Below, piece by piece: positions 1 to 64,000 of a stretch of 64,000 bases of DNA; positions within the stretch are counted from its first letter, which is position 1; each line of letters starts with the position of its first letter. A program made the position numbers and the translations under genes. The notes beneath the pieces are model-generated. The model saw nothing but the letters and a program-made list of their open reading frames with translations, was not told the origin of the DNA and made no database searches. The DNA comes from Rubrivivax sp. (lineage in GTDB: Bacteria; Pseudomonadota; Gammaproteobacteria; Burkholderiales; Burkholderiaceae_C): assembly GCA_019635285.1 (NCBI GenBank), contig JAHBZS010000011.1, positions 62,001 through 126,000 of the forward strand, written 5' to 3'.

Positions 1-667
1 GCATGCGCGCCAGGCTGGGCCGGCCCGGGCCGGGGTCGGCCTGCAGCGCGATCACGCGGTCGCCCAGGTAGATGGCCTCTTCCAGGTCGTGGGTGACGAA
101 GAGCACCGTCAGCCCCTGCTCCTGCACCAGCCGCGCCACCTCGTCCTGCAGCCCATGCCGCGTCAGCGCGTCCAGCGCGCCGAAGGGCTCGTCCATCAAC
201 AGCAGCTGCGGCGCCTGCGCCAGGCAGCGCGCGATCTGCACGCGCTGCTGCATGCCGCCCGACAGCTGCGCCGGAAACTTGTGTGCGTGCGCGGCCAGCC
301 CCACCTTGGACAGCACGTCGGCAATGCGTGCCGCGCGTTCGGCCTTCGGCACGCCAGCGGCTTCGAGCGCCAGGCTGATGTTGCCCTGCACCGTGCGCCA
401 GGGCAGCAGCGCACGGCCATAGTCCTGAAACACGAAAGCCACCTCGCGCGACGGCTGCGTCACCGGCACCCCGTCGCGGCGCACCGTGCCGCCGGTGGGG
501 GTGACCAGGCCGCTGGCCGCGCGCAGCAGCGTGGTCTTGCCGCAGCCGCTGGCGCCGACGATGCAGACGAATTCGCCGCGCCCGACCTCGAAGGAGGTGG
601 GCGACAGGATCTCGCGCCCGCCGAGATGGATCGCGACGCGGTCGAAGGCGAGCAGCGGCGCGCTCAA
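1..667 (-). CDS. ABC transporter ATP-binding protein, SsuB/TauB type (partial, runs off left edge)
   Basis: Cytoplasmic ATPase that would energise uptake of a nitrate/sulfonate/taurine-type solute. Reading the minus strand gives Walker A GASGCGKT (about residues 38-45), a signature LSGGMQQR, and Walker B LLLMDEPFGALD followed by the switch VTHDLEEAI, all typical of the SsuB/TauB family. The frame stays open to position 1, so the C-terminus lies outside the window. The only in-frame start after the preceding stop is a TTG at 667; an AGTGAGG Shine-Dalgarno-like run lies upstream and overlaps the stop of the binding-protein gene (684). Tight spacing to that gene supports one transporter. The single permease expected for this family is not in the window and may lie further left. 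Confidence 0.85.
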   Translation of the reverse strand, partial: MSAPLLAFDRVAIHLGGREILSPTSFEVGRGEFVCIVGASGCGKTTLLRAASGLVTPTGGTVRRDGVPVTQPSREVAFVFQDYGRALLPWRTVQGNISLALEAAGVPKAERAARIADVLSKVGLAAHAHKFPAQLSGGMQQRVQIARCLAQAPQLLLMDEPFGALDALTRHGLQDEVARLVQEQGLTVLFVTHDLEEAIYLGDRVIALQADPGPGRPSLARM

Positions 668-683
668 AGCGGACGGGCGAGCC

Positions 684-1625
684 TCACTTGACGATCAACG
701 TCGCCAGGTCGGGGCTGCTCTTCAGCATGTCCTGGTCCTTCATCAGGCCCACCCAGTAGGCCAGCTGCTTCTCGGTGACGATCGGCCCAGGCGGCGAGAT
801 CTGCGCCTTGGCCAGCACCTCGGGCGGCAGCTTGATGAATTTGCCGATGGCCGCGCGCACCGCGGCATCGTTCTTCGGGTCCTTCAGGAAGTTGGCGCCG
901 TCGACGATGGACTCGCGGAAAGCCTTCGCCGCGCCGGCGTTGGCCTTGGCCCAGGCGCGCGTGGCGGCATAGACGATGGTCGGGTTGCCCTCGGGCAGGA
1001 AGGTCGAGTAGTAGGACACCACGTAGCCGGCGCCGCTGTCGGTGATGCGCGCCATGAAGGGGTCGGCCGTGACCACCGCGTCGATCGAGCCGCCGCGCAG
1101 CAGGTCGCCATGCTGCGGGAACGGCGCCTCGACGAAGTTCACCTTCTTGTAGTCGACGCCGTTGGCCTTGAGCCAGGCGCGGAAGGTCACCTGCAGGAAG
1201 GCGCCCAGGCCGGGCACGCCGACCTTCTTGCCGATGAAGTCCTGCGGCGTCTTGATGGCCGAGCCGGAGCGCGCCACCACGCCGAAGCCGGTGATGGCCT
1301 TGGACGTGACGCCGGCGCCGGCGAGCACGACCAGGTCCAGCCCGCCGTCCACCGCCTGCAGGAAGACCGACGGCGTGGGCCCGCCGACCTGCAGCGAATC
1401 GGACTGCAGCGCCGCTGGAATGGTCGAGTTCAGCGGGATGAACTTCAGCTCGACATCCAGGTTGCGCTTCTTGAAGAAGCCCTGCTCGGCGGCCACGAAG
1501 GCCGACGCGAAGTCGGTGACCGCGGTATAGCCCAGCACGATCTTCGTCGCCTGCGCGCGCGCCGGCAGCGCCAGGGGCAGCGTGGCGGCGGCCGCCAGGC
1601 TGCCGATCAGGGTACGTCGTTGCAT
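684..1625 (-). CDS. ABC transporter substrate-binding protein, NMT1/SsuA family
   Basis: Periplasmic solute receptor, 313 aa, for the ATPase encoded immediately downstream. The N-terminus is a signal peptide (MQRRTLIGSLAAAATLPLAL, cleavage near ARAQA). The mature part starts with the family's beta-strand IVLGYTAVTDFASAFVA and the 'EQGFFKKRNLDVEL' segment characteristic of SsuA/TauA/THI5-like proteins, followed by the VGGPTPSVFLQAV region that lines the ligand cleft. Length fits the family. The ligand cannot be deduced: sulfonates, taurine, nitrate and pyrimidine precursors are all bound by relatives. A 154-nt gap separates it from the DppC-like permease upstream, so it probably has its own promoter. 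Confidence 0.85.
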   Translation of the reverse strand: MQRRTLIGSLAAAATLPLALPARAQATKIVLGYTAVTDFASAFVAAEQGFFKKRNLDVELKFIPLNSTIPAALQSDSLQVGGPTPSVFLQAVDGGLDLVVLAGAGVTSKAITGFGVVARSGSAIKTPQDFIGKKVGVPGLGAFLQVTFRAWLKANGVDYKKVNFVEAPFPQHGDLLRGGSIDAVVTADPFMARITDSGAGYVVSYYSTFLPEGNPTIVYAATRAWAKANAGAAKAFRESIVDGANFLKDPKNDAAVRAAIGKFIKLPPEVLAKAQISPPGPIVTEKQLAYWVGLMKDQDMLKSSPDLATLIVK

Positions 1626-1779
1626 AGATGTCTCCGGGTTTCGGTTTGGGTGTATCGCATGCTAACCGTGCCTTCGGCCGCCGGGCCCGGCGGCGCTGAG
1701 CGGCGCGCCCCGATGCCCGGGCCGGGCACGAAGTGAGCTTCGATGCACATGCCGTGCGAGGCTGCCTTGTCGGGCGTCG

Positions 1780-2622
1780 TCAACGCTTGCGCGCCAGCTT
1801 CGGGTCGAGCAGGTCGCGCAGCCCGTCGCCCATCAGGTTCAGCCCCAGCACCGCGAGCGCGATCGCCGCGCCGGGCCAGATGGCCAGCTGCGGCGCCTGG
1901 AACATCTGTGTCTGCGCCTCGTTGAGCATGCGGCCCCAGCTGGGCGTGGGCGGCTGCGTGCCCAGCCCCAGGTAGCTGAGCGCCGCCTCGGCCAGGATGG
2001 CGGTGGCGAACTGCACCGTCGACTGCACGATCAGCACGCTGGCGATGTTGGGCAGCACGTGGTCCAGCGTGATGCGCCACGGCCCGGCGCCGGCGGCACG
2101 CGCCGCCAGCACGTATTCGCGCGACCACACCGCGTTGGCCGACGCGCGCGCGGTGCGCGCGAACACCGGGATGTTGAAGATGCCGATGGCCACGATGCCG
2201 GTAACGATGCCCGGGCCGTAGATCGCGCCCAGCATGATGGCCGACAGCAGCGCCGGGAAGGCGAAGGTGAAGTCCGACAGGCGCATCACCGCCTCTTCGA
2301 CCCAGCCGCGGCGCGCCGCCGCCAGGCAACCCAACGCCACGCCGCAGACCAGGCCGATGAGCACGGCCACCACGCCCACCAGGATCGAGGTGCGCGCACC
2401 CACCAGCAGCTGCGAGACGATGTCGCGGCCCAGGCTGTCGGTACCCAGCCAGTGCGCGGCGCTCGGCAGCGCCAGCTTGTGGGGCACGTCGATCTCGGTG
2501 GCCGGCCAGGGTGTCCACACCAGCGACAGCGCGGCGCTGCCGATGAACAGCAAGCTCAGCACGCCGCCGAGCACGAAGCTCGGGTGGCGCCTGGCGCGCG
2601 ACCAGAAGCCGGGCTCAGGCAT
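1780..2622 (-). CDS. ABC transporter permease, DppC/OppC type
   Basis: Inner-membrane permease, 280 aa, second subunit of a dipeptide/oligopeptide/nickel-type importer. It has an N-terminal membrane segment (FVLGGVLSLLFIGSAALSLV), the family signature HWLGTDSLGRDIVSQLL, and the EAA loop EYVLAARAAGAGPWRITLDHVLPN that contacts the ATPase. I chose the ATG at 2622, which overlaps the stop of the DppB-like gene by 8 nt (ATGCCTGA), over the upstream ATG at 2655, which would overlap by 41 nt. Neither an OppA-type binding protein nor OppD/F ATPases are next to the pair. Confidence 0.9.
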   Translation of the reverse strand: MPEPGFWSRARRHPSFVLGGVLSLLFIGSAALSLVWTPWPATEIDVPHKLALPSAAHWLGTDSLGRDIVSQLLVGARTSILVGVVAVLIGLVCGVALGCLAAARRGWVEEAVMRLSDFTFAFPALLSAIMLGAIYGPGIVTGIVAIGIFNIPVFARTARASANAVWSREYVLAARAAGAGPWRITLDHVLPNIASVLIVQSTVQFATAILAEAALSYLGLGTQPPTPSWGRMLNEAQTQMFQAPQLAIWPGAAIALAVLGLNLMGDGLRDLLDPKLARKR

Positions 2623-3577
2623 CGCTGGGCTTGAGCCGAGGGTCGATGACGGCATAGAGCAGGTCTACGATGAAGTTGACGGCCACGACCATGGCCACCA
2701 GCAGCAGCACCACGTCGCGCACGACGACGAGGTCGCGGTTGGCGATGGCCTGGAACACCAGCCGGCCGATGCCGGGCAGCACGAACACCTGCTCGACGAC
2801 GATGGTGCCGCTGATCAGGAAGGCGAACTGCAGCCCCATGATGGTCAGCACCGGGATCATGGCGTTGCGCAGCACGTGGCCCCACAGCGTGGCGCGGCGC
2901 GACAGGCCCTTGGCGCGCGCGGTGCGCACGAAGTCCTCGCGCATCACGTCCAGCACCGCCGAGCGCGTCCAGCGCGCCAGCACCGACGCCTGCACCACCG
3001 CCAGCGACACCGCCGGCAGCAGCAGCGCGACGAAGCCGTCCCACAGGCCGCCGCCGTCGTCCTCGCTCCAGCCGGGAAAGCCGCCGGCGCTGACCCACTG
3101 CAGCTTCACCGCGAACAGCAGGATCAGCAGGATCGCGAACCAGAAGCTGGGAATGGCGATGCCCAGCTGGCTGACGAACATCACGCCGACATCGCCGGCG
3201 CGGTTGTGGCGCGACGCGGCATACACGCCGGCGGCCAGCGCGACGACCACCGTCATCAGCATGGCCATGGCCGCCAGCGGCAAGGTCACCTGCATGCGTT
3301 CGGCGATCAGCGTGCGGGTGGGCACGTCGTAGGAGATGCTCATCGCGCTGTGCCCGCGCAGCAGGCCCCACACCCAGTCGCCGTAGCGCTGCAGCTGCGG
3401 CTTGTCCAGGCCCAGCTTGCGCTCCAGCGCGGCCAGCGATTCCGGCGTGGCGGTGTCGCCCAGGATGATCTGCGCCGCGTTGCCGGGCAGCAGTTCCAGC
3501 ACGGCGAACACCACCATCGACGCCACGACCAGCGTGAGCACGAAGGTGACGAGGCGTTTCAGCAGGAACACGGACAT
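2615..3577 (-). CDS. ABC transporter permease, DppB/OppB type
   Basis: Inner-membrane permease, 320 aa, partner of the DppC-like subunit immediately downstream. It has a first membrane helix (residues 1-30, LLKRLVTFVLTLVVASMVVF), a periplasmic loop ending YGDWVWGLLRGHSAMS, then the five-helix BPD_transp_1 core with the EAA-loop sequence [21 protein letters not shown] and the usual PGIGRLVFQAIANRD near the C-terminus. The first gene of its operon, it is divergent from the aldehyde dehydrogenase gene with a 106-nt intergenic region. The substrate could be a peptide, nickel or an unrelated small molecule, since the family is broad. Confidence 0.9.
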   Translation of the reverse strand: MSVFLLKRLVTFVLTLVVASMVVFAVLELLPGNAAQIILGDTATPESLAALERKLGLDKPQLQRYGDWVWGLLRGHSAMSISYDVPTRTLIAERMQVTLPLAAMAMLMTVVVALAAGVYAASRHNRAGDVGVMFVSQLGIAIPSFWFAILLILLFAVKLQWVSAGGFPGWSEDDGGGLWDGFVALLLPAVSLAVVQASVLARWTRSAVLDVMREDFVRTARAKGLSRRATLWGHVLRNAMIPVLTIMGLQFAFLISGTIVVEQVFVLPGIGRLVFQAIANRDLVVVRDVVLLLVAMVVAVNFIVDLLYAVIDPRLKPSDA

Positions 3578-3683
3578 GCGTTGACCTCAGGGGATGCCCC
3601 GCCGCGGCCCCTTTGGGGGGCGGGCCGGCCGGCACACGGCGATCTATGATGCCCTACGGCATTGACGGCAAGGAGCGGCAGCC
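3578..3683. promoter_or_regulatory. Divergent intergenic region between the DppB-like and aldehyde dehydrogenase genes
   Basis: This 106-nt gap must hold both divergent promoters. Rightward, TATGAT at 3645-3650 is a possible -10, without a convincing -35; AAGGAG at 3671-3676 is the dehydrogenase ribosome-binding site. A G/C-rich stretch (CCCCTTTGGGG, 3609-3619) can form a small hairpin. No clear operator was found. Confidence 0.35.
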
Positions 3684-5138
3684 ATGTCCCAGGTCCCCTT
3701 CGACAGCAGCGGCGTGTTCGTCGGCGGGCGCTGGCAGCGTGGTGCCGGCGGCGAAACCCTGCCGCTGTTCAACCCCTCCGACGGCACGCTGCTGGCGCAG
3801 ATCGCCCGCGGCACGGCGGCGGACATCGATGCCGCGGTGGCCGCCGCGCAGGCGGCGCTGGACGGCGCCTGGGGGCAGCTGACCGCCGCCGAGCGCGGCC
3901 GCTTGCTGCTGCGCATGTCGGCGCGCGTGCTCGAGCAGGCCGACGAGCTGGCGCGGCTGGAGGCGCTGGACGTGGGCAAGCCGCTGCGCCAAGGCCGCGC
4001 CGACGCGATGGCGCTGGCGCGCTACCTGGAGTTCTACGGCGGCGCCGCCGACAAGCTGATGGGCCAGACCATCCCCTTCGCCAACGGCTACACCGCCTTC
4101 ACGCTGCGCGAGCCGCACGGCGTCACCGGCCACATCGTGCCGTGGAACTACCCGATGCAGATCATCGGCCGCTCGGTGGGCGCGGCGCTGGCCATGGGCA
4201 ATGCCTGCGTGCTCAAGCCCGCCGAGGAAGCCTGCCTGACGGCGCTGGCCTTCGCGCGCATCGCGCACGAGGCCGGCCTGCCGGCCGGCGCGCTGAACGT
4301 CGTGCCCGGGCTGGGCGAGGAGGCCGGCGCGGCGCTGTCCGCGCACCCGGGCGTGCAGCACCTGTCCTTCACCGGCTCGGTGGCGGTCGGCCGGCTGATC
4401 CAGACGGCCGCGGCCCAGCACACCATTCCGGTGACCCTGGAGCTGGGCGGCAAGAGCCCGCAGATCGTCTTTGCCGACGCCGACCTGGACGCCGCCCTGC
4501 CCTTCCTGGTCAATGCGGGCATCCAGAACGCCGGCCAGACCTGCTCGGCGGCGTCGCGCATCCTGGTCGAGCGCGGCGTCTTCGACGAGGTGGTGGCGCG
4601 CATGGCCGAGCGCTACCGCGCGCTGCGCGTCGGCCCGGCGCTGGACGACCTGGACGTGGGCCCGGTGATCTCGGCGCGGCAGCGCCAGATCGTCGAAGGC
4701 TACCTGGCCGTGGCCCACGAGTCCGGCCTGCACATCGCGGCCACCGCCGCGCGCGCGGCGTCGGCGCCGGCCGGCGGCTACTACGTGCAGCCGACGCTGG
4801 TGGCCGACGTGCCGGCCGCGCACCGGCTGGCGCAGGAAGAGATCTTCGGCCCGGTGCAGGTGGTCATCCCCTTCGACGGCGAAGCCCAAGGCCTGGCGAT
4901 CGCCAACGGCACCGACTTCGGCCTGGTGGCCGGCGTGTGGACGCGCGACGGCGGGCGCGCGCTGCGCATGGCGCGCAAGCTGCAATGCGGCCAGGTCTTC
5001 GTCAACAACTACGGCGCCGGCGGCGGCATCGAACTGCCCTTCGGCGGCGTCAAGGCCAGCGGCCACGGCCGCGAAAAGGGCTTCGAGGCGCTGTACGGCT
5101 TTTCCACGCTGAAGACCGTGGCCATCCAGCACGGTTGA
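3684..5138 (+). CDS. NAD(P)-dependent aldehyde dehydrogenase
   Basis: Cytoplasmic oxidation of an aldehyde to the acid, 484 aa, the usual ALDH length. Visible landmarks: the Rossmann entry HIVPWNYPMQ, the cofactor loop FTGSVAVGRLIQ, the general-base Glu253 in TLELGGKSP, the nucleophile Cys287 in NAGQTCSAASR, the late motif EEIFGPVQVV and the C-terminal PFGGVKASGHGRE. An AAGGAG ribosome-binding site lies 8 nt before ATG. An SDR gene starts 11 nt downstream, so the pair may perform sequential alcohol-to-aldehyde-to-acid oxidation; that is inference. Substrate not predictable; betaine-aldehyde-like and aromatic aldehyde dehydrogenases share these motifs. Confidence 0.92.
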   Translation: MSQVPFDSSGVFVGGRWQRGAGGETLPLFNPSDGTLLAQIARGTAADIDAAVAAAQAALDGAWGQLTAAERGRLLLRMSARVLEQADELARLEALDVGKPLRQGRADAMALARYLEFYGGAADKLMGQTIPFANGYTAFTLREPHGVTGHIVPWNYPMQIIGRSVGAALAMGNACVLKPAEEACLTALAFARIAHEAGLPAGALNVVPGLGEEAGAALSAHPGVQHLSFTGSVAVGRLIQTAAAQHTIPVTLELGGKSPQIVFADADLDAALPFLVNAGIQNAGQTCSAASRILVERGVFDEVVARMAERYRALRVGPALDDLDVGPVISARQRQIVEGYLAVAHESGLHIAATAARAASAPAGGYYVQPTLVADVPAAHRLAQEEIFGPVQVVIPFDGEAQGLAIANGTDFGLVAGVWTRDGGRALRMARKLQCGQVFVNNYGAGGGIELPFGGVKASGHGREKGFEALYGFSTLKTVAIQHG

Positions 5139-5149
5139 AGGAACACACG

Positions 5150-5896
5150 ATGAGACTGAAGGACAAGGTGGCCATCGTCACCGGCGGCGGCTCGGGCTTC
5201 GGCGCGGGCATCGTCAAGAAGTTCGTCGCCGAGGGCGCCAAGGTGCTGGTCGTCGACCGCCATGCCGACGCCGCGCGGCGCGTGGCGGCGGACATCGGCC
5301 CCTTCGCCGCGGCGCACATGGCCGACGTCAGCCTGGCGGCCGACACGCAGGCCATGATCGACGCGGCCGAGGCGAAGTTCGGCCCGCTGGACATCCTGGT
5401 CAACAACGCCGGCGTGTCGCACCTGCCGATGCCCACCGAGGAAGTGGGCGAGGACGACTTCGACCGCATCGTCGCGGTGAACATGAAGGCCATCTACCTG
5501 GCCGCGCGGGTGGTGGTGCCGCGCTTCAAGGCGCGGCGCAGCGGCGTCATCCTCAACATGGCCAGCACCGCCGGCGTCAGCCCGCGGCCGCGCTTGAGCT
5601 GGTACAACGCCAGCAAGGGCTGGGTGATCACCGCGACGCGCGCGCTGGCGGTGGAGCTGGCGCCCTTCGGCATCCGCGTCGTCGCGCTGAATCCGGTGGC
5701 CGGCGAGACGCCGCTGCTCAAGACCTTCATGGGCGAGGACACGCCCGAGATGCGCGCCAAGTTCCTGTCCACCATCCCCATCGGCCGCTTCTCGTTGCCC
5801 GAGGACCTGGGCAACGCGGCCTGCTTCCTGTGCAGCGACGAGGCCTCGATGATCACCGGCGTGGCCATGGAAGTCGACGGCGGGCGCTGCATCTGA
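5150..5896 (+). CDS. SDR-family oxidoreductase (3-oxoacyl-ACP reductase/glucose dehydrogenase-like)
   Basis: Classical short-chain dehydrogenase, 248 aa, NAD(P)-dependent oxidation/reduction of an alcohol or ketone. It shows the cofactor motif TGGGSGFGAGI, the structural NNAGVS, the catalytic Ser in MASTAG (about residue 139), and Tyr152-x3-Lys156 in YNASK. An acidic residue after the second strand (VVDRH) favours NAD over NADP. A GAAGGA ribosome-binding site precedes ATG. Its stop overlaps the start of the exported methyltransferase (TGATG), which indicates translational coupling in a three-gene operon with the aldehyde dehydrogenase. Confidence 0.9.
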   Translation: MRLKDKVAIVTGGGSGFGAGIVKKFVAEGAKVLVVDRHADAARRVAADIGPFAAAHMADVSLAADTQAMIDAAEAKFGPLDILVNNAGVSHLPMPTEEVGEDDFDRIVAVNMKAIYLAARVVVPRFKARRSGVILNMASTAGVSPRPRLSWYNASKGWVITATRALAVELAPFGIRVVALNPVAGETPLLKTFMGEDTPEMRAKFLSTIPIGRFSLPEDLGNAACFLCSDEASMITGVAMEVDGGRCI

Positions 5897-6699
5897 TGCG
5901 CCGCCTCTGGCGGGCCGCCTGGCTGTGCGCCGCGCTGGCCGCGGCGCCGGCGCTGCGCGCGCAGGACGAGGTGCCCTTCGTGGTCACGCCCGACCATGTG
6001 ACCTTGGCGATGCTGGAGCTGGCGCAGGTGGGCCCGCAGGACTTCGTGCTCGACCTGGGCTCCGGCGACGGCCGCATCGTCATCAACGCCGCGCGGCGCT
6101 TCGGCGCGCGCGGGCTGGGCGTGGAAATCGTGCCGGAGCTGGTGCAGCGCAGCCGCGCCAACGCCGCCCGGGCCGGCGTGGCCGAGCGCGCGCGCTTCGC
6201 CGAGCAGGACCTGTTCAAGACCGACCTGTCGGTGGCTTCGGTCATCACCATGTACCTGATGCAGGACGTGAACCTGCAGCTGCGGCCCGCGCTGCTGCGC
6301 CTGGCGCCCGGCACGCGCATCGTCTCGCACGACTGGGACCTGGGCGACTGGCTGCCCGACCGGGTGCGCGTGGTCGACGCGCCGGACAAGCCGGTGGGCC
6401 GCGAAAAGCTCAGCCGGCTGATGCTGTGGGTGGTGCCGGCATCACTGCAGGGCACATGGTGCGGCCAGGGCGCGCATGCCACGTCCCGACTGCAGCTGCA
6501 CCAGCGCTACCAGCTCTTCGACGCCACGCTGAGCGTCGGCGACAGCCGCTGGCTGCTCGCCGGCCGCATCCAGGGCCCCAGCCTGCAGGCCGCCGGCGGC
6601 TTCGACGCACACAGCGACGGCCAGCGCCTGCAGGTGCGCGCGACGGGCCCGGCGCCCGCCGCGCTGGCCGGCGCCGAGTTCGCGCGCTGCCCCGGCTGA
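5896..6699 (+). CDS. Exported SAM-dependent methyltransferase-like protein
   Basis: 267 aa. A signal peptide (MRRLWRAAWLCAALAAAPAL, then RAQ) precedes a class I methyltransferase fold: motif I VLDLGSGDGRIVINAA, the acidic end of strand 2 (GVEIVPEL), and an ARFAEQDLF motif II. The C-terminal ~90 residues (from about GTWCGQG) look like a separate beta-rich domain. The start codon overlaps the SDR stop. Proteins like this occur in Betaproteobacteria, but the substrate and the source of SAM outside the cytoplasm are unknown to me. It could instead be membrane-anchored with the domain inside, if the signal is not cleaved. Confidence 0.75.
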   Translation: MRRLWRAAWLCAALAAAPALRAQDEVPFVVTPDHVTLAMLELAQVGPQDFVLDLGSGDGRIVINAARRFGARGLGVEIVPELVQRSRANAARAGVAERARFAEQDLFKTDLSVASVITMYLMQDVNLQLRPALLRLAPGTRIVSHDWDLGDWLPDRVRVVDAPDKPVGREKLSRLMLWVVPASLQGTWCGQGAHATSRLQLHQRYQLFDATLSVGDSRWLLAGRIQGPSLQAAGGFDAHSDGQRLQVRATGPAPAALAGAEFARCPG

Positions 6700-6737
6700 A
6701 CCGGACTGAAGCCGGGCCGGATCGGGTTGCGGGGGCG

Positions 6738-7007
6738 TCAGCCGACGCCGTGCAGCCGTTCGTGCCGGTCGGCGGCGGCGAACAGGTCGGCGGCGAAGCG
6801 CGGGTCGACGCGCTGGTATTCCAGCGCCAGTTCACGCACGGCCTGGGCTTCCTGCGCGGCATCGCTGCCCCGCTGCACCGGGGCCGGCCGGCTGGACAGC
6901 AGGTCCAGCACACGGCCGGCGGCCAGGAACAGCCAGGCGATGAAGCGCGAGCCGAGCGGGTAGGCCGGGCCGATGCGCGGCGCGACCTGAAGGTCGATGG
7001 TGGTCAT
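6738..7007 (-). CDS. Small conserved protein, paralogue of the gene just upstream
   Basis: 89 aa, function not recognised. It has a short hydrophobic stretch (FIAWLFLAAGRVLDLL, about residues 22-37), a polar linker, and a C-terminal helix LALEYQRVDPRFAADLFAAA. That last part resembles LADYRARRDPVLARQLRAAA in the neighbour at 7004-7273, so the two look like diverged copies. A strong AAAGGAG ribosome-binding site precedes ATG 7007, and the start overlaps the neighbour's stop (ATGA). The pair is divergent from a LysR gene and so may be controlled by it. Confidence 0.65.
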   Translation of the reverse strand: MTTIDLQVAPRIGPAYPLGSRFIAWLFLAAGRVLDLLSSRPAPVQRGSDAAQEAQAVRELALEYQRVDPRFAADLFAAADRHERLHGVG

Positions 7008-7273
7008 GGGTTTCTCCTTTGGCCTTGGGACTGAGCTTGGTTTGCGCTGCGGCGGCAGGCTTCGGCCGCGGCACGCAGCTGGCGGGCCAGCACGGGGTCG
7101 CGCCGGGCGCGGTAGTCGGCCAGCTTGGCCAGCTCGACGGCGGCATGCAGGCTGCCGACGCGATGCAGGCCCTGCCAGATCACCTGGCCGAACTCCCGCA
7201 GCGGCGCGAACCACGGTCGGCCCACGGGCCGCCGCGCCAGCGGGGCGTTCGGAAAGTTGCGGATGGCGGTCAT
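7004..7273 (-). CDS. Small conserved protein, first of a two-gene paralogous pair
   Basis: 89 aa, function not recognised. The basic N-terminus (ARRPVGRPWF) is followed by an amphipathic stretch (LREFGQVIWQGLHRVG) and a helix LADYRARRDPVLARQLRAAA shared with the downstream protein. I chose ATG 7273 because AGAGGA stands just before it; an upstream ATG at 7327 would extend the gene into the palindromic control region. The gene overlaps its downstream paralogue by 4 nt. No signal peptide, so it is probably cytoplasmic or membrane-associated. Confidence 0.6.
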   Translation of the reverse strand: MTAIRNFPNAPLARRPVGRPWFAPLREFGQVIWQGLHRVGSLHAAVELAKLADYRARRDPVLARQLRAAAEACRRSANQAQSQGQRRNP

Positions 7274-7328
7274 GGTGTCCTCTCTGCGCCTCATGGGCGC
7301 CGCAACGACCGGTGGGTCGATGCACAAG

Positions 7329-7400
7329 CATATCGGGTTAACCCTTAGTCATATCTAATGAAATCTTTCTATGTACGATATGAACAGCGTAAATATCAAA
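7329..7400. promoter_or_regulatory. AT-rich divergent control region with LysR-type palindromes
   Basis: This is the most AT-rich stretch nearby. It contains a perfect 10-bp palindrome GGGTTAACCC (7335-7344), then the inverted repeat TCATATC (7349-7355) / GATATGA (7377-7383) with a 21-nt spacer, and further CATATC/AATATC half-sites at 7329 and 7392. LysR regulators usually bind such interrupted dyads between themselves and a divergent target, which fits the LysR gene at 7409 and the small-gene pair at 7273. Binding is inferred, not shown. Confidence 0.55.
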
Positions 7401-7408
7401 GCTGAGAC

Positions 7409-8341
7409 ATGAACTTCCGGACGCTTGACCTCAACCTCTTGCGCGTGTTCGACGCAGTGATGTCGGAGGGCAGCCTGACTCGCGCTGCAGAGGTGTTAGC
7501 GATCACTCAGCCGGCCGCCAGTCATGCCCTGAAGCGGTTGCACGAAGCGGTGGGCGAAGGGTTGTTCGTGCGCAACGCCTTCGGCATGACACCCACGCCC
7601 AAGGCCCAGGCCCTGTGGCCGCAGGTGCGTTCGGCGCTGACGGCGCTGCAGCTGGCGCTGGCGCCGGGGGAATTCGATCCGCAGACCCAGGCCGTCAACT
7701 TCCGGCTGGCGATGACCGATGCCACGGCGGCGATGCTGGCGCCGGCGCTGGTGGCCGTGATCGAGCACGAGCAGGCGCTGTGCAACCTGCGCGTGATCCC
7801 GCTGACCACCGCCGACCCGCAGCGCCTCATCCAGCAGGGCGACGTGGACCTGGCGCTGGGCCACTTCCCCGACACCGTGACCGCGCTGCTGGCGGCCGGG
7901 CGCGACGCCATGCTGCGCCACGCCCGGCTGTACGACACGCGCTACGTCTGCGTCATGCGCCGCGGCCACCCGCTAGCCGAGCGGCCGCTGACGCTGGACG
8001 CCTATTGCCAGGCGCACCACCTGCTGGCCAGCACCACCGGCCGGCCGCAGGGCTATGTGGACCAGGCGCTGACGGCGCTGGGCCGGCAGCGCCGCGTGGT
8101 GATGAGCGTGAACCAGTTCTTCACCGCCGGCCAGGTGGTCACGCAGTCGGACCTGCTGACGGTGCTGCCGCTGGCCTTCCTGCCCGCCACCGGCCACGCG
8201 CACGGTCTGGAGGTGCGCGAGCTGCCTTTCGACATGGGCCCGCTGCAGGTCAGCATGCTGTGGCACATGCGTCGCGACGCCGAGCCGGCGCACCGCTGGC
8301 TGCGCGAACGCGTGCAGCGCGCGGCTGGGGTGCAGCCCTAG
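7409..8341 (+). CDS. LysR-family transcriptional regulator
   Basis: 310 aa. The N-terminal winged helix-turn-helix (about residues 6-65: LDLNLLRVFDAVMSEGSLTR, ITQPAASHALKRL, LFVRN) matches the LysR family closely. The remainder forms the two-lobed effector-binding domain (FRLAMTDATAAMLAPALV, DVDLALGHFP, DTRYVCVMRRGHPLAER). It stands divergent from two small genes and 35 nt ahead of an Ldh2-type dehydrogenase gene. The AT-rich dyads upstream of its start suggest autoregulation plus control of the divergent pair. The effector is unknown. Confidence 0.92.
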   Translation: MNFRTLDLNLLRVFDAVMSEGSLTRAAEVLAITQPAASHALKRLHEAVGEGLFVRNAFGMTPTPKAQALWPQVRSALTALQLALAPGEFDPQTQAVNFRLAMTDATAAMLAPALVAVIEHEQALCNLRVIPLTTADPQRLIQQGDVDLALGHFPDTVTALLAAGRDAMLRHARLYDTRYVCVMRRGHPLAERPLTLDAYCQAHHLLASTTGRPQGYVDQALTALGRQRRVVMSVNQFFTAGQVVTQSDLLTVLPLAFLPATGHAHGLEVRELPFDMGPLQVSMLWHMRRDAEPAHRWLRERVQRAAGVQP

Positions 8342-8364
8342 CTGGCGCGCCGCCGGCCCCAGGC

Positions 8365-8370
8365 CACAAT
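8365..8370 (+). promoter_or_regulatory. Putative -10 (CACAAT) of the Ldh2-family gene, suggests leaderless start
   Basis: CACAAT ends 6 nt before the ATG at 8377 and no Shine-Dalgarno sequence lies between. If used, transcription would begin at or beside the start codon. The same arrangement recurs before several other genes in the window. Confidence 0.4.
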
Positions 8371-8376
8371 GGCCGC

Positions 8377-9468
8377 ATGGCCGATACCTTCATCCCCACG
8401 CCCGCGCTGCACCGCTGGGTCGATCAACTCTGGCTCGCCGCCGGCAGCAGTGCCGACGAGGCGCGGCTGACCGCCGACCATCTGGTTGGCGCCAACCTCG
8501 CCGGCCACGATTCGCACGGCGTCGGCATGGTGCCGCGCTACGTGAAGAGCTGGCTGGCCGACGAGCTGCAGCTGAACCGCCATGTCGCCGTCACCAGCGA
8601 CACCGGCACGATGCTCAGCCTGGATGCGCAGCGCGGCATGGGCCAGAGCCTGGCCTTCGAGGCCATGCAGCTGGCCATCGAGCGCGCCAAGCAGCATGGC
8701 GTGTGCGTGATGGGCCTGAAGAACGCCCACCACATCGGCCGCATCGGCCACTGGGCCGAGCAGGCGGTGGCCGCGGGCATGGTGTCGCTGCATTTCGTCA
8801 ACGCCATGAGCGTGCCGGTGGTGGCGCCGTTCCGCGGCAGCCAGGCACGCTACGTCACCAACCCCTTCACGGTGGGTATTCCGGTGCCGGGGCGCGAGCC
8901 GCTGCTGCTGGACTTTGCGACCAGCGCCATCGCCATGGGCAAGGTGCGCGTGGCCTACAACTCCGGCAAGAAGGTGCCCGGCCAGATGCTCATGGACGCG
9001 CAAGGCGACTACACCGACGACCCGGCGGCGCTGTTCCCGGCCGCCGGCCAGCCCGGCGGCGCGCTGGTGCCCTTCGCGCAGCACAAGGGCTACGCGCTGG
9101 CCATGGTGGTGGAGGTGCTGGCCGCGGCGCTGACCGGCGGCGAGACCACGCGGCCGGGCAACCTGAAGTACCAGCACGCGGTCTGGAACAACATGCTCGC
9201 CCTGGTCTTCGACCCGGCGCGCCTGGGCGACCAACAGCTGTTCGGCGCCGAGGTGCGCGACTTCGTCGACTGGGTGCAATCGGCCCGGCTGCGCGACGCG
9301 GCCGAGCCGATCCTGATGCCCGGCGACCCGGAGCGCGCCTCGCGCCGGGCCCGCGCTGAGCGCATGCCCATCGACGCGGGCACGATGGCCGAGCTGGACG
9401 CCGCCGCGGCGGCCGTCAACCAGGCGCGCGGCTCGGCGCTGGTGGCGCTGTCCTCGCTGGCGGCCTGA
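8377..9468 (+). CDS. Ldh2-family malate/L-lactate/ureidoglycolate dehydrogenase
   Basis: NAD(P)-dependent oxidoreductase of the family that includes sulfolactate, ureidoglycolate and malate dehydrogenases, 363 aa. It contains the diagnostic ANLAGHDSHGVGMVPRYVKS near residues 40-60, the central HHIGRIGHWAEQA with the catalytic His, and FATSAIAMGKVRVA in the nucleotide-binding part. The start ATG 8377 gives the family's usual N-terminus. It lies 35 nt after the LysR gene on the same strand and could be cotranscribed or have its own promoter (CACAAT upstream). The exact 2-hydroxyacid used cannot be told. Confidence 0.88.
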   Translation: MADTFIPTPALHRWVDQLWLAAGSSADEARLTADHLVGANLAGHDSHGVGMVPRYVKSWLADELQLNRHVAVTSDTGTMLSLDAQRGMGQSLAFEAMQLAIERAKQHGVCVMGLKNAHHIGRIGHWAEQAVAAGMVSLHFVNAMSVPVVAPFRGSQARYVTNPFTVGIPVPGREPLLLDFATSAIAMGKVRVAYNSGKKVPGQMLMDAQGDYTDDPAALFPAAGQPGGALVPFAQHKGYALAMVVEVLAAALTGGETTRPGNLKYQHAVWNNMLALVFDPARLGDQQLFGAEVRDFVDWVQSARLRDAAEPILMPGDPERASRRARAERMPIDAGTMAELDAAAAAVNQARGSALVALSSLAA

Positions 9469-9483
9469 GCGGCGCGACGCAGG

Positions 9484-9544
9484 GGCTGAGAGCTTTTCCG
9501 CCGTGCCCGGCGGGCATGGGGACAGGGCTCTCGGCCTCTCAGCC
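9484..9544. terminator. Candidate bidirectional terminator between convergent genes
   Basis: Between the convergent Ldh2-family and TetR genes, GGCTGAGAG (9484-9492) pairs with CTCTCAGCC (9536-9544), and a compact hairpin TGCCCG/CGGGCA sits inside at 9504-9516. The right arm overlaps the TetR stop codon. There is no long T-run beyond a short TTTT at 9494, so this is a structural guess. Confidence 0.4.
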
Positions 9545-10159
9545 CGGCAGCGGCAGCCGCATCAGTTGCTCGATGAAACGGTCGCGCTCGGCGCGCTGCA
9601 GCTGCGCGATCGGCGCGGCAATCTGCGACTCGGCCACCACGTAGGCATAGGTGGCGAAGGCGCGCCAGCGCGCCTCGGCCAGGCCGAAGCCCAGCGACGA
9701 AAAAACCTGCGAGATGTAGGCCAGGCGCGCGCCGTCGGCCTCGTCCACCGCCTGGCGCGCCATCGTGTCGCGCCGCGCCCAGGCGCGGATCGCCAGCTCG
9801 ATGCGCGCGGCGCGCTGGGCGGCGCGGCCGCGGATCGGCAGCGAGATGACATCGCGCAGCTGCTCACGCGGGTCGACGTGCGCGCGTTCCAGGCGCAGCG
9901 TCAGCTGCACCGTGGTCTGCTCGCGCCAGGCCTGCAGCACGCGGCGCAGCAGGTCTTCGCGGTCGCGGAAGTGCCAGTAGAAGCTGCCGCGCGTCACCTG
10001 CAGCTGCTGCGCCAGCACGTCGACGCGCACGCTGTCGATGCCCTGGTGCACCAGCACCTCGGTGGCGGCGTCGATCCAGCGCTCGGGCGTCAGCGCGCTG
10101 CGCGCCGCATCGGCGGCGGCGGCCTTGCGGCGTGGGCGGACGGCAGCGTCGGTGGCCAT
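9539..10159 (-). CDS. TetR-family transcriptional regulator of the aromatic-acid operon
   Basis: 206 aa from ATG 10159 (an upstream ATG at 10183 would add 8 residues and run into a palindrome). The N-terminal helix-turn-helix is clear: ERWIDAATEVLVHQGIDSVR, then LAQQLQVTRGSFYWHFRDRE (about residues 35-75). The C-terminal ligand domain is divergent, with no recognisable ligand motif. The gene is divergent from the ligase-led operon at 10277, with two palindromes between. By analogy with other TetR regulators it would repress both directions until an aromatic acid or its CoA ester binds; that is inference. Confidence 0.88.
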   Translation of the reverse strand: MATDAAVRPRRKAAAADAARSALTPERWIDAATEVLVHQGIDSVRVDVLAQQLQVTRGSFYWHFRDREDLLRRVLQAWREQTTVQLTLRLERAHVDPREQLRDVISLPIRGRAAQRAARIELAIRAWARRDTMARQAVDEADGARLAYISQVFSSLGFGLAEARWRAFATYAYVVAESQIAAPIAQLQRAERDRFIEQLMRLPLPG

Positions 10160-10174
10160 GGCGGCAACGATGCA

Positions 10175-10194
10175 TCCATACACGGCCGTATGGA
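10175..10194. promoter_or_regulatory. Palindromic operator candidate (TetR side)
   Basis: Inverted repeat TCCATAC-(6 nt)-GTATGGA, 15 nt upstream of the TetR start codon. The half-site CATAC is shared with the second palindrome at 10253-10268, as expected for two sites of one dimeric repressor. Confidence 0.5.
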
Positions 10195-10252
10195 AGCTGG
10201 TGGAAACACCGATGCAACGTGGTTATGCGTTTTCGACAATGCCGCACCTACA

Positions 10253-10268
10253 CATACACAAGTGTATG
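10253..10268. promoter_or_regulatory. Palindromic operator candidate in the leader of the ligase operon
   Basis: Nearly continuous inverted repeat CATACAC-AA-GTGTATG, immediately before the GGAG ribosome-binding site and ATG 10277. A possible -10 (GACAAT, 10235-10240) lies upstream, so a bound repressor would block the promoter exit. The half-site matches that of the palindrome at 10175-10194. Confidence 0.55.
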
Positions 10269-10276
10269 GAGACTGC

Positions 10277-12088
10277 ATGGCCGCGACCTGGCTCGACGAT
10301 GCACGCTGGCTGGCGCCACCGCGCGCGGTGCGCATCGGCTTCGACGACGGCAGCTTCGTGCTGCGCTCGCCCGAGCCGCTGCGCCCCTATGCGCGCTGCA
10401 TCGGCGAGTGGCTGGAGCGCTGGGCCGCCGAGACGCCGGACGCGCCGGCCTTCGCCGAACGTGCGGCCGACGGCGACTGGCGCCGCCTGAGCTGGGCGCA
10501 GGCACGCGCCGCGGTCGGGCGCCTCGCGCAGGGGCTGCTGGATCTGCGGCTGGCGCCGCAGGCGCCGATCGTCGTGCTGTCGGACAACGCGCTGGACCAC
10601 CTGCTGTTGCTGCTGGCCGGCATGCACATCGGCGTGCCGGTATGCACCGTGTCCAGCGCCTACTGCCGGCTCACCCAGGACTACAGCAAGATCCACGGCA
10701 TCCTGAACACGCTGGGGCCGGCGCTGGTCTATGCCGGCGACGCGCAGATCTACGGCCCGGCGCTGCGGCACGCCGGGCTGCAGGCGCCGGTGGTCTTCAG
10801 CCGCGGCGCCGACGCCTACCCCGGTGCGCTCGACTTTGCTGGCTTGGGCCGGCCGGAAACGGCCGCCGTGATGCAGGCCTTCGAGGCCATCACGCCCGAC
10901 ACGCACGCCAAGTACCTGCTGACCTCGGGCTCCACCGGCCACCCGAAGGTGGTGATCAACACGCACCGCATGCTCTGCGCCAACCAGCAGATGATCGCGC
11001 AGGTGTGGCGCTTCCTAGAGCACGAGAAGCCGGTGCTGGTGGACTGGCTGCCGTGGAGCCACACCTTCGGCGGCAACCACAACCTGCACATGGTGCTGCG
11101 CAACGGCGGCACGCTGGTCATCGACGAAGGCCGCCCGGCGCCGGGCCTCGTGGAGCGCAGCGTGGCCAACCTGGCCGAGGTGCAGCCGACGATCTGGTTC
11201 AACGTGCCGCGCGGCTTCGACATGGCGCTGCCGCTGCTGGAGGCCGACCTCAAGCTGGCAAAGCGCGTGTTCGACCGCCTGCGCGTGGTCTTCTATGCCG
11301 GCGCGGCGTTGCCGCAGGCCACCTGGGAGCGCCTCCAGGCACTGTCCACGAAAGTGCGCGGCGAAGAGGTCTGGCTGACCACCAGCTGGGGCTCGACCGA
11401 GACCGCGCCGGGCATCACCAGCGCGCACTGGCGGCTGGACCGCGCCGGCAACATCGGCCTGCCGATGCCGGGCGTGGAGCTGAAGTTCATCGCCGACCCG
11501 TCACACGCCGGCGACAAGCTGGAGATGCGCGTGCGCGGCGTCAGCGTCTTCCCGGGCTACCGCGACGCGCCGCAGCTCACCGCGCAGGCCTTCGATGCCG
11601 AGGGCTACTACTGCATCGGCGATGCCGGCCTGCTGGCCGATCAATCGCGGCCCGAGCGCGGCGTGCTCTTCAACGGCCGCGTCGCCGAGGACTTCAAGCT
11701 CGGCACCGGCACCTGGGTGTCGGTGGGCACCTTGCGCGTGCGCGTGGTCTCGGCGCTGGCACCGCACGCGCAGGACGTGGTGGTCACCGGCCAAGACCGC
11801 GACGAAGTCGGCGTGTTGATCTTCCCCACGCCGCAGGCCGCGGCGCTGCCGGCCGGCGAGCTGCGCGCGCACGTCGCCGCCGCGCTGCAGGCGCTGAAGG
11901 CCGAAGGCGGTGGCTCGTCGCAGGCGCCGGCGCGCGCGCTGCTGCTGGCCGAGCCGCCCAGCGCCGACGCCGGCGAGATCACCGACAAGGGCTACCTCAA
12001 CCAGCGCGCGGTGCTGAAGCGCCGCGACGCGCTGGTCCAGCTGCTGTATACCGGTGGGCCGGAGGTGATCCTCGCCCGCCAACCCTGA
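10277..12088 (+). CDS. AMP-dependent acyl-CoA ligase, feruloyl-CoA synthase-like
   Basis: Activates a carboxylic acid, probably a hydroxycinnamate or other aromatic acid, to its CoA ester using ATP. 603 aa; the adenylate-forming motif LLTSGSTGHPK lies near residues 214-224, followed by WLPWSHTFGGNH, the aromatic-binding/hinge region TTSWGSTETAP, and YYCIGDAGLL before the C-terminal subdomain. The N-terminus (FVLRSPEPLRPYARCIGEWL) and the long C-terminal domain resemble proteins annotated as feruloyl-CoA synthase in Burkholderiales. The usual C-terminal PxxxxGK lysine may correspond to GEITDKGYLNQ. It leads the operon with a crotonase, a thioesterase and an ABC importer. Confidence 0.85.
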   Translation: MAATWLDDARWLAPPRAVRIGFDDGSFVLRSPEPLRPYARCIGEWLERWAAETPDAPAFAERAADGDWRRLSWAQARAAVGRLAQGLLDLRLAPQAPIVVLSDNALDHLLLLLAGMHIGVPVCTVSSAYCRLTQDYSKIHGILNTLGPALVYAGDAQIYGPALRHAGLQAPVVFSRGADAYPGALDFAGLGRPETAAVMQAFEAITPDTHAKYLLTSGSTGHPKVVINTHRMLCANQQMIAQVWRFLEHEKPVLVDWLPWSHTFGGNHNLHMVLRNGGTLVIDEGRPAPGLVERSVANLAEVQPTIWFNVPRGFDMALPLLEADLKLAKRVFDRLRVVFYAGAALPQATWERLQALSTKVRGEEVWLTTSWGSTETAPGITSAHWRLDRAGNIGLPMPGVELKFIADPSHAGDKLEMRVRGVSVFPGYRDAPQLTAQAFDAEGYYCIGDAGLLADQSRPERGVLFNGRVAEDFKLGTGTWVSVGTLRVRVVSALAPHAQDVVVTGQDRDEVGVLIFPTPQAAALPAGELRAHVAAALQALKAEGGGSSQAPARALLLAEPPSADAGEITDKGYLNQRAVLKRRDALVQLLYTGGPEVILARQP

Positions 12089-12094
12089 CCGACC

Positions 12095-12907
12095 ATGAGC
12101 ACCGACTTCCGTCCCGCCGACGGCCTTCTGGGCCACATGACGATGCTGCGCATCGAAACCAACGGCGCCATCGTGCACCTGCGGCTGAACCGCCCCGACA
12201 AGCGCAACGCGCTCAACGACACGCTGGTGCGCGAGCTGCAGACGGCCTTCGTCAACCTGCCCAAGGACGCGCGCGTCGCGGTGATCAGCGGCGAAGGCGC
12301 GCACTTCAGCGCCGGCCTGGACCTGTCGGAGGTCAGCGAGCAGAGCGTCAGCGACGGCATCTTCCACTCGCGCAAGTGGCATGCGGCCTTCGACCTGATC
12401 CAGTTCGGCCCGGTGCCGGTGATCGCCGTGCTGCACGGCGCGGTGGTCGGCGGCGGGCTGGAGCTGGCCGCCACCGCGCACCTGCGCGTGGCCGAGGCCA
12501 GCAGCTTCTACGGCCTGCCCGAAGGCCAGCGCGGCATCTTCGTCGGCGGCAGCGGCTCGGCGCGCATCCCGCGGCTGATGGGCGTGTCGCGCATGACCGA
12601 CATGATGCTCACCGGCCGTGTGTTCGACGCCGCCGAAGGCCAGGCCGCCGGCCTGAGCAACTATCTGGTGGGTGACGGCGAAGGTTTGAACAAGGCGCTG
12701 GAACTGGCGCGCAAGGTGGCCACCAACGCGCCGCTGTCCAACTACGCCATCACGCAGGCGCTGCCGCGCATCGCCGAGATGGCGCCGGCCGAAGGCCTGT
12801 TCGTCGAGTCGCTGATGTCGGCCATCGCCCAGGGCGACGAGGCCGCCAAGCAGCGCGTGCGCGACTTCCTGGAGAAGCGCGCCGGCAAGGTGGGCAAGGC
12901 CACGTGA
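12095..12907 (+). CDS. Crotonase/enoyl-CoA hydratase family protein
   Basis: 270 aa, hydratase/isomerase-fold enzyme acting on the CoA ester made by the preceding ligase. It shows the first oxyanion-hole segment HFSAGLDLSE (about residues 70-79), the second GAVVGGGLELAATAHLRVAE, and an acidic residue in GLPEGQRGIFVGGSGSARI where classic hydratases carry a catalytic Glu. It lacks the sequence around WGIPPGNLVSKA that I associate with p-hydroxycinnamoyl-CoA hydratase-lyase (Ech), so direct vanillin formation is doubtful; hydration or another crotonase reaction is equally possible. Start 6 nt after the ligase stop; an internal ATG (12137, MTMLRIE) could be the true start. Confidence 0.85.
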   Translation: MSTDFRPADGLLGHMTMLRIETNGAIVHLRLNRPDKRNALNDTLVRELQTAFVNLPKDARVAVISGEGAHFSAGLDLSEVSEQSVSDGIFHSRKWHAAFDLIQFGPVPVIAVLHGAVVGGGLELAATAHLRVAEASSFYGLPEGQRGIFVGGSGSARIPRLMGVSRMTDMMLTGRVFDAAEGQAAGLSNYLVGDGEGLNKALELARKVATNAPLSNYAITQALPRIAEMAPAEGLFVESLMSAIAQGDEAAKQRVRDFLEKRAGKVGKAT

Positions 12908-13323
12908 GCAAGGTTCACGTTCATCGCGTCGCGGTGCAGTTCGGCCATTGCGACCCCGCCGGCATCGTCTTCTACCCCAACTTCTCGCGCTGGATGGACG
13001 AATCCTCGCTGGCCTTCTTCATGGCCTGCGGCGTGCCGCCGTGGCGCGAGCTGGTGAAGACGCGCGGCATCGTCGGCACGCCGCTGCTCGAGATCCACAC
13101 CAAGTTCTACAAGACCGCCACATACGGCGAGACCATCGAGGTGCACACCACGGTGGAGGCCTGGATGGCCAAGACCTTCCGCCACCGCCACGTCGTCAGG
13201 CGCGGTGATACCGTACTGTGCGAGGGCACCGAGCTGCGCGCCTTCTGTCAGCGCGACGCCGCCGACCCGGAGCGCATCCGCGCGATCCCCGTGCCCGAAG
13301 ACATCCAGGCTCTGTGCCAGTGA
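12904..13323 (+). CDS. Acyl-CoA thioesterase, 4-hydroxybenzoyl-CoA thioesterase-like hotdog protein
   Basis: 139 aa hotdog-fold enzyme that would hydrolyse an aromatic acyl-CoA to free acid and CoA. The N-terminal motif FGHCDPAGIVFYPNFSRWMD carries Asp17, the catalytic residue position in Pseudomonas 4-hydroxybenzoyl-CoA thioesterase, and is followed by the helix with the downstream PLLEIHTKFYK strand. GTG start overlaps the crotonase stop (GTGA), which indicates coupled translation. Its presence suggests that the pathway ends by releasing a shortened aromatic acid from CoA, or that it rescues stalled CoA. Confidence 0.85.
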   Translation: MSKVHVHRVAVQFGHCDPAGIVFYPNFSRWMDESSLAFFMACGVPPWRELVKTRGIVGTPLLEIHTKFYKTATYGETIEVHTTVEAWMAKTFRHRHVVRRGDTVLCEGTELRAFCQRDAADPERIRAIPVPEDIQALCQ

Positions 13324-13352
13324 CCCCCACCCTGAAGAAGGAGACGCTCCCC

Positions 13353-14486
13353 ATGAAACTGTTGCGCAAGACGATCACCGCCGCCGCGGCGTTGCTGGCC
13401 ACCGCGGCCTTTGCCGACGTCAACGTCGGCATCTCGCTGTCGCTGACCGGCCCCGGCTCCGGCCTCGGCATCCCGATGAACAACTACTACACCAAGAGCT
13501 TCCCGAAGACCATCGGCGGGGAGAAGGTCAACCTGATCATCGCCGACGACGCCACCGACCCCGGCAAGGGCGTGGCCAACGTGCGCCGCTTCATCACCGA
13601 GGACAAGGTGGACGTGATCATCGGCTCGACCATCACGCCGGTGGCCGCGGCGATCGCGCCGGTGGCGGCCGAGTCCAAGACCGTGCAGCTGGCCGCGTCG
13701 CCGGTGGGCGTGCCCGACGACAGCTGGACCTTCCGCCTGCCGCAGGGCAACGACGTGATGATGCACCCGATCATGCAGCACATGAAGAAGAGCGGCGTCA
13801 AGACCGTCGGCTTCATCGGCTACACCGACGCCTACGGCGAGCTGTGGCTGAAGGCGCTGAATGCCGCGGCGGCCGAAGGCGGCTTCAAGGTGGTGGCAGT
13901 GGAGCGCTTCGGCCGCACCGACACCAGCGTCACGCCGCAGGCGCTGAAGCTGGTGTCGGCCAACCCCGACGCGATCCTGGTGGTGGCCACCGGCTCGGGC
14001 GCGGCGATGCCGGAGCTGAACATCCTGGAGCGCGGCTACAAGGGCAAGATCTACCAGACCCACGCCGCGGCCACGCCCGACCTGATGCGCATCGGCGGCA
14101 AGGCGGTCGAAGGCACCTACGTGGTCAGCGGACCGGCGGTGATCGCCGATCAGCTGCCCGACAACCATCCGTCGAAGAAGCTGGCGATCGACTTCGTCAG
14201 CAAGTACGAAGCCGCGGTGGGCCCGGGCACGCGCAACCAGTTCGCCGGCCATGCCTACGACTCGCAGATTGTGCTGGAGTACGCGATCCCCTACGCGCTG
14301 AAGAAGGCCAAGCCGGGCACGCCGGAGTTCCGCGCCGCCATCAAGGAGGCGCTCGAAACCAAGGGCCGCACGATCTTCTCGCACGGCGTGATGAACTGGT
14401 CGCCGACCGACCACTGGGGCTTCACCAAGGAAACCGGCGTGCTGCTGAAGGTGCAGGACGGCAAGTTCGTCGTCGAGCCGATCTGA
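13353..14486 (+). CDS. ABC transporter substrate-binding protein, LIV/aromatic acid type
   Basis: Periplasmic receptor of the branched-chain amino acid binding (Peripla_BP_6) family, 377 aa. Signal peptide MKLLRKTITAAAALLATAAF with cleavage near AFA-DV, then VNVGISLSLTGPGSGLGIP, the canonical first strand and ligand loop. Later IGSTITPVAAAIAP and GYTDAYGE line the cleft. AAGAAGGAG ribosome-binding site 29 nt after the thioesterase gene. Because it is cotranscribed with an aromatic acyl-CoA ligase, an aromatic acid is a more likely ligand than leucine; the family includes CouP-like receptors for lignin-derived acids. Confidence 0.88.
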   Translation: MKLLRKTITAAAALLATAAFADVNVGISLSLTGPGSGLGIPMNNYYTKSFPKTIGGEKVNLIIADDATDPGKGVANVRRFITEDKVDVIIGSTITPVAAAIAPVAAESKTVQLAASPVGVPDDSWTFRLPQGNDVMMHPIMQHMKKSGVKTVGFIGYTDAYGELWLKALNAAAAEGGFKVVAVERFGRTDTSVTPQALKLVSANPDAILVVATGSGAAMPELNILERGYKGKIYQTHAAATPDLMRIGGKAVEGTYVVSGPAVIADQLPDNHPSKKLAIDFVSKYEAAVGPGTRNQFAGHAYDSQIVLEYAIPYALKKAKPGTPEFRAAIKEALETKGRTIFSHGVMNWSPTDHWGFTKETGVLLKVQDGKFVVEPI

Positions 14487-14640
14487 TGACCCACCCCCGA
14501 AGCGCCTCCGGCGCTCCCCCTCAAGGGGGCGCCGCCAGCAGCCCGGCAAAGCGCTCGCGCTTCAGCGTAGGCTCATATCGCGTCAGCGATGTGACGCCGG
14601 AGCTAAAGCCGGTTCCGCGGCGGCCGCTTCAGGCATAGGC
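14484..14640 (+). repeat. Intra-operon GC-rich hairpin element, subfamily A
   Basis: This 156-nt gap between the binding protein and the LivH-like permease begins at the stop codon with TGACCCACCCCCG and holds a hairpin CCCCC-TCAA-GGGGG (14517-14530) and CCGGTTCCGCGGCGG near its end. An inverted relative with the same opening and closing sequences stands at 20186-20255. Confidence 0.6.
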
Positions 14641-14642
14641 GC

Positions 14643-15680
14643 ATGGACACCAGCATTGCAGGCATCCTGGCCCTGGACGGGCTGACCAACGGCGCGGTCT
14701 ACGCGCTGCTGGCGCTGGCCACGGTGCTGGTGTTCGCGGTCACGCGCGTGATCTTCATCCCGCAGGGCGAGTTCGTCGCCTTCGGCGCGCTGACCTTGGC
14801 GCTGTTCCAGGCCGGCAAGCTGCCCGGCACGGTATGGCTGCTGCTGATCATGGCCGCCACCGTGGTGGCTGCCGACCTGCTGCATGGCCTGCGCCAGCGG
14901 CAGCCTGCGGCCAAGCTGTTGCGCGGCGCGCTGCGCACGCTGGCGCTGCCGGTGGCGGCCTCGCTGCTGGCGGGGTGGGCGGCGCCGCGCGGCCTGCCCA
15001 TCCTGGCGCAGGCGCTGCTGTCGCTGCTGCTGGTGACGGCGATGGGCCCGTTGGTCTACCGCCTGGCCTACGAGTCGCTGGCCGAGGCCAGCGTGCTGGT
15101 GCTGCTGATCGTCTCGGTCGGCGTGCATTTCGCGCTGGTCGGGCTGGGGCTGCTGTTCTTCGGCGCCGAGGGCTTCCGCAACCCCAGCTTCTGGGACGCG
15201 CGCTTCGCGCTGGGTGCGCTGTCGATCAGCGGGCAGACGATCTTCATCTTCCTGGCCTCGGCGGCGCTGATCGTGTCGCTGTGGCTGTTCTTCGAGCGCT
15301 CGCTGCGCGGCAAGGCGCTGCGCGCCACCGCCGTCAACCAGCTGGGCGCGCGGCTGATGGGCATCTCCACGCGCTCGGCCGGGCGGCTGTCGTTCACGAT
15401 GGCGGCCTTCATCGGCGCGCTGTCGGGGCTGCTGATCGGGCCCACCACCACGATCTTCTATGACAGCGGCTTCATCATCGGCCTGAAGGGCTTCGTCGCC
15501 GCGGTCTTCGCCGGCCTGTCCAGCTACCCGCTGGCGCTGGTGGGCGCGCTGGGCGTGGGGCTGATCGAGAGCTTCGGTTCCTTCTGGGCCAGCGCCTTCA
15601 AGGAGGTGATCGTCTTCGGCGCGATCCTGCCGGTGCTGCTGTGGCGCTCGCTGCGCGACCCTCATTCCGAAGAACACTGA
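14643..15680 (+). CDS. ABC transporter permease, LivH type
   Basis: Inner-membrane permease, 345 aa, first membrane subunit of the LIV-type importer. It opens with [19 protein letters not shown], the LivH hallmark, and continues through about eight hydrophobic segments; the LivH/M core motif is [20 protein letters not shown], with the C-terminal [17 protein letters not shown]. It is longer than E. coli LivH (308 aa) because of an insert after residue 60 ([19 protein letters not shown]). The next gene starts 1 nt after its stop. Confidence 0.9.
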
Positions 15681-15681
15681 C

Positions 15682-17442
15682 ATGAGCCGCTGGGCCTTCC
15701 CCGCCTTCGCGGCGGTCATGCTGCTGCCGGCGCTGCCGGTGCCGGACTTCTGGATCACGCAGAGCAACTACATCGGCCTGTATGCGCTGGTGGCGCTGGG
15801 CCTGGTGCTGCTCACCGGCGTCGGCGGCTTCACCTCCTTCGGCCAGGCGGCCTTCGTCGGCGTCGGCGCCTATGCGGCGGCCTTCCTGGCGGTGAAGATG
15901 GGCGTGTCGCCGTGGATCACGCTGCTCGTCGGCCAGGTGCTGGCGGTGGGGATCGCGCTGGTGCTGGGCGCGATCACCTTGCGCATGTCGGGCCACTACC
16001 TGCCGCTGGCCACCATCTGCTGGGGCCTGGTGCTGTACTACACCATGGGCAACATGGACTGGCTGGGCAAGTACGACGGCCTGCTGGGCGTGCCGACGCT
16101 GCATTTCTTCGGCCAGGACCTGGGCACCGGGCGCGGCCTGCACGTCGTCATCTGGGTCTTCGCGCTGGCCGCCGCGCTGCTGCTGACCCACCTGCTCGAT
16201 TCGCGCCCCGGCCGCGCCATCCGCTCGCTGAAGAGCGGCGCGACGATGGCCGAGGCCATGGGCATCTCCACGCTGCGCTACAAGATCACCATCTTCGTCA
16301 TCGCCGCGATGCTGGCGGCCGCGTCCGGCTGGCTGTTCGCGCACTTCCAGCGCACCGTCAACCCGACGCCGTTTTCGCTGGCCAAGGGCATCGAATATCT
16401 GTTCATGGCGGTGCTGGGCGGCGTGGGCAGCGTGTGGGGCGCCTTCCTCGGTTCGGCCGTGGTGCGCCTGACCGAAGACCAGTTGCAGGTGCTGCTGCCC
16501 AAGCTCATCGGCACCAGCGGCAACTTCGAGACCATCGTCTTCGGCATCGTGCTGGTGGTGGTGTTGAAGTACGCGCCCGACGGCCTGTGGAGCTTCGTCG
16601 GCCGCTGGCGCAAGAGCAGCACGACGCGCGTGCGCGACTGGGCCGGCGCCGAGCCGCTGCCCAAGCGCGCCAAGCCGGCGGCCGGCGAACGCCTGCTCGA
16701 CGTCGACCAGGTGCGCAAGCAGTTCGGCGGGCTGGTGGCCGTGAACGATGTCGGCTTCACCCTGGACGCCGGCGAGATCGTCGCGCTGATCGGGCCCAAC
16801 GGCGCCGGCAAGTCCACCACCTTCAACCTGATCACCGGCGTGCTGCCGCTCAGCGGCGGCGCGGTGCGCTGGCGCGGGCAGGACATCTCGGGCCGGCCCT
16901 CGCGCGCCATCGCGCGGCTGGGCGTGTCGCGCACCTTCCAGCACGTGAAGATGATTCCGGAGATGACGGTGCTGGAAAACGTCGCGCTGGGCGGCTACGG
17001 GCGCACGAGTTCGGGCGTGCTGCGCGCCATGCTGCGGCTGGACCGCGCCGAAGAAAAACGCCTGTTCGCCGAAGCCGAAGCGCAGCTGGCACGCATCGGC
17101 ATGGCCGATCGCCTGCACGAGCTGGCCGGCAACCTGGCGCTGGGCCCGCAGCGACTGATGGAGATCGCCCGCGCGCTGGCCACCGACCCGGCACTGCTGC
17201 TGCTGGACGAGCCGGCCGCCGGGTTGCGCCACCATGAGAAGCAGGCGCTGGCCGGCGTGCTGCGACAGCTCAAGGCCGAAGGCATGAGCCTGCTGCTGGT
17301 GGAGCACGACATGGACTTCGTGATGGGCCTGGCCGACCGCGTGGTGGTCATGGAGTTCGGCACCAAGCTGATGGAAGGCACGCCGGCCGAAGTGCAGGCC
17401 AGCCCCGCCGTCCGCGCGGCCTATCTCGGGACGGAGCACTGA
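15682..17442 (+). CDS. Fused LivM-type permease and LivG-type ATPase
   Basis: 586 aa. Residues ~1-310 are a LivM-type permease (GLYALVALGLVLLTGVGGFT, SGHYLPLATICWG, then GISTLRYKITIFVIAAMLAA). A linker of about 30 residues leads to a LivG-type ATPase with Walker A GPNGAGKST (about 372-380), the Q-loop FQHVKMIPEMTV, signature LALGPQRLMEIARAL, and Walker B LLLLDEPAAGL with H-loop VEHDMDFVM. Such fusions are known among betaproteobacterial LIV-type transporters. The signature reads LALGPQR instead of LSxGQQR, a usual LivG-like variation. Confidence 0.9.
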   Translation: MSRWAFPAFAAVMLLPALPVPDFWITQSNYIGLYALVALGLVLLTGVGGFTSFGQAAFVGVGAYAAAFLAVKMGVSPWITLLVGQVLAVGIALVLGAITLRMSGHYLPLATICWGLVLYYTMGNMDWLGKYDGLLGVPTLHFFGQDLGTGRGLHVVIWVFALAAALLLTHLLDSRPGRAIRSLKSGATMAEAMGISTLRYKITIFVIAAMLAAASGWLFAHFQRTVNPTPFSLAKGIEYLFMAVLGGVGSVWGAFLGSAVVRLTEDQLQVLLPKLIGTSGNFETIVFGIVLVVVLKYAPDGLWSFVGRWRKSSTTRVRDWAGAEPLPKRAKPAAGERLLDVDQVRKQFGGLVAVNDVGFTLDAGEIVALIGPNGAGKSTTFNLITGVLPLSGGAVRWRGQDISGRPSRAIARLGVSRTFQHVKMIPEMTVLENVALGGYGRTSSGVLRAMLRLDRAEEKRLFAEAEAQLARIGMADRLHELAGNLALGPQRLMEIARALATDPALLLLDEPAAGLRHHEKQALAGVLRQLKAEGMSLLLVEHDMDFVMGLADRVVVMEFGTKLMEGTPAEVQASPAVRAAYLGTEH

Positions 17443-17523
17443 CATGAGACCCCCCAGCTCATTTCATCCGCGGCCCCCCGAGGCAGCGCAAGCCTCCCTT
17501 CGGACGGCCGGGCGGGAGGCTTG
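17440..17523 (+). repeat. Intra-operon GC-rich hairpin element, subfamily B
   Basis: Starts at the stop codon (TGACATG) of the LivMG fusion gene and fills the gap to the LivF gene. It contains GCCCCCCGAGG and CCTTCGGACGGCCGGGCGGG. Aligned by eye with the two elements at 36295-36441, most positions agree (CATGnnnCCCCCnnGCTCAnTTCnTnCGC). Confidence 0.6.
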
Positions 17524-18249
17524 ATGGCTGCGCTTCTGGAAGTGACCGACCTGCACGCCGGCTACGGCCGCGCCGAGGTGCTGACCGGCCTGAACTTTGC
17601 GCTGCAGCCCAAGCAGGTGGTCAGCGTGATCGGCCCCAACGGCGCCGGCAAATCCACCACGCTGGCGGCGCTGATGGGCATCCTGCCCTACCGCGGCCGC
17701 GTCGTCTTCGACGGCCAGGACTTAGGCAGCAGCACGCTGGAAGACCGCGTGATGCTCGGCCTGGCGCTGGTGCCGGAAAAGCGCGAGCTCTTCGGCACCA
17801 TGCCGGTGGAGGACAACCTGGTGCTGGGCGGCTACCGCGCGATGAAGCAGCGCGTGCCGGACTGGAAGCGCGGCATCGAGCGCGTCTACACGCTGTTCCC
17901 GCGGCTGAAGGAGCGGCGCGCGCAGCTCGCCGGCACGCTGTCCGGCGGCGAGCGCCAGATGCTGGCGGTGGGCCGCGCGCTGATGTCGGCGCCGAAACTC
18001 TTGATGCTGGACGAACCCAGCCTGGGCCTGGCGCCGCTGGTGGTGCGCGACATCTTCGACATCATCGAGCGGCTGCGCGCCGAGGGCACCAGCATCCTGC
18101 TGATCGAACAGAACGCACGCGCCGCGCTGGCAGTATCCGACCACGGCTACGTGCTGGAGACCGGCGCCATCGTGCTCGACGGCCCGGCCGAGACGCTGGC
18201 GCACGACCCGCGGGTGATCGAGACCTACCTCGGCGCCAAGCGAGACTGA
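17524..18249 (+). CDS. ABC transporter ATP-binding protein, LivF type
   Basis: Second ATPase of the LIV-type importer, 241 aa. Walker A IGPNGAGKSTT (about residues 37-47), Q-loop region VPEKRELFGTMPVEDN, signature LSGGERQMLAVGRAL, Walker B LLMLDEPSLGLAP and H-loop IEQNARAAL are all standard for LivF. I take ATG 17524; a TTG directly before it (17521) is possible. It closes the operon begun by the acyl-CoA ligase gene, 81 nt after the LivMG gene with a repeat element between. Together the five proteins make a complete importer. Confidence 0.92.
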   Translation: MAALLEVTDLHAGYGRAEVLTGLNFALQPKQVVSVIGPNGAGKSTTLAALMGILPYRGRVVFDGQDLGSSTLEDRVMLGLALVPEKRELFGTMPVEDNLVLGGYRAMKQRVPDWKRGIERVYTLFPRLKERRAQLAGTLSGGERQMLAVGRALMSAPKLLMLDEPSLGLAPLVVRDIFDIIERLRAEGTSILLIEQNARAALAVSDHGYVLETGAIVLDGPAETLAHDPRVIETYLGAKRD

Positions 18250-18932
18250 CAGCCACGGCGGCCAAAACGCAAAGGCCGGGGAGCAGTTGTCGGCGCAAAG
18301 CCGACATCCAAGAACCGCGTGGCGTGCGACGTTTTAGGTGCGGCAAAGCCGGGCCCGGGCAGGCCGCGACGCTTCGCTGAGGCGGTCGGCTGCGCCGACT
18401 GCCCTGCGGTGCTCGCGCCCATGGCCTCGTCGCCAACTCACTGCGCGGACTATGTCCGCTCCGTTCAGACAGTCGCGACGAAGTCAGAGGTGGAGGCGCG
18501 CTGCGCGCGCTGGCCATGGGCGCTGCGCTCCTCGGCGCCTCAGAGGCGCATCGCGTCCTGCCCGGGCCCGGCTTTGCGGCAGCGCTCGTGGTGTTCGGGA
18601 GAACGCCACCGCGGCCACGACCTCGCGTCAGGCGGCACCTGGCAGGGGCGATTTCTGCGGCGACGAGGAGCGCAGCGCCGGGGTCGGCGCGCGCAGCGCG
18701 CTTCGTCCTCATGCTTGCCGCATCTGTTTGAGCGCAGCGCGCAGCGCGTAGCGAGTTATGCGGCACGACCCCGGGGCGAGCACCGCAGTGCAGTCGTCGC
18801 GAAGCGGCGACCGCCGCAGCATGAGCGCCTGGCAGGTGCCGCCTGGCGCGATGCGCTGAAACCCCGCAAGAACGGCTGTGGACTTCGACCGGTATGCGCC
18901 GACCCCGCCCTTCAATCGGCCGAAACGCGCCG
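18250..18932. repeat. Gene-free spacer built of inverted repeats
   Basis: I see no credible gene in these 683 nt. A perfect 21-nt inverted repeat (18343-18363 with 18557-18577, core AAGCCGGGCCCGGGCAGG) is part of longer, imperfect arms that continue inwards and include GCGCCCATGGC (18415-18425) / GCCATGGGCGC (18513-18523). A third copy, in inverted orientation, matches 19 of 20 nt: GCGAGCACCGCAGTGCAGTC at 18777-18796 against the complement of 18397-18416. GGCGGCACCTGGC (18631) and its near-complement (18831-18843) form another pair. This looks like a dispersed repeat mosaic or a decayed mobile element. Confidence 0.55.
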
Positions 18933-20129
18933 TCAGCCGGCCATCACCTCGGCCATGGCCTGCGCGGTGCGTTCGACGTTGCCGTTGTTCAGCCCGGCCA
19001 CGCAGATGCGGCCGCTGCGCACCAGGTACACCGCGTACTCGTCGCGCAGCCGGTCGACCTGCGCGGCGCTCAGGCCCGTGTAGCTGAACATGCCGCGCTG
19101 CGTCAGGAAATAGTCGAAGTTGCGCCCCGGCACCTTGGCACTGATGACCTCGTGCAGCGCCTTGCGCATCGCCAGGATGCGCTGGCGCATCGCCGCCAGT
19201 TCGCTTTCCCACATCGGCCGCAGGTCGGCATCGGCCAGCACGTGCGCGACGATCTGGCCGCCGTGGATCGGCGGGCTGGAATAGTTGCGGCGCACGGTGA
19301 ACTTCATCTGCCCCAGCACGTTCTCGGCCTGCTTCGCGTCCGGGCAGACGACGCTGAGCGCGCCGCAGCGTTCGCCGTAGACGCTCATGCTCTTGCTGAA
19401 GGAATTGGCGACGAAGAAGCTGGCGCCGGTGGCGGCCAGCGCACGCACCGCGTAGGCGTCCTCGGCGATGCCGTCGCCGAAGCCCTGGTAGGCCAGGTCC
19501 AGGTAGGGGATCAGCTTGCGCTCGACGAGCAGCGGGATCAGTTCGTCCCACTGCGCGCGCGTCAGGTCCACGCCGGTGGGGTTGTGGCAGCAGGCGTGCA
19601 GCAGCACCACGCTGCCGGCGGGCAGCGCCTTCAGCGTGTCGAGCATGGCGCCGAAGCGCACGCCGCCGCCTTGCGGGTCGTAGTAGGGGTAGGTGTGCAC
19701 GGCGATGCTGGCGCCTTCGAACATCGAACGGTGGTTGTCCCAGGTGGGGTCGCTGACCCAGACCTCGCTCTGCGGGAACCAGCGCTTGATGAAGTCGGCG
19801 CCAACCTTCAACCCGCCCGACGAGCCCACCGACTGGATAGTGGCCACGCGCTTGGACGCCAGCGCCTCGTGCTCGGCGCCGAACAGCAGCTTCTGCACCG
19901 CCTCGCGGAAGTTGGCGGCACCTTCGATGGGCAGATAGGGCTTCGGCCCGCCCAGCGCGACGTGGCGCGCCTCGGCCAGCTGCACCGAACGCATCACCGG
20001 GATGCGGCCCTGCTCGTCGAAGTAGATGCCGATGGACAGGTTGACCTTGTGCGGCCGCGGGTCGGCCTGGAAGACCTCGACCAGCGCGAGGATGGGGTCG
20101 CCCGCGAAGGGCTCGACGTGTTCAAACAT
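18933..20129 (-). CDS. Aromatic/aspartate aminotransferase (class I, TyrB/AspC type)
   Basis: PLP-dependent transaminase, 398 aa, interconverting aspartate or aromatic amino acids with their 2-oxoacids. Begins MFEHVEPFAGDPILAL, characteristic of TyrB/AspC. It contains the cofactor-binding SVGSSGGLKVGADF, CCHNPTGVDLT, the Asp-Ala-Tyr equivalent DLAYQGFGDG, and PLP lysine Lys246 in NSFSKSMSVYGERCG, plus the C-terminal substrate arginine region RSGRICVAGLNNGN. CAGGAG precedes ATG 20129. On the minus strand it follows the glutathione peroxidase gene with a hairpin element between. Confidence 0.92.
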   Translation of the reverse strand: MFEHVEPFAGDPILALVEVFQADPRPHKVNLSIGIYFDEQGRIPVMRSVQLAEARHVALGGPKPYLPIEGAANFREAVQKLLFGAEHEALASKRVATIQSVGSSGGLKVGADFIKRWFPQSEVWVSDPTWDNHRSMFEGASIAVHTYPYYDPQGGGVRFGAMLDTLKALPAGSVVLLHACCHNPTGVDLTRAQWDELIPLLVERKLIPYLDLAYQGFGDGIAEDAYAVRALAATGASFFVANSFSKSMSVYGERCGALSVVCPDAKQAENVLGQMKFTVRRNYSSPPIHGGQIVAHVLADADLRPMWESELAAMRQRILAMRKALHEVISAKVPGRNFDYFLTQRGMFSYTGLSAAQVDRLRDEYAVYLVRSGRICVAGLNNGNVERTAQAMAEVMAG

Positions 20130-20185
20130 GGAAGCTCCTGGTAACGCACACGCCATCGCGCGATGCATCGCGCAGCCGCCGCGGA

Positions 20186-20255
20186 ACCGGCTCGGCCGGG
20201 CCGCAGGCGACGCCCCCTCGAGGGAGGGCGCCGCAGGCGCTGCGGGGGTGGGTCA
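20186..20255 (-). repeat. GC-rich hairpin element, subfamily A (minus orientation)
   Basis: Read on the minus strand it begins exactly at the stop codon of the peroxidase gene with TGACCCACCCCCG, like the element at 14484, continues with CAGCGCCTGCGGCGC and a CCCTCGAGGGGG stretch, and is followed by CCGGTTCCGCGGCGG. It separates the peroxidase from the aminotransferase gene. Confidence 0.6.
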
Positions 20256-20741
20256 TTTCGCCGCCAGCGCGGCCTCGATGTCCTTCTTCAGCGACTCGGG
20301 CTTGTCGGTGGGCGCGTAGCGCTTGAGCACCTGGCCGTCGCGGCCGACCAGGAACTTGGTGAAGTTCCACTTGATGGCCTTGCTGCCCAGGATGCCCGGC
20401 GCCTGCGCGGTGAGCCACTTCCACAGCGGGTGGGCGTGGGCGCCGTTGACTTCCACCTTGGACATCATCGGAAAGCTGACGCCGTAGTTCAGCTGGCAGA
20501 ACGACGCGATCTGGTCGTTCGAGCCCGGGTCCTGCCCGCCGAACTGGTTGCTGGGAAAGCCCACCACCACCAGGCCCTTGTCGGCGTATTCCTTCCACAG
20601 CGTCTCCAGGCCCGCGAACTGCGGCGTGAAGCCGCATTCGCTGGCGGTGTTGACGATCAGCAGCACCTTGCCGCGCTGCGTGCTCAGCTGCGCCGGCTTG
20701 CCGTCGATGGACAGGGCTTCGAAGTCGTAGATGCTGCTCAT
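20253..20741 (-). CDS. Glutathione peroxidase (cysteine type, BtuE/GpxA-like)
   Basis: 162 aa thiol peroxidase that reduces hydrogen peroxide and organic hydroperoxides. The peroxidatic residue is Cys36 in NTASECGFTPQ (Sec in mammalian enzymes); the Gln of FPSNQFGGQDPG and the Trp/Asn of KWNFTKFL complete the catalytic tetrad. No signal peptide, so cytoplasmic. Bacterial members often use thioredoxin instead of glutathione. Short length and the absence of the tetramerisation loop fit the monomeric bacterial type. Confidence 0.93.
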   Translation of the reverse strand: MSSIYDFEALSIDGKPAQLSTQRGKVLLIVNTASECGFTPQFAGLETLWKEYADKGLVVVGFPSNQFGGQDPGSNDQIASFCQLNYGVSFPMMSKVEVNGAHAHPLWKWLTAQAPGILGSKAIKWNFTKFLVGRDGQVLKRYAPTDKPESLKKDIEAALAAK

Positions 20742-20753
20742 GGAAGGCTCCGC

Positions 20754-21668
20754 TCAGGGTGAAGGATCGGCCGGCGCGTCGCCCATTATCGGCGCCTGTC
20801 GCTCCAGCGCCGACAGCAGCGCCGCCGCGACGATGAGCAGGCCGCCGACCACCAGCGACGTGCTCAGCCGGCCCGCGCCCAGCGCCACCGCCGAGACGCT
20901 GGCGAACAGCACCTCGGTGACCATGACCACCGCGGTGACGTTGGCGCTGAGCCGCGCCGCGCCGTACTGCAGCGCCAGGTTGCTGAGCAGGAACAGCGCG
21001 CCCAGGCCCAGCGCACCCAGCATCCACGCCGCCTGCGGCGCCGGCGGCAGCGACACCAGCCCGCGGCCGCCCAGCAGCAGCGCCAGCGTCGCGGAGACCA
21101 GCGCGCCGCCCAGGAACATGGCCAGCGCGCGCGCCAGCTCGGGCCGGTGCGCCTCGCGCCGCAGCATCACGTTGTTCAGCGCAAAGGCGAAGCCGCCGAG
21201 CAGGCCCAGCGCCTCGGCCAGGCTGCGCGGCAGCGGCAGGCCGCCCTCGGCCGGCCACAGCACCACCGCCGCGCCGGCCAGCGCCAGCGCCACGCGCACC
21301 GCGGCCAGCACGCTGAGCCGCTCGTGCAGCAGCAGCCGGGCCAGCAGCACGGCCCACAGCGGCATGGTGTAGAAGAGCAGCACCACGCGCACCACGTCGC
21401 CGATGGTCACGCCCCAGTTGAAGGCGGCGTTGGTGGTGCCCGAGGCCAGCACCAGCACCCACAGCGCCGGCGCACGCAGCAGCTGCGGCCAGCTGGCGGG
21501 CCGCCACAGGCTGATGAAGACCACCGCCAGCAGGTAGATCAGCGCGGTGGCCCACAGCGGGTGCAGGCCCATCGCCTCCAGCCGGCGGAACGGCCACCAC
21601 GACACGCCCCAGGTGAAGGCATTGAAGACCAGGCCGAGCACCGGCCACAGCAGCGGGCGCGCCGACAT
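20754..21668 (-). CDS. EamA/DMT-family transporter
   Basis: Inner-membrane carrier of the drug/metabolite transporter superfamily, 304 aa, with two EamA halves of five helices each (MSARPLLWPVLGLVFNAFTW to VVLWP; ALGLLGGFAFALNNVMLRRE to VAAALLSAL). The substrate is unknown; relatives export amino acids or metabolites. Start ATG 21668 overlaps the lplT stop by 1 nt (TGATG), so the two are cotranscribed. Confidence 0.88.
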   Translation of the reverse strand: MSARPLLWPVLGLVFNAFTWGVSWWPFRRLEAMGLHPLWATALIYLLAVVFISLWRPASWPQLLRAPALWVLVLASGTTNAAFNWGVTIGDVVRVVLLFYTMPLWAVLLARLLLHERLSVLAAVRVALALAGAAVVLWPAEGGLPLPRSLAEALGLLGGFAFALNNVMLRREAHRPELARALAMFLGGALVSATLALLLGGRGLVSLPPAPQAAWMLGALGLGALFLLSNLALQYGAARLSANVTAVVMVTEVLFASVSAVALGAGRLSTSLVVGGLLIVAAALLSALERQAPIMGDAPADPSP

Positions 21669-22945
21669 CAGTGCTTGTCGGACCGGGCGATGGCCAGCAG
21701 GCGCTCGACCTCGTCGAAGTGCAGCACGCAGTTGCGCTGGTGCCAGCGGCGGATGAACCACATGATCACGGCCACGCCCACGCCGAGCACGGTGATGACG
21801 CCGAAGGGCGTGGCGCCCAGCTTGGTCATCAGCGCATACAGCGCGCTCAGGCCCAGGATGCAGGCCTGCTCGTTGAAGTTCTGCACGGCGATGGAGCGGC
21901 CGGCGCCCATCAGGTTGTGGCCGCGGTGCTGCAGCAGCGCGTTCATCGGCACCACCAGGTAGCCGCTGACCGTGCCGAGCAGGATCAGGAACGGCACCGC
22001 CACCCAGACATCGGTGACGAAGTTCAGCCCGGCGATGAGCAGGCCCATGGCGATGCCCATGGGGATCGTGCCGGTGGCCTTGTCCAGTCGCGTGCGCAGC
22101 GCGGCCAGCACCGCGCCGGCCGCGGTGCCCAGCGCCACCACCGCGCCCAGCGACGAGGCCTGTGTGACGTTGTAGCCCAGCGCCACCGCGGCCCAGGGGA
22201 AGACGATGACGCGCATGTTGCCGCCGATGCCCCAGAACAGCGTGGTCGTGGCCAGCGAGATCTGGCCCAGCTTGTCGCTCCACAGGCGCGCGTTGCACTG
22301 CGCGAAGTCGCGCACCAGGCTCCACGGGCGCCGCGACAGCGGCTGCAGCGGTGCCTCGGTGCGCGGGATGTACAGGTTGAAGGCCGCGGCCACCAGGTAC
22401 AGCACCATGATCGTGGCGATGGCGCTCTCGGCCGGCGTGTCGATGCCGGTATCGATGAACGGCAGGTCCAGCCCCAGCAGGAAGGTCGACACCTTGTGCC
22501 CGACCAGCTGGCCGCCGAGCACGATGCCGAGGATCACCGACAGGATGGTCAGGCCCTCGATCCAGCCGTTGGCCTTGACCAGCTGCGACGGTGGCAGCAG
22601 CTCGGTCAGGATGCCGTACTTGGCCGGCGAGTAGGCGGCCGCGCCCAGGCCGACGATGGCATAGGACAGCAGCGGATGCGTGCCGAAGGCCATCATCAGG
22701 CAGCCCACCACCTTGATGGCGTTGGACACGAACATCACCTTGCCCTTGGGCAGCGCGTCGGCGAAGGCGCCGACGAAGGGCGCCAGCAGCACGTAGAACA
22801 GCGCGAACATCGACGGCAACGCCGCCACGTGCCAGCTGGGGGCCTTGGAGGAATTCAGCAGTTCGATGGCGGCCACCAGCAGCGCGTTGTCAGCCAGCGA
22901 GCTGAAGAACTGCGCCGACATGATGGTGGAGAAGCCTTTTTTCAT
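21668..22945 (-). CDS. lplT: Lysophospholipid transporter LplT
   Basis: Inner-membrane MFS protein, 425 aa, that flips lysophospholipids to the inner leaflet for re-acylation. It starts MKKGFSTIMSAQFFSSLADN, the conserved LplT opening, and continues FALFYVLLAPFVGAFADALPKG and AYSPAKYGILTELLPPSQLVKANGW-like signatures of the family. The acyltransferase/synthetase partner (Aas) is not adjacent, unlike in E. coli. It is divergent from alr, and lplT, alr and radA are neighbours in many Betaproteobacteria. Confidence 0.93.
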   Translation of the reverse strand: MKKGFSTIMSAQFFSSLADNALLVAAIELLNSSKAPSWHVAALPSMFALFYVLLAPFVGAFADALPKGKVMFVSNAIKVVGCLMMAFGTHPLLSYAIVGLGAAAYSPAKYGILTELLPPSQLVKANGWIEGLTILSVILGIVLGGQLVGHKVSTFLLGLDLPFIDTGIDTPAESAIATIMVLYLVAAAFNLYIPRTEAPLQPLSRRPWSLVRDFAQCNARLWSDKLGQISLATTTLFWGIGGNMRVIVFPWAAVALGYNVTQASSLGAVVALGTAAGAVLAALRTRLDKATGTIPMGIAMGLLIAGLNFVTDVWVAVPFLILLGTVSGYLVVPMNALLQHRGHNLMGAGRSIAVQNFNEQACILGLSALYALMTKLGATPFGVITVLGVGVAVIMWFIRRWHQRNCVLHFDEVERLLAIARSDKH

Positions 22946-23039
22946 CTGCTACGCAGCGATTTTTTTCGCGCCGCGTCGTGGCCCTCGACGCGCGCTGGTC
23001 TCCTTGTGGGGCTGCGGTTTATAGCACGCAGGGCACTGG

Positions 23040-23045
23040 CAGAAT
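23040..23045 (+). promoter_or_regulatory. Putative -10 (CAGAAT) of alr
   Basis: CAGAAT ends 6 nt before the GTG start of alr, with TTTATAG at 23018-23024 further upstream and no Shine-Dalgarno. This predicts a leaderless or nearly leaderless alr mRNA. Confidence 0.4.
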
Positions 23046-23051
23046 CCTTGC

Positions 23052-24149
23052 GTGCCGCGCCCGATCGAAGCCCTGATCCACACGCGCGCGCTGTCGCAGA
23101 ACCTGCAGCGCGCACGCCAGGCTGCGCCCGACGCGCGTGTCTGGGCGGTGGTCAAGGCCAACGCCTACGGCCACGGCATCGAACACGTCTACGAAGGGCT
23201 GCGCGGCGCCGACGGCTTCGCGCTGCTCGACCTGGCCGAAGCCGAACGCGTGCGGCGCCTGGGCTGGCGCGGGCCGATCCTGCTGCTCGAAGGGACTTTC
23301 GAGGCGCGCGACCTGGAGCTGTGCTCGCGGCTCAACCTGTGGCATGCGGTGCACTGCGACGAGCAGATCAGCTGGCTGGCCGCGCACAAGACGCAAGTGC
23401 CGCATCGTGTGTTCCTGAAGATGAACAGCGGCATGAACCGCCTGGGCTTCCGCCGCGACGCCTTCCGTGCGGCCTGGGCACGGCTGAACGCGCTGCCGCA
23501 GGTGGACGAGATCTCGCTGATGACGCATTTCTCCGACGCCGACACGGCCGCGGGCATCACGCAGCCGCTGGCCGACTTCGAGGCGGCGACCGCCGACCTG
23601 CCCGGCGAGCGCAGCGTCGGCAACAGCGCCGCGACGCTGCGCCATGCCGCCGACGCCCGCGTGGCCGCCGACTGGGTGCGCCCCGGCATCATGCTCTACG
23701 GCAGCGCGCCGGACTACCCGGAACACGACATCGCCCACTGGCAGCTGCAGCCGACGATGACCTTGCGCTCGCGCCTGATCGCGGTGCAGGCGCTGCACCC
23801 CGGCGACCGCGTCGGCTACGGCAGCGCCTTCGTCGCCGACGCGCCGATGCGCCTGGGCGTCGTGGCCTGCGGCTACGCCGACGGCTACCCGCGCCTGTGC
23901 CCCACCGGCACGCCGGTGCTGGTGGACGGCGTGCGCACGCGCACCCTGGGCCGGGTGTCGATGGACATGATCACCGTCGACCTGGAGCCGGTGCCGCAGG
24001 CCGCGCCGGGCAGCGAGGTCACGCTGTGGGGCGAAGGCCCCGGCGGGTCGCGGCTGCCCATCGACGAGGTGGCGCGCACTGCCGGCACCCTGGGCTACGA
24101 GCTGATGTGCGCGCTGGCGCCGCGCGTGCCCGTGCGCACCGTGGACTGA
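23052..24149 (+). CDS. alr: Alanine racemase
   Basis: PLP-dependent conversion of L- to D-alanine for peptidoglycan, 365 aa. The PLP lysine is Lys35 in [11 protein letters not shown]; the second catalytic base, Tyr in RVGYGSAF, lies near residue 257, and the substrate-pocket segment [11 protein letters not shown] and [12 protein letters not shown] follow. GTG start at 23052 gives the normal N-terminus (MPRPIEALI). Its lysine-containing motif and full length indicate a functional enzyme. It is divergent from lplT. Confidence 0.95.
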
Positions 24150-24196
24150 CCTACACTGCCGCGGCGGCATGCGGCCGCCTGATAAGGAGGAGCGAC

Positions 24197-24439
24197 ATGG
24201 GAATCCTGGGCACGATCCTGGTCGGCCTGATCGTCGGCGCGCTGGCGCGCTTCGTCATGCCCGGCGAGCAGAAGATGGGCTGGATCCTGACGATCCTGCT
24301 CGGCATCGCCGGCTCGGTGGTGGCCGGCGTCATCGGGCGGGCGCTGGGCTGGTACGCGCCGGACCAGCCGGTGGGCTGGATCGCCTCGGTGCTGGGCGCG
24401 GTGCTGGTGCTGTTCATCGTCGGCAAGATGCGCAAGTGA
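24197..24439 (+). CDS. GlsB/YeaQ/YmgE-family small membrane protein
   Basis: 80 aa with three hydrophobic segments (ILGTILVGLIVGALARFVM, ILTILLGIAGSVVAGVIG, WIASVLGAVLVLFIVG) and the family motif FVMPGEQKMGW. It is typically stress-induced and placed in the inner membrane; function unknown. A strong AAGGAGGAG ribosome-binding site precedes ATG 24197, and a leader hairpin (GCGGC with GCCGC, 24160-24177) lies upstream. Its stop overlaps the arfB start (GTGA). Confidence 0.85.
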   Translation: MGILGTILVGLIVGALARFVMPGEQKMGWILTILLGIAGSVVAGVIGRALGWYAPDQPVGWIASVLGAVLVLFIVGKMRK

Positions 24440-24855
24440 TCCCCGACGGGCCGCTGCGCCGGCTGCTGCAGGCCGAGGCCGACTTTCAGGCGGTGCGCGC
24501 GCAGGGCCCGGGCGGGCAGAACGTCAACAAGGTGTCGAGCGCGGCGCAGCTGCGCTTCGACATCCGTGCGTCGTCGCTGCCCGACGGCGTGAAGGCGCGG
24601 CTGCTGAACGAGGCCGACCAGCGCATCAGCGCCGACGGCGTCATCGTCATCAAGGCGCAGCGGCACCGCAGCCTGACGCTGAACCGCGCCGAGGCGCTGC
24701 AGCGCCTGACCGAGCTGGTGCAGGCGGCGCAGCAGGTGCCGCGCACGCGCCATGCCACGCGGCCGACGCGGGCGTCGGTGCAGCGCCGGCTGCAGGGCAA
24801 AAACCAGCGCGGCCAGCTGAAGGCACAGCGCGGCGCCAAGGCCGACGCGGACTGA
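24436..24855 (+). CDS. arfB: Peptidyl-tRNA hydrolase ArfB (alternative ribosome-rescue factor)
   Basis: 139 aa class I release-factor-like hydrolase. The catalytic GGQ loop QGPGGQNVNKVSSAAQLRFD sits near residues 27-40, and the basic C-terminal tail (RRLQGKNQRGQLKAQRGAKA) would enter the empty mRNA channel of a stalled ribosome. GTG start (24436) overlaps the stop of the preceding membrane-protein gene. Length matches E. coli YaeJ/ArfB (140 aa). Confidence 0.92.
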   Translation: MIPDGPLRRLLQAEADFQAVRAQGPGGQNVNKVSSAAQLRFDIRASSLPDGVKARLLNEADQRISADGVIVIKAQRHRSLTLNRAEALQRLTELVQAAQQVPRTRHATRPTRASVQRRLQGKNQRGQLKAQRGAKADAD

Positions 24856-24871
24856 GCACGCGGACCGAGCC

Positions 24872-25954
24872 TCAGCGCAGGTTCTTCCACCACAGCACGT
24901 TGCTGCGCGGCTGGCCGATGGTCAGCACCTCGCCGATCTCCGGCGTGGCCAGCGCCACGCCGTCGCGCAGCGCCAGGTCGGACACGCGGTCCAGCGGGTC
25001 GCGCCAGGTGTGGAAGGCCAGGTCGAAGGTGCTGTTGTGCACCACGTACAGGAGCTTGGCCTTCAGGTCCTTGAAGGCCTTGAGGGTCTCCTCGGGCGTC
25101 ATGTGCACCGACGGCCAATAGGCGTCGTAGGCGCCGTTCTCCATCAGCGCGATGTCGAAGCCGCCCAGACGCTCGCCGATCTGCTTGAAGCCCGGGAAGT
25201 AGCCCGAATCGCCGCTGTAGAACAGCCGCTGGCCGCCGCTCTGCAGCACCCACGACGCCCACAGCGTGCGGTCGCGGTCCCACAGCGTGCGGCCCGAAAA
25301 ATGCTGCGCCGGCGCCGCGGTGATCTCGACGTCGCCGTGCTTCGAGCGCTGCCACCAGTCGAACTCTTCGATGCGTTGCGGCGCCACGCCCATCTCCTGC
25401 AGCCGCGCGCCGACACCCAGCGGCACGAAGTAGCGCTGCACGCGCTCGCGCAGCGCCTCGATGGTGGCGGTGTCCAGGTGGTCGTAGTGGTCGTGCGACA
25501 AGATCAGCCCTTCGATGGCCGGCAGCTGGTCCAGCGTCAGCGGCGGCGCATGGAAGCGCTTGGGCCCGACCCACTGCAGCGGCGAGGCACGCTCGCTGAA
25601 CACCGGGTCGATGAGCCAGTAGCGGCCGCGCAGCTTGAGCAGGTGCGAGGAATGCCCCAGCCGCACCACATGGTTGGCCGCCGGGTCCAGCGCGTCCAGC
25701 TGGGCGCGCGTCAGCGGGCGCACCGGAATCGGGTCCACCGGCACCGTGCCTTCCTTCTTGGCGGTGAAGAAGCGGCTCCAGATCGTCCAGGCGTCCTTCG
25801 ACGGCAGCGCGTCGGCGTTCGGCAGGTTGCGGAAGCGACAGCCGTCGTCGGTGTGCGGCGCCGCGGTGGGGCGTGGGTCGCAGGGCTGGCCGGTGGCGCA
25901 GCCGGTGGCACCGAGGACCAGGGCCGTCGCGCCCAGCCAAGCCTGCAACTTCAT
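24872..25954 (-). CDS. MBL-fold hydrolase lipoprotein (NAPE-PLD/UlaG-like)
   Basis: 360 aa. Lipoprotein signal peptide with lipobox ATGC (Cys19) suggests anchoring to a membrane facing the periplasm. The metallo-beta-lactamase motif SHDHYDHLD is followed by APAQHFSGRT, YSGDSGYF and a late His in VVHNSTFDLAFH, which would bind two metals. The N-terminal TIWSRFFTAKKE and the LIDPVFSERASP stretch match a group resembling N-acyl-phosphatidylethanolamine phospholipase D; a phosphodiesterase activity is plausible but unproven. It is divergent from radA. Confidence 0.85.
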   Translation of the reverse strand: MKLQAWLGATALVLGATGCATGQPCDPRPTAAPHTDDGCRFRNLPNADALPSKDAWTIWSRFFTAKKEGTVPVDPIPVRPLTRAQLDALDPAANHVVRLGHSSHLLKLRGRYWLIDPVFSERASPLQWVGPKRFHAPPLTLDQLPAIEGLILSHDHYDHLDTATIEALRERVQRYFVPLGVGARLQEMGVAPQRIEEFDWWQRSKHGDVEITAAPAQHFSGRTLWDRDRTLWASWVLQSGGQRLFYSGDSGYFPGFKQIGERLGGFDIALMENGAYDAYWPSVHMTPEETLKAFKDLKAKLLYVVHNSTFDLAFHTWRDPLDRVSDLALRDGVALATPEIGEVLTIGQPRSNVLWWKNLR

Positions 25955-25997
25955 CGGACAGCCCCAGGAATCGAGGAGCCGCCCTTATAGCGTGGCC

Positions 25998-26003
25998 GAC
26001 AAT
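25998..26003 (+). promoter_or_regulatory. Putative -10 (GACAAT) of radA
   Basis: GACAAT ends 7 nt before ATG 26011, with TTATAG at 25985-25990 upstream and no Shine-Dalgarno, another case predicting a leaderless transcript. Confidence 0.4.
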
Positions 26004-26010
26004 CGCCGGC

Positions 26011-27369
26011 ATGGCCAAGGACAAGACCCAGTTCAGCTGCAGCGAATGCGGCGGCAGCAGCCCCAAGTGGCTGGGCAAGTGCCCGCACTGCGGCGCCTGG
26101 AACACGCTGCAGGAGGTGCGCGCCGAAAGCGCCACGGCGCACCGCTTCCAGTCGCTGAGCGGCGCGCAGCCGGTGGCGACGCTCAGCGAGATCGTCGCCA
26201 CCGAGCTGCCGCGCACGCCCACCGGCCAGGAGGAGCTGGACCGCACGCTCGGCGGCGGCATCGTGCCGGGCGGCGTGGTGCTGATCGGCGGCGACCCCGG
26301 CATCGGCAAGAGCACGCTGCTGCTGCAGGCGGCCGACAGCCTGTCCAAGCAGTTGCCGGTGCTGTACATCACCGGCGAAGAAAGCGGCGCGCAGGTGGCG
26401 CTGCGCGCGCGCCGCCTGGGGCTGGACGGCCGCCAGGTGCGCGTGCTGGCCGAGATCCAGCTGGAGAAGATCCTGTTCGCGCTGCAGACCGAAGGCCCCG
26501 CCTTCTGTGTCATCGACTCGATCCAGACGCTGTATTCCGAGGCCCTGACCTCGGCACCGGGCTCGGTGGCGCAGGTGCGCGAATGCGCGGCGCAGCTGAC
26601 GCGGCACGCCAAGTCGGCCGGCACCAGCCTGGTGCTGGTCGGCCACGTCACCAAGGACGGCGCGCTGGCCGGCCCGCGCGTGCTGGAGCACATCGTCGAC
26701 ACGGTGCTGTATTTCGAAGGCGACACGCACAGCAGCTTCCGCCTGGTGCGCGCCATCAAGAACCGCTTCGGCGCGGTCAACGAGATCGGCGTGTTCGCCA
26801 TGACCGAGAAGGGCCTGAAGGGCGTGGCCAACCCCAGCGCGATCTTCCTGTCCACGCACGGCACGCCGGTGCCGGGCAGCTGCGTGCTGGTCACGCTGGA
26901 GGGCACGCGGCCGCTGCTGGTCGAGGTGCAGGCGCTGGTCGACAACGGCGGCCCGAGCCCGCGGCGGCTGTCGGTGGGGCTGGAGCGCGACCGGCTGGCG
27001 ATGCTGCTGGCGGTGCTGCACCGCCATGCCGGCGTGTCCTGCATGGACCAGGACGTGTTCGTCAACGCGGTGGGCGGCGTGCGCATCAGCGAGCCGGCCG
27101 CCGACCTGGCGGTGCTGCTGGCCATCCAGGGCTCCTTGCGCGGCAAGGCGCTGCCGCGCGGCTTCGTCGCCTTCGGCGAGGTGGGCCTGGCCGGCGAGGT
27201 GCGGCCGGCACCGCGCGGCCAGGAACGGCTGAAGGAAGCGGCCAAGCTCGGTTTCTCCGTCGCCGTGGTGCCCAAGGCGAATGCGCCGAAGAAGGCCATC
27301 GAGGGCCTGACCATCCATGCGGTGGAGCGCATCGAGGAGGCCATCGAGGCGGTGCGCAGCCTGGCCTGA
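26011..27369 (+). CDS. radA: DNA repair protein RadA
   Basis: 452 aa branch-migration helicase that processes recombination intermediates with RecA. The N-terminal zinc finger uses Cys10, Cys13, Cys24 and Cys27; Walker A GDPGIGKST lies at residues 94-102; the RadA-specific KNRFG motif appears in IKNRFGAVNEIG; and the C-terminal Lon-like domain ends with the expected GEVGLAGEVRP and IHAVERIEEAIEAV. Normal in every feature. Confidence 0.96.
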   Translation: MAKDKTQFSCSECGGSSPKWLGKCPHCGAWNTLQEVRAESATAHRFQSLSGAQPVATLSEIVATELPRTPTGQEELDRTLGGGIVPGGVVLIGGDPGIGKSTLLLQAADSLSKQLPVLYITGEESGAQVALRARRLGLDGRQVRVLAEIQLEKILFALQTEGPAFCVIDSIQTLYSEALTSAPGSVAQVRECAAQLTRHAKSAGTSLVLVGHVTKDGALAGPRVLEHIVDTVLYFEGDTHSSFRLVRAIKNRFGAVNEIGVFAMTEKGLKGVANPSAIFLSTHGTPVPGSCVLVTLEGTRPLLVEVQALVDNGGPSPRRLSVGLERDRLAMLLAVLHRHAGVSCMDQDVFVNAVGGVRISEPAADLAVLLAIQGSLRGKALPRGFVAFGEVGLAGEVRPAPRGQERLKEAAKLGFSVAVVPKANAPKKAIEGLTIHAVERIEEAIEAVRSLA

Positions 27370-27480
27370 GCAGGTGTGTGACGAATCCAGCAGGGCTGGC
27401 TCGTTGCGCCCTGTGGCGCCGGCTCGGCGCTGCTAAGCTCCCTTGGTTTTGCCGCGACGACCCGACTTCTGGAGCCCAGC

Positions 27481-28566
27481 TTGACGCCACGCCATCCCAC
27501 ACCGTCCCGCAGCTCACCCCGCCGGCCGCCGCGTGTGCTGCGCACGCTGGCGGCCGCGGCGCTGGCCGCCACGCTGCTTGGCAGCGGGGCCGTCATGGCG
27601 CGCAACGACGCCACGCCGCTGGCCTTGCCCGCCGGTCCCATGCCGCCGGCCGATCTGGCGGCGGCACTGTCGATCGCCGATGCGAGCGGCCTCAAGGGCG
27701 CCAGCCGGGTGGCGGTGAACAGCTTCAGCGTGGTCTTCGTCCACGGCAACGTGGCCTCGTCGCAGGCGCAGAAGGCCTCGGTCACGGTGAGCTACGAACT
27801 GCAGGGCGTGGGCCCGGCGGACTTCCAGCTGCTCACCGACCAGGCCTATGAGCGCTTCGTCGCCGCGCTGGGCGCGGCCGGTTTCGAGGTGCTGCCGCGG
27901 TCGGCGCTGGCGCAGCAGCCGGCGTTCACCCGGCTGCAGGCGGCCGGGCAGCCCAGCGGCCAACGCCGCGATGCGGCCGTCGCCATGGCGCCGGCCGGCC
28001 TGAACGTGCCACCGCTGGCCACGGCCGCAGCGGCCGGCCGCGAGAAGGGCCTCGGTGCCAGCCTGGCGGGCCTGAGCGCCATCGGCAGCGCCATCGGCGG
28101 CGCCGGCGATGTCGACGAACTGGCGCGCGCGCTGAATGCCACGGTGCTGGACCTGATCGTGGTGGTGGACTTCGCCGAGCTGCAGGCCAGCGGCGGCGGC
28201 CTGCTCGACCGGCTGTCCGGCACGGGCACGGCCAAGGTCAGCAGCAAGGCCTCGGTGCGCCTGGTACCCGAGGCCACGGTGCTGCGCTGGTTCACGCCGG
28301 CACAGAAGGCGTCCAGCCTGACGCTGAACCGGCCGCTGCTGCTGCCCGACGACACCATCGCCGAAGTCACGCAGCGCAACAGCGCGGGCACGACGGCGGG
28401 CAACGTCGCCGGCGCGCTGATCAGCTTCGCCGCCGGCACCGGCTCGCGGCACGAGACCCGCGAATACCAGGCCATCGCCCAGCCCGAGCCGTACCGCCAG
28501 CGCGTCGGCGACGGCCTGGCCCAGTTCACCGGCGCCGCCGCCGCCAGCCTGGGCGCCGCGCGCTGA
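27481..28566 (+). CDS. Exported protein of unknown function
   Basis: 361 aa; I do not recognise a family. A basic N-terminus and hydrophobic core (VLRTLAAAALAATLLGSGAV, then MARN) look like a signal peptide. The mature part has a beta-rich region (RVAVNSFSVVFVHGNVASSQ, KASVTVSYELQGV) and a Gly-rich segment GLGASLAGLSAIGSAIGGAGD that may touch a membrane. Ala/Gly-rich composition fits an envelope protein. Start is a TTG at 27481 behind TCTGGAGC; no nearby ATG gives the signal peptide. Confidence 0.6.
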   Translation: MTPRHPTPSRSSPRRPPRVLRTLAAAALAATLLGSGAVMARNDATPLALPAGPMPPADLAAALSIADASGLKGASRVAVNSFSVVFVHGNVASSQAQKASVTVSYELQGVGPADFQLLTDQAYERFVAALGAAGFEVLPRSALAQQPAFTRLQAAGQPSGQRRDAAVAMAPAGLNVPPLATAAAAGREKGLGASLAGLSAIGSAIGGAGDVDELARALNATVLDLIVVVDFAELQASGGGLLDRLSGTGTAKVSSKASVRLVPEATVLRWFTPAQKASSLTLNRPLLLPDDTIAEVTQRNSAGTTAGNVAGALISFAAGTGSRHETREYQAIAQPEPYRQRVGDGLAQFTGAAAASLGAAR

Positions 28567-28603
28567 GGCGGCGCGCCGGCGGGGGTGCGGCGCGCGCCGC
28601 GTG

Positions 28604-28609
28604 CAGAAT
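28604..28609 (+). promoter_or_regulatory. Putative -10 (CAGAAT) of the small membrane-protein gene
   Basis: CAGAAT ends 7 nt before ATG 28617 with no ribosome-binding site between them, matching the leaderless pattern seen at alr, radA and purU. Confidence 0.4.
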
Positions 28610-28616
28610 CGCTGCC

Positions 28617-29030
28617 ATGCAGAACCGTGCCGCGATCCTGGGCTGGGCGCTGGCCGTGGCGGCCATCGCCGCCGGCTACATGAACTGGGGCTGGCCGGGC
28701 GTGCTGCTGGGCGTGACGGTGATCGTCTTCTGGCTGCTGCTGCAGTTCAGTCGCTCGCTGCGCGTGCTGCAGCGTGCCGGCCGCGCGCCGGTGGGCCATG
28801 TGGGCAATGCGGTGATGATGCAGAGCAAGCTGCGCCAGGGCATGCCGCTGATGCAGGTGCTGCAGCTCACCAAGAGCCTGGGCCAGAAGCTGGCCGAGGC
28901 ACCCGAGACCTGGGGCTGGACCGACGCCGGCGGCGACCAGGTGCGGCTGGTGTTCGAAGGCGGCCGCCTGCAGTCGTGGACCCTGGAGCGTGCCGCGGCG
29001 CAGCCCGATGCGCCGCGGGCCGCCCTTTAG
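28617..29030 (+). CDS. Small membrane protein of unknown function
   Basis: 137 aa. Two hydrophobic helices (AILGWALAVAAIAAGYM and WPGVLLGVTVIVFWLLLQF, residues 5-45) followed by a cytosolic-looking tail with MMQSKLRQGMPLMQVLQLTK and GGDQVRLVFEGGRLQSWTL. Upstream of ilvE; its TAG stop is part of a TAGAAT sequence that probably serves as the ilvE -10. Function unknown. Confidence 0.6.
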   Translation: MQNRAAILGWALAVAAIAAGYMNWGWPGVLLGVTVIVFWLLLQFSRSLRVLQRAGRAPVGHVGNAVMMQSKLRQGMPLMQVLQLTKSLGQKLAEAPETWGWTDAGGDQVRLVFEGGRLQSWTLERAAAQPDAPRAAL

Positions 29031-29033
29031 AAT
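29028..29033 (+). promoter_or_regulatory. Putative -10 (TAGAAT) of ilvE
   Basis: TAGAAT overlaps the stop codon of the preceding gene and lies 30 nt before the ilvE ATG, leaving a normal-length leader that contains AGCGAGAA. Confidence 0.4.
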
Positions 29034-29063
29034 CGGTGCCCCAACGCATAGCGAGAACCCATC

Positions 29064-29987
29064 ATGTCCATGTCCGACCGCGACGGCAAGATCTGGATGG
29101 ACGGCCAGCTGGTCGACTGGCGCGACGCCAAGATCCACGTGCTGTCGCACACGCTGCACTACGGCTGCGGCGCCTTCGAGGGCGTGCGCGCCTACAACAC
29201 CGTCAACGGCACCGCGATCTTCCGGCTGCGCGAGCACACCGAGCGGCTGTTCAACAGCGCCAAGATCCTGCGCATGAAGATCCCCTTCAGCTTCGAGCAG
29301 GTGGTCGAGGCGCAGAAGGAGGTGGTGCGCGCCAACCAGCTGGAAAGCTGCTACATCCGCCCGCTGGTGTGGATCGGCTCCGAGAAGCTGGGCGTCAGCC
29401 CCAAGGGCAACACCATCCACCTGATGGTTGCCGCCTGGCCGTGGGGCGCCTACCTGGGCGAAGAAGGCATGAAGCGCGGTATCCGCGTCAAGACCAGCAG
29501 CTACACGCGCCACCACGTCAACATCACGATGACGCAGGCCAAGGCGGTGAGCAACTACAGCAACTCGATCCTCGCCAACATGGAAGCGCTGGACGACGGC
29601 TACGACGAGGCGCTGCTGCTCGACGCCAGCGGCTTCGTCTCCGAAGGCGCCGGCGAGAACCTGTTCATCGTCAAGAAAGGCGTGGTCTACACGCCCGACC
29701 TGTCGGCCGGCGCGCTCAACGGCATCACGCGCGACACCATCTTCGCCATCTGCGCCGACCTCGGGCTGACGCTTAAGGAAAAGCGCATCACGCGCGACGA
29801 GGTCTACATCAGCGACGAAGCCTTCTTCACCGGCACCGCCGCGGAAGTCACGCCGATCCGCGAACTCGACCGGGTGGAACTGGGCCGCGGCTCGCGCGGG
29901 CCCATCACCGAGAAGATCCAGGCGGCCTTCTTCGACATCGTCAACGGCCGCAACCCCAAGTACGCCGAATGGCTGAGCAAGGTCTGA
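29064..29987 (+). CDS. ilvE: Branched-chain amino acid aminotransferase
   Basis: PLP-dependent transaminase (class IV), 307 aa, last step of valine, leucine and isoleucine synthesis. The opening HVLSHTLHYGCGAFEGVRAY is diagnostic of IlvE; PLP lysine Lys160 is in QAKAVSNYSNS, and the cofactor-binding E-x-x-x-N region is FVSEGAGENLF. A second in-frame ATG two codons later is possible. It is followed after 4 nt by a CHCC zinc-finger gene, a usual neighbour. Confidence 0.95.
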   Translation: MSMSDRDGKIWMDGQLVDWRDAKIHVLSHTLHYGCGAFEGVRAYNTVNGTAIFRLREHTERLFNSAKILRMKIPFSFEQVVEAQKEVVRANQLESCYIRPLVWIGSEKLGVSPKGNTIHLMVAAWPWGAYLGEEGMKRGIRVKTSSYTRHHVNITMTQAKAVSNYSNSILANMEALDDGYDEALLLDASGFVSEGAGENLFIVKKGVVYTPDLSAGALNGITRDTIFAICADLGLTLKEKRITRDEVYISDEAFFTGTAAEVTPIRELDRVELGRGSRGPITEKIQAAFFDIVNGRNPKYAEWLSKV

Positions 29988-29991
29988 TGCG

Positions 29992-30198
29992 ATGAGCAAG
30001 CCGATTGCGGAAGTCGAGGTCGCGGCGCGCGACCTGCAGGGCCCGGGCGTGGTGTTCTGCCCCAACCCCAAGATGCCGCTGTGGAGCACCCATCCGCGCG
30101 TCTACCTCGACGTGGCCACCACCGGCAAGAGCCAGTGCCCGTACTGCAGCACGGTCTACAAGCTCAAGGCCGGCGAGGTGCTGCACGGCGCGCACTGA
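29992..30198 (+). CDS. CHCC zinc-finger domain protein
   Basis: 68 aa, a compact zinc-binding domain of the NDUFS6-like zf-CHCC family. Ligands would be the Cys of VVFCPNPK, the His of STHPRV, and the paired Cys of QCPYCSTVYKL. Bacterial members are often placed beside ilvE in Betaproteobacteria; no function has been firmly assigned to them that I know. Confidence 0.88.
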   Translation: MSKPIAEVEVAARDLQGPGVVFCPNPKMPLWSTHPRVYLDVATTGKSQCPYCSTVYKLKAGEVLHGAH

Positions 30199-30205
30199 AA
30201 CCGAC

Positions 30206-32110
30206 GTGGACGAGCGTGGCACCACGGCCGGCGCGTGGGTTGCGTTGGCCCATGAAGCCCTGCTCGATCACGTCGACCGCGGCGATGCGCGCCATGCGCT
30301 GCACCACCTGCTGAGCGCGCTGGCGCGCCGCCTCGGCGGGCCCTGCCGGCTGGCGGCGCTGCAGCCCGACGGCACGCCGCGCTGGCAGATGTCGGCGATG
30401 CCGGGCCTGTCCGCGCCGCCGCCCCAGGCCGCCGAAGACGCCCCACGGCAGCTGCCGCTGACCCGGCTGGGCCGCCAGGTGGGCCTGCTGCAGCTGCCGG
30501 GCGGGGCGACGCCGGTGCCCGCCGCCGCGCTGCAGCCGGTCTGCGAGACGATGGCCGCGCTGCTGCTGAGCGAACGCGACCCGGCCGAAGCGCCGCCGCG
30601 CGCCGGCTACGTGCAGATGATCCGCGGCGCGCTGGAAGGCGGCGGCACCTTCGTCTGGGAATGGGACATCGACTCCGACCAGCTGAGCGACATCGACGAG
30701 GGCCTGCAGCAACTGGGCTACGACGCGCAGGCGCTGGGGCGCACGCAGGACGACTGGGACCGGCTGATCCACCCCGACGACGTGGCCGCCAACCATCAGG
30801 CCTACCTGGCCCATGCGCGCGGCGAGACCGACCACTACGAGCACGCCTACCGCATCCGCACGCGCGACGGCCACTGGCGCTGGTACCAGGAGCGCGGCCG
30901 CATCGTCGACTGGCACGACGACGGCCGGCCGCGGCGCATGGTCGGCACGCAGAGCGACATCAGCGAGCAGCGCCAGCGCGAGCAGGCGGCGTCGCTGATC
31001 GCGGCGCGGCTGGAGCGGCTGGCACAGCACGTACCCGGCATCCTCTACCAGTTCGAGCTCGACGCCGACCTGACGCCGCGCTTCCCGTACATGAGCGAGC
31101 GCGCACGCACGCTGCTCGGGCTGGACCCGGCGCTCGCCGCGCTGGACGCCGCCGTGCTGATGGACCGCATCGTGCCGGAAGACCGCGAGCGCGTCACCGC
31201 CAGCATCATCGAGTCGGCGCACGCGCTGACGCTGTGGGCCTGGGAGTTCCGCGTGCGCGTCGCGCCGGACGAGCTGCGCTGGATCCGGGCCACGTCGTCG
31301 CCGCTGCGCCTGCCCGACGGCAGCACCGTGTGGCACGGCTACATGCAGGACGTGACCGAGCTGCGCGAGCTGGAGCGCGCGCGCCAGGACAAGGCCGCCG
31401 CCGAGGCGGCCAACCGCGCCAAGACCGACTTCCTGTCGCGCATGAGCCATGAGCTGCGCACGCCGCTGAACGCCGTGCTGGGCTTCGCGCAGCTGCTGGA
31501 GATCGACCGCACCGACCCGCTCAGCGACGGCCAGCGCCGCCGCGTCAAGCTGATCCGCGAATCCGGCGAACATCTGCTGCAGATGATCGGCGACCTGCTC
31601 GACCTGACGCGCATCGAAAGCGGCAGCCTGCAGGTGCAGATCGACGCCGTGCCGCTGCGCACGCTGGTCGAGGAGGCGCTGAACATGCTGCGCCCGCAGG
31701 CCGAGGCCGCGCAGGTGCAGCTGCGGCTGGAGCTGCCCGGCGACGACCTGGCGGCGCGCGCCGACCGCACGCGCCTGCGCCAGGTGCTGCTGAACCTGCT
31801 GTCCAACGCCATCAAATACAACCGCCCCGACGGCAGCGTCGAGCTGCAGGTCGCGCCGGCCCCGTCCGCCGACGGCGCGTCCTGGCTGACGATCCGCGTG
31901 TCGGACACCGGCATGGGCATCGCCGCGGCCGATTTGCCGCACCTGTTCGAGCCCTTCAACCGCCTGTCGCAGGCCGGTGGCGCCATCGAAGGCTCGGGCA
32001 TCGGCCTGAGCGTGACGCGGGCGCTGGTCACGCTGATGCACGGCCGCATCCAGGCGCGCAGCACGGTCGGCATCGGCAGCAGCTTCGAAGTCACGCTGCC
32101 GCGCGCCTGA
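30206..32110 (+). CDS. PAS-domain sensor histidine kinase
   Basis: 634 aa with no transmembrane segment, so probably a soluble cytoplasmic sensor. An N-terminal GAF-like region (residues 1-130) is followed by two PAS domains (about 155-265: GTFVWEWDIDSDQLSDIDEG to GTQSDISEQ; then 275-395, ending YMQDVTELRELERA). The kinase core shows H415 in SHELRTPLNAVLGF, N-box LLNLLSNAIKYN, and G-boxes SDTGMGI and GSGIGLSV. No receiver domain or response-regulator gene is adjacent, so it is an orphan kinase. GTG start at 30206; a downstream start is possible. Confidence 0.87.
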   Translation: MDERGTTAGAWVALAHEALLDHVDRGDARHALHHLLSALARRLGGPCRLAALQPDGTPRWQMSAMPGLSAPPPQAAEDAPRQLPLTRLGRQVGLLQLPGGATPVPAAALQPVCETMAALLLSERDPAEAPPRAGYVQMIRGALEGGGTFVWEWDIDSDQLSDIDEGLQQLGYDAQALGRTQDDWDRLIHPDDVAANHQAYLAHARGETDHYEHAYRIRTRDGHWRWYQERGRIVDWHDDGRPRRMVGTQSDISEQRQREQAASLIAARLERLAQHVPGILYQFELDADLTPRFPYMSERARTLLGLDPALAALDAAVLMDRIVPEDRERVTASIIESAHALTLWAWEFRVRVAPDELRWIRATSSPLRLPDGSTVWHGYMQDVTELRELERARQDKAAAEAANRAKTDFLSRMSHELRTPLNAVLGFAQLLEIDRTDPLSDGQRRRVKLIRESGEHLLQMIGDLLDLTRIESGSLQVQIDAVPLRTLVEEALNMLRPQAEAAQVQLRLELPGDDLAARADRTRLRQVLLNLLSNAIKYNRPDGSVELQVAPAPSADGASWLTIRVSDTGMGIAAADLPHLFEPFNRLSQAGGAIEGSGIGLSVTRALVTLMHGRIQARSTVGIGSSFEVTLPRA

Positions 32111-32148
32111 CGGGCGTCAAGCGCGGGTGGCGATGGCGACGCGGCAAT

Positions 32149-32166
32149 TTGAAATTTGAATTTCAA
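32149..32166. promoter_or_regulatory. Palindromic operator overlapping the YbhG-like promoter
   Basis: An 18-nt palindrome, TTGAAATT-TG-AATTTCAA. Its 12-nt core TTGAAATTTGAA recurs at 40443-40454 next to the CecR-like repressor gene. The left end, TTGAAA, doubles as the -35 of the exporter promoter, so repressor bound here would exclude RNA polymerase. Confidence 0.65.
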
Positions 32167-32177
32167 TTATGTATGAT
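32149..32177 (+). promoter_or_regulatory. Sigma70-like promoter of the exporter operon
   Basis: TTGAAA (32149-32154), a 17-nt spacer and TATGAT (32172-32177): the best sigma70 match I found. The predicted start is near 32184, only a couple of nt before ATG 32186, and no Shine-Dalgarno is present, so the mRNA may be leaderless. Confidence 0.6.
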
Positions 32178-32185
32178 CGTCGCCA

Positions 32186-33235
32186 ATGAACACCGCCTCC
32201 ACCCCGCCTTCGCCGCCGTCCTCGCCGCCGCCGCCACGGCGCCGCCGCGTCGTCGTGGCCGTCGCCGTGCTGCTGCTGGCCGCCGCGCTGGCCTGGGCCT
32301 GGTGGCGGCACGACGCGGCGCCCGCGGACCCGCGCACGCTGCTGCTGTACGGCAACGTCGACCAGCGCCAGGTGTCGCTGGCCTTCAATGCCGCCGAGCG
32401 CATCGCCGAGCTGTCGGTGCGCGAGGGCGACCACGTCAGCCCCGGCCAGGTGCTGGGCCGGCTGGACGTGCGCACGCCGCGGCTGCGTGTGGCGCAGGCC
32501 GAGGCGCAGATCGGCGTGGCCGAGCAGGTGCTCGCGCGGCTGAAGGCCGGCACGCGGCCCGAGGAGATCGCGCAGGCGCGGGCCGCGACCGCCGCCGCCG
32601 CGGCCGACGCCGAGCTGGCCGCGCAGCAGCTGGCGCGGCTGCAGGCGACGCGCGACGAGACGGCCGGCCGCGGCGTCGCCCAGCAGGACCTGGATGCCGC
32701 GGTGGCCAAGCGCAAGGTGGCGCTGGCGCAGCGCGACAGCGCCGACAAGGCGCTGGCGCTGGCCATCGCCGGGCCGCGCCGCGAGGACATCCGGCAGGCC
32801 GAGGCGCAACTCGCCGCCGCGCGCGCCGACAAGGCCCTGGCCGAACGCCAGATCGAAGAATCGGAGCTGAAGGCGCCGCTGGCCTCGGTGGTGCGCGCGC
32901 GCCTGCTCGAGCCCGGTGACATGGCATCGCCGCAGCGGCCGGTGTTCACGCTGGCCATCATGCAGCCCAAGTGGGTGCGCGCCTTCGTGCCCGAGCCGCG
33001 GCTGTCGCAGATCCGCCCGGGCATGGCCGCGCAGGTCAGCACCGACAGCGCGCCGACGAAGCCGCTGCCCGGGCGCATCGGCTTCATCAGCTCGGTGGCC
33101 GAGTTCACGCCGAAGACGGTGCAGACCGAGGAGCTGCGCACCAGCCTGGTCTACGAGGTGCGCATCGAGGTCGACGACCCGGCCGACACGCTGCGCCTGG
33201 GCATGCCGGCGACGGTGCGCATCGAAATTCAGTGA
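32186..33235 (+). CDS. HlyD-family periplasmic adaptor, YbhG-like
   Basis: 349 aa membrane-fusion protein linking the ABC exporter encoded downstream to an outer-membrane factor. It has a short basic N-terminus, one transmembrane anchor (VVVAVAVLLLAAALAWAW), a lipoyl-like half (AELSVREGDHVSPGQVLGRL), and a long alpha-helical coiled-coil hairpin (about residues 100-225) rich in AEAQ/AAARADKA heptads. Then ELKAPLASVVRARLLEPGDM re-enters the beta domain. E. coli YbhG is 332 aa and heads the same gene order. Start codon lies at the predicted transcript end. Confidence 0.86.
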   Translation: MNTASTPPSPPSSPPPPRRRRVVVAVAVLLLAAALAWAWWRHDAAPADPRTLLLYGNVDQRQVSLAFNAAERIAELSVREGDHVSPGQVLGRLDVRTPRLRVAQAEAQIGVAEQVLARLKAGTRPEEIAQARAATAAAAADAELAAQQLARLQATRDETAGRGVAQQDLDAAVAKRKVALAQRDSADKALALAIAGPRREDIRQAEAQLAAARADKALAERQIEESELKAPLASVVRARLLEPGDMASPQRPVFTLAIMQPKWVRAFVPEPRLSQIRPGMAAQVSTDSAPTKPLPGRIGFISSVAEFTPKTVQTEELRTSLVYEVRIEVDDPADTLRLGMPATVRIEIQ

Positions 33236-33343
33236 ACCACCCCCTACGGCCTTCGGCCCCCCAAGGAGGGCGAGTCGGACGGAGAACAGTCCCTGCGGAC
33301 TGTTCTGCGCCTGCGAGCGCCGGCAGCGTCCGCTTTGCGGCTT
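33233..33343 (+). repeat. Intra-operon GC-rich hairpin element, subfamily C, copy 1
   Basis: Begins with the stop codon of the adaptor gene (TGAACCACCCCCTACGG) and contains GGCC-TTC-GGCC. About 105 nt, with roughly 85% identity by eye to copy 2 at 37558, including GGGCGAGTCGGACG and CAGTCCCTGCGGAC. Confidence 0.7.
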
Positions 33344-33385
33344 CGGCGTCATGCAACTCAGGTCTTGCGCGGTGGCGCCGCTGAC

Positions 33386-35166
<1,781 letters not shown>

Positions 35167-35170
<4 letters not shown>

Positions 35171-36297
35171 GCGAGATGCTGCGCCGCGTGCGTGCACTGG
35201 TGCGCAAGGAAATGCGCCAGCTGCTGCGCGACCGCAGCAACCTGGCGCTGGGCATCCTGCTGCCGGGCCTGCTGACGCTGCTCTTCGGCTACGGGCTGTC
35301 GATGGACGTGCAGGACGCGCCGGTGGCGGTGGTGCTGGAGGACATGTCGCCCACCGCACGCGACGCCGTCTCGGGCCTGATGCTGTCGCGCTACCTGGCG
35401 CCGCAGGTCGTCGATTCGATGCCCGCGGCCGAGACGCTGATGCGCGATGGCCGCATCCTGGCCATCGTGCGCGTGCCCGGCGACTTCAGCGCGCGGCTGG
35501 CCGGCGGCGACGCGGTGGTGCAGCTGCTGCTGCACGGCACCGACGCGGCCACGGCGCGTGCGGTGCAGTCCTACGTGGCCGGCGCCTTCGCGCAGGTGCC
35601 GGCGCGCCACGCCGACGCCGCGGCCCAGCACGATGTGCGCGGCGCGCTGGGTGCGCTGCGGCTGGAACCGCGCCTGTGGTTCAACAGCGCCAACACCAGC
35701 ACCTGGTACCTGGTGCCGGGGCTGATCGTCATCATCATCACGCTGGTCGGCGCCTTCCTCACCTCGCTGGTGGTCGCGCGCGAATGGGAGCGCGGCACGC
35801 TGGAGGCGCTGTTCGTCACGCCGGCACGGCCGGCGGAGATCCTCTTTGCCAAGCTGGTGCCGTATTTCGCCATCGGCATGCTCGGCTTCCTGATGTGCCT
35901 GGCTGCGGCGCGCTGGCTGTTCCAGGTGCCGCTGCAGGGCTCGCTGGCGTTGCTGGTGGCAGTGTCGGTGCTGTACCTGCTGGTGGCGCTGGGCATCGGC
36001 TTGTTGATCTCGTCGCTGACGCGCAACCAGTTCCTCGCCAGCCAGGTGGCGCTGCTCACCAGCTTCCTGCCGGCGCTGATGCTGTCGGGCTTTCTCTTCG
36101 ACCTGCGCAACGTGCCGGCCGTCGTGCGCCTGATCGGCGAGCTGCTGCCGGCCACGCACTTCCTGACCGCCGTGAAGACGCTGTTCCTGGCCGGCAACGT
36201 GCCCTCGCTGGTGCTGCCGCAAGCCGCGCTGCTGGTGGGCTATGCGCTGGTCTTCTTCGTCGCCGCGCTGGCCGTCACCAGAAAGCGCCTGGACTGA
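35167..36297 (+). CDS. ybhS: ABC-2 type exporter permease, YbhS-like
   Basis: 376 aa inner-membrane subunit. One N-terminal helix (LALGILLPGLLTLLFGYGLS), a large periplasmic domain of about 150 residues (FNSANTSTWYLVPG near its end), then five helices (LIVIIITLVGAFLTSLVVAREW onward), with the ABC-2 motif EWERGTLEALFVTPARPAEI. Length almost equals E. coli YbhS (377 aa). Together with YbhR-like protein it forms the export channel. E. coli YbhFSR has been linked to export of cations and some antibiotics; the native substrate here is unknown. Confidence 0.9.
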
Positions 36298-36441
36298 CAT
36301 GCCGCCCCCACGCTCACTTCGTTCGCTGCCCCCCGAGGGGGCGCCTCAGCCCCTTCGGGCGGCCGTGCGGGGCTGACATGCCGCCCCCACGCTCACTTCG
36401 TTCGCTGCCCCCCGAGGGGGCGCCTCAGCGGGGCTGACATG
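36295..36441 (+). repeat. Intra-operon hairpin element, subfamily B, tandem pair
   Basis: Two head-to-tail copies (about 36295-36376 and 36374-36441) each begin TGACATGCCGCCCCCACG and carry the hairpin GCCCCC-CGA-GGGGGC. The first begins at the YbhS-like stop codon; the second copy lacks the 18 nt CCCCTTCGGGCGGCCGTG and leads directly into the start codon of the next gene. Related to the element at 17440-17523. Confidence 0.7.
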
Positions 36442-37560
36442 CGGGCCGCCCTTCGCCGCATCGTCGCGCTGGTGCGCAAGGAGCTGCTCGCCATCCTGAG
36501 CGACGGCTCGACGCGCATCATCCTGGTCATGCCGGCGATCATGCAGACGCTGGTCTTCGGCTATGCCGCCACCTTCGACCTGAACCGCGTGCCCTATGCG
36601 GTGCTGGACGCCAGCCGCAGCGCCACGTCGGCCGCGCTGCTGGCGCGCATCGACGGCACCGCGCTGTTCGAGCGCGTGGCCAACCTCGACGCGGTGCCGC
36701 AGATCGCGCCCATCGTCGACCGGGGCCAGGTGCTGCTGGTGCTGCACATCCCGCAGCGGCTGGAAGCCGGCCTGGCCGCGGGCGAGAGCGTGCCGCTGCA
36801 ACTGATCCTGGACGCGCGCAACTCCACCACCGCCGGCACCGCGGCCGCCTACCTGGGCACCATCGTCGAGAGCTTCAACGCCGAGCAGCGTGCGCGCGCG
36901 GGCCTGGGCCCGGCATCGCCGCTGCGCCTGGAGACGCGCGCCTGGTTCAACCCGCAGCTGCAGACGCGCTGGAACTTCGTGCCCGCGCTGATCGCCGCGT
37001 TGAGCATGCTGCAGACGCTGATGCTGACCGCGCTGTCGGTGGCGCGCGAGCGTGAGCAGGGCACCTTCGACCAGCTGCTGGTGACGCCGCTGTCGCCGGC
37101 CGAGATCATGGTCGGCAAGGCCCTGCCGCCGGTGCTCATCGGCCTGCTGCAGGCGACCCTGGTGCTGGTCGTGGCCCGCGGGTGGTTCCAGATCCCGATG
37201 GCCGGCCACCTGGGCACGCTGTACGCCGGCCTGGTGTGCTTCATGCTGGCCGGCGTGGGCCTCGGGCTGGCCATCAGCGCGCTGTCGGCGACGATGCAGC
37301 AGGCCATGTTCTCGGCCTTCGTGCTGCTGATGCCGATGATGCTGCTGTCGGGCCTGGCCACGCCGGTGAGCAACATGCCGGCCTGGCTGCAGCTGGCCAC
37401 CTATGTCAACCCGCTGCGCTTCGGCATCGACTACGTGCGCCGCGCCTACCTGGAAGGCGTGGGCCTGGCCACGCTGTGGCCCGACCTGGTGCCGATGCTG
37501 CTGATGGCCGCGGTGACGCTGCCGCTGGCGGCCTGGCTGTTTCGCAACCGGTTGACATGA
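36439..37560 (+). CDS. ybhR: ABC-2 type exporter permease, YbhR-like
   Basis: 373 aa, second permease subunit, paralogous to the YbhS-like protein: N-terminal helix (IILVMPAIMQTLVFGYAATF), a periplasmic domain ending WFNPQLQTRWNFVPAL, then five helices with the motif EREQGTFDQLLVTPLSPAEI and a C-terminal DYVRRAYLEGVGL. E. coli YbhR is 368 aa. Start ATG 36439 is formed by the junction of a repeat element with the gene. The stop is again joined to a hairpin element. Confidence 0.9.
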   Translation: MRAALRRIVALVRKELLAILSDGSTRIILVMPAIMQTLVFGYAATFDLNRVPYAVLDASRSATSAALLARIDGTALFERVANLDAVPQIAPIVDRGQVLLVLHIPQRLEAGLAAGESVPLQLILDARNSTTAGTAAAYLGTIVESFNAEQRARAGLGPASPLRLETRAWFNPQLQTRWNFVPALIAALSMLQTLMLTALSVAREREQGTFDQLLVTPLSPAEIMVGKALPPVLIGLLQATLVLVVARGWFQIPMAGHLGTLYAGLVCFMLAGVGLGLAISALSATMQQAMFSAFVLLMPMMLLSGLATPVSNMPAWLQLATYVNPLRFGIDYVRRAYLEGVGLATLWPDLVPMLLMAAVTLPLAAWLFRNRLT

Positions 37561-37668
37561 ACCACCCCCTACGGCCTTCGGCCGCCTCAAGGGGGGCGAG
37601 TCGGACGAAGCACAGTCCCTGCGGACGGTTCTTCGCCTACGAGCGCCAGCAGCGTCCCCGCTGCTGGC
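37558..37668 (+). repeat. Intra-operon GC-rich hairpin element, subfamily C, copy 2
   Basis: Begins with the stop codon of the YbhR-like gene (TGAACCACCCCCTACGG) and repeats the copy at 33233 for about 105 nt. It occupies the first half of the 218-nt gap before the outer-membrane-factor gene. CGGCC-TTC-GGCCG forms a 5-bp hairpin. Confidence 0.7.
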
Positions 37669-37778
37669 ACCCTCTGTGGACCGGCAGAGCCGGATCCACG
37701 ATGATTGCTCGAAGCGTGCCGTCCGTTCATCGGATTGGAGCCCCCGAGGTGAAGGATCGATCGCAAAAGGATGTGCCA

Positions 37779-39260
37779 ATGAAGACCTTTGCCCCTGTGG
37801 CCCTCGCCGTCGCCGCGCTGTGCAGTGCCTGCAGCACCGTCGGCCCCGACTACCAGACGCCGTCGGTGGCCACCGACGCGCCGGCCACCTATGCCAAGCG
37901 CCATGCCGGCTCCCCGCTGCTGGCCGCGCCGTCGCCGGCCGATGCCGCGGCGCTGCCGGCCGACCCCTGGGGCGCGCTGGGCGGCGACACGCTGAAGGCG
38001 CTGCAGCAGCGCGCCCGCGAGCGCAATGCCGACATCGCCGGTGCGGCGCTGCAGCTGGCGCTGGCGCGCATGCAGCGCGACGTGGCCGCCAGCCGGGCCG
38101 GCCCGACGCTGGGCGTCAGCGGCGGCGTCGACCGGCGGCGGCAGAGCCTGACCGACCCGTCGACGCGCATCCTGGAGATCTTCCCGCCGGCCGCGCAGCA
38201 GCAGGCGCTGGACATCCTCGGCGCGCCCTACACGCTGTACCAGGCCGGCTTCGACGCCTCGTGGGAGCTGGACCTGTGGGGCCGCGTGCGGCGCAGCGTC
38301 GAAGCCGCCGAGGCGGACGACGCCGCGGCCGCAGCGCTGCTGGCCGACGTGCGCAGCAGCATCGACGCCGAGGTGGCGCGTGCCTGGCTCGACCTGGGCG
38401 CCGCGCGGCAGCAGATCGCCGTGCTGCAGCGCCAGCAGGCCAGCGCGGCCGAACTGCTGGACCTGCTGGCTGCGCGCCAGCGCCATGGCCTGGCCGACGC
38501 CAGCCCCGCGCTGCGCCAGCGCAGCGTGACCGACGACCTGGCAGCCCGCCTGCCGCCGCTGCTGGAAGCCGAGGCCGGCGCCTGGCGGCGCATCGAGCTG
38601 CTGTGCGGCGACATGCCGGGCGGTCTGGCGCAGCAGCTCGGCCGGCCGGCGCGCGCGGCAGCGCCCGCGCCATGGCCGGCGCTGGCGCTGGGCCTGCCGT
38701 CGACGCTGGCGACGCGGCGGCCGGACATCGCCGCCGCCGCGGCGCGGCTGCATGCGGCCACCGCGTCGGTGGGCGTGGCCGTGGCCGACCTGTACCCGCG
38801 CGTCATGCTCGGCGCCGGCTACGGCAGCGTGTCGGTGGGTTCGTCCAACTTCGCCACCGGGGCGAGCCAGCAATGGTGGTTCGGCGCGCACGTCGACCTG
38901 CCGCTGTTCGACGGCGGCCGGCGCCGCGCCGCGGTCACGCAGCGCGAGCTGCAGGCGCAGCAGGCCGCGGTGGCCTTCCGCCAGACCGTGGTCAGCGCCT
39001 GGCACGACGTGGATGCGGCGGTGGCGCGCTACGAAGCCGAGCGCCGCCGTGGCGACGAGCTGCAGCGCCGCCTGGCCGCCAGCGACGAGGCCTTTGCGCT
39101 GGCGCGCGTGCGCTTCCAGCGCGGCCTGAGCGACGAGACGCCGCTGCTGGAGACCGAGCGCACGCGGCTGGAGGCCGAGCGCGAGGCCCTCGCCAGCCAG
39201 GCGCAGCAGGGCCTGGCGCTGGTGGCGGTGTACAAGGCGCTGCGCGTCGACGGCGGCTGA
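37779..39260 (+). CDS. RND-type outer-membrane efflux lipoprotein, NodT family
   Basis: 493 aa outer-membrane factor that completes a tripartite exporter with the HlyD-like adaptor and the YbhFSR-like pump. A lipoprotein signal peptide (VALAVAALCSAC, lipid Cys probably 18) is followed by STVGPDYQTP, the typical NodT/OprM opening. Two repeats of the OEP domain follow, with SWELDLWGRVRRSVEAAEA and DLPLFDGGRRRAAVTQ as recognisable motifs. AAAAGGA lies before ATG 37779. E. coli YbhGFSR uses an unlinked factor; here the gene is in the operon. Confidence 0.9.
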   Translation: MKTFAPVALAVAALCSACSTVGPDYQTPSVATDAPATYAKRHAGSPLLAAPSPADAAALPADPWGALGGDTLKALQQRARERNADIAGAALQLALARMQRDVAASRAGPTLGVSGGVDRRRQSLTDPSTRILEIFPPAAQQQALDILGAPYTLYQAGFDASWELDLWGRVRRSVEAAEADDAAAAALLADVRSSIDAEVARAWLDLGAARQQIAVLQRQQASAAELLDLLAARQRHGLADASPALRQRSVTDDLAARLPPLLEAEAGAWRRIELLCGDMPGGLAQQLGRPARAAAPAPWPALALGLPSTLATRRPDIAAAAARLHAATASVGVAVADLYPRVMLGAGYGSVSVGSSNFATGASQQWWFGAHVDLPLFDGGRRRAAVTQRELQAQQAAVAFRQTVVSAWHDVDAAVARYEAERRRGDELQRRLAASDEAFALARVRFQRGLSDETPLLETERTRLEAEREALASQAQQGLALVAVYKALRVDGG

Positions 39261-39314
39261 CGCGGTCTTGGCGTTCGTGCGAGCATCGACGCCCCAAAGC
39301 CGCCGCACCTCGCC

Positions 39315-39704
39315 ATGCCCTGCGCCGACACCCTGGCCCGATTCATCGCCCGCGTCGAACAGAACGCGCACGTCGAAGCCATCGAAGAGTTCTACACGCC
39401 GGATGCGTCGATGCAGGAGAACCTGGCCGCGCCCCGCGCCGGCCGCGACGCGCTGGTGGCCCATGAGCAGCGCGTGCTGGCGAAGACCCAGTCCGTGCGC
39501 TCCGAATGCGTGGGGCCGGTGTTTGTCTCCGGCGACTGCGTGGTCATTCGCTGGCGCTTCCGCTTCGAGTCGCACGACGGCAGGGTGCGCGAGCTGGAAG
39601 AGCTGGCCTACCAGCAGTGGCAGGGCGACCGGATCCACCGCGAGCAGTTCTTCTACGACCCTGCTCAGTTCGCTCCGCGGCCGGTCGGCGCCGGTGCCGG
39701 CTGA
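39315..39704 (+). CDS. SnoaL/NTF2-like domain protein
   Basis: 129 aa with the cone-shaped NTF2 fold: helix RFIARVEQNAHVEAIEEFYTPDASM at the start and antiparallel strands (VFVSGDCVVIRWRFRFESHD, EELAYQQWQGDRIHREQFFYDP). Such proteins are small ketosteroid-isomerase-like enzymes or binding modules; function here is unknown. It lies 54 nt after the exporter operon and may be its last gene; convergent with the CecR-like gene. Confidence 0.75.
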   Translation: MPCADTLARFIARVEQNAHVEAIEEFYTPDASMQENLAAPRAGRDALVAHEQRVLAKTQSVRSECVGPVFVSGDCVVIRWRFRFESHDGRVRELEELAYQQWQGDRIHREQFFYDPAQFAPRPVGAGAG

Positions 39705-39734
39705 CGCTGCGTAGACGCCGCCGCGGCAGCGCGG

Positions 39735-40436
39735 TCAGCCGGCCGCGCGCCGCCGCGCCCGCGGCCGGTGCGCCTGGCCCAGGGCCTGCAGCCCGGCCAT
39801 GATGAAGTCCACGAAGTCGGCGCCCAGCGCGTCGGCGTCCTTGGCCGCGCCCGGCAGCAGCCGCGCCGGCATCTCCTTGGGCGCGATCATCATCGCGATG
39901 CACGGCAGCACCGTGAACATCACGCCGCGCTGCACCGCCGCATGCTCGGGCGGCAGGTCCAGCAGATCGGCCATCAGGCTCAGCAGCAACCGCGCCTTCG
40001 GCCGCACCGCCTTCTCGACCAGCGCCGGCAGCGCCGGCGATGGCGACAGCACCTCGCGCAGCAGCACGCGAAAGCCCCAGGGCGTGTCGCGATGGGTGGC
40101 CAGCGCCACCAGGTGGCCGACGATGGCGCGCAGCTGGTGCTGCGGCCCGTCGATCCCGCGCGTCACCGCCACCAGTTCGTCCAGGCCGATGACCTGGCGG
40201 TGCGCCTCGATCAGCACGGCTTCGTACAGCGCGTCGCGGCTGCCGAAGTGGTAGTTCACCGACGCCAGCGGCGTGCCGGCGCGCGCGCAGATCTCCTTGC
40301 TGGTGGTGCCGGCGAAGCCGCGCTCGGCGAACACCTGGCCGGCCGTGTCCAGCAGGTGGGCGCGCGTCGCCTCGCCGTCCGGGCGGGAGGTGCTGCGGCC
40401 CACCGCCGGGCGGGGTGAGAGGGCGGCACGGGGCAT
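39735..40436 (-). CDS. TetR-family regulator, CecR (YbiH)-like
   Basis: 233 aa from ATG 40436. N-terminal helix-turn-helix: ATRAHLLDTAGQVFAERGFA, then TTSKEICARAGTPLASVNYHFGSRDALYEA (about 30-80). The C-terminal domain contains VLLREVLSPSPALPAL, resembling the CecR family, whose E. coli member controls ybhGFSR. An upstream ATG at 40571 would read through the palindrome and is unlikely. The site TTGAAATTTGAA at 40443-40454, just before the gene, also overlaps the YbhG-like promoter, so it probably represses both itself and the exporter. Confidence 0.88.
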   Translation of the reverse strand: MPRAALSPRPAVGRSTSRPDGEATRAHLLDTAGQVFAERGFAGTTSKEICARAGTPLASVNYHFGSRDALYEAVLIEAHRQVIGLDELVAVTRGIDGPQHQLRAIVGHLVALATHRDTPWGFRVLLREVLSPSPALPALVEKAVRPKARLLLSLMADLLDLPPEHAAVQRGVMFTVLPCIAMMIAPKEMPARLLPGAAKDADALGADFVDFIMAGLQALGQAHRPRARRRAAG

Positions 40437-40437
40437 C

Positions 40438-40457
40438 TTGAATTGAAATTTGAAGTT
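40438..40457. promoter_or_regulatory. Operator of the CecR-like gene
   Basis: TTGAATTGAAATTTGAAGTT lies directly before the CecR-like start codon. It contains the 12-nt core TTGAAATTTGAA found in the palindrome at the exporter promoter (32149-32160), 8.3 kb away. No other copy was noticed in the window by eye. Confidence 0.6.
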
Positions 40458-40502
40458 GAGCCGGCGCAGTGTACGCCCGGCCCGCGCGCGGCGGGGGCTC
40501 CC

Positions 40503-40508
40503 TACAAT
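40503..40508 (+). promoter_or_regulatory. Putative -10 (TACAAT) of purU
   Basis: TACAAT ends 7 nt before ATG 40516, with no Shine-Dalgarno between. If used, it would give a leaderless mRNA; the ATG at 40507 would then lie inside the promoter, favouring 40516 as the start. Confidence 0.4.
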
Positions 40509-40515
40509 GCCGCCC

Positions 40516-41400
40516 ATGTCGCAAGGCCATGAATTCATCCTCACGCTGTCGTGCCGCGACGCCACCGGCATCGTCTACGCGGTGTCGGGGCTGCTCTACC
40601 AGGGCGGCTGCAACATCATCGATTCGCAGCAGTTCGGCGACCTGCAGGGCGACGACGCCACGGGCCTGTTCTTCATGCGCGTGCACTTCGCGGCACCGCC
40701 GCACCTGGCCAGCACGGCCGCGCTGCAGACGCTGTTTGCCCATACGCGGGCGCAGTTCGGCATGCAGCTGCAGCTGTACCCGGTGGCGCAGCGCGCGCGC
40801 GTGCTGCTGATGGTCAGCCAGCACGGGCACTGCCTGAACGACCTGCTGTTCCGCTGGCGCAGCGGGCAGCTCGAAGTGGACATCGCCGGCATCGTCTCCA
40901 ACCACCCCGACTTCGCGACGCTGGCGCAGAGCTACGGCCTGCCCTTCCACCACCTGCCGCTGCCCAAGGGCGCCGACGCCGCTGCCAAGCGCGCGCAGGA
41001 GCGCGAGGTCGAGGCGCTGATCGAGCGCGAGCGCGTCGAGCTGGTGGTGCTGGCGCGCTACATGCAGATCCTCAGCGCCGAGTTCTGCGAGGTGCTGAAG
41101 GGCCGCGCCATCAACATCCACCACAGCTTCCTGCCCAGCTTCAAGGGCGCGCGGCCGTACTTCCAGGCGCATGCGCGCGGCGTCAAGCTGATTGGTGCCA
41201 CCGCGCACTACGTCACCGCCGAGCTGGACGAAGGGCCGATCATCGAGCAGGACGTGCAGCGCGTGGACCATGCGATGTCGGCCGAGGACTTCACCGCCGT
41301 GGGCCGCGACATCGAATGCGTGGTGCTGGCGCGTGCGGTGCGCTGGCACGTCGAGCGCCGCGTGCTGATGAACGGCCACAAGAGCGTGGTCTTCCGCTGA
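40516..41400 (+). CDS. purU: Formyltetrahydrofolate deformylase
   Basis: 294 aa; hydrolyses 10-formyl-THF to formate and THF, balancing one-carbon units. An N-terminal ACT domain (residues 5-85, FILTLSCRDATGIVYAVSGL) senses an amino acid, and a formyltransferase domain follows with the catalytic Asn/His pair in INIHHSFLPSFKGARPY and the TAHYVTAELDEGPIIEQD motif. E. coli PurU is 280 aa. The next gene starts by overlapping its stop (TGATG). Confidence 0.94.
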   Translation: MSQGHEFILTLSCRDATGIVYAVSGLLYQGGCNIIDSQQFGDLQGDDATGLFFMRVHFAAPPHLASTAALQTLFAHTRAQFGMQLQLYPVAQRARVLLMVSQHGHCLNDLLFRWRSGQLEVDIAGIVSNHPDFATLAQSYGLPFHHLPLPKGADAAAKRAQEREVEALIERERVELVVLARYMQILSAEFCEVLKGRAINIHHSFLPSFKGARPYFQAHARGVKLIGATAHYVTAELDEGPIIEQDVQRVDHAMSAEDFTAVGRDIECVVLARAVRWHVERRVLMNGHKSVVFR

Positions 41401-41846
41401 TGCCGCGCACCAAGCCGCCCGCCGCCGCGCTGCTGGCCTCGCCCGACGACGTCGAGGCGCAGTTCTACGAGGCACTGCAGCAGGCCGACGTGGACAAGCT
41501 GATGGCGGTGTGGGCCGACGACGACGAGATCGCCTGCGTGCACCCGGGCGGGCCGCGCGTCAGCGGCCATGCCGCGATCCGCGACAGCTTCGCGGCGATC
41601 TTCGACAACGGTGCGGTGCCGCTGCAGCCGCAGCGCGTGCGCCGCCTGCACACGCTGGGCTGCGCGGTGCACCACGTGGTCGAACAGGTGCAGCTGGGCG
41701 ACGCGCAGGGCGGCCGCAGCGCCTGGGTGCTGGCCACCAACGTCTACGTCAAGACCACGCTCGGCTGGCGCATGGTGGCGCACCATGCCAGCCCGGGCAG
41801 CGAGCCCGACGAGCCCGCACCCGAGGCGCCGTCCACGCTGCATTGA
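41400..41846 (+). CDS. SnoaL/NTF2-like DUF4440-type protein
   Basis: 148 aa, NTF2 fold: EAQFYEALQQADVDKLMAVWADDDEIACVHPGG, ISGHAAIRDSFAAIF-like helix and late strands LATNVYVKTTLGWRMVAHHAS. It resembles ketosteroid-isomerase-like proteins often found beside purU or yheT in Burkholderiales. Start overlaps the purU stop and its own stop overlaps the next start (TGATG both), so it is translated in a chain. Confidence 0.78.
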   Translation: MPRTKPPAAALLASPDDVEAQFYEALQQADVDKLMAVWADDDEIACVHPGGPRVSGHAAIRDSFAAIFDNGAVPLQPQRVRRLHTLGCAVHHVVEQVQLGDAQGGRSAWVLATNVYVKTTLGWRMVAHHASPGSEPDEPAPEAPSTLH

Positions 41847-42814
41847 TGCAGCATTTCCGCGCCCCGCGCTGGCTGCCCGGCGGCAACCTGCAGACGATCT
41901 GGCCCGCCCTCTTCTCGCGCACCGCGCCGCAGCCGCCACCGGCCTATCGCCGCGAGCGCTGGCCCACGCCGGACGGCGATTTCGTCGATGTCGACTTCAT
42001 CGACGCGGCCGACCCCGCAGCGCCGCTGCTGGTGCTATTCCACGGCCTGGAGGGCTCGTCGCGCAGCCACTATGCGCTGGCCTTCGCGCACCGCGCGGCC
42101 GCGCTCGGCTGGGCCTATGCGGTGCCGCACTTCCGCGGCTGTTCGGGCGAGATCAACCTGGCGCCGCGTGCCTACCATTCGGGCGACCATGCCGAGGTCG
42201 GCTGGATGCTCGAGCGGCTGCGCGCCGGCCGCGGCGCGCCGCTGCGGGCGGTGGGCGTCTCGCTGGGCGGCAATGCGCTGCTGCGCTGGGCCGAGGAGGC
42301 GGGCGACACCGCGTCGGCCACGGCCGGCGCGGTGGCCGCGGTGTGCTCGCCCATCGACCTGGCCGCCGGCGGCCACGCCATCGGCCAGGGCTTCAACCGG
42401 CAGGTCTACACGCGCATGTTCCTGCGCACGATGAAGACCAAGGCGCAGCAGAAGTGGCAGCAGCACCCGGGGCTGTTCGACCGCGAGCGGCTGCGCGCGG
42501 CGCGCACGCTGTACGACTTCGACAACCTCTTCACCGCGCCGCTGCACGGCTTTCGCGACACCGACGACTACTGGCGGCGGGCGTCGGCCAAGCCGCACCT
42601 GCAGCGCATCCGCATCCCCGCGCTGGTGCTCAACGCGCGCAACGACCCCTTCGTGCCGGCGCACAGCCTGCCCGGGCCGCATGAAGTGGGGCGCTACGTC
42701 ACCCTCTGGCAGCCGGCGCACGGCGGCCACGTGGGCTTCCCGCAGGGGCGCTTTCCCGGCCACGTGCAGTCGCTGCCCGAAGCCGTGGTGGCGTGGCTGC
42801 AGCAGGCCTGCTAA
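41846..42814 (+). CDS. YheT-like alpha/beta hydrolase
   Basis: 322 aa serine hydrolase of the YheT/EMB8 family. The nucleophile Ser139 lies in GVSLGGNALL, the oxyanion turn is LFHGLEGSS, and LNARNDPFVP and PAHGGHVGFP carry the acid and the His. The N-terminal APRWLPGGNLQTIWPALFSR is the family's hallmark. Predicted as an esterase, with no known physiological substrate. Start overlaps the preceding stop. Confidence 0.9.
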   Translation: MQHFRAPRWLPGGNLQTIWPALFSRTAPQPPPAYRRERWPTPDGDFVDVDFIDAADPAAPLLVLFHGLEGSSRSHYALAFAHRAAALGWAYAVPHFRGCSGEINLAPRAYHSGDHAEVGWMLERLRAGRGAPLRAVGVSLGGNALLRWAEEAGDTASATAGAVAAVCSPIDLAAGGHAIGQGFNRQVYTRMFLRTMKTKAQQKWQQHPGLFDRERLRAARTLYDFDNLFTAPLHGFRDTDDYWRRASAKPHLQRIRIPALVLNARNDPFVPAHSLPGPHEVGRYVTLWQPAHGGHVGFPQGRFPGHVQSLPEAVVAWLQQAC

Positions 42815-42824
42815 GGTCGACGCG

Positions 42825-43352
42825 ATGGACGAGATCGTCAAGGCCGCGCTGCGCAAGTGGCCCCACGTGCCGCACTGCTACGGCTGGCTGGCGCTGGACG
42901 CGCGCGGTGACTGGTATCTGCGCGACGCCGCCGCGCAGGCCGCCGGCCCCTTCCCGCAGGTCAAGGGCAGCCGCATCGAGCACGACGGGCTGCGCAGCTT
43001 CATCGAACGCAACTACGACGCCGACGGGCGCGGCTGCTGGTTCTTCCAGAACGGGCCGCAGCGGGTGTACGTCGAGCTGGAGGCCGCGCCGTGGGTGTGG
43101 CGCCTGAGCGCGGGGGCACCCTGCCGCGTGCACGCGCACACCGGCGATGCAGCGCAGCCGCAAGCGGCCTGGCTGGATGAACGGGGGCGCGTGTTCCTGG
43201 CCTGCGACCGCGGCCTGGGCCTGGTGCACAGCCTGGACACCGAACTTGCCGCCGATGCGCTGGAGCGCGGCGAATGGCCGCTGCAGGAACTGCCCTTCAG
43301 CGCGCTGCCGGGGCGCTTCGGCTACGTGCTGCAGCCAAGCGCCGCCGCCTGA
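42825..43352 (+). CDS. DUF2946-unrelated conserved hypothetical protein with DUF-type cytoplasmic fold
   Basis: 175 aa, no signal peptide or membrane helix; I do not recognise a named family. It is Trp/Tyr-rich at the N-terminus (LRKWPHVPHCYGWLALDARG, residues 9-28) and includes GRGCWFFQNGPQRVYVELE and LQELPFSALPGRFGYVLQP. It lies 10 nt after the YheT-like gene and is probably in the purU-led operon. No enzymatic motif can be pointed to. Confidence 0.6.
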   Translation: MDEIVKAALRKWPHVPHCYGWLALDARGDWYLRDAAAQAAGPFPQVKGSRIEHDGLRSFIERNYDADGRGCWFFQNGPQRVYVELEAAPWVWRLSAGAPCRVHAHTGDAAQPQAAWLDERGRVFLACDRGLGLVHSLDTELAADALERGEWPLQELPFSALPGRFGYVLQPSAAA

Positions 43353-43359
43353 CGGCGCC

Positions 43360-43905
43360 TTACTTGGCGGCGCTGGCCGGTGCCGACGCGGCGGACGCCG
43401 GGGCCTTGGGCTCGTCGAACTTGGCGCCGCCCTTGTTGGCCATGTAGACCACGGCGCGGCCGACCTCGAAATCGGAGAACTCGCCGCCGCCCTGCGCGGC
43501 CATCGCGCCCTTGCCCTTCAGCGCCGAGTGCAGCAGCGCGTCGAAGCCGGTCTTGATGCGCGGCGCCCAGGCGGCCTCGTCGCCGAACTTCGGGGCATTG
43601 GCCAGGCCGGCCGCGTGGCAGGTGGAGCATTGCGCGGTGTAGACCTGCTCGCCGGTACGCACCGCGGTCACCGCCGACGCGTCCTTCAGCATGACCACAC
43701 CCACCGGCTGGATGCGCTGTGCCACGGCTTCTTCGCTCAGGGCCTGCGTGCCGGCACCGGTGTGGTCACCCGCCGCCACGTAGTTGACCAGCAGCACGAT
43801 CACGGTGATCGGCACCACGAACGACGCGATCACCGTCCAGATGAGCTGCTTGGGCGTCTTGATCAGGCTCTCGTGCTGGGCGTCGTGGCCCTGGGGGTCG
43901 CTCAT
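43360..43905 (-). CDS. Membrane-anchored c-type cytochrome (cytochrome c5-like)
   Basis: 181 aa electron carrier. One N-terminal membrane helix (LIWTVIASFVVPITVIVLLVNY, about residues 19-40) anchors it in the inner membrane; the haem-binding CSTCH begins near residue 93, and the sixth ligand is the Met of VYMANKGG. An Ala/Pro-rich tail follows. GAGGA precedes ATG 43905. Similar proteins serve terminal oxidases in Burkholderiales. Confidence 0.88.
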   Translation of the reverse strand: MSDPQGHDAQHESLIKTPKQLIWTVIASFVVPITVIVLLVNYVAAGDHTGAGTQALSEEAVAQRIQPVGVVMLKDASAVTAVRTGEQVYTAQCSTCHAAGLANAPKFGDEAAWAPRIKTGFDALLHSALKGKGAMAAQGGGEFSDFEVGRAVVYMANKGGAKFDEPKAPASAASAPASAAK

Positions 43906-43963
43906 GAAATCCTCGAAAGACGGCTCGGCCAAAGCTGGCAATTATAGAGGGCACCCCCGCTGA

Positions 43964-43969
43964 TAGAAT
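43964..43969 (+). promoter_or_regulatory. Putative -10 (TAGAAT) of the tRNA-Arg gene
   Basis: TAGAAT sits 18 nt before the tRNA, followed by the GC-rich stretch CTGCGCCC, a discriminator typical of stable-RNA promoters under stringent control. The -35 is unclear. Confidence 0.4.
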
Positions 43970-43986
43970 CTGCGCCCTCAAGCACC

Positions 43987-44062
43987 GCGGCTGTAGCTCA
44001 GTGGATAGAGTATTGGCCTCCGAAGCCAAGGGTCGTGGGTTCGATCCCCGCCAGCCGCGCCA
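43987..44062 (+). tRNA. tRNA-Arg (anticodon CCG)
   Basis: Cloverleaf read by eye: acceptor GCGGCTG pairs with CAGCCGC, D-arm GCTCAGTGGATAGAGT, anticodon stem TTGGC/GCCAA enclosing CTCCGAA with anticodon CCG at 44020-44022, T-arm GTGGGTTCGATCCCCGC, discriminator G and encoded CCA. It decodes CGG, a common arginine codon in this DNA. The 170 nt after it up to 44234 show no gene; GAGGT-TCTGC-ACCTC (44088-44102) is a small hairpin. Confidence 0.97.
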
Positions 44063-44234
44063 AGCCGAATGAAGGCAAGGACTCAGGAGGTTCTGCACCT
44101 CGCCGAGCTTTGCTGCTTCGGCCCTCGGTGACAGGTTCTGTGACGTCGCAGTCGGAGGGCCGGCTGCACCAGCCCGACCCTCTGGTTCCGGATTGCAGGC
44201 TCGTGGCTTCAGCGCCGCGCTGAACGTCAGCCGC

Positions 44235-45152
44235 TCAGGGCTTCCACTGCGCCAGAAAGGCAAGCAGCACCTTGGCCGAGTTGTCGGCCGCCAAGCGCAT
44301 GAAGGTCCCCATCTCGTTCGCGCCCTCCCCGCCGCCCGCCAGGTCGCTGAGCGAGCGGAAGGCCAGGTAAGGCACGCCGTTGGCGTGCGCCACCATGCCG
44401 ACGGCGGCGGTTTCCATGTCCAGCACGTTGGCGTGGAAGGTGTCGAAGGTGTATTCGCGGAACGCCTTGTTGTCCATGAAGGCCTGGCCGGACACGCCGT
44501 TGCCGCCCACCACCAGCCTGGGCGGGTGCTTCAGGCAAGTGCCGGCGGCGCAGGCCGCCAGGTCCACCTTCAGGTTGCGCGCGGCCGCCAGCATGCCGGG
44601 GTCGGCTTCGAACCAGAAGCGGCGCGTGACCTGCGGCTGTGCCGCAGAGCGGAACTCCACCGGACGCGGGAACATGAAGCCGAAGTTCGGCAGCGTCGCG
44701 TCCTTGATGAACGGCGGCGGCTCGTAGCGGCCCGGCGCCACCTCGCGCGCCATCAGCAGCTCCAGGTACTGGCCCCACTGCGCCGGCACGGTCACGTCGC
44801 CGATGGACAGCTGCGGGTTCACGCCGCCGGCGATGCCGCTGAAGACGATGTGGCTGACCGGGAAGCGGTCCAGCGCCAGCTGCGTGTTCATGGTGGCGTT
44901 GGTCATGCTGATGCCCGACAGGAACAGCAGCACCGGGCGGCCTTCGAGCGTGCCGGTATGGAACTCCACACCGTTGATGCGCGTGGTGTGGGCGTCCTGC
45001 AGCTTTTGCCGCAGCAGCACCAGTTCGGGCTGGAACGCGGACATCACGGCGACGCGCGGCACGGCAGGTGGCGCCGACGGCGCGCTGGCGCAGCCGGCCA
45101 GCGCGGCCAGCAGCGCAACGGTGCTCAGGATCAGCGGACGGCGTCGGATCAT
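44235..45152 (-). CDS. Exported nucleosidase-like lipoprotein (MTA/SAH nucleosidase family)
   Basis: 305 aa from ATG 45152. Lipoprotein signal peptide with lipobox LAGC (Cys21). The rest follows the PNP/MTAN fold: VAVMSAFQPELVLL (the Glu that activates water in MTAN), the phosphate/ribose-side motif IVFSGIAGGVNPQLSIGDV, DMETAAVGMVAHANGVPYLA and catalytic Asp in FRSLSDLAGG. So it should cleave an N-glycosidic bond of a 5'-modified or ordinary purine nucleoside outside the cytoplasm. The mature protein is longer than E. coli MTAN (232 aa) because of an insert around residues 130-200. It would be co-oriented with region 45377 onward but 220 nt apart. Confidence 0.82.
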   Translation of the reverse strand: MIRRRPLILSTVALLAALAGCASAPSAPPAVPRVAVMSAFQPELVLLRQKLQDAHTTRINGVEFHTGTLEGRPVLLFLSGISMTNATMNTQLALDRFPVSHIVFSGIAGGVNPQLSIGDVTVPAQWGQYLELLMAREVAPGRYEPPPFIKDATLPNFGFMFPRPVEFRSAAQPQVTRRFWFEADPGMLAAARNLKVDLAACAAGTCLKHPPRLVVGGNGVSGQAFMDNKAFREYTFDTFHANVLDMETAAVGMVAHANGVPYLAFRSLSDLAGGGEGANEMGTFMRLAADNSAKVLLAFLAQWKP

Positions 45153-45343
45153 GGTCAGGCACTCCCCCGGTTCATTGCCTACATCGGCCAAGCTGGAACC
45201 TTAGCAGGTGCCCGGCCGCGCGCAGCCGCTCGAGCCTGCAGCCGCCTCTGCCGCGACGCACCAAGCCGCTCGCACGCTAGGCGCTCCGGCCAGGCAGGGG
45301 CGACTCGCCGCGCCGGACGAGCGTTGGGCGCTCGACGAAGGGC

Positions 45344-45376
45344 GACGATATCGTCAGGCAGCGGCCCTGTGGGCCG
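45344..45376 (-). terminator. Palindromes at the end of the long minus-strand operon
   Basis: Directly after the DenD-like stop codon is CGGCCC-TGT-GGGCCG (45362-45376), a 6-bp hairpin, followed by the 12-nt perfect palindrome GACGATATCGTC (45344-45355). No T-run follows, so rho-independent termination is uncertain. The rest of 45153-45376 shows no gene. Confidence 0.4.
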
Positions 45377-46324
45377 TCAGCTCAAGGCCAGCCGCACCAG
45401 GTCGTCGACCGACGCATCGCGGCGGAAGCCCGCGCCTTCCGCGGCAGCCGTGACCAGCGGCGGAAAGCGCGCGAACAGCGCTTCGACCCGTTCGTCCGGC
45501 GCATAGCGCACCAGCTCGGCAGCCGGCGTGCCGTACACCCGGCCGACGGCGTCAACCAGTTCGGCCATCGACGCGCGCCGCGTCGGCAGCGTCAGCGCGC
45601 GGCCGGCCGGCAGCGCGGCGGCGTCGACCTGCGCGCCATGCAGCAGCTGATCCACCACGCACGGCAGCGACGACGCCCAGGTCGTCGCTGCAGGCGAGGT
45701 CGGACAGGTGAAGGGCCGTCCGGCCGCCGGTTCGCGCAGCAGGTCGCTGAGAAAAGCCGACAGCTGCCCGGTGCGCGCCGGCGGACGCGCCAGCACGCCG
45801 GGCAGGCGCAGCGAGCGGCCGTCGATCCAGCCGCGGCGGCTGAAGTCGGCCACCAGCAGTTCACCGACCAGCTTGTGCATGCCGTAGCTCATCACCGGCT
45901 GCTTCGGCGTGTCGTCGTCGACCGGGCCGCGCAGCGTGCCGAACACGGCGATGCTGCTGGCAAAGACGAACACCGGCGCCGCGGCGCCCGCGTCGGCCTG
46001 CGCCTTGCAGCGTTCGAGCAGCGCCTGCGTCGCGTCGAGGTTGACGCGACGCGCCAGCGCGTACTGTTGTTCGGCCATGCCGCCGGGGATGCTGGCCAGG
46101 TGGAACACCACGTCGACGCCGTCGGCGAAGGCGCGGTCCAGCAGCCGGTCATCGGCCAGGTCGCCCGCCAGCGCTTCGACGCGCGCGTCGGCCGCCGCGT
46201 CCAGCCGCAGGTCGAGCAGCCGCAGCCGCTCGATCGTGCGGCTGCGCAGCGTGCCCGCCTCGAGCAGTTGCCGCGCCAGTGCGCGGCCGACGAATCCGTC
46301 GGCGCCGGTGATGAGCACGCGCAC
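45377..46324 (-). CDS. denD: NAD-dependent sugar-acid dehydrogenase, D-erythronate dehydrogenase (DenD)-like
   Basis: 315 aa extended SDR. The cofactor motif ITGADGFVGRALAR is followed by VFHLASIPGGMAEQQYALARRVN, a sequence characteristic of the DenD group, the Tyr-x3-Lys YGMHK, and LRLPGVLARPPARTG. DenD oxidises D-erythronate at C2; related proteins act on other uronate/aldonate-like acids, so substrate is open. Last gene of the long minus-strand operon, 1 nt after the FAH-family gene. Confidence 0.8.
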   Translation of the reverse strand: MRVLITGADGFVGRALARQLLEAGTLRSRTIERLRLLDLRLDAAADARVEALAGDLADDRLLDRAFADGVDVVFHLASIPGGMAEQQYALARRVNLDATQALLERCKAQADAGAAAPVFVFASSIAVFGTLRGPVDDDTPKQPVMSYGMHKLVGELLVADFSRRGWIDGRSLRLPGVLARPPARTGQLSAFLSDLLREPAAGRPFTCPTSPAATTWASSLPCVVDQLLHGAQVDAAALPAGRALTLPTRRASMAELVDAVGRVYGTPAAELVRYAPDERVEALFARFPPLVTAAAEGAGFRRDASVDDLVRLALS

Positions 46325-46325
46325 T

Positions 46326-47312
46326 TCAGCCTCCCGCGGCGACCACCCGCTGGTCGATCACGCCGAAAGGCCCGTCGCGGCCATCGGCGAACTTGGCCTG
46401 CATGCGCACCCGGTCGCCGAACTTCATGTAGCCGGTCTTCGCCGCACCCTGCTCGAGCATCTCGATGACGCGCCGCTCGGCGATGCAGGCCGAGCCGGCC
46501 GCGCCGCCGGCGTTGGACACCGTGCCCGAGCCGACGATCGTGCCGGCGCTCAGGCGCCGCGTGTGCGCGGCATGCGCGACCAGTTCGCCGAAGTGGAAGT
46601 TCATCTCGCGGCCGTTGGGCTCGCCGAAGCGCTGGCCGTTCCATTGCACGTGCAGCGCCAGGTGCACGCGCCCGCCCGCCCAGGCGTCGCCCAGCTCGTC
46701 GGGCGTCACCGCGATGGGCGCGAAGGCGGTCGAGGGCTTGGCCTGCAGGAAGCCGAAGCCCGACTGCATCTCGCGCGGGCCCAGCGCGCGCAGGCTCCAG
46801 TCGTTGATCTGCACGACCAGCCGGATGCAGCCCAGCGCGGCGTCGGCCGACGCGCCCATCGGCACTGGGCCGGTGACCACGCCGAACTCGCCCTCGAAGT
46901 CGATGCCGTCGGCCTCGCGCGGCAGCGGCACGTCGGCCTGGCAGCCGAGGAAGTCGTCGCTCGCGCCCTGGTACATCACCGGCACGGTGTCGAACTGCGG
47001 GATCGGCGGCGAGTTGAAGGCACGCTCCATCAGCCGACCGTGGTTCAGGAAGGCCGAGCCGTCCAGCCACTGCGGGCTGCGCGGCAGCGGCGCGAGGCAG
47101 GGCGCGGCGTCGAAGGGCAAGGCGCCGGCGGCGGTGCCGGCATTCAGTTGCTCGTACAGCGCCTGCAGCCGCGGCTGCACCGCGTCCCAGCGCTGCAGCG
47201 CGTCGATCAGGCTGGCGGCGATGCCGGTGGCGGGCACGGCGCTGCGGCCGTCGCGCGAGACGACCATCAGGCGGCCGTCCGGCGTGCCGTCGGCTTGGGT
47301 GGCGAATTTCAT
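46326..47312 (-). CDS. Fumarylacetoacetate hydrolase-family protein
   Basis: 328 aa metal-dependent hydrolase/hydratase/decarboxylase. Two metal-binding Glu in DFEGEFGVV and Asp in VQINDWSLR are visible, with the catalytic Lys of FLQAKPSTAF and the SAGTIVGSGTVSN motif of full-length bacterial FAH-type enzymes. Members act late in aromatic degradation on ring-cleavage products. Here it would act on a linear 3,5-dioxo-acid or its relative, if the operon is catabolic. 12 nt behind a Bug-type gene. Confidence 0.88.
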   Translation of the reverse strand: MKFATQADGTPDGRLMVVSRDGRSAVPATGIAASLIDALQRWDAVQPRLQALYEQLNAGTAAGALPFDAAPCLAPLPRSPQWLDGSAFLNHGRLMERAFNSPPIPQFDTVPVMYQGASDDFLGCQADVPLPREADGIDFEGEFGVVTGPVPMGASADAALGCIRLVVQINDWSLRALGPREMQSGFGFLQAKPSTAFAPIAVTPDELGDAWAGGRVHLALHVQWNGQRFGEPNGREMNFHFGELVAHAAHTRRLSAGTIVGSGTVSNAGGAAGSACIAERRVIEMLEQGAAKTGYMKFGDRVRMQAKFADGRDGPFGVIDQRVVAAGG

Positions 47313-47324
47313 GTCAGCGATCCT

Positions 47325-48314
47325 TCAGTTGCCCGGCAGATCCAGGCGCAGGTTGGCGGCCTTGATGACCTTGGCATAGCGTTGGGTTTCGGCGTCGACG
47401 AAGGCGCCAAAGCCCTCGGGTGACAGCGTCGACGGCTCCGGGCTGCCCAGCAGCACCAGCTTGTCGCGCGCCTCGGGCGTGGCCATCGCCCGCTGCACTT
47501 CGGCATTGAGCCGCCTGACGGCCTCGCGCGGCAGGTTGGCCGGCGCGAACAAGCCGAACCAGCCGGTAACCTCGAAGCCGGGCAGGCCCGATTCGGCCAC
47601 CGTCGGCAAGTCGGCCGGCAGCACCGGCGAACGCCGGGCACCGGTCTGCGCGATCAGCTTCAGCTTGCCGTCCTTGACCTGCGGTGCCACCACCAGCGCG
47701 CTGTTGAACATCAGCTGCACCTGGCCGCCCATCAGGTCGTTCAGGGCCGGCGCCGCGCCCTTGTAGGGCACGTGCAGCATCTGCACGCCGGCCATCTGGT
47801 CGAACATCTCCCCGGCCAGGTGCAGCGTGTTGCCCACGCCGGCCGACGCATAGGCGATCTTGCCCGGGTTGCGGCGCGCCGCGTCGATCAGCTCGCGCAC
47901 GTTGTTCGCCGGCAGGCTGGGATGGGCGACGATGACCATCGGCCCCGGCGGCACCACCAGCGCCACCGGCACGAAATCGCGCGCGCTGTCGTAGGGCAGC
48001 TTCGGGTACAGCGTGGCATTGCTGGCATGCGCGGCGCTGGCGAAGAGCAGCGTGTGGCCATCGGTGGATTTGGCGACGAAGTCGCTGGCGATGATGCCGT
48101 TGGCGCCGGGCTTCGATTCGACCACCACCGGCTGGCCCAAGGCCGCGGCCAGCTTGTCGGCCAGCAGCCGCGCCACCAGGTCGCTGGTGCCGCCGGGTGG
48201 AAATGGCAGCACGATGCGCAGCGGCCGCGTCGGCCAGTCGGCGGCCCGCGCCGGCACGGCGGCGGCGGCCGCGGCGAGAAGCAGCGCGCGGCGCGTGAGT
48301 GAGCTTGCATTCAT
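47325..48314 (-). CDS. Tripartite tricarboxylate transporter-type binding protein (Bug/TctC), copy 1
   Basis: 329 aa periplasmic solute receptor. Twin-arginine-like/Sec signal (SLTRRALLLAAAAAAVPA, cleavage near ARA-AD), then WPTRPLRIVLPFPPGGTSDL, the Bug family's classic first strand, and ANGIIASDFVAKSTDGHTL, HVPYKGAAPALNDLMGGQ. Ligands of this family are carboxylates or aromatic acids. No TctA/TctB membrane partners are adjacent. It follows the second Bug gene by 2 nt. ATG 48314 chosen over TTG 48320. Confidence 0.9.
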   Translation of the reverse strand: MNASSLTRRALLLAAAAAAVPARAADWPTRPLRIVLPFPPGGTSDLVARLLADKLAAALGQPVVVESKPGANGIIASDFVAKSTDGHTLLFASAAHASNATLYPKLPYDSARDFVPVALVVPPGPMVIVAHPSLPANNVRELIDAARRNPGKIAYASAGVGNTLHLAGEMFDQMAGVQMLHVPYKGAAPALNDLMGGQVQLMFNSALVVAPQVKDGKLKLIAQTGARRSPVLPADLPTVAESGLPGFEVTGWFGLFAPANLPREAVRRLNAEVQRAMATPEARDKLVLLGSPEPSTLSPEGFGAFVDAETQRYAKVIKAANLRLDLPGN

Positions 48315-48316
48315 CG

Positions 48317-49294
48317 TCAATCCACCGTGATCTGGTTGTCCTTCACCACCTTGGCCCAGCCGCGTGCGTCCTCGGCCAGAAAGGCCTTGAACGCCGCCGG
48401 CGTGCTGCCCACCGGCGGCAGCCCGTAGTCGCGCAGCAGCGCCCGGAAGTCGGCGGATTCGACGATGCGGTTGGACAGCGCGGCCAGCGCCTGCACCGTG
48501 GCCTCGGGCGTCTCGCGCGGCACGAAGATGCCCTGCCAGGAATCGCCGCTGAAGCCGGGGAAGCTCTCGCCCACCGTCGGCACCTCGGGCAGCATCTCCA
48601 GCCGCTTGGCGCTGGTGACGGCCAGCGCGCGCACGCGGCCGCCCTTGATCTGGCCGATCGCCGTGGTGCTGGCGTCGACGCCGACGTCCACGCGCCGGCC
48701 GATGACGTCGGGCATGAACGCGTCCTTGTAGGGGATGTGCGTCATGTGCGCGCCCGCCGTGTTCAGCAGCCGCGCCATCACCACGTGCAGCCCGGTGCCG
48801 ATGCCGCCGCTGGCGTAGGTCAGCGCGCCGGGCTTGGCCTTGGCGTCACGCAGCAGATCGTCCAGCGTGCGCCATGGCGCGTCGGCGCCCACCAGCAGCA
48901 CGTAGGGCACCGCCAGCACCTGCGTCACCGGCGTGAAGTCCTCGGCCTTGTACGGCAGCTTGCGGAACACATAGGGGTTGATCGAGAAGGTGTTGTTCAC
49001 CGTCCAGAGCAGCGTGCTGCCGTCGGCCGGCGCTGCGGCCGCCGCCTGCGTGGCGATGATGCTGCTCGCGCCCGGCTTGTTCTCGACCACCACCGGCTGG
49101 CCGCTCAGCCTGGCGAAGCGCTCGGCCCATTGGCGGGCCACCACGTCGGGCGACACGCCGGCGGGGAACGGCACGATCACCCGCACCGGCTTGCTCGGAA
49201 ACGCCGGCTGCGCGCGTGCCGCACCGGGCGCCAGCAGCGCCGCCGCCGCGCCCAGCAGAAGGCGGCGTCGCGCCGCGGGATTCGAATGCGTCAT
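48317..49294 (-). CDS. Tripartite tricarboxylate transporter-type binding protein (Bug/TctC), copy 2
   Basis: 325 aa, paralogue of the Bug protein downstream. Signal peptide (ARRRLLLGAAAALLAPGAAR, then AQP), then FPSKPVRVIVPFPAGVSPDVVARQ and ENKPGASSIIATQAAAAAPADG; HIPYKDAFMPDVIGRRVDVGVD later. The residues lining the pocket differ from copy 1 (VSPDV versus TSDLV), suggesting a different ligand. AGAGGA ribosome-binding site before ATG 49294. Lies between an SDR and the other Bug gene. Confidence 0.9.
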   Translation of the reverse strand: MTHSNPAARRRLLLGAAAALLAPGAARAQPAFPSKPVRVIVPFPAGVSPDVVARQWAERFARLSGQPVVVENKPGASSIIATQAAAAAPADGSTLLWTVNNTFSINPYVFRKLPYKAEDFTPVTQVLAVPYVLLVGADAPWRTLDDLLRDAKAKPGALTYASGGIGTGLHVVMARLLNTAGAHMTHIPYKDAFMPDVIGRRVDVGVDASTTAIGQIKGGRVRALAVTSAKRLEMLPEVPTVGESFPGFSGDSWQGIFVPRETPEATVQALAALSNRIVESADFRALLRDYGLPPVGSTPAAFKAFLAEDARGWAKVVKDNQITVD

Positions 49295-49310
49295 TTGCAG
49301 AAGTCCTCTT

Positions 49311-50072
49311 TCAGGAACCGTCGCCGATGGTCGTACCGCCATCGACGACGAGGTTGTGGCCGTTGATGAAGGCACCGGCCTGGGCCGCGAGCATGACCAC
49401 CACGCCGGCGATCTCGTGCGGCTCGCCGACGCGGCGCAGCGGCGTCTGCGCCAGCCGCCGCTGCATGAAGGCGGCGTCGGCCAGCAGCGGCTCGGCCAGC
49501 GGCGTGCGGATCAGCCCCGGCGAGACGGCATTGCAGCGCACGCCGTGCGGGCCCCACTCCACCGCCAGGTTGCGTGCCAGTTGCGCCAGCGCCGCCTTGC
49601 TCAGCCCGTACAGGCCGATGGCCCGGTTGCCGCGCAGCCCGGCGATGCTGGACATCAGGATCACGCTGCCGCCGCCGCGCGCCGCCATGCCGGGCACCAG
49701 CGCCTGGGTCAGCCGCAACGCGCTCTTCAGATTCACTTCGAGCACGCGGTCGATGTCGGCATCGGCCAGCGCGCCGAGCGGACCGGCCGGGCCCTGGATG
49801 CCGGCGTTGCAGACCAGCACGTCGACCGCGCCGGCCGCGGCCACCAGCGCATCGACCTGCTCGTGCCGCGACAGGTCGGCGGCGATGCCGCGCGCGCGCT
49901 GGCCGGCATCGCGCAGGCGCCCCGCCAGGTCCTCGCAGGCGCTGGCCTCGATGTCGCTGACGATGAGCTCGGCGCCGTGCATCGCCAGCGCCTCGCAGAT
50001 CGCGATGCCCAGGCCGCCGGTGGCACCGGTGACCAGCGCCCCGCGGCCGTGCAGGTCGAACAGATCGTGCAT
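49311..50072 (-). CDS. SDR-family oxidoreductase
   Basis: 253 aa classical SDR. Cofactor motif TGATGGLGIAI, CNAGIQG, Ser in MSSIAG and Tyr-x3-Lys in YGLSK; Asp after strand 2 (VSDIEAS) favours NAD. Likely oxidises a hydroxyl or reduces a ketone of a pathway intermediate. 4 nt after the cupin gene. Confidence 0.9.
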   Translation of the reverse strand: MHDLFDLHGRGALVTGATGGLGIAICEALAMHGAELIVSDIEASACEDLAGRLRDAGQRARGIAADLSRHEQVDALVAAAGAVDVLVCNAGIQGPAGPLGALADADIDRVLEVNLKSALRLTQALVPGMAARGGGSVILMSSIAGLRGNRAIGLYGLSKAALAQLARNLAVEWGPHGVRCNAVSPGLIRTPLAEPLLADAAFMQRRLAQTPLRRVGEPHEIAGVVVMLAAQAGAFINGHNLVVDGGTTIGDGS

Positions 50073-50076
50073 CGGC

Positions 50077-50655
50077 TCAGCGCCGGGCCAGCGCTGCCGC
50101 GATCGCCGGGTCGTAGCGGCCGTCGACCAGGATGAACAGCATGCGGCAAGGCTTGTCGGAGCGATTGGCCCAGGCGTGGTTGGTGCCGCGCTGCACGACC
50201 ACGCTGCCGGGCTTGAGCGGTACCTCGCTGTCGTCGAGCACCAGCGTCAGCTCGCCTTCGATGACGATGCCGTAGTCCACCGTCTCGGTGCGGTGCATCA
50301 GCGGGTGCGGCGAACCGGCCTTGACGGTGGACGCCGCCGCGTCGCCGATCTGGCTGAAGGCGTCGTGCATCTTCGCCGCGCCGCGCGCCAGCAGCTCGGG
50401 CGTGTCCGGCGGGATGTCGACGAAGCGGATGCGCGTGCCCTGCGCCGGCGGCGGCAGCATCAGCGGCGCGGTGCTGGGGTCGGCGCCGTTGTCCACCGGG
50501 GCCGGGCTGCCTGCGGTGCACCAGACCTCGTGGAACACCGTGCCGGGGATGGCAGCGATCTCGGCGACCGTGGGCAGCGGCCCGTTGCTGGCGACGATCG
50601 CCTTGCCGTCGGCGTCGTGGCCGGTGACGACGCGGTGGATCGGGGGAAAGTTCAT
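50077..50655 (-). CDS. Cupin-domain protein
   Basis: 192 aa with one cupin barrel in the C-terminal half: motif 1 around MHRTETVDYGIVIEGELTLV and motif 2 VVQRGTNHAWANRSDKP, offering His/Glu/His metal ligands. The N-terminal half (HRVVTGHDADGKAIVASNGP, FHEVWCTAGSPAP) resembles proteins annotated as cupins of aromatic catabolism. Dioxygenase or isomerase activity cannot be told apart. AGGAGCACG precedes ATG 50655. Confidence 0.85.
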   Translation of the reverse strand: MNFPPIHRVVTGHDADGKAIVASNGPLPTVAEIAAIPGTVFHEVWCTAGSPAPVDNGADPSTAPLMLPPPAQGTRIRFVDIPPDTPELLARGAAKMHDAFSQIGDAAASTVKAGSPHPLMHRTETVDYGIVIEGELTLVLDDSEVPLKPGSVVVQRGTNHAWANRSDKPCRMLFILVDGRYDPAIAAALARR

Positions 50656-50695
50656 GTGGCGTGCTCCTGCGTTGCAAGGGGGGCTTGGGACGAAT

Positions 50696-52087
50696 TCAGC
50701 CGCTCGGCTGGGCGGCGGCACGCAGCGCGGCCACGCGCTCGCGCGTATACAGGTCGGTCCACTTCAGCGAATTCAGGTCGCTGACCGAGAAGCGGTCGTA
50801 GGTCCGGCGCTCGAAGCGCTTGCGCTGGCCGCCGACGTAGACCGAAGCGATCGCCGCCGGGTCCAGCAGCACGCGGACATCGGCCAGCGGATCGCCGGTG
50901 ATGCACAGGAAGTCGGCGTGCCGGCCGACCTCGATCGCGCCGGACTGCGCGTGGGCCGGCGTGCCCGGCCGGCCGCGGGGCATCAGCTGGGCGCCCACCG
51001 AGGTGGCGGCGCGCAGCGCCTGCGCGGGCGTGAAGCCCAGCCACTGCACCAGGATGTCGATCTCGCGCGCGTGCCATTCGCCGTAGGGCGTGACGGCGAA
51101 GCCGGCGTCGCTGCCGGTGACGAAGGGCACGCCGGCGTCGCGCAGCCGCCGCAGGTTGCGGCAGCCGATGTCGACCACGCGCTGCTGCATCGCGCAGTAG
51201 CCCGATGACACCGACGGGTCGTGATCCTGGCTGAACTCGATGTTGTTGCGCAGGAAGGTCAGCGTCGGCGCGACGACGCCGCCGGAGCGCAGCAGCGCCT
51301 CGGCGCATTCGTCGTCGGCGAAGAACGCGTGGAAGACCAAGTCCACGCCGGCGCGCGCGGCCTGCAGCACCGCCTCCTTGCCGTAGGCGTGCGTCGCCAC
51401 GCGTTTGCCCAGGCGGTGTGCCTCGGCGACCATCGCGCTGACCTCGTCCTGCGTGAAGGCGGCGATGTGCGTGCCATCCTCGCGGAAGTGCGTGCCGTCC
51501 AGCGCGATCTTGATGAAGTCGACGCCGGCCTTGGCCTGCCGGCGCACCTCCTCGCGCTGCGCGTCGCGCGTGGTGCACAGCCGCCCCGTCACGTACTCGG
51601 GTGTGCCCACGTGCTCGGGGAACCAGTCGTTCAGGCTGTGGCGGTTGGCCACGACGTTGCTGCTGGCGGCGATGCGCGGGCCGTCGAAGAGTCCGGCGCG
51701 GATGGCGTCGCGCACCGCGATGCTGCAGTTGCCGGCGTCGCCGGGCACGACGATCGACGTGTAGCCCGCCGCCAGCACGTGCTGCGCGAAGAACAGGCCG
51801 CGCAGCGCGCGCCATTCGGGCGTCACCCAGAAGTCGATGTCCTCCTCGCTGCGCGCGTTGCCGAAGACCAGGTGCGTGTGCACGTCGACCATCCCCGGCA
51901 TGACGAAGTGCGCGGCGGCGTCGAGCACCGTGTCCTGCGGGCCGGGCTGCGGCGCCGCCGCGGTCGGCCCGACGTGCGTGAACAGGCCGTTCTCGACGAC
52001 CAGCGTCTGCGCGTGCCGCACCTGGTCTTCCAAGCCGGTGAAGAGCCGCGCGCAGCGGATGAACTGCCGGGGGACACTCATGGTCAT
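50696..52087 (-). CDS. Amidohydrolase (imidazolonepropionase-like)
   Basis: 463 aa binuclear metal hydrolase. Metal ligands: His-x-His in MVDVHTHLVF, the bridging Lys in DFIKIALDG, His in VATHAYGKE, His in LVFHAFF, and Asp in VTGSDAGFAVTP; C-terminal beta strands ARRH-x-DF reassemble (GRHADFLCITGDPL). Substrates of the family are cyclic amides, ureas or imidazolones, or arylamide bonds. The start at 52087 overlaps the cyclase stop (ATGA). Confidence 0.9.
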   Translation of the reverse strand: MTMSVPRQFIRCARLFTGLEDQVRHAQTLVVENGLFTHVGPTAAAPQPGPQDTVLDAAAHFVMPGMVDVHTHLVFGNARSEEDIDFWVTPEWRALRGLFFAQHVLAAGYTSIVVPGDAGNCSIAVRDAIRAGLFDGPRIAASSNVVANRHSLNDWFPEHVGTPEYVTGRLCTTRDAQREEVRRQAKAGVDFIKIALDGTHFREDGTHIAAFTQDEVSAMVAEAHRLGKRVATHAYGKEAVLQAARAGVDLVFHAFFADDECAEALLRSGGVVAPTLTFLRNNIEFSQDHDPSVSSGYCAMQQRVVDIGCRNLRRLRDAGVPFVTGSDAGFAVTPYGEWHAREIDILVQWLGFTPAQALRAATSVGAQLMPRGRPGTPAHAQSGAIEVGRHADFLCITGDPLADVRVLLDPAAIASVYVGGQRKRFERRTYDRFSVSDLNSLKWTDLYTRERVAALRAAAQPSG

Positions 52088-52878
52088 TCCTCGAAGATGG
52101 CGACGGCGCGCGTCCAGCCGGCGCTGGCGCCGCGGATCTTGTGCGGGAAGCAACTGACGGTGAAGCCGTGCGCCGGCAGCGACTCCAGGTTGTGCAGCTT
52201 CTCCAGGTGGCAGTAGCCGATGTCGCGGCCGGCCTTGTGGCCTTCCCAGATCAGCGCCTTGTTGCCGGTCTCGGCCACTTTCTTGGCGGTGTAGCTGAAG
52301 GGCGCGTCCCAGCTCCATGCGTCGGTGCCGGTCAGGCGCACGCCGCGTTCCAGCAGGAACATGGTCGCCTCGTAACCCATGCCGCAGCCGGCGCTGACGA
52401 AGTCCGGGTGGCCGTAGCGCGAGCCGGCGCGCGTGTTGACGAGCACGATGTCCAGCGGCTGCAAGTCGTGGCCGATGCGCGTCAGCTCGGCCTGCACGTC
52501 GGCGGCCGTCGCCACGTAGCCGTCGGCGAAGTGGCGGAAGTCCAGCTTCACGCCCGGCTGGAAGCACCATTCCAGCGGCACCTGATCGATGGTGATGCTC
52601 GGACGGCTGCCGCCGTTCTTCGCGTCCTGCGTCGAGTGGAAGTGCCACGGCGCGTCCAGGTGCGTGCCGTTGTGCGTGGTCAGCGTCACCCATTCGGCGG
52701 CGGCGGCCTCGCCGCCGGGGTAGTCCTCGGGCTTGGTGCCGGGCAGCATGGCCAGGAACTCGGGCAGCGTGTCGGCATGCTTCTGGTAAGTGATCTTCGG
52801 CGCCAGCGGCGGCGGGTCGGAGAGCACGTCGTTCTCCAGGTAGATCGACAGGTCGACGAATCTGCGTTGCGGCTTCAT
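52084..52878 (-). CDS. Cyclase-family hydrolase (kynurenine formamidase-like)
   Basis: 264 aa metal-dependent hydrolase. RRFVDLSIYLENDVLSDPP is the family start; the metal site includes THNGTHLDAPWHFH (HxGTHxDxPxH) and the acid at DIVLVNTRAGSRYG and GMGYEATMFLLERG. Relatives hydrolyse N-formylkynurenine, isatin or cyclic lactams/lactones. In this operon it is a plausible ring-opening hydrolase. Coupled by 4-nt overlaps to both neighbours. Confidence 0.88.
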   Translation of the reverse strand: MKPQRRFVDLSIYLENDVLSDPPPLAPKITYQKHADTLPEFLAMLPGTKPEDYPGGEAAAAEWVTLTTHNGTHLDAPWHFHSTQDAKNGGSRPSITIDQVPLEWCFQPGVKLDFRHFADGYVATAADVQAELTRIGHDLQPLDIVLVNTRAGSRYGHPDFVSAGCGMGYEATMFLLERGVRLTGTDAWSWDAPFSYTAKKVAETGNKALIWEGHKAGRDIGYCHLEKLHNLESLPAHGFTVSCFPHKIRGASAGWTRAVAIFEE

Positions 52879-54323
52879 GCGGTGGCTTCCTTGTGGCGTG
52901 ATGCGATCTGCTCCCCGGCGATGCGCCCGGTGTTCAGCGCGAAGCCCATCGAGGTGCCGGGGAACAGGAATGGGTAGCTGTCGCCGTAGATCGAGCAGGC
53001 GTCGGTGCCCGCAGCGTACAGGCCTTCGATCGCGCGCCATGCGTCGTCGAGCACCTCCGCGCGGTGGTTGATGCGCAGCCCGCCGGCGCTGCCGTAGGCG
53101 CTGGGGAAATGCCGCGCCGCGAAGAAGCGCGGCCGGCGCAGCGGCCGCAGGTAGTGCTGCGGCTTGTTGAACAGCGTGTCGTAGCCGCGCGCGCAGTCGG
53201 CGTTGTACTGCGCGACGGTGGCGCTCAGGGCCGCGGCCTCGATGCCGGTCTGCGCCGCCAGGTCGGCGAGCGTGTCGGCAACGAAGAAGTGCCGGTAGCC
53301 GGTGGCGACGAAGCGGTCGATCAACGCGTCGGCGTCGTCGATGCGCGTCACCGGGAACACGCGGTTGCGGAAGTCGAAGTCGCGCGCCATCGCCGCCAGG
53401 ATGTCGGCATCGAAGATCAGGAACGCGCAGCGCTGCTTCTGCTGCGCGATGGCATTGCCGGTGAAGGTCACGTTGGGCATCACCGATTCGTCGATGAAGC
53501 GTTCGCCCAGCAGGTTGACCATCAGGTGCGGCTGGCGGCAGGCCTCGTGCAGCGGCATCGGCACGCTCAGGTTGTCGGGCATGCCGTAGACCAGCTCCAT
53601 CAGCATCTCGGTGCGCGCCGCGCCGACCGCCCAGGCCATGCGCAGGCCGTCGCCGCGAACACCCGGCGTGCGGAACGGATGCATGTCGCGGCCGAGCTCG
53701 AAGCCGGCGTGCTCGCGCACCATCTCCGGGCTGTCGCCGAAGCCGCCCGTGGCCAGAACGACGGCGGCGGCGCGCGCGTCGATGGGCGCGCCCTGTGCGT
53801 CCACGGCGTGCACGCCGACGACGCGGCCGCCTTCCCGGATGAGCGCGTTCACGGGCGTCTGCAGCCGCAGTTCCACGCCCAGCTCGACGGCGCGACGCGT
53901 CAGCACGCGCATCATCGTCGCCGCGCCGCCCGGGCCCGGCGGGCCTTGCTCGGGCTTGACCAGGTGCCAGGTCTGGAACGAGCCGGTGAAGTAGGTGGCC
54001 GGCTCGACGAACTCCACGCCCAGGCTTTCCAGCCAGTGGATCGTCTCGCCCGAGCGGTTCAGGAACTCGCGCACCAGCCGCGCGTCGACGCGCCAGTGGG
54101 TGAAGTCCATGTAGGCCTTGAAGGCCTCGTCGCGCGTCGGCGGCAACAGCCGCGCGCGGGTATGGCGGCTTTCGATGCCCAGCGGCCCCATGCCACGGTT
54201 GGCGGTGCCGCCGGTGACGGCGGCCTTCTCGAGCAGCAGCACGCGCAGCCCGGCCTGTGCCATCGTGATGGCGGCTGCCAGGCCGGCCGGGCCGGCGGCA
54301 ACGACGATCGCATCGTGCGTCAT
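52875..54323 (-). CDS. FAD-dependent dehydrogenase/reductase (fumarate reductase flavoprotein family)
   Basis: 482 aa. N-terminal FAD-binding VVAAGPAGLAAAITMAQAG, in which the first Gly of GxGxxG is Ala; then the ATGGFGDSPEMV motif, GDGLRMAWAVGAA, and the C-terminal SIYGDSYPFLFPGTSMGFALN that closes on the flavin. The protein resembles the 3-ketosteroid delta-1-dehydrogenase/fumarate-reductase group (FAD_binding_2). It may dehydrogenate a ring or reduce a double bond. Overlaps by 4 nt both the MFS gene and the cyclase gene. Confidence 0.85.
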   Translation of the reverse strand: MTHDAIVVAAGPAGLAAAITMAQAGLRVLLLEKAAVTGGTANRGMGPLGIESRHTRARLLPPTRDEAFKAYMDFTHWRVDARLVREFLNRSGETIHWLESLGVEFVEPATYFTGSFQTWHLVKPEQGPPGPGGAATMMRVLTRRAVELGVELRLQTPVNALIREGGRVVGVHAVDAQGAPIDARAAAVVLATGGFGDSPEMVREHAGFELGRDMHPFRTPGVRGDGLRMAWAVGAARTEMLMELVYGMPDNLSVPMPLHEACRQPHLMVNLLGERFIDESVMPNVTFTGNAIAQQKQRCAFLIFDADILAAMARDFDFRNRVFPVTRIDDADALIDRFVATGYRHFFVADTLADLAAQTGIEAAALSATVAQYNADCARGYDTLFNKPQHYLRPLRRPRFFAARHFPSAYGSAGGLRINHRAEVLDDAWRAIEGLYAAGTDACSIYGDSYPFLFPGTSMGFALNTGRIAGEQIASRHKEATA

Positions 54324-55492
54324 GCCGCTCTCCGGGCGACGTGCGCCTGCCGCGCCTGCGCCGGCACCAGCGCCGCCACGGCGACCGCGGCGCCGAGGCC
54401 CAGCCCGGCGGCGACGACGGCAATGGCGCCGTAGCCGGCAAACTTGACGAAGGTGCCGCCGAGGATCGGCCCGATGGCGGCGCCGACCATCAGCATCGCC
54501 GGCGTGGCGGCCAGCGCGCGGCCGCTGGGTTCCAAGCGCGCCAGCAGCCCGAAGGCAAAGGTGTGCGTGAAGATGATGATCGCGGCAAACACGCAGGCCG
54601 CAGCGGCATAGACCTGGAAGCTGCTGCGCGTCATGATCAGCGCGCACACCGCCGCCTGCACCAGCGGCCCGGCGATCAGCACGCCGCGCGCCCGCAACCG
54701 GTGCTGCAGCCAGGCGGCCAGCGGCGCCGGCAGCAGGTTGACGAAGCCCAGCGCGATCAGCACGCCGGTGATCTGTGCCACGCCGTAGCCGCGGTCGGCG
54801 CCGGCGCGCTCCAGAAAGGCGAAGGTCATCGACTGCACCAGCCCCATGCAGAAGATGGCGAAGATGCCCGCCCACACCGCCGGCGGGAAGCGCCGCGGTG
54901 CGCCCTGCGGCGCGCCGGATGCCGGCAGCACAACGGCCGGCGGCAGGACTGGAAAGGCCAGCGCGCCCAGCAGCGCGCCCACCGCCATCACCGCGGCGAA
55001 GACGACAAAGAGCATCGGCGCGCCGGCCGCTTCGATGAGCTTCGGCGTGCCGCCGAGGAACAGGATGGCGAACACGCCGAGCGCGAAGTTGACCAGCGCG
55101 AACTGCCGGTGCGGGTTGGCGCTGCGCGCCAGCGTGCCGTGCGTGACGCTGAGCGCGCTGCCCGCGGCCAGCCCGGCCAGCACATGCAGCGCGGCCAGCG
55201 CGCCGAAGCCGCGCGTCTGCGCTGCCGCGGCGAAGGCCGCGGCAGCCACGCCGAAGCCGCAGGCCGCGACGACGCGGCCGTTGAGCCGCCCGAAGCGCGG
55301 CGCCAGCATGACGCTCGCCAGCACGGCGCCGGCGAGGAACAGCGTCACCAAGCCGCCCGCCTGCTGCGGGTCGAAGCCGTAGTGCGCGATCAGCGCACCC
55401 ACCCACACCGGCAGCGCGACCAGGTCGATCATGCCGGCGCAGTGGCCGGCCATCAGCGCGATGCGGCCGCGCCAGGAGTCGGTTCGGACCAT
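54320..55492 (-). CDS. MFS transporter
   Basis: 390 aa with 12 predicted membrane segments (GMIDLVALPVWVGALIAHYG, AGGLVTLFLAGAVLASVML, and so on; the central loop near residue 195-205 is short). Motif A is degenerate (APRFGRLNGR). Probably imports the substrate or exports a product of the surrounding catabolic genes. Its stop overlaps the FAD dehydrogenase start. Confidence 0.87.
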   Translation of the reverse strand: MVRTDSWRGRIALMAGHCAGMIDLVALPVWVGALIAHYGFDPQQAGGLVTLFLAGAVLASVMLAPRFGRLNGRVVAACGFGVAAAAFAAAAQTRGFGALAALHVLAGLAAGSALSVTHGTLARSANPHRQFALVNFALGVFAILFLGGTPKLIEAAGAPMLFVVFAAVMAVGALLGALAFPVLPPAVVLPASGAPQGAPRRFPPAVWAGIFAIFCMGLVQSMTFAFLERAGADRGYGVAQITGVLIALGFVNLLPAPLAAWLQHRLRARGVLIAGPLVQAAVCALIMTRSSFQVYAAAACVFAAIIIFTHTFAFGLLARLEPSGRALAATPAMLMVGAAIGPILGGTFVKFAGYGAIAVVAAGLGLGAAVAVAALVPAQARQAHVARRAA

Positions 55493-55505
55493 CGTCGTGC
55501 CCCGC

Positions 55506-56633
55506 TCAGATCGGCTGCGCCAGCGCCATCAGCGACTCGCGCATGATGCGCGCCTGTTCGTCCTTGTCGCCGCCCTGCATCTCGAGTTCGCCCAGGCGGC
55601 CGGAGTTCTCCACGACCATGCGGCAGCGCTCCCAGCGCCGGTCCTCGAAGGCCTGCAACGCGGCGCCCACCTCGGCGTGGCGCTTCAGCTCGTCGGCCAG
55701 GACCAGCGCGTCCTCGATGCCGATGCACGCGCCGCTGGCCAGGTGCGGCGTGGTGGCATGCACCGTGTCGCCGATCAGCACGACGCGGCCCCGCTGCCAC
55801 GGACGCGGCATCAGCATGCCTTCGAGCGGGCGGAAGACGATCTGCGAATCGGCGCCGATCTGCTCGCGCACCTGCTTCAGCAGCGGCGCGGGGAACTCGG
55901 CCAGCAGGCCGCGCAGGTGCGCGACAAAGGTGGCGGGGTCCACGCGCTCGTTGTGCGGCCGGTGCTCGGTGACGAACAGGTACATCTGCTGCTTCGACAC
56001 CGGGTTCAGCCCGGGCTTGACGCGGCCCAGCCACATCATCGCCGTGTCCACCTCCGGCGGGCGCGGCAGCACCGCGCGCCACACCGCCTGGCCGCTGTAG
56101 CGCGGCTTGGGCGCGGTGGGGAACAACGCCTCGCGTGTCTTCGAATACAGGCCATCGGCGCCGATCACCAGGTCGTAGCGCCGGCGCTGGCCGTCGGTGA
56201 AGCTCACGTCGACGCCGTCGGCGTCCTGCTCGATCGTGCTGAATGTGCAGCCCAGCCGCACGTCCGTGCCCGAGGCGCGCGTCGCCTCGGCCAGGATGCG
56301 CGCCAGCACCGGCCGCAGGATCGCGCCGCCGCCGGGAATGTCGGCGCCGGCGATGCGCGGCGTCGGCAGCGCGCCGATCGGCGTGCCGTCGGGCAGGTGG
56401 ATCAGCACGCCGTCGGCGGCGTTGCCTTCGCGCAGGAACGCATCGAGGATGCCGAGCTGGCGGAACGCGCGCAGCGTCGCCCCGCCCAGGCTGATGCCGG
56501 CACCGTAGTTGCGCCAGCCGGGGTCGATCTCGACCAGGTCGACTTGCGCGCCGAGCTTGGCGCATTCGATGGCTGCGGACATGCCGGAAAAGCCGCCGCC
56601 GATGACGAGGACGTTGCGGGCTGCGAGGGTCAT
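55506..56633 (-). CDS. FAD-dependent aromatic hydroxylase (group A monooxygenase)
   Basis: 375 aa. FAD-binding GGGFSGMSAAIECAKLG (residues 12-28), the DG motif IGADGLYSKTR, and the GD motif VVLIGDTVHATTPHLASGAC for ribityl/flavin binding, as in salicylate, 3-hydroxybenzoate and 6-hydroxynicotinate hydroxylases. It should insert one oxygen atom from O2 into an activated ring using NAD(P)H. Its ATG overlaps the Rieske ferredoxin stop (ATGA). Confidence 0.91.
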   Translation of the reverse strand: MTLAARNVLVIGGGFSGMSAAIECAKLGAQVDLVEIDPGWRNYGAGISLGGATLRAFRQLGILDAFLREGNAADGVLIHLPDGTPIGALPTPRIAGADIPGGGAILRPVLARILAEATRASGTDVRLGCTFSTIEQDADGVDVSFTDGQRRRYDLVIGADGLYSKTREALFPTAPKPRYSGQAVWRAVLPRPPEVDTAMMWLGRVKPGLNPVSKQQMYLFVTEHRPHNERVDPATFVAHLRGLLAEFPAPLLKQVREQIGADSQIVFRPLEGMLMPRPWQRGRVVLIGDTVHATTPHLASGACIGIEDALVLADELKRHAEVGAALQAFEDRRWERCRMVVENSGRLGELEMQGGDKDEQARIMRESLMALAQPI

Positions 56634-56986
56634 GGGGTGGTCTCCTCCACGGGTTCGTTGTCAGTCAGATGGACGGCGCCGCTGTCGTCCACGGTGAGCG
56701 CCACCGGCTGCAGCGACTGGCCCAGGCAGGGGCCGAGCACGCAGGCGCCGCTGGCGATGTCGAACAGCGCGCCATGCGCGCTGCAGCGGATGTGGCGGCC
56801 GTCGCCGCTGAGGTAGGCGTGGCGTCGCCACGGCAGCGGCGTGCCGGGCCCGTGCGGGCAGGCGTCGAGATAGCCGTGCACCTGCGCACCCACGCGCACG
56901 ATGAAGACCGTGTCGCGGCCCGCGCCCCGCGGGTCGAAGCCACGGCTGGCACCATCGGGCAGGTCGTCGATCGAGCACAGACGCAT
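56630..56986 (-). CDS. Rieske [2Fe-2S] ferredoxin
   Basis: 118 aa, soluble, a one-domain Rieske protein. Ligand motifs Cys-Pro-His (ACPHGPGT) and CSAHGALFDIASG are as in dioxygenase ferredoxins, with one cluster coordinated by 2 Cys and 2 His. Such proteins pass electrons to ring-hydroxylating oxygenases, but no oxygenase alpha subunit lies in the window. It may serve a protein elsewhere or the VOC or FAD enzymes next to it. Confidence 0.9.
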   Translation of the reverse strand: MRLCSIDDLPDGASRGFDPRGAGRDTVFIVRVGAQVHGYLDACPHGPGTPLPWRRHAYLSGDGRHIRCSAHGALFDIASGACVLGPCLGQSLQPVALTVDDSGAVHLTDNEPVEETTP

Positions 56987-56997
56987 GAGGCTTCTCT

Positions 56998-57927
56998 TCA
57001 GTGCGCGGCGCCGGGCGGCGGCGGGCCGGAGGGCGCCCACTTCTCGCGGTACTCGAACAGGAAGCTCTGCGACGCGTCGGCGCCCATCGGCCCTTCGCGC
57101 GCCACCCAGGTGTCGTCGTGCAGGTCCATGTCGGCGTCGTACTCGACGTGGCAGCCCAGCGGCGAGTTGAAGTACCAGAACCAGTTGCTGCCGAACTTGT
57201 GGCGTCCGGGGCCCCAGAAGCTCTGGTAGCCCTTCTCGACGAAGCGCGTGCCGGCCAGCAGCACGTCGGTGGGCCCGCCCATGTGGAAGGTGAAGTGCTC
57301 GACGCCCTTCATGAACGGCGGCGTCTGGATCATGAACAGCGTGTGGTGGTCCCGCGTGCCGGCCGGGCGCAGGAACGGGCCGACGCCGGTGAAGCGGTCG
57401 GTGCAGACGAAGCCCAGCCGCTGGTAGAAGGCCTGGGCCCGGTCCGCGTCGGGCACGAAGTAGACGACGTGCGACAGCGAACGCGGCAGCGCCGGCGCGT
57501 CGGGGGCCACGCCCAGCAGGTTGGGCCCGCGCTGCGGCGCGGCGCCCGGCGCGTTGACGGCCTCGGCGGCCAGCGCCAGCGGCTTGCGCACCGTGACCTG
57601 GAAGGCGAGCGCGAAGCCGGCGTCGTCCACGCAGCGCACAATGCCGCCGCGGCGCGTGGCCTCGCGGTCGCGCCGCAGCTCGGCTTCGATGGCGTCCAGC
57701 GTCGCCGCGTCGGCCACGCCATAGACCGTCTCGCGCAGCATCGACGCCGTGCCCAGCCCCGGCGGCAGCGACGCGTCGTCCTGCGCGCGCAGCACGATGG
57801 CCGTGCCGTCCAGCGCCTCGAAGCGGCCGCCGCCGGCGTCCTTCAGGCCGTAGTCGACCAGGTACTGCCGGCAGGCCGGCAGGTCGTCGACGCCGAAGAC
57901 CAGTGCGTCGAGTCCAATGATGTTCAT
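56998..57927 (-). CDS. Two-domain VOC-family protein, extradiol dioxygenase-like
   Basis: 309 aa with two vicinal-oxygen-chelate modules. The C-terminal module (about 140-309) has the His in SHVVYFVPDADRAQAFYQ, the His pair in TRDHHTLFMIQ, and the Glu in HVEYDADMDLHD, the 2-His-1-Glu Fe(II)/Mn(II) site of type I extradiol dioxygenases. The N-terminal module (IIGLDALVFGVDDLPACRQY) lacks ligands, as in 2,3-dihydroxybiphenyl dioxygenases. Ring cleavage of a catechol or heterocyclic diol is therefore plausible, but glyoxalase-like functions cannot be excluded. Confidence 0.82.
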   Translation of the reverse strand: MNIIGLDALVFGVDDLPACRQYLVDYGLKDAGGGRFEALDGTAIVLRAQDDASLPPGLGTASMLRETVYGVADAATLDAIEAELRRDREATRRGGIVRCVDDAGFALAFQVTVRKPLALAAEAVNAPGAAPQRGPNLLGVAPDAPALPRSLSHVVYFVPDADRAQAFYQRLGFVCTDRFTGVGPFLRPAGTRDHHTLFMIQTPPFMKGVEHFTFHMGGPTDVLLAGTRFVEKGYQSFWGPGRHKFGSNWFWYFNSPLGCHVEYDADMDLHDDTWVAREGPMGADASQSFLFEYREKWAPSGPPPPGAAH

Positions 57928-57944
57928 GTCCAGTTTCTCCTCTG

Positions 57945-59111
57945 TTAGGCGGCCGTGCGGCCGCCAAGCGTTTCCGCAACCCAGTCGGCGATGTAGTGGC
58001 CGGCGTTGATGCTGTTGTCGAAGCTGGCGTGCTGCACGCCGCCTTCGCGCTCGGTGAAGACCTTCAGCTCCCGCTTCGGGCTGTTGACCAGCTGCTCGTA
58101 GGTGCGCTGCGCCCACTTCAGCGGGATCTGCGAATCGCGCTCGCCGTGCGTCACCAGGAAGGGCACGCGGATCTTCTCGACCACGCCGTCCAGGTGCACG
58201 TTCTCGGCGATGCGCATGAAATCGTCCATGTCCTTGGCGCCCCACACCCACTGCACGTGCGCCCAGTAGTGCGGCACCGGGAAGTTGCCTTCCTTCTCCA
58301 GCCGGCGCTTCTGCACGTCGCGCCAGTCGTGGTTGGCGCCCCAGACCACGCCGCAGGCGAAGCGCGGCTCGAAGGCCACGGCGCGCGGGCAGTAGTAGCC
58401 GCCCAGCGACACGCCTTCGCAGCCGATGCGCTTCGCGTCGACGTCGGGCTGCTGCTCCAGCCAGTCGACGACGCGGCTGGCCCAGTGCTCGGCGTCGAAG
58501 CGCGCGCTCAGGCCGTGCAGGCGCAGCGCCTCGCCGCTGCCCGGCTGGTCGACGACCAGCGAGGACACGCCGCGCCTGGCCAGCCACGCCGGCAGGCCGA
58601 CCAGGTACTTCATCTCCTTGGTCGAATCCAGGCCGTTCAGCTGCACCAGCAGCGGCGCGCGCTGGCCCGGCTGCAGGCCCTCGGCCGGCAGGTACAGCGC
58701 CGACAGATGCGCGCCTTCGTAGGGGATCTCGACGCGCTGCACCTTGTCGCCGAGCAGCCGCGAGCCTTTGAGGAACAGCGCGAGCTCGCGCCGGTACAGC
58801 TCCATGCGGCCCGGCGCGTCGTGTGCCTGCAGCCGCTCGGCGGTGATCAGGTACGACGACGCGCGGCGCAGCTTCTCGCCGGCGGAAAGCAGCCGTCCTT
58901 GGGCTTCGTCCTCGTCGGCGAGCAGGCACAGCTGGTCGGCCATGCGCACCCAGGTCTCGCGGAAGGCTCGGGTGCCGGCCGCGTCGGGCGCCTTGGCCGC
59001 GTCCTGCAGCGGCGCGCACATCGCCTCGATCTCGCCGATGCGCGCGCCCATCTCGATGGCCAAGTCGACCGACAGGTTCCAGACGTAGTTGGTGGGGAAA
59101 TACTTGAACAT
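57945..59111 (-). CDS. Alpha/beta hydrolase with N-terminal helical domain (DHPON hydrolase/FrsA-like)
   Basis: 388 aa. N-terminal ~130 residues are mostly helical (WNLSVDLAIEMGARIGEIEA); then an alpha/beta-hydrolase core with LVQLNGLDSTKEM, the nucleophile Ser in GVSLGGYYCPRA, the acid in VTHGERDSQIPLKWA and His in VQHASFD. This architecture is that of 2,6-dihydroxypseudooxynicotine hydrolase, a C-C bond hydrolase of nicotine breakdown. Here it could hydrolyse a ring-cleavage product formed by the VOC protein next door. Confidence 0.85.
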   Translation of the reverse strand: MFKYFPTNYVWNLSVDLAIEMGARIGEIEAMCAPLQDAAKAPDAAGTRAFRETWVRMADQLCLLADEDEAQGRLLSAGEKLRRASSYLITAERLQAHDAPGRMELYRRELALFLKGSRLLGDKVQRVEIPYEGAHLSALYLPAEGLQPGQRAPLLVQLNGLDSTKEMKYLVGLPAWLARRGVSSLVVDQPGSGEALRLHGLSARFDAEHWASRVVDWLEQQPDVDAKRIGCEGVSLGGYYCPRAVAFEPRFACGVVWGANHDWRDVQKRRLEKEGNFPVPHYWAHVQWVWGAKDMDDFMRIAENVHLDGVVEKIRVPFLVTHGERDSQIPLKWAQRTYEQLVNSPKRELKVFTEREGGVQHASFDNSINAGHYIADWVAETLGGRTAA

Positions 59112-59116
59112 GGCTC

Positions 59117-60154
59117 TCAGAACTCCATCAGGTCACGGGCCGCGACGACCGGCCCCTTGTAGTGCAGCGCCACGCCGTCGACGTAGGCGCTGTCGGGGTC
59201 GGCATCGCGGCCGGGCACGAAGTGCGTCAGCACCACCTTCTTCACGCCGGCGGCCGCGGCCAGGCGGCCGATGTCTTCCGGCACCGTGTGGTCGTCGGCC
59301 ATGTGGCGCATCAGTTCGTCGAACAGCCCCGGCGGCACCTTGCCCTGCTGCGAGGCCATGAAGCGGCGCAGGCTGTCGGCGATCAGCGGCAGGCTCACCA
59401 CCTCGTGCACCAGCAGGTCGGCGCCGCGCGCGAAGTCGGTCAGGTTGGCGCACTTGCCGGTGTCGCCGCTGAAGACGATCACGCGGTCCGGCGTCTGCAC
59501 GCGGTAGGCGAAGGACTTGTCGCGCGCCGCGCCGGCGAGCGACGACGCGTCGAAGTGGAAGTGGCAGTTCTCCACCGCCGTCACCTTGATCAGCTCGTCC
59601 TGGTACACCAGCCCGGCCTCGCGGATGTCGTGGGCCTTGAACAGCTGCGCGGGCGTCTCCGACATCCGCGTATCGGAGCTGCGGATGCGCGCGTTGGGCG
59701 CGAAGTACTGCAGGAAACCCTGCAGCATCGACTCGGTGCCTTCGGGGCCGTGCACATGGACCTCCGAGCGCCGCCCCGTGCTCCACTGCAAGCCCATCAG
59801 CGTGCCCCAGTCGGCGTTGTGGTCGTCGTGGTTGTGGGTGATGAAGATGCGCTCGACGCGGCGGTAGTCCAGCCCCGCCTGCTGCAGCTGCCGCACGACG
59901 CCATTGCCGGCATCGACCAGGTAGATGCGCCCCTGCACGACGATGGCGTTGGCCGGCTGTGCGCGGTGCCCGGCCGGCAGGGGACCGCCTTGCGTGCCGA
60001 GCACGACGAGGCGCGTGCCAGCGGCCGCGGCCGCCGCCGAAGGCGCCGAGCCGGCCGATGCCGTGGGCGCGGTCTGCGCCGCCGCGCCCGTCCAAACGCC
60101 GGCCACCAGGGCCAGCGCGCAAGCCACGCGCGTGGCGTCCAAGAAGCTCTTCAT
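59117..60154 (-). CDS. Exported MBL-fold metallo-hydrolase
   Basis: 345 aa with a signal peptide (ACALALVAGVWTGAAA, then QTAP) and an Ala/Ser-rich linker. The metallo-beta-lactamase motif is HNHDDHNAD; FHFDASSLAG, SGDTGKCANLTDF and VVLTHFVPGRD provide the further ligands, close to arylsulfatase/RNase Z-like MBL hydrolases. Periplasmic, so it would act on the substrate before or after transport. The start overlaps the stop of the USP-hemerythrin gene (ATGA). Confidence 0.86.
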   Translation of the reverse strand: MKSFLDATRVACALALVAGVWTGAAAQTAPTASAGSAPSAAAAAAGTRLVVLGTQGGPLPAGHRAQPANAIVVQGRIYLVDAGNGVVRQLQQAGLDYRRVERIFITHNHDDHNADWGTLMGLQWSTGRRSEVHVHGPEGTESMLQGFLQYFAPNARIRSSDTRMSETPAQLFKAHDIREAGLVYQDELIKVTAVENCHFHFDASSLAGAARDKSFAYRVQTPDRVIVFSGDTGKCANLTDFARGADLLVHEVVSLPLIADSLRRFMASQQGKVPPGLFDELMRHMADDHTVPEDIGRLAAAAGVKKVVLTHFVPGRDADPDSAYVDGVALHYKGPVVAARDLMEF

Positions 60155-61164
60155 CCTGTCGTCCTTTCCGAAGTCATGCCGGCGTGGCCGGCCATTTCGA
60201 GCAGCCGCGCCGCCAGCTGGTCGAAGGATTCGCCGGCGCCGAAGCGCGGGTCGCCGTGGGCCGCGAAGGCCGCGGCCATCTCGCGCCAGTCCTCGGCCTG
60301 CAGATGCAGGCTGGCGGCGGGCAGCACCAGTTGTTCTTCGTCGCGCATGTGCTGCCACTGCGCCTGGGCGAAGTCGCGCACCGCCTGCGCGAAGCCGGAC
60401 CGCTCGCCGGCCTCCAGCAGCCGGCGCATCTGCGCGAACAGCGCCGCGCCGTCTTCGTGCTGCGCGTGCAGCGCATCGAGCAGCGCGTCGTGCGCGCGCG
60501 TGCGCCGGCGCAGCGCGGCGAACAGGTAGGCGTCTTCCTTCGGGTGGTGCAACCGCTCGGGGAACTGATCGATGTAGAAGACCAGTGCGCGCAGCAAGGC
60601 CGGGTCGGGCGCAGGCAGGTCCACCTGCGCGAGCAGCGCATGCAGCACGGCCGCCAGCGAGCGGTGCTCGTCGCGCAGCAGCGCCAGCGCGCGCTGCTCG
60701 TCGCTGGCCGGCGCCAGGTTGCTCTCCACCGCCGCCACCAGCACCGGCAGCGTCGCCGCGTCGAGCAGCTTGCGCGTCACCGAGCCGAGCAGTGCGCCCT
60801 TCAACCCGCGCTTGCCGTGCGAGGCCATGAACACCAGGTCGCAGCCTGCATCGTGCGCGGCCTGCAGGATGGCCTCGTGCGGCCGGTCGCCGGTCAGCAC
60901 CTGCGCATCGCAGGCCACGCCGGCCGCGCGCGCCGCGCTTTCGGCCTTGGCGACGATGGCGCGCGCGTTGCCGGCTGCGGCCTCGGCGAAGGTGGCCGGC
61001 GACAGGGCGTGCAGCAGCGCGCCTTCGCCACGCGCGCCCAGGTCGGCGCGCACGTGCACGAAGGTGATGCGCGCGCCGCCGGCGCCGGCGTAGGCGACGG
61101 CCTGTTCGACGGTGCGCGCGGCCAGCGGCGTGCCGTCGATCGGAACCAGCAGGTGCTTGTACAT
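60151..61164 (-). CDS. Universal stress protein fused to a hemerythrin domain
   Basis: 337 aa. Residues 1-147 are a UspA domain (LLVPIDGTPLAARTVEQAVA; the ATP-loop MASHGKRGLKGALLGSVTRKL). From about residue 160, a hemerythrin four-helix bundle appears with the iron ligands arranged as LRDEHRSL, ERLHHPKEDAYLF, AQHEDGAALF and QHMRDEEQLVLP. Such bundles bind a di-iron centre and sense or carry O2/NO. Fusion of both domains suggests an oxygen- or stress-responsive role, perhaps protecting oxygenases in the operon. It is 9 nt after the RND gene. Confidence 0.88.
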   Translation of the reverse strand: MYKHLLVPIDGTPLAARTVEQAVAYAGAGGARITFVHVRADLGARGEGALLHALSPATFAEAAAGNARAIVAKAESAARAAGVACDAQVLTGDRPHEAILQAAHDAGCDLVFMASHGKRGLKGALLGSVTRKLLDAATLPVLVAAVESNLAPASDEQRALALLRDEHRSLAAVLHALLAQVDLPAPDPALLRALVFYIDQFPERLHHPKEDAYLFAALRRRTRAHDALLDALHAQHEDGAALFAQMRRLLEAGERSGFAQAVRDFAQAQWQHMRDEEQLVLPAASLHLQAEDWREMAAAFAAHGDPRFGAGESFDQLAARLLEMAGHAGMTSERTTG

Positions 61165-61173
61165 CGCGCTCCT

Positions 61174-63591
61174 TCAGGCGGTGCCGGGCTGCACGCCGAA
61201 GGCCTCGGCGCGCAGGTCGGGCACGGCGTGCGCCGGCTTCAACAGAAAGTGCGCCAGCGCCGGCAGCAGCCCCAGCGCGCCGAGCATGTTCCACAGGAAC
61301 ATGAAGGCCAGCAGCAGCCCCATGTCGGCCTGGAACTTGATGGGGCTGAAGACCCAGGTGACGACGCCGATGGCCAGCGTGACGCCGGTCAGCATGACCA
61401 CCTTGCCGGTGAACAGCAGCGCGCGGTAGTAGGCCTCGGACAAGCTCTTGCCTTCGCGCATCTGCGCCAGCGTCACCGACAGGATGTACAGCGCGTAGTC
61501 CACGCCGATGCCGACGCCCAGCGCGATGACCGGCAGCGTCGCCACCTTCACGCCCATGCCCAGCGCCACCATCAGCGCCTCGGCGAGCACCGAGGTGAGC
61601 ACCAGCGGCAGCACCGCCACCAGCACCGCGCGCCACGAGCGGAAGGTGATCCAGCACAGCAGCATCACCGCGCCGTAGACCAGCAGCAGCATCTGCGTCC
61701 ACGCGCTCTTCACGACGATGTTGGTCGCGGCCTCGATGCCGGCGCTGCCCGCGGCGAGCAGGAATTTCACGTCGGCCGTGTCGTTGGCCGCGGCGAAGGC
61801 GGCCACGTGGTCGACCACGCGCGCCAGTGTCTCGGCCTTGTGGTCGCGCAGGAAGGCATACACCGTCAGCAGCGAACAGGCGTCGTTGTACAGGCCGCGG
61901 GGCGCGCCGGCGGTGACGGTGTTCAACATGTCCTGGTTGGGCACGAAGTCGTACCACTTCGGGCTGCCCTCGTTCAGCCCGGCGATGACGCGGCGGTTCA
62001 GCAGCGCCAGCGTGTTGGTGCTTTCCACGCCGTCGATCTGCCGCAGCTGCCACTCCAGCGCGTCGATCTTGTTCAGCGTGGCGTACTGCGCGCACTGGCC
62101 GTCGGGCGTCTTGACCATCACCGCCAGCACGTCGCTGGACGCGCCGTAGGCGGCGTTGACGAAGGCCACGTCGCGGTTGTAGCGGCTGTACTCGCGCAAC
62201 TCGGGCGCGCCGGGGTCGAGGTCGCCGATCTTCAGCCTGGTGCTGACGGCGAAGCCGCCGATGCCCAGCGCCAGCGCCACGGCGATGGCAACGGTTGCGT
62301 GGCGCCGGTGCGTGAAGCGGTCGAGCCAGGCCCACAGCGGCTGCTTGGCGGCGCCCGCCGCGTCGGCGGCTTCGGCGCGCAGGCTGCGCGCCGCCGCCCG
62401 CGGGCTGACGCCGACGTAGCTGAGCAGGATCGGCAGCAGGATCAGGTTGGTGAAGATCAGCGCGCCGACGCCCAGCGACGCGGCGACGGCCAGCTCGCGG
62501 ATGACCTGGATGTCGATGACCAGCAGCACCGCGAAGCCCACCGCGTCGGCCAGCAGCGCCGTCAGGCCGGCGAGGAAGAGGCGCCGGAAGGTGAAGCGCG
62601 CCGCGACGAGCTTGTCCATGCCGCGGCCCACGTCCTGCATGATGCCGTTCATCTTCTGCGCGCCGTGGCTCATGCCGATGGCGAAGACCAGGAAGGGCAC
62701 CAGGATCGAGTACGGGTCCAGCGCGTAGCCCAGCATCGGCAGCAGGCCCAGCTGCCAGACCACGGCCACCAGCGACGCGGCGACGACCAGCAGCGTCGAG
62801 CGCACGCAGCGCGTGTACCAGAACACCATCAGCGCGGCGATGGCCACCGCGATGGCGAAGAACATCAGCACCGCGCGCACGCCGTCGATCAGGTCGCCGA
62901 CGATCTTGGCGAAGCCGGTGACGTGGATCTGCACGCCCTGCTGCTCGTACTTGGCGCGCAGCGACTCGATGCGCTGCGCAAAGGCCGCGTAGTCCAGCGC
63001 GCGGCCTTCGGCGTCCGTCGCCAGCAGCGGCACGTAGATGACGCTGGACTGCGCGTCCAGCGCGACCAGCTGGCCGACTTCGCCCGAACGCGCGATGTTG
63101 GCGGCCAGCTGCTGCAGGCTGGCGGGCGAGCCGTCGTAGCCGTCGGGGATCACCGGGCCGCCTTCGAGCCCGTCTTCGGTGACGCCCACCCAGCGCGTGG
63201 TCGGTGTCCACAGCGACTTCATCTGGTTGCGCGCCACGCCGGGCAGCAGGAAAACCTCGTCGCTCAAGCGGCGCAGCGTGTCCAGGTACGCGGCGTCATA
63301 GATCGAGCCCTTGGGGTTCGCGACGGCGATGCGCACCGCGTTGCCCAGCCCGGTCAGCTCGCTTTGGTGCGCCAGGTAGTTCTGGATGAACGGGTGGTGC
63401 GTGGGAATGGTCTTCTCGAAGCTGGCGTTCAGCTGCAACCGGGTCGCCTGCCAGCCCAGCAGCAGGGTGGCCAGCAGGCACAGCGCGACGACGACGGCGC
63501 GGTGGTTGAACAGCGCACGCTCGATCGGCGAGCCCGAGCGCGGGTCGAAGGCGTCGCCGGCGCCTGCGACGATGGAGGCGACAGGCTTCAC
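61174..63591 (-). CDS. RND/MMPL-family exporter
   Basis: 805 aa inner-membrane pump of the RND superfamily (MMPL/sterol-sensing-like group) with two repeats of one plus five helices: helix 1 VVVALCLLATLLLGW, a large periplasmic domain with NASFEKTIPTHHPFIQNYL, helices 2-6 (AVLMFFAIAVAIAALMVFWY onward, with LVPFLVFAIGMSHGAQKMNG), then a second copy (ATVAIAVALALGIGGF; GLGVGIGVDYALYILSV-like). It would move hydrophobic compounds. GTG 63591 overlaps the stop of the YCF48-like gene (GTGA); this pair recurs in steroid and terpenoid catabolic clusters. Confidence 0.88.
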   Translation of the reverse strand: MKPVASIVAGAGDAFDPRSGSPIERALFNHRAVVVALCLLATLLLGWQATRLQLNASFEKTIPTHHPFIQNYLAHQSELTGLGNAVRIAVANPKGSIYDAAYLDTLRRLSDEVFLLPGVARNQMKSLWTPTTRWVGVTEDGLEGGPVIPDGYDGSPASLQQLAANIARSGEVGQLVALDAQSSVIYVPLLATDAEGRALDYAAFAQRIESLRAKYEQQGVQIHVTGFAKIVGDLIDGVRAVLMFFAIAVAIAALMVFWYTRCVRSTLLVVAASLVAVVWQLGLLPMLGYALDPYSILVPFLVFAIGMSHGAQKMNGIMQDVGRGMDKLVAARFTFRRLFLAGLTALLADAVGFAVLLVIDIQVIRELAVAASLGVGALIFTNLILLPILLSYVGVSPRAAARSLRAEAADAAGAAKQPLWAWLDRFTHRRHATVAIAVALALGIGGFAVSTRLKIGDLDPGAPELREYSRYNRDVAFVNAAYGASSDVLAVMVKTPDGQCAQYATLNKIDALEWQLRQIDGVESTNTLALLNRRVIAGLNEGSPKWYDFVPNQDMLNTVTAGAPRGLYNDACSLLTVYAFLRDHKAETLARVVDHVAAFAAANDTADVKFLLAAGSAGIEAATNIVVKSAWTQMLLLVYGAVMLLCWITFRSWRAVLVAVLPLVLTSVLAEALMVALGMGVKVATLPVIALGVGIGVDYALYILSVTLAQMREGKSLSEAYYRALLFTGKVVMLTGVTLAIGVVTWVFSPIKFQADMGLLLAFMFLWNMLGALGLLPALAHFLLKPAHAVPDLRAEAFGVQPGTA

Positions 63592-64000
63592 CTGGCGGCT
63601 CCCGCGGCGTCGATGCGCCGCACGCCGTGGATCGACAGCGCCAGCAGCGCGCCGTCGCCGAGCACGTGCACGCCGTTCAACGGCGGCAGCGGCTGGCCCG
63701 GCCACGGCCGCAGCGCGGCGCCCTGCAGACCCAGCACCATGCCGGCCTGATTGACGAACACCAGCGAGCCGTCGGCACGCTGCGCCGACGCCGTCACCGA
63801 CACCGGCACCGGCGACGCGATCTGCGTCCAGCTCGCCCCCGCGTCGGCGGAGCGCCAGACGTTGCCGCGCAGCCCGGCGACGACGATCTCGCCGTCGGCC
63901 GGCAGTTCGGCGGTAAAGAAGCTGCCCTTGTACGGCGTGGCCAGCCGCTTGAAGCTTCGGCCGCCATCGGTGGACAGCCGCAGCAGGCCCTGCTCGCCCG
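63588..64000 (-). CDS. YCF48/BNR-repeat protein (partial, 5' end beyond right edge)
   Basis: The last 137 or so residues of a beta-propeller-like protein read in from the right edge. Repeats of the type LRLSTDGGRSFKRLATPY and VWRSADAGASWTQIAS are the BNR/Asp-box signature S-x-D-x-G-x-(S/T)-W. Proteins of this kind (annotated YCF48-like) are encoded next to RND exporters in many proteobacterial clusters for hydrophobic substrates; their role, presumably periplasmic, is unknown. The start and any signal peptide are outside the window. Confidence 0.8.
   Translation of the reverse strand, partial: GEQGLLRLSTDGGRSFKRLATPYKGSFFTAELPADGEIVVAGLRGNVWRSADAGASWTQIASPVPVSVTASAQRADGSLVFVNQAGMVLGLQGAALRPWPGQPLPPLNGVHVLGDGALLALSIHGVRRIDAAGAAR

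What the first reader, a model, noticed from the sequence alone, without database searches (positions are those of the whole stretch)
45377..64000. At least 18 kb single-strand operon for an unidentified cyclic substrate
Seventeen consecutive complete genes plus a partial one are read on the minus strand with gaps of 40 nt or less, six of them overlapping by 4 nt (ATGA or GTGA). The set pairs exporters/importers (RND, MFS, two Bug proteins) with oxygen chemistry (FAD hydroxylase, Rieske ferredoxin, extradiol-like VOC) and hydrolases that could follow ring opening (C-C-type alpha/beta hydrolase, FAH family, cyclase, amidohydrolase). I do not recognise this combination as a described pathway. 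Inferred order: hydroxylation, ring cleavage, C-C hydrolysis, FAH-type step; the amidohydrolase and cyclase hint at a nitrogen heterocycle or amide.
Basis: partly seen in the sequence, partly recalled or inferred. Interest (0 to 1): 0.75.

Follow-up and report, generated by a model that had tools for sequence, protein, structure and literature searches.

The report
Flavonoid-degrading operon of fde type
A long bacterial gene row turns out to be an enlarged version of a known pathway that breaks down plant flavonoids, with a few added genes whose role is still open.

Summary
In detail: 17 complete genes and one partial gene on one strand, gaps of 40 nt or less, six ATGA/GTGA overlaps. The pathway is not unidentified. 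Nine genes are the fde (flavonoid degradation) set of Herbaspirillum in the same order: C-C hydrolase, extradiol dioxygenase, Rieske ferredoxin, FAD 8-hydroxylase, MFS, cyclase, cupin, FAH, epimerase (46-90% identity). The RND gene and the partial gene belong to an AmeABCD-type transport module that stands in FdeA's place. The operon runs past the window; it probably begins with a second FAD monooxygenase split between two contigs, beside a divergent FdeR-like regulator. The likely substrate is a 5,7-dihydroxyflavonoid such as naringenin: C8 hydroxylation, A-ring cleavage, C-C hydrolysis. A nitrogen heterocycle is not supported. New are coupled extra genes: a fumarate-reductase/ketosteroid-dehydrogenase-like flavoprotein seen in none of 84 related loci and an amidohydrolase seen in one. 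Substrate and activities are inferred; nothing was assayed.

The parts
63588..64000 (-). YCF48/COG4447-like protein (AmeC-like), partial in the window; starts at 64670 in window numbering, on the same contig
   Evidence: the window part alone matches no Pfam family; DUF1329 and DUF1302 genes follow upstream on L014
61174..63591 (-). RND transporter, MMPL/HAE3 family (AmeD-like)
   Evidence: Pfam MMPL; TIGR00921 HAE3 8e-46, below its curated cut-off; whole module on the same strand in 35 of 84 loci
60151..61164 (-). universal stress protein fused to a hemerythrin domain (accessory)
   Evidence: Pfam Usp and Hemerythrin; present in 3 of 84 loci, directly after MMPL
59117..60154 (-). metallo-beta-lactamase-fold hydrolase (accessory)
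   Evidence: Pfam, HxHxDH; in 6 of 84 loci, directly before POP in 4 of them (L059, L060, L093, L094)
57945..59111 (-). FdeB-like C-C hydrolase of the DHPON hydrolase/Ayg1/AntI family
   Evidence: best match among solved structures 2jbw, 2,6-dihydroxypseudooxynicotine hydrolase; 81% to L187; GVSLG, D and H motifs
56998..57927 (-). FdeC-like extradiol dioxygenase (two-domain VOC)
   Evidence: 85% to L187; BphC-type matches, below NCBIfam cut-offs; candidate iron ligands invariant in 5 rows
56630..56986 (-). FdeD-like Rieske ferredoxin
   Evidence: Pfam Rieske; CxH...CxxH; 51% to L187
55506..56633 (-). FdeE-like FAD monooxygenase, predicted flavonoid 8-hydroxylase
   Evidence: FAD_binding_3; 73% to L187; in a 43-row supported clade with 8 Herbaspirillum-genus rows; GxGxxG and GD motifs
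54320..55492 (-). FdeF-like MFS transporter
   Evidence: 61% to L187
52875..54323 (-). FAD_binding_2 flavoprotein, VprA/fumarate-reductase/KSTD superfamily; inserted accessory gene, ATGA-coupled on both sides
   Evidence: no match in any of 84 related loci
52084..52878 (-). FdeG-like cyclase-family hydrolase
   Evidence: Pfam Cyclase; 90% to L187
50696..52087 (-). amidohydrolase of the ochratoxinase/imidazolonepropionase-like group (accessory)
   Evidence: 73% in the Ramlibacter paludis fde-like operon only
50077..50655 (-). FdeH-like cupin
   Evidence: 76% to L187
49311..50072 (-). SDR dehydrogenase (recurrent accessory)
   Evidence: in 9 of 84 loci
48317..49294 (-). Bug/TctC periplasmic binding protein
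   Evidence: at least 55% identical copy in 1 of 84 loci
47325..48320 (-). second Bug/TctC binding protein
   Evidence: at least 55% identical copies in 4 of 84 loci
46326..47312 (-). FdeI-like fumarylacetoacetate-hydrolase-family enzyme
   Evidence: 71% to L187
45377..46324 (-). FdeJ-like NAD-dependent epimerase/dehydratase-family enzyme, last gene of the row
   Evidence: 46% to L187

Best explanation
This is an fde-type catabolic operon for plant flavonoids, most likely 5,7-dihydroxy compounds such as naringenin, run by a LysR regulator of the FdeR type. Steps: (1) An AmeABCD-like RND system, the MFS carrier and Bug proteins handle the hydrophobic substrate or its toxic intermediates (inferred). 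(2) The FAD monooxygenase, perhaps with its Rieske ferredoxin, hydroxylates C8 of the A ring (shown for FdeE elsewhere, inferred here). (3) The VOC dioxygenase opens the resulting 7,8-catechol (reported for FdeC elsewhere). From the published pyranone intermediate of the daidzein route I infer a cut between C8 and C8a. (4) The DHPON-hydrolase-like enzyme cuts the ring-to-acyl bond C4a-C5. For 5-hydroxyflavonoids this frees oxaloacetate and a (dihydro)pyranone (inferred). (5) The cupin acts on the pyranone (shown for IfcD in Variovorax); that it adds water and removes CO2 is my reading of the published formulas. (6) FAH, cyclase, epimerase and SDR proteins act on later pieces, and the B ring leaves towards protocatechuate (inferred). 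The flavoprotein, amidohydrolase, USP-hemerythrin and MBL genes are accessory additions to the same row.
For: Nine core genes are collinear with Herbaspirillum fde-like loci at 46-90% identity. G078 is very probably H. seropedicae: its contig C1 is 5,509,723 bp in a genome listed as 5.5 Mb (the species' size is recalled), and its fdeR-fdeA gap has 14 T-N11-A boxes, nine within 60 nt, against 14 boxes with nine in 50 bp in PMC10799723. Published gene numbers FdeC = Hsero_1005 and FdeE = Hsero_1007 (PMC10755750) fit the order. The FAD enzyme falls in the clade of the Herbaspirillum rows. An FdeR-like gene (55%; next best 32%) lies at G000:C38:921-1832. Two fragments that match one FMO gene in 12 loci link C3 and C38. 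The POP protein has DHPON hydrolase as best match among solved structures. Published masses of the daidzein route fit C15H10O7 and C11H8O4. A related Ramlibacter operon also holds a GH3 glycosidase, as expected for flavonoid glycosides. The genome holds five LigB-family matches over the cut-off, compatible with a protocatechuate lower pathway.
Against: No activity, growth or expression data exist for this organism. FdeA is not at its place; another transport module is. FdeD (51%) and FdeJ (46%) are much less conserved than most of the rest. Exact substrate class cannot be read from sequence; FdeE itself accepts many flavonoids (PMC11303751) and was active as a purified enzyme, so the need for the ferredoxin is unclear. 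In Variovorax, deleting the C-C hydrolase homologue did not affect daidzein degradation (PMC11069340); my explanation (daidzein lacks the 5-OH) is untested. In the same paper recombinant IfcB left 8-hydroxydaidzein unconsumed. G078 is unnamed, so its identity is an inference, and 14 boxes are close to the 12 of shuffled sequence. The naringenin papers of 2013 and 2016 were not held.
Confidence: 0.9

Rival explanations
1. The operon serves isoflavones in particular (ifc type, as in Variovorax sp. V35), not flavanones or flavones.
For: IfcB and FdeC are 65.8% identical and the ifc cluster also holds a C-C hydrolase and cupins (PMC11069340). A second, distinct FAD monooxygenase probably begins this operon.
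Against: IfcA is only 36.3% identical to FdeE (PMC11069340), while the window enzyme is 73% identical to that of G078 (probably H. seropedicae) and sits in its clade. Only one cupin gene was found in the operon, not the two of ifc. IfcA itself was not available for a direct comparison.
Confidence: 0.12
2. The enzymes act on another aromatic polyketide-like compound (for example an acylphloroglucinol, naphthopyrone or stilbenoid) and the likeness to fde is one of mechanism only.
For: The C-C hydrolase family also holds polyketide enzymes (Ayg1, AntI). The inserted flavoprotein and amidohydrolase were not seen in the Herbaspirillum loci.
Against: Six of the nine core proteins are 71-90% identical to those of the probable H. 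seropedicae and in the same order, and the FdeR type of regulator is kept. That is closer than mechanism-only likeness would need.
Confidence: 0.07
3. A novel pathway for a nitrogen heterocycle or amide.
For: An amidohydrolase and a cyclase-family (weakly arylformamidase-like) protein are present. Solved relatives of the amidohydrolase include amide hydrolases such as ochratoxinase.
Against: The cyclase is 90% identical to the one in G078 and found at 55% identity or more in 67 of 84 loci. The amidohydrolase is rare (1 of 84). No core gene points to nitrogen chemistry.
Confidence: 0.02

Closest known systems
fde operon of Herbaspirillum seropedicae SmR1 (naringenin degradation, FdeR-regulated)
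   Same: FdeB-C-D-E-F-G-H-I-J-like genes in the same order as in the probable H. seropedicae locus, and an FdeR-type LysR gene, probably divergent.
   Different: FdeA (Phenol_MetA_deg protein) is replaced by DUF1302/DUF1329/YCF48/RND. A second FAD monooxygenase probably stands first. USP-hemerythrin, MBL, FAD_binding_2 flavoprotein, amidohydrolase, SDR and two Bug genes are added.
ifc isoflavone catabolism cluster of Variovorax sp. V35 (PMC11069340)
   Same: Group A FAD monooxygenase, VOC dioxygenase, DHPON-hydrolase-like enzyme and cupin; A-ring cleavage logic.
   Different: IfcA is isoflavone-specific and only 36.3% identical to FdeE; the window enzyme is FdeE-like. ifc has two redundant cupins.
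AmeABCD apolar monoterpene efflux system of Castellaniella defragrans (PMC6394551)
   Same: DUF1302, DUF1329, COG4447/YCF48-like and HAE3-type RND genes in the same order.
   Different: Tied to a flavonoid operon, not to monoterpene genes. Substrate and direction of transport here are unknown. No direct sequence comparison with AmeABCD was made.
Fumarate reductase/flavocytochrome c3, urocanate reductase and 3-ketosteroid dehydrogenase flavoproteins
   Same: Family match to the 482-aa flavoprotein, whole-length for flavocytochrome c3 and urocanate reductase; vinylphenol reductase VprA is the best NCBIfam model, 291 bits against a cut-off of 600.
   Different: The fumarate-site residues H365, R402, H504 and R544 (recalled numbering) align with M, P, Y and L, so a fumarate reductase is unlikely.

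Membership tests
fde operon (A-ring flavonoid catabolism) | FdeE-type FAD monooxygenase | tested here: met
   73% identity to the G078 protein and placement in a supported clade with 8 Herbaspirillum-genus rows; one more distant Herbaspirillum row (L068) lies outside it; flavin motifs
fde operon (A-ring flavonoid catabolism) | FdeC-type extradiol dioxygenase next to Rieske ferredoxin FdeD | tested here: met
   85% and 51% identity, same order; CxH/CxxH and candidate iron ligands
fde operon (A-ring flavonoid catabolism) | Conserved order FdeB-C-D-E-F-G-H-I-J | tested here: met
   All nine in order, with insertions; same order in 33 of 84 loci
fde operon (A-ring flavonoid catabolism) | Divergent FdeR-type LysR regulator | tested here: met
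   55% match on contig C38, linked to C3 by two fragments of one FMO gene; the linkage, and so the divergent position, is inferred across a short assembly gap
fde operon (A-ring flavonoid catabolism) | FdeA outer-membrane-like protein as first gene | tested here: not met
   An Ame-type module and a second FMO stand there; the rest of the genome was not searched for FdeA. Because 35 of 84 loci with the same core hold the Ame-type module, I do not treat this feature as defining
fde operon (A-ring flavonoid catabolism) | Degradation of naringenin or related flavonoids | not testable with these tools
   needs enzyme or growth assays
ifc cluster | IfcA-type monooxygenase | tested here: inconclusive
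   IfcA sequence not available; published 36.3% identity to FdeE makes membership unlikely for the main FAD enzyme; the second FMO is unplaced
ifc cluster | Two redundant cupins IfcD1 and IfcD2 | tested here: not met
   one cupin gene in the operon; the rest of the genome was not searched for a second
AmeABCD-type RND system | DUF1302, DUF1329, COG4447/YCF48 and HAE3 RND genes side by side | tested here: met
   Pfam DUF1302 and DUF1329, YCF48 by likeness to annotated genes, HAE3 model below its cut-off; definition from PMC6394551

The most novel reading that the evidence does not exclude
The inserted flavoprotein is a flavonoid C-ring oxidoreductase that desaturates flavanones to flavones (or the reverse) next to the C4 ketone, in the way ketosteroid dehydrogenases act next to a ketone. 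Together with the amidohydrolase acting as a pyranone lactonase, it would let one operon feed several flavonoid classes into A-ring cleavage. Such an enzyme would be new to aerobic bacterial flavonoid catabolism as far as I know; I did not search the literature for it.
Probability: 0.15. Interest if true: 0.45.

Novelty: new member of a known kind. Interest (0 to 1): 0.28.

Why it matters
It turns an unassigned 18-kb operon into a recognisable flavonoid pathway in a bacterium of a Rubrivivax-related genus. It shows that the fde core is widespread (458 stretches in a collection of 84,980 species genomes encode a relative of the VOC enzyme at E 1e-3; only the best 80 were examined, and not all need be fde) but patchy within a genus (6 of 36 same-genus relatives carry a VOC at 81% identity or more over its length). 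It also yields a testable reading of two loose ends. First, the conserved C-C hydrolase next to the dioxygenase would release oxaloacetate from 5-hydroxyflavonoids only, which could explain why its loss had no effect on daidzein in Variovorax. Second, a flavoprotein and an amidohydrolase with unknown roles are built into the same gene row.

Tried and rejected
Considered and dropped: an orcinol/resorcinol or 3-hydroxyphenylpropionate type pathway (recall only; the Herbaspirillum match settled it); naphthoquinone breakdown (idea from EthD and monooxygenase genes near the Burkholderia anthina copy; not supported by the window); fumarate reductase for the flavoprotein (site residues not kept). The flavoprotein superfamily itself is common: 55 of 61 genomes have a match at E 0.001. 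Close relatives are not: none on plasmids at E 1e-60, and at E 1e-100 1 of 399 genomes of the order, which is the window's own. In the same genus the best other copy (G017, 48%) lies on another contig than that genome's fde-like VOC genes. Amidohydrolase: 4 of 399 genomes at E 1e-60, the window's own included. The 53% relative (G256) and the 40% one in G173 have no fde genes in the 20 kb fetched; the third (G174) was not looked at. On plasmids one 38% match, in Rhodococcus. The Ramlibacter operon that holds the 73% amidohydrolase has no cyclase, cupin, FAH or epimerase match in the fetched stretch. Promoter and terminator scans gave nothing above chance. Intradiol dioxygenase family: one match over the cut-off, 44 bits; LigB: five; so the lower pathway is left open. 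A search of the own genome with the 3-hydroxybenzoate 6-monooxygenase model found nothing over its cut-off. No structure prediction was run; family matches to solved structures seemed enough. Selection bias: the 84 loci are the 80 best VOC hits plus four plasmid regions, and many are cut at contig ends or at the 10-kb flank, so counts of presence are lower bounds. Five of the six same-genus genomes are also among these 80 loci (equal contig lengths), so the two sets are not independent.


Full report
Observation. Translation and ORF lists give 17 complete genes and one partial gene on the minus strand between 45377 and 64000. Junctions range from 4-nt overlaps to a 40-nt gap; six overlaps are ATGA or GTGA, and a seventh (TTGA) depends on a TTG start. 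The gene just downstream (44235-45191, MTA/SAH nucleosidase-like) is separated by 185 nt and belongs to something else.

Recognition. A megablast of the region against plasmids found the same block in Diaphorobacter, Burkholderia anthina and, in part rearranged, Azospirillum, with a more rearranged copy in Alloyangia. In the first three a LysR gene stands next to the block, facing away from it. A scan of GTDB species genomes with the VOC alignment found 458 stretches that encode a relative at E 1e-3; the best 80 loci were kept, several of them Herbaspirillum. In Herbaspirillum frisingense and H. huttiense the order POP-VOC-Rieske-FAD-MFS-cyclase-cupin-FAH-epimerase is that of the nine shared genes in the window. 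I take this for the fde operon of H. seropedicae. Papers that I could read give FdeC = Hsero_1005 as the dioxygenase involved in A-ring cleavage and FdeE = Hsero_1007 as the monooxygenase (PMC10755750, passages), FdeED as monooxygenase plus Rieske protein (PMC8552027, passages), and FdeR as the LysR regulator encoded beside fdeA (PMC10799723, passages). The two original papers (Marin 2013, 2016) were not held; from recall, the 2016 abstract also names FdeG = Hsero_1009 as a putative cyclase and oxaloacetate as a product. Which letter goes with which of the other genes is my inference from order.

How common is the order. Using identity thresholds over 84 loci (80 and four plasmid regions), VOC is found in 84, POP 83, Rieske 78, FAD 74, cyclase 67, FAH 63, MFS 59, epimerase 52, cupin 50. 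All nine are in exact order (other genes may stand between) in 33 of 84; POP-VOC-Rieske-FAD are consecutive in 70 of 84; the DUF1302, DUF1329, YCF48 and MMPL genes are all on the same strand in 35 of 84. Loci were chosen by VOC similarity and many are cut, so these are not frequencies in nature. Within the window's own genus, 6 of 36 relatives hold a VOC at 81% or more over its length; two more (G016, G017) hold diverged ones at 61-67%, and G016 also a 56-residue piece at a contig end that is 100% identical. The cluster is patchy, as expected of an accessory catabolic island.

The start of the operon. The contig (C3) goes on for 4 kb beyond the window with DUF1329 and DUF1302 genes (Pfam) and ends in the last 79 codons of a further gene; the gaps are 11, 20 and 34 nt. 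An FdeR-like gene, 55% identical to that of G078 (next best in the genome 32%), starts 921 bases from the beginning of contig C38; before it, on the other strand, are the first 240 codons of an FAD monooxygenase. In L018, L022, L024, L032, L043, L046, L052, L053, L056, L059, L060 and L086 both fragments match one and the same gene upstream of DUF1302 (C38 fragment 37-48%, C3 fragment 47-58%). Weaker matches to the main FMO occur in many loci, and the C3 fragment alone matches no Pfam family. From the alignment ends in L024 and L032 about 140 bases would be missing between the contigs. So the operon most likely has 21 genes over about 23.5 kb, begins with a second FAD monooxygenase, and is read from a promoter shared with a divergent fdeR. 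A 183-nt part of the 200-nt stretch between them holds 11 T-N11-A boxes against about 7 in shuffles.

Transport. The DUF1302, DUF1329, YCF48 and HAE3-like RND genes match AmeABCD of Castellaniella defragrans in kind and order; its loss lowers tolerance to monoterpenes (PMC6394551, abstract and passages). I infer that the module here handles flavonoids or their toxic intermediates in place of FdeA. My search of the held library for flavonoid, catabol-, DUF1302 and DUF1329 (three of the four terms required) returned four papers, none with the word flavonoid.

Mechanism. Shown elsewhere: FdeE hydroxylates C8 of many flavonoids (PMC11303751, abstract, introduction and passages); the Variovorax route gives 8-hydroxydaidzein, X2 (m/z 301.035) and X3, a hydroxyphenyl-pyranone (m/z 203.035), on which the cupins IfcD1/D2 act (PMC11069340, section 13 part 1, section 17 and passages). 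I computed ions for C15H10O7 (301.0354) and C11H8O4 (203.0350). The pyranone structure implies, by my reasoning, a cut between C8 and C8a and then between C4a and C5. With a 5-OH group the opened side chain is a diketone whose ring-acyl bond is of the kind cut by DHPON hydrolase, the best match of the POP protein among solved structures (1e-20); products would be oxaloacetate and a dihydropyranone. Without a 5-OH (daidzein) this bond is not set up for that enzyme, which would explain why the Variovorax mutant in its homologue still degraded daidzein. This is inference and is offered as a test. The cupin step on X3 balances as addition of water and loss of CO2 (C11H8O4 to C10H10O3, published formula); a second published product, C10H10O4, is not explained by this. 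FAH, cyclase, epimerase and SDR roles are not assigned.

Added genes. The FAD_binding_2 flavoprotein (52875-54323) shares ATGA junctions with both neighbours and has no match at E 1e-10 in the 84 loci. Sequence relatives are flavocytochrome c3, urocanate reductase and ketosteroid dehydrogenases, with VprA as best NCBIfam model, under its cut-off. Aligned with 1lj1, the recalled fumarate-site residues are replaced, while E378 and R381 are kept. A role in C2-C3 redox of the flavonoid C ring, or in phenolic side-chain reduction, is a guess. The amidohydrolase shows the motifs I expected of its metal site (recalled pattern), ochratoxinase-like relatives, and one close copy in a related operon: Ramlibacter paludis, 73%, directly after MFS, where a GH3 glycosidase gene also sits between FAD and MFS. 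That operon has no match to the cyclase, cupin, FAH or epimerase genes in the fetched stretch. GH3 fits removal of sugars from flavonoid glycosides. USP-hemerythrin recurs in three loci and MBL in six. SDR recurs in nine; in seven of them it lies between cupin and FAH.

Verdict. The finding is real and well delimited, but ordinary in kind: a member of the fde flavonoid pathway with an Ame-type transport module and some unassigned extra enzymes. Interest lies in those extras and in the 5-OH hypothesis, not in a new pathway.

Noticed in passing
G000:C38:1-920 and 921-1841 (L201), outside the window: FdeR-like gene and the N-terminal part of a second FAD monooxygenase whose C-terminal part ends contig C3; the two contigs are probably neighbours.
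   Followed up: yes
L185:7190-9469: A GH3 glycosidase gene inside the fde-like operon of Ramlibacter paludis, between the FAD enzyme and MFS.
   Followed up: partly
L181 and L183 (G017), L182 (G016): Same-genus genomes carry diverged fde-like clusters (VOC 59-67%), two of them in G017; substrates may differ.
   Followed up: no
L080: Burkholderia sp. Ax-1719 has two neighbouring fde-like clusters, one with VOC 56% and one with VOC 72%.
   Followed up: no
L075, L076, L082 (Pseudomonas/Stutzerimonas): POP-VOC pairs with a different FMO clade (about 40%) on the other strand and no Rieske ferredoxin match in the fetched stretch; possibly ifc-like.
   Followed up: no
L184 (G017:C30): Two tandem flavoproteins related to the inserted one (48% and 32%), with no other gene of the window matched in the 20 kb fetched.
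   Followed up: no
window 43360-45191: Cytochrome c and MTA/SAH nucleosidase-like genes downstream of the operon, on the same strand, not part of it.
   Followed up: no
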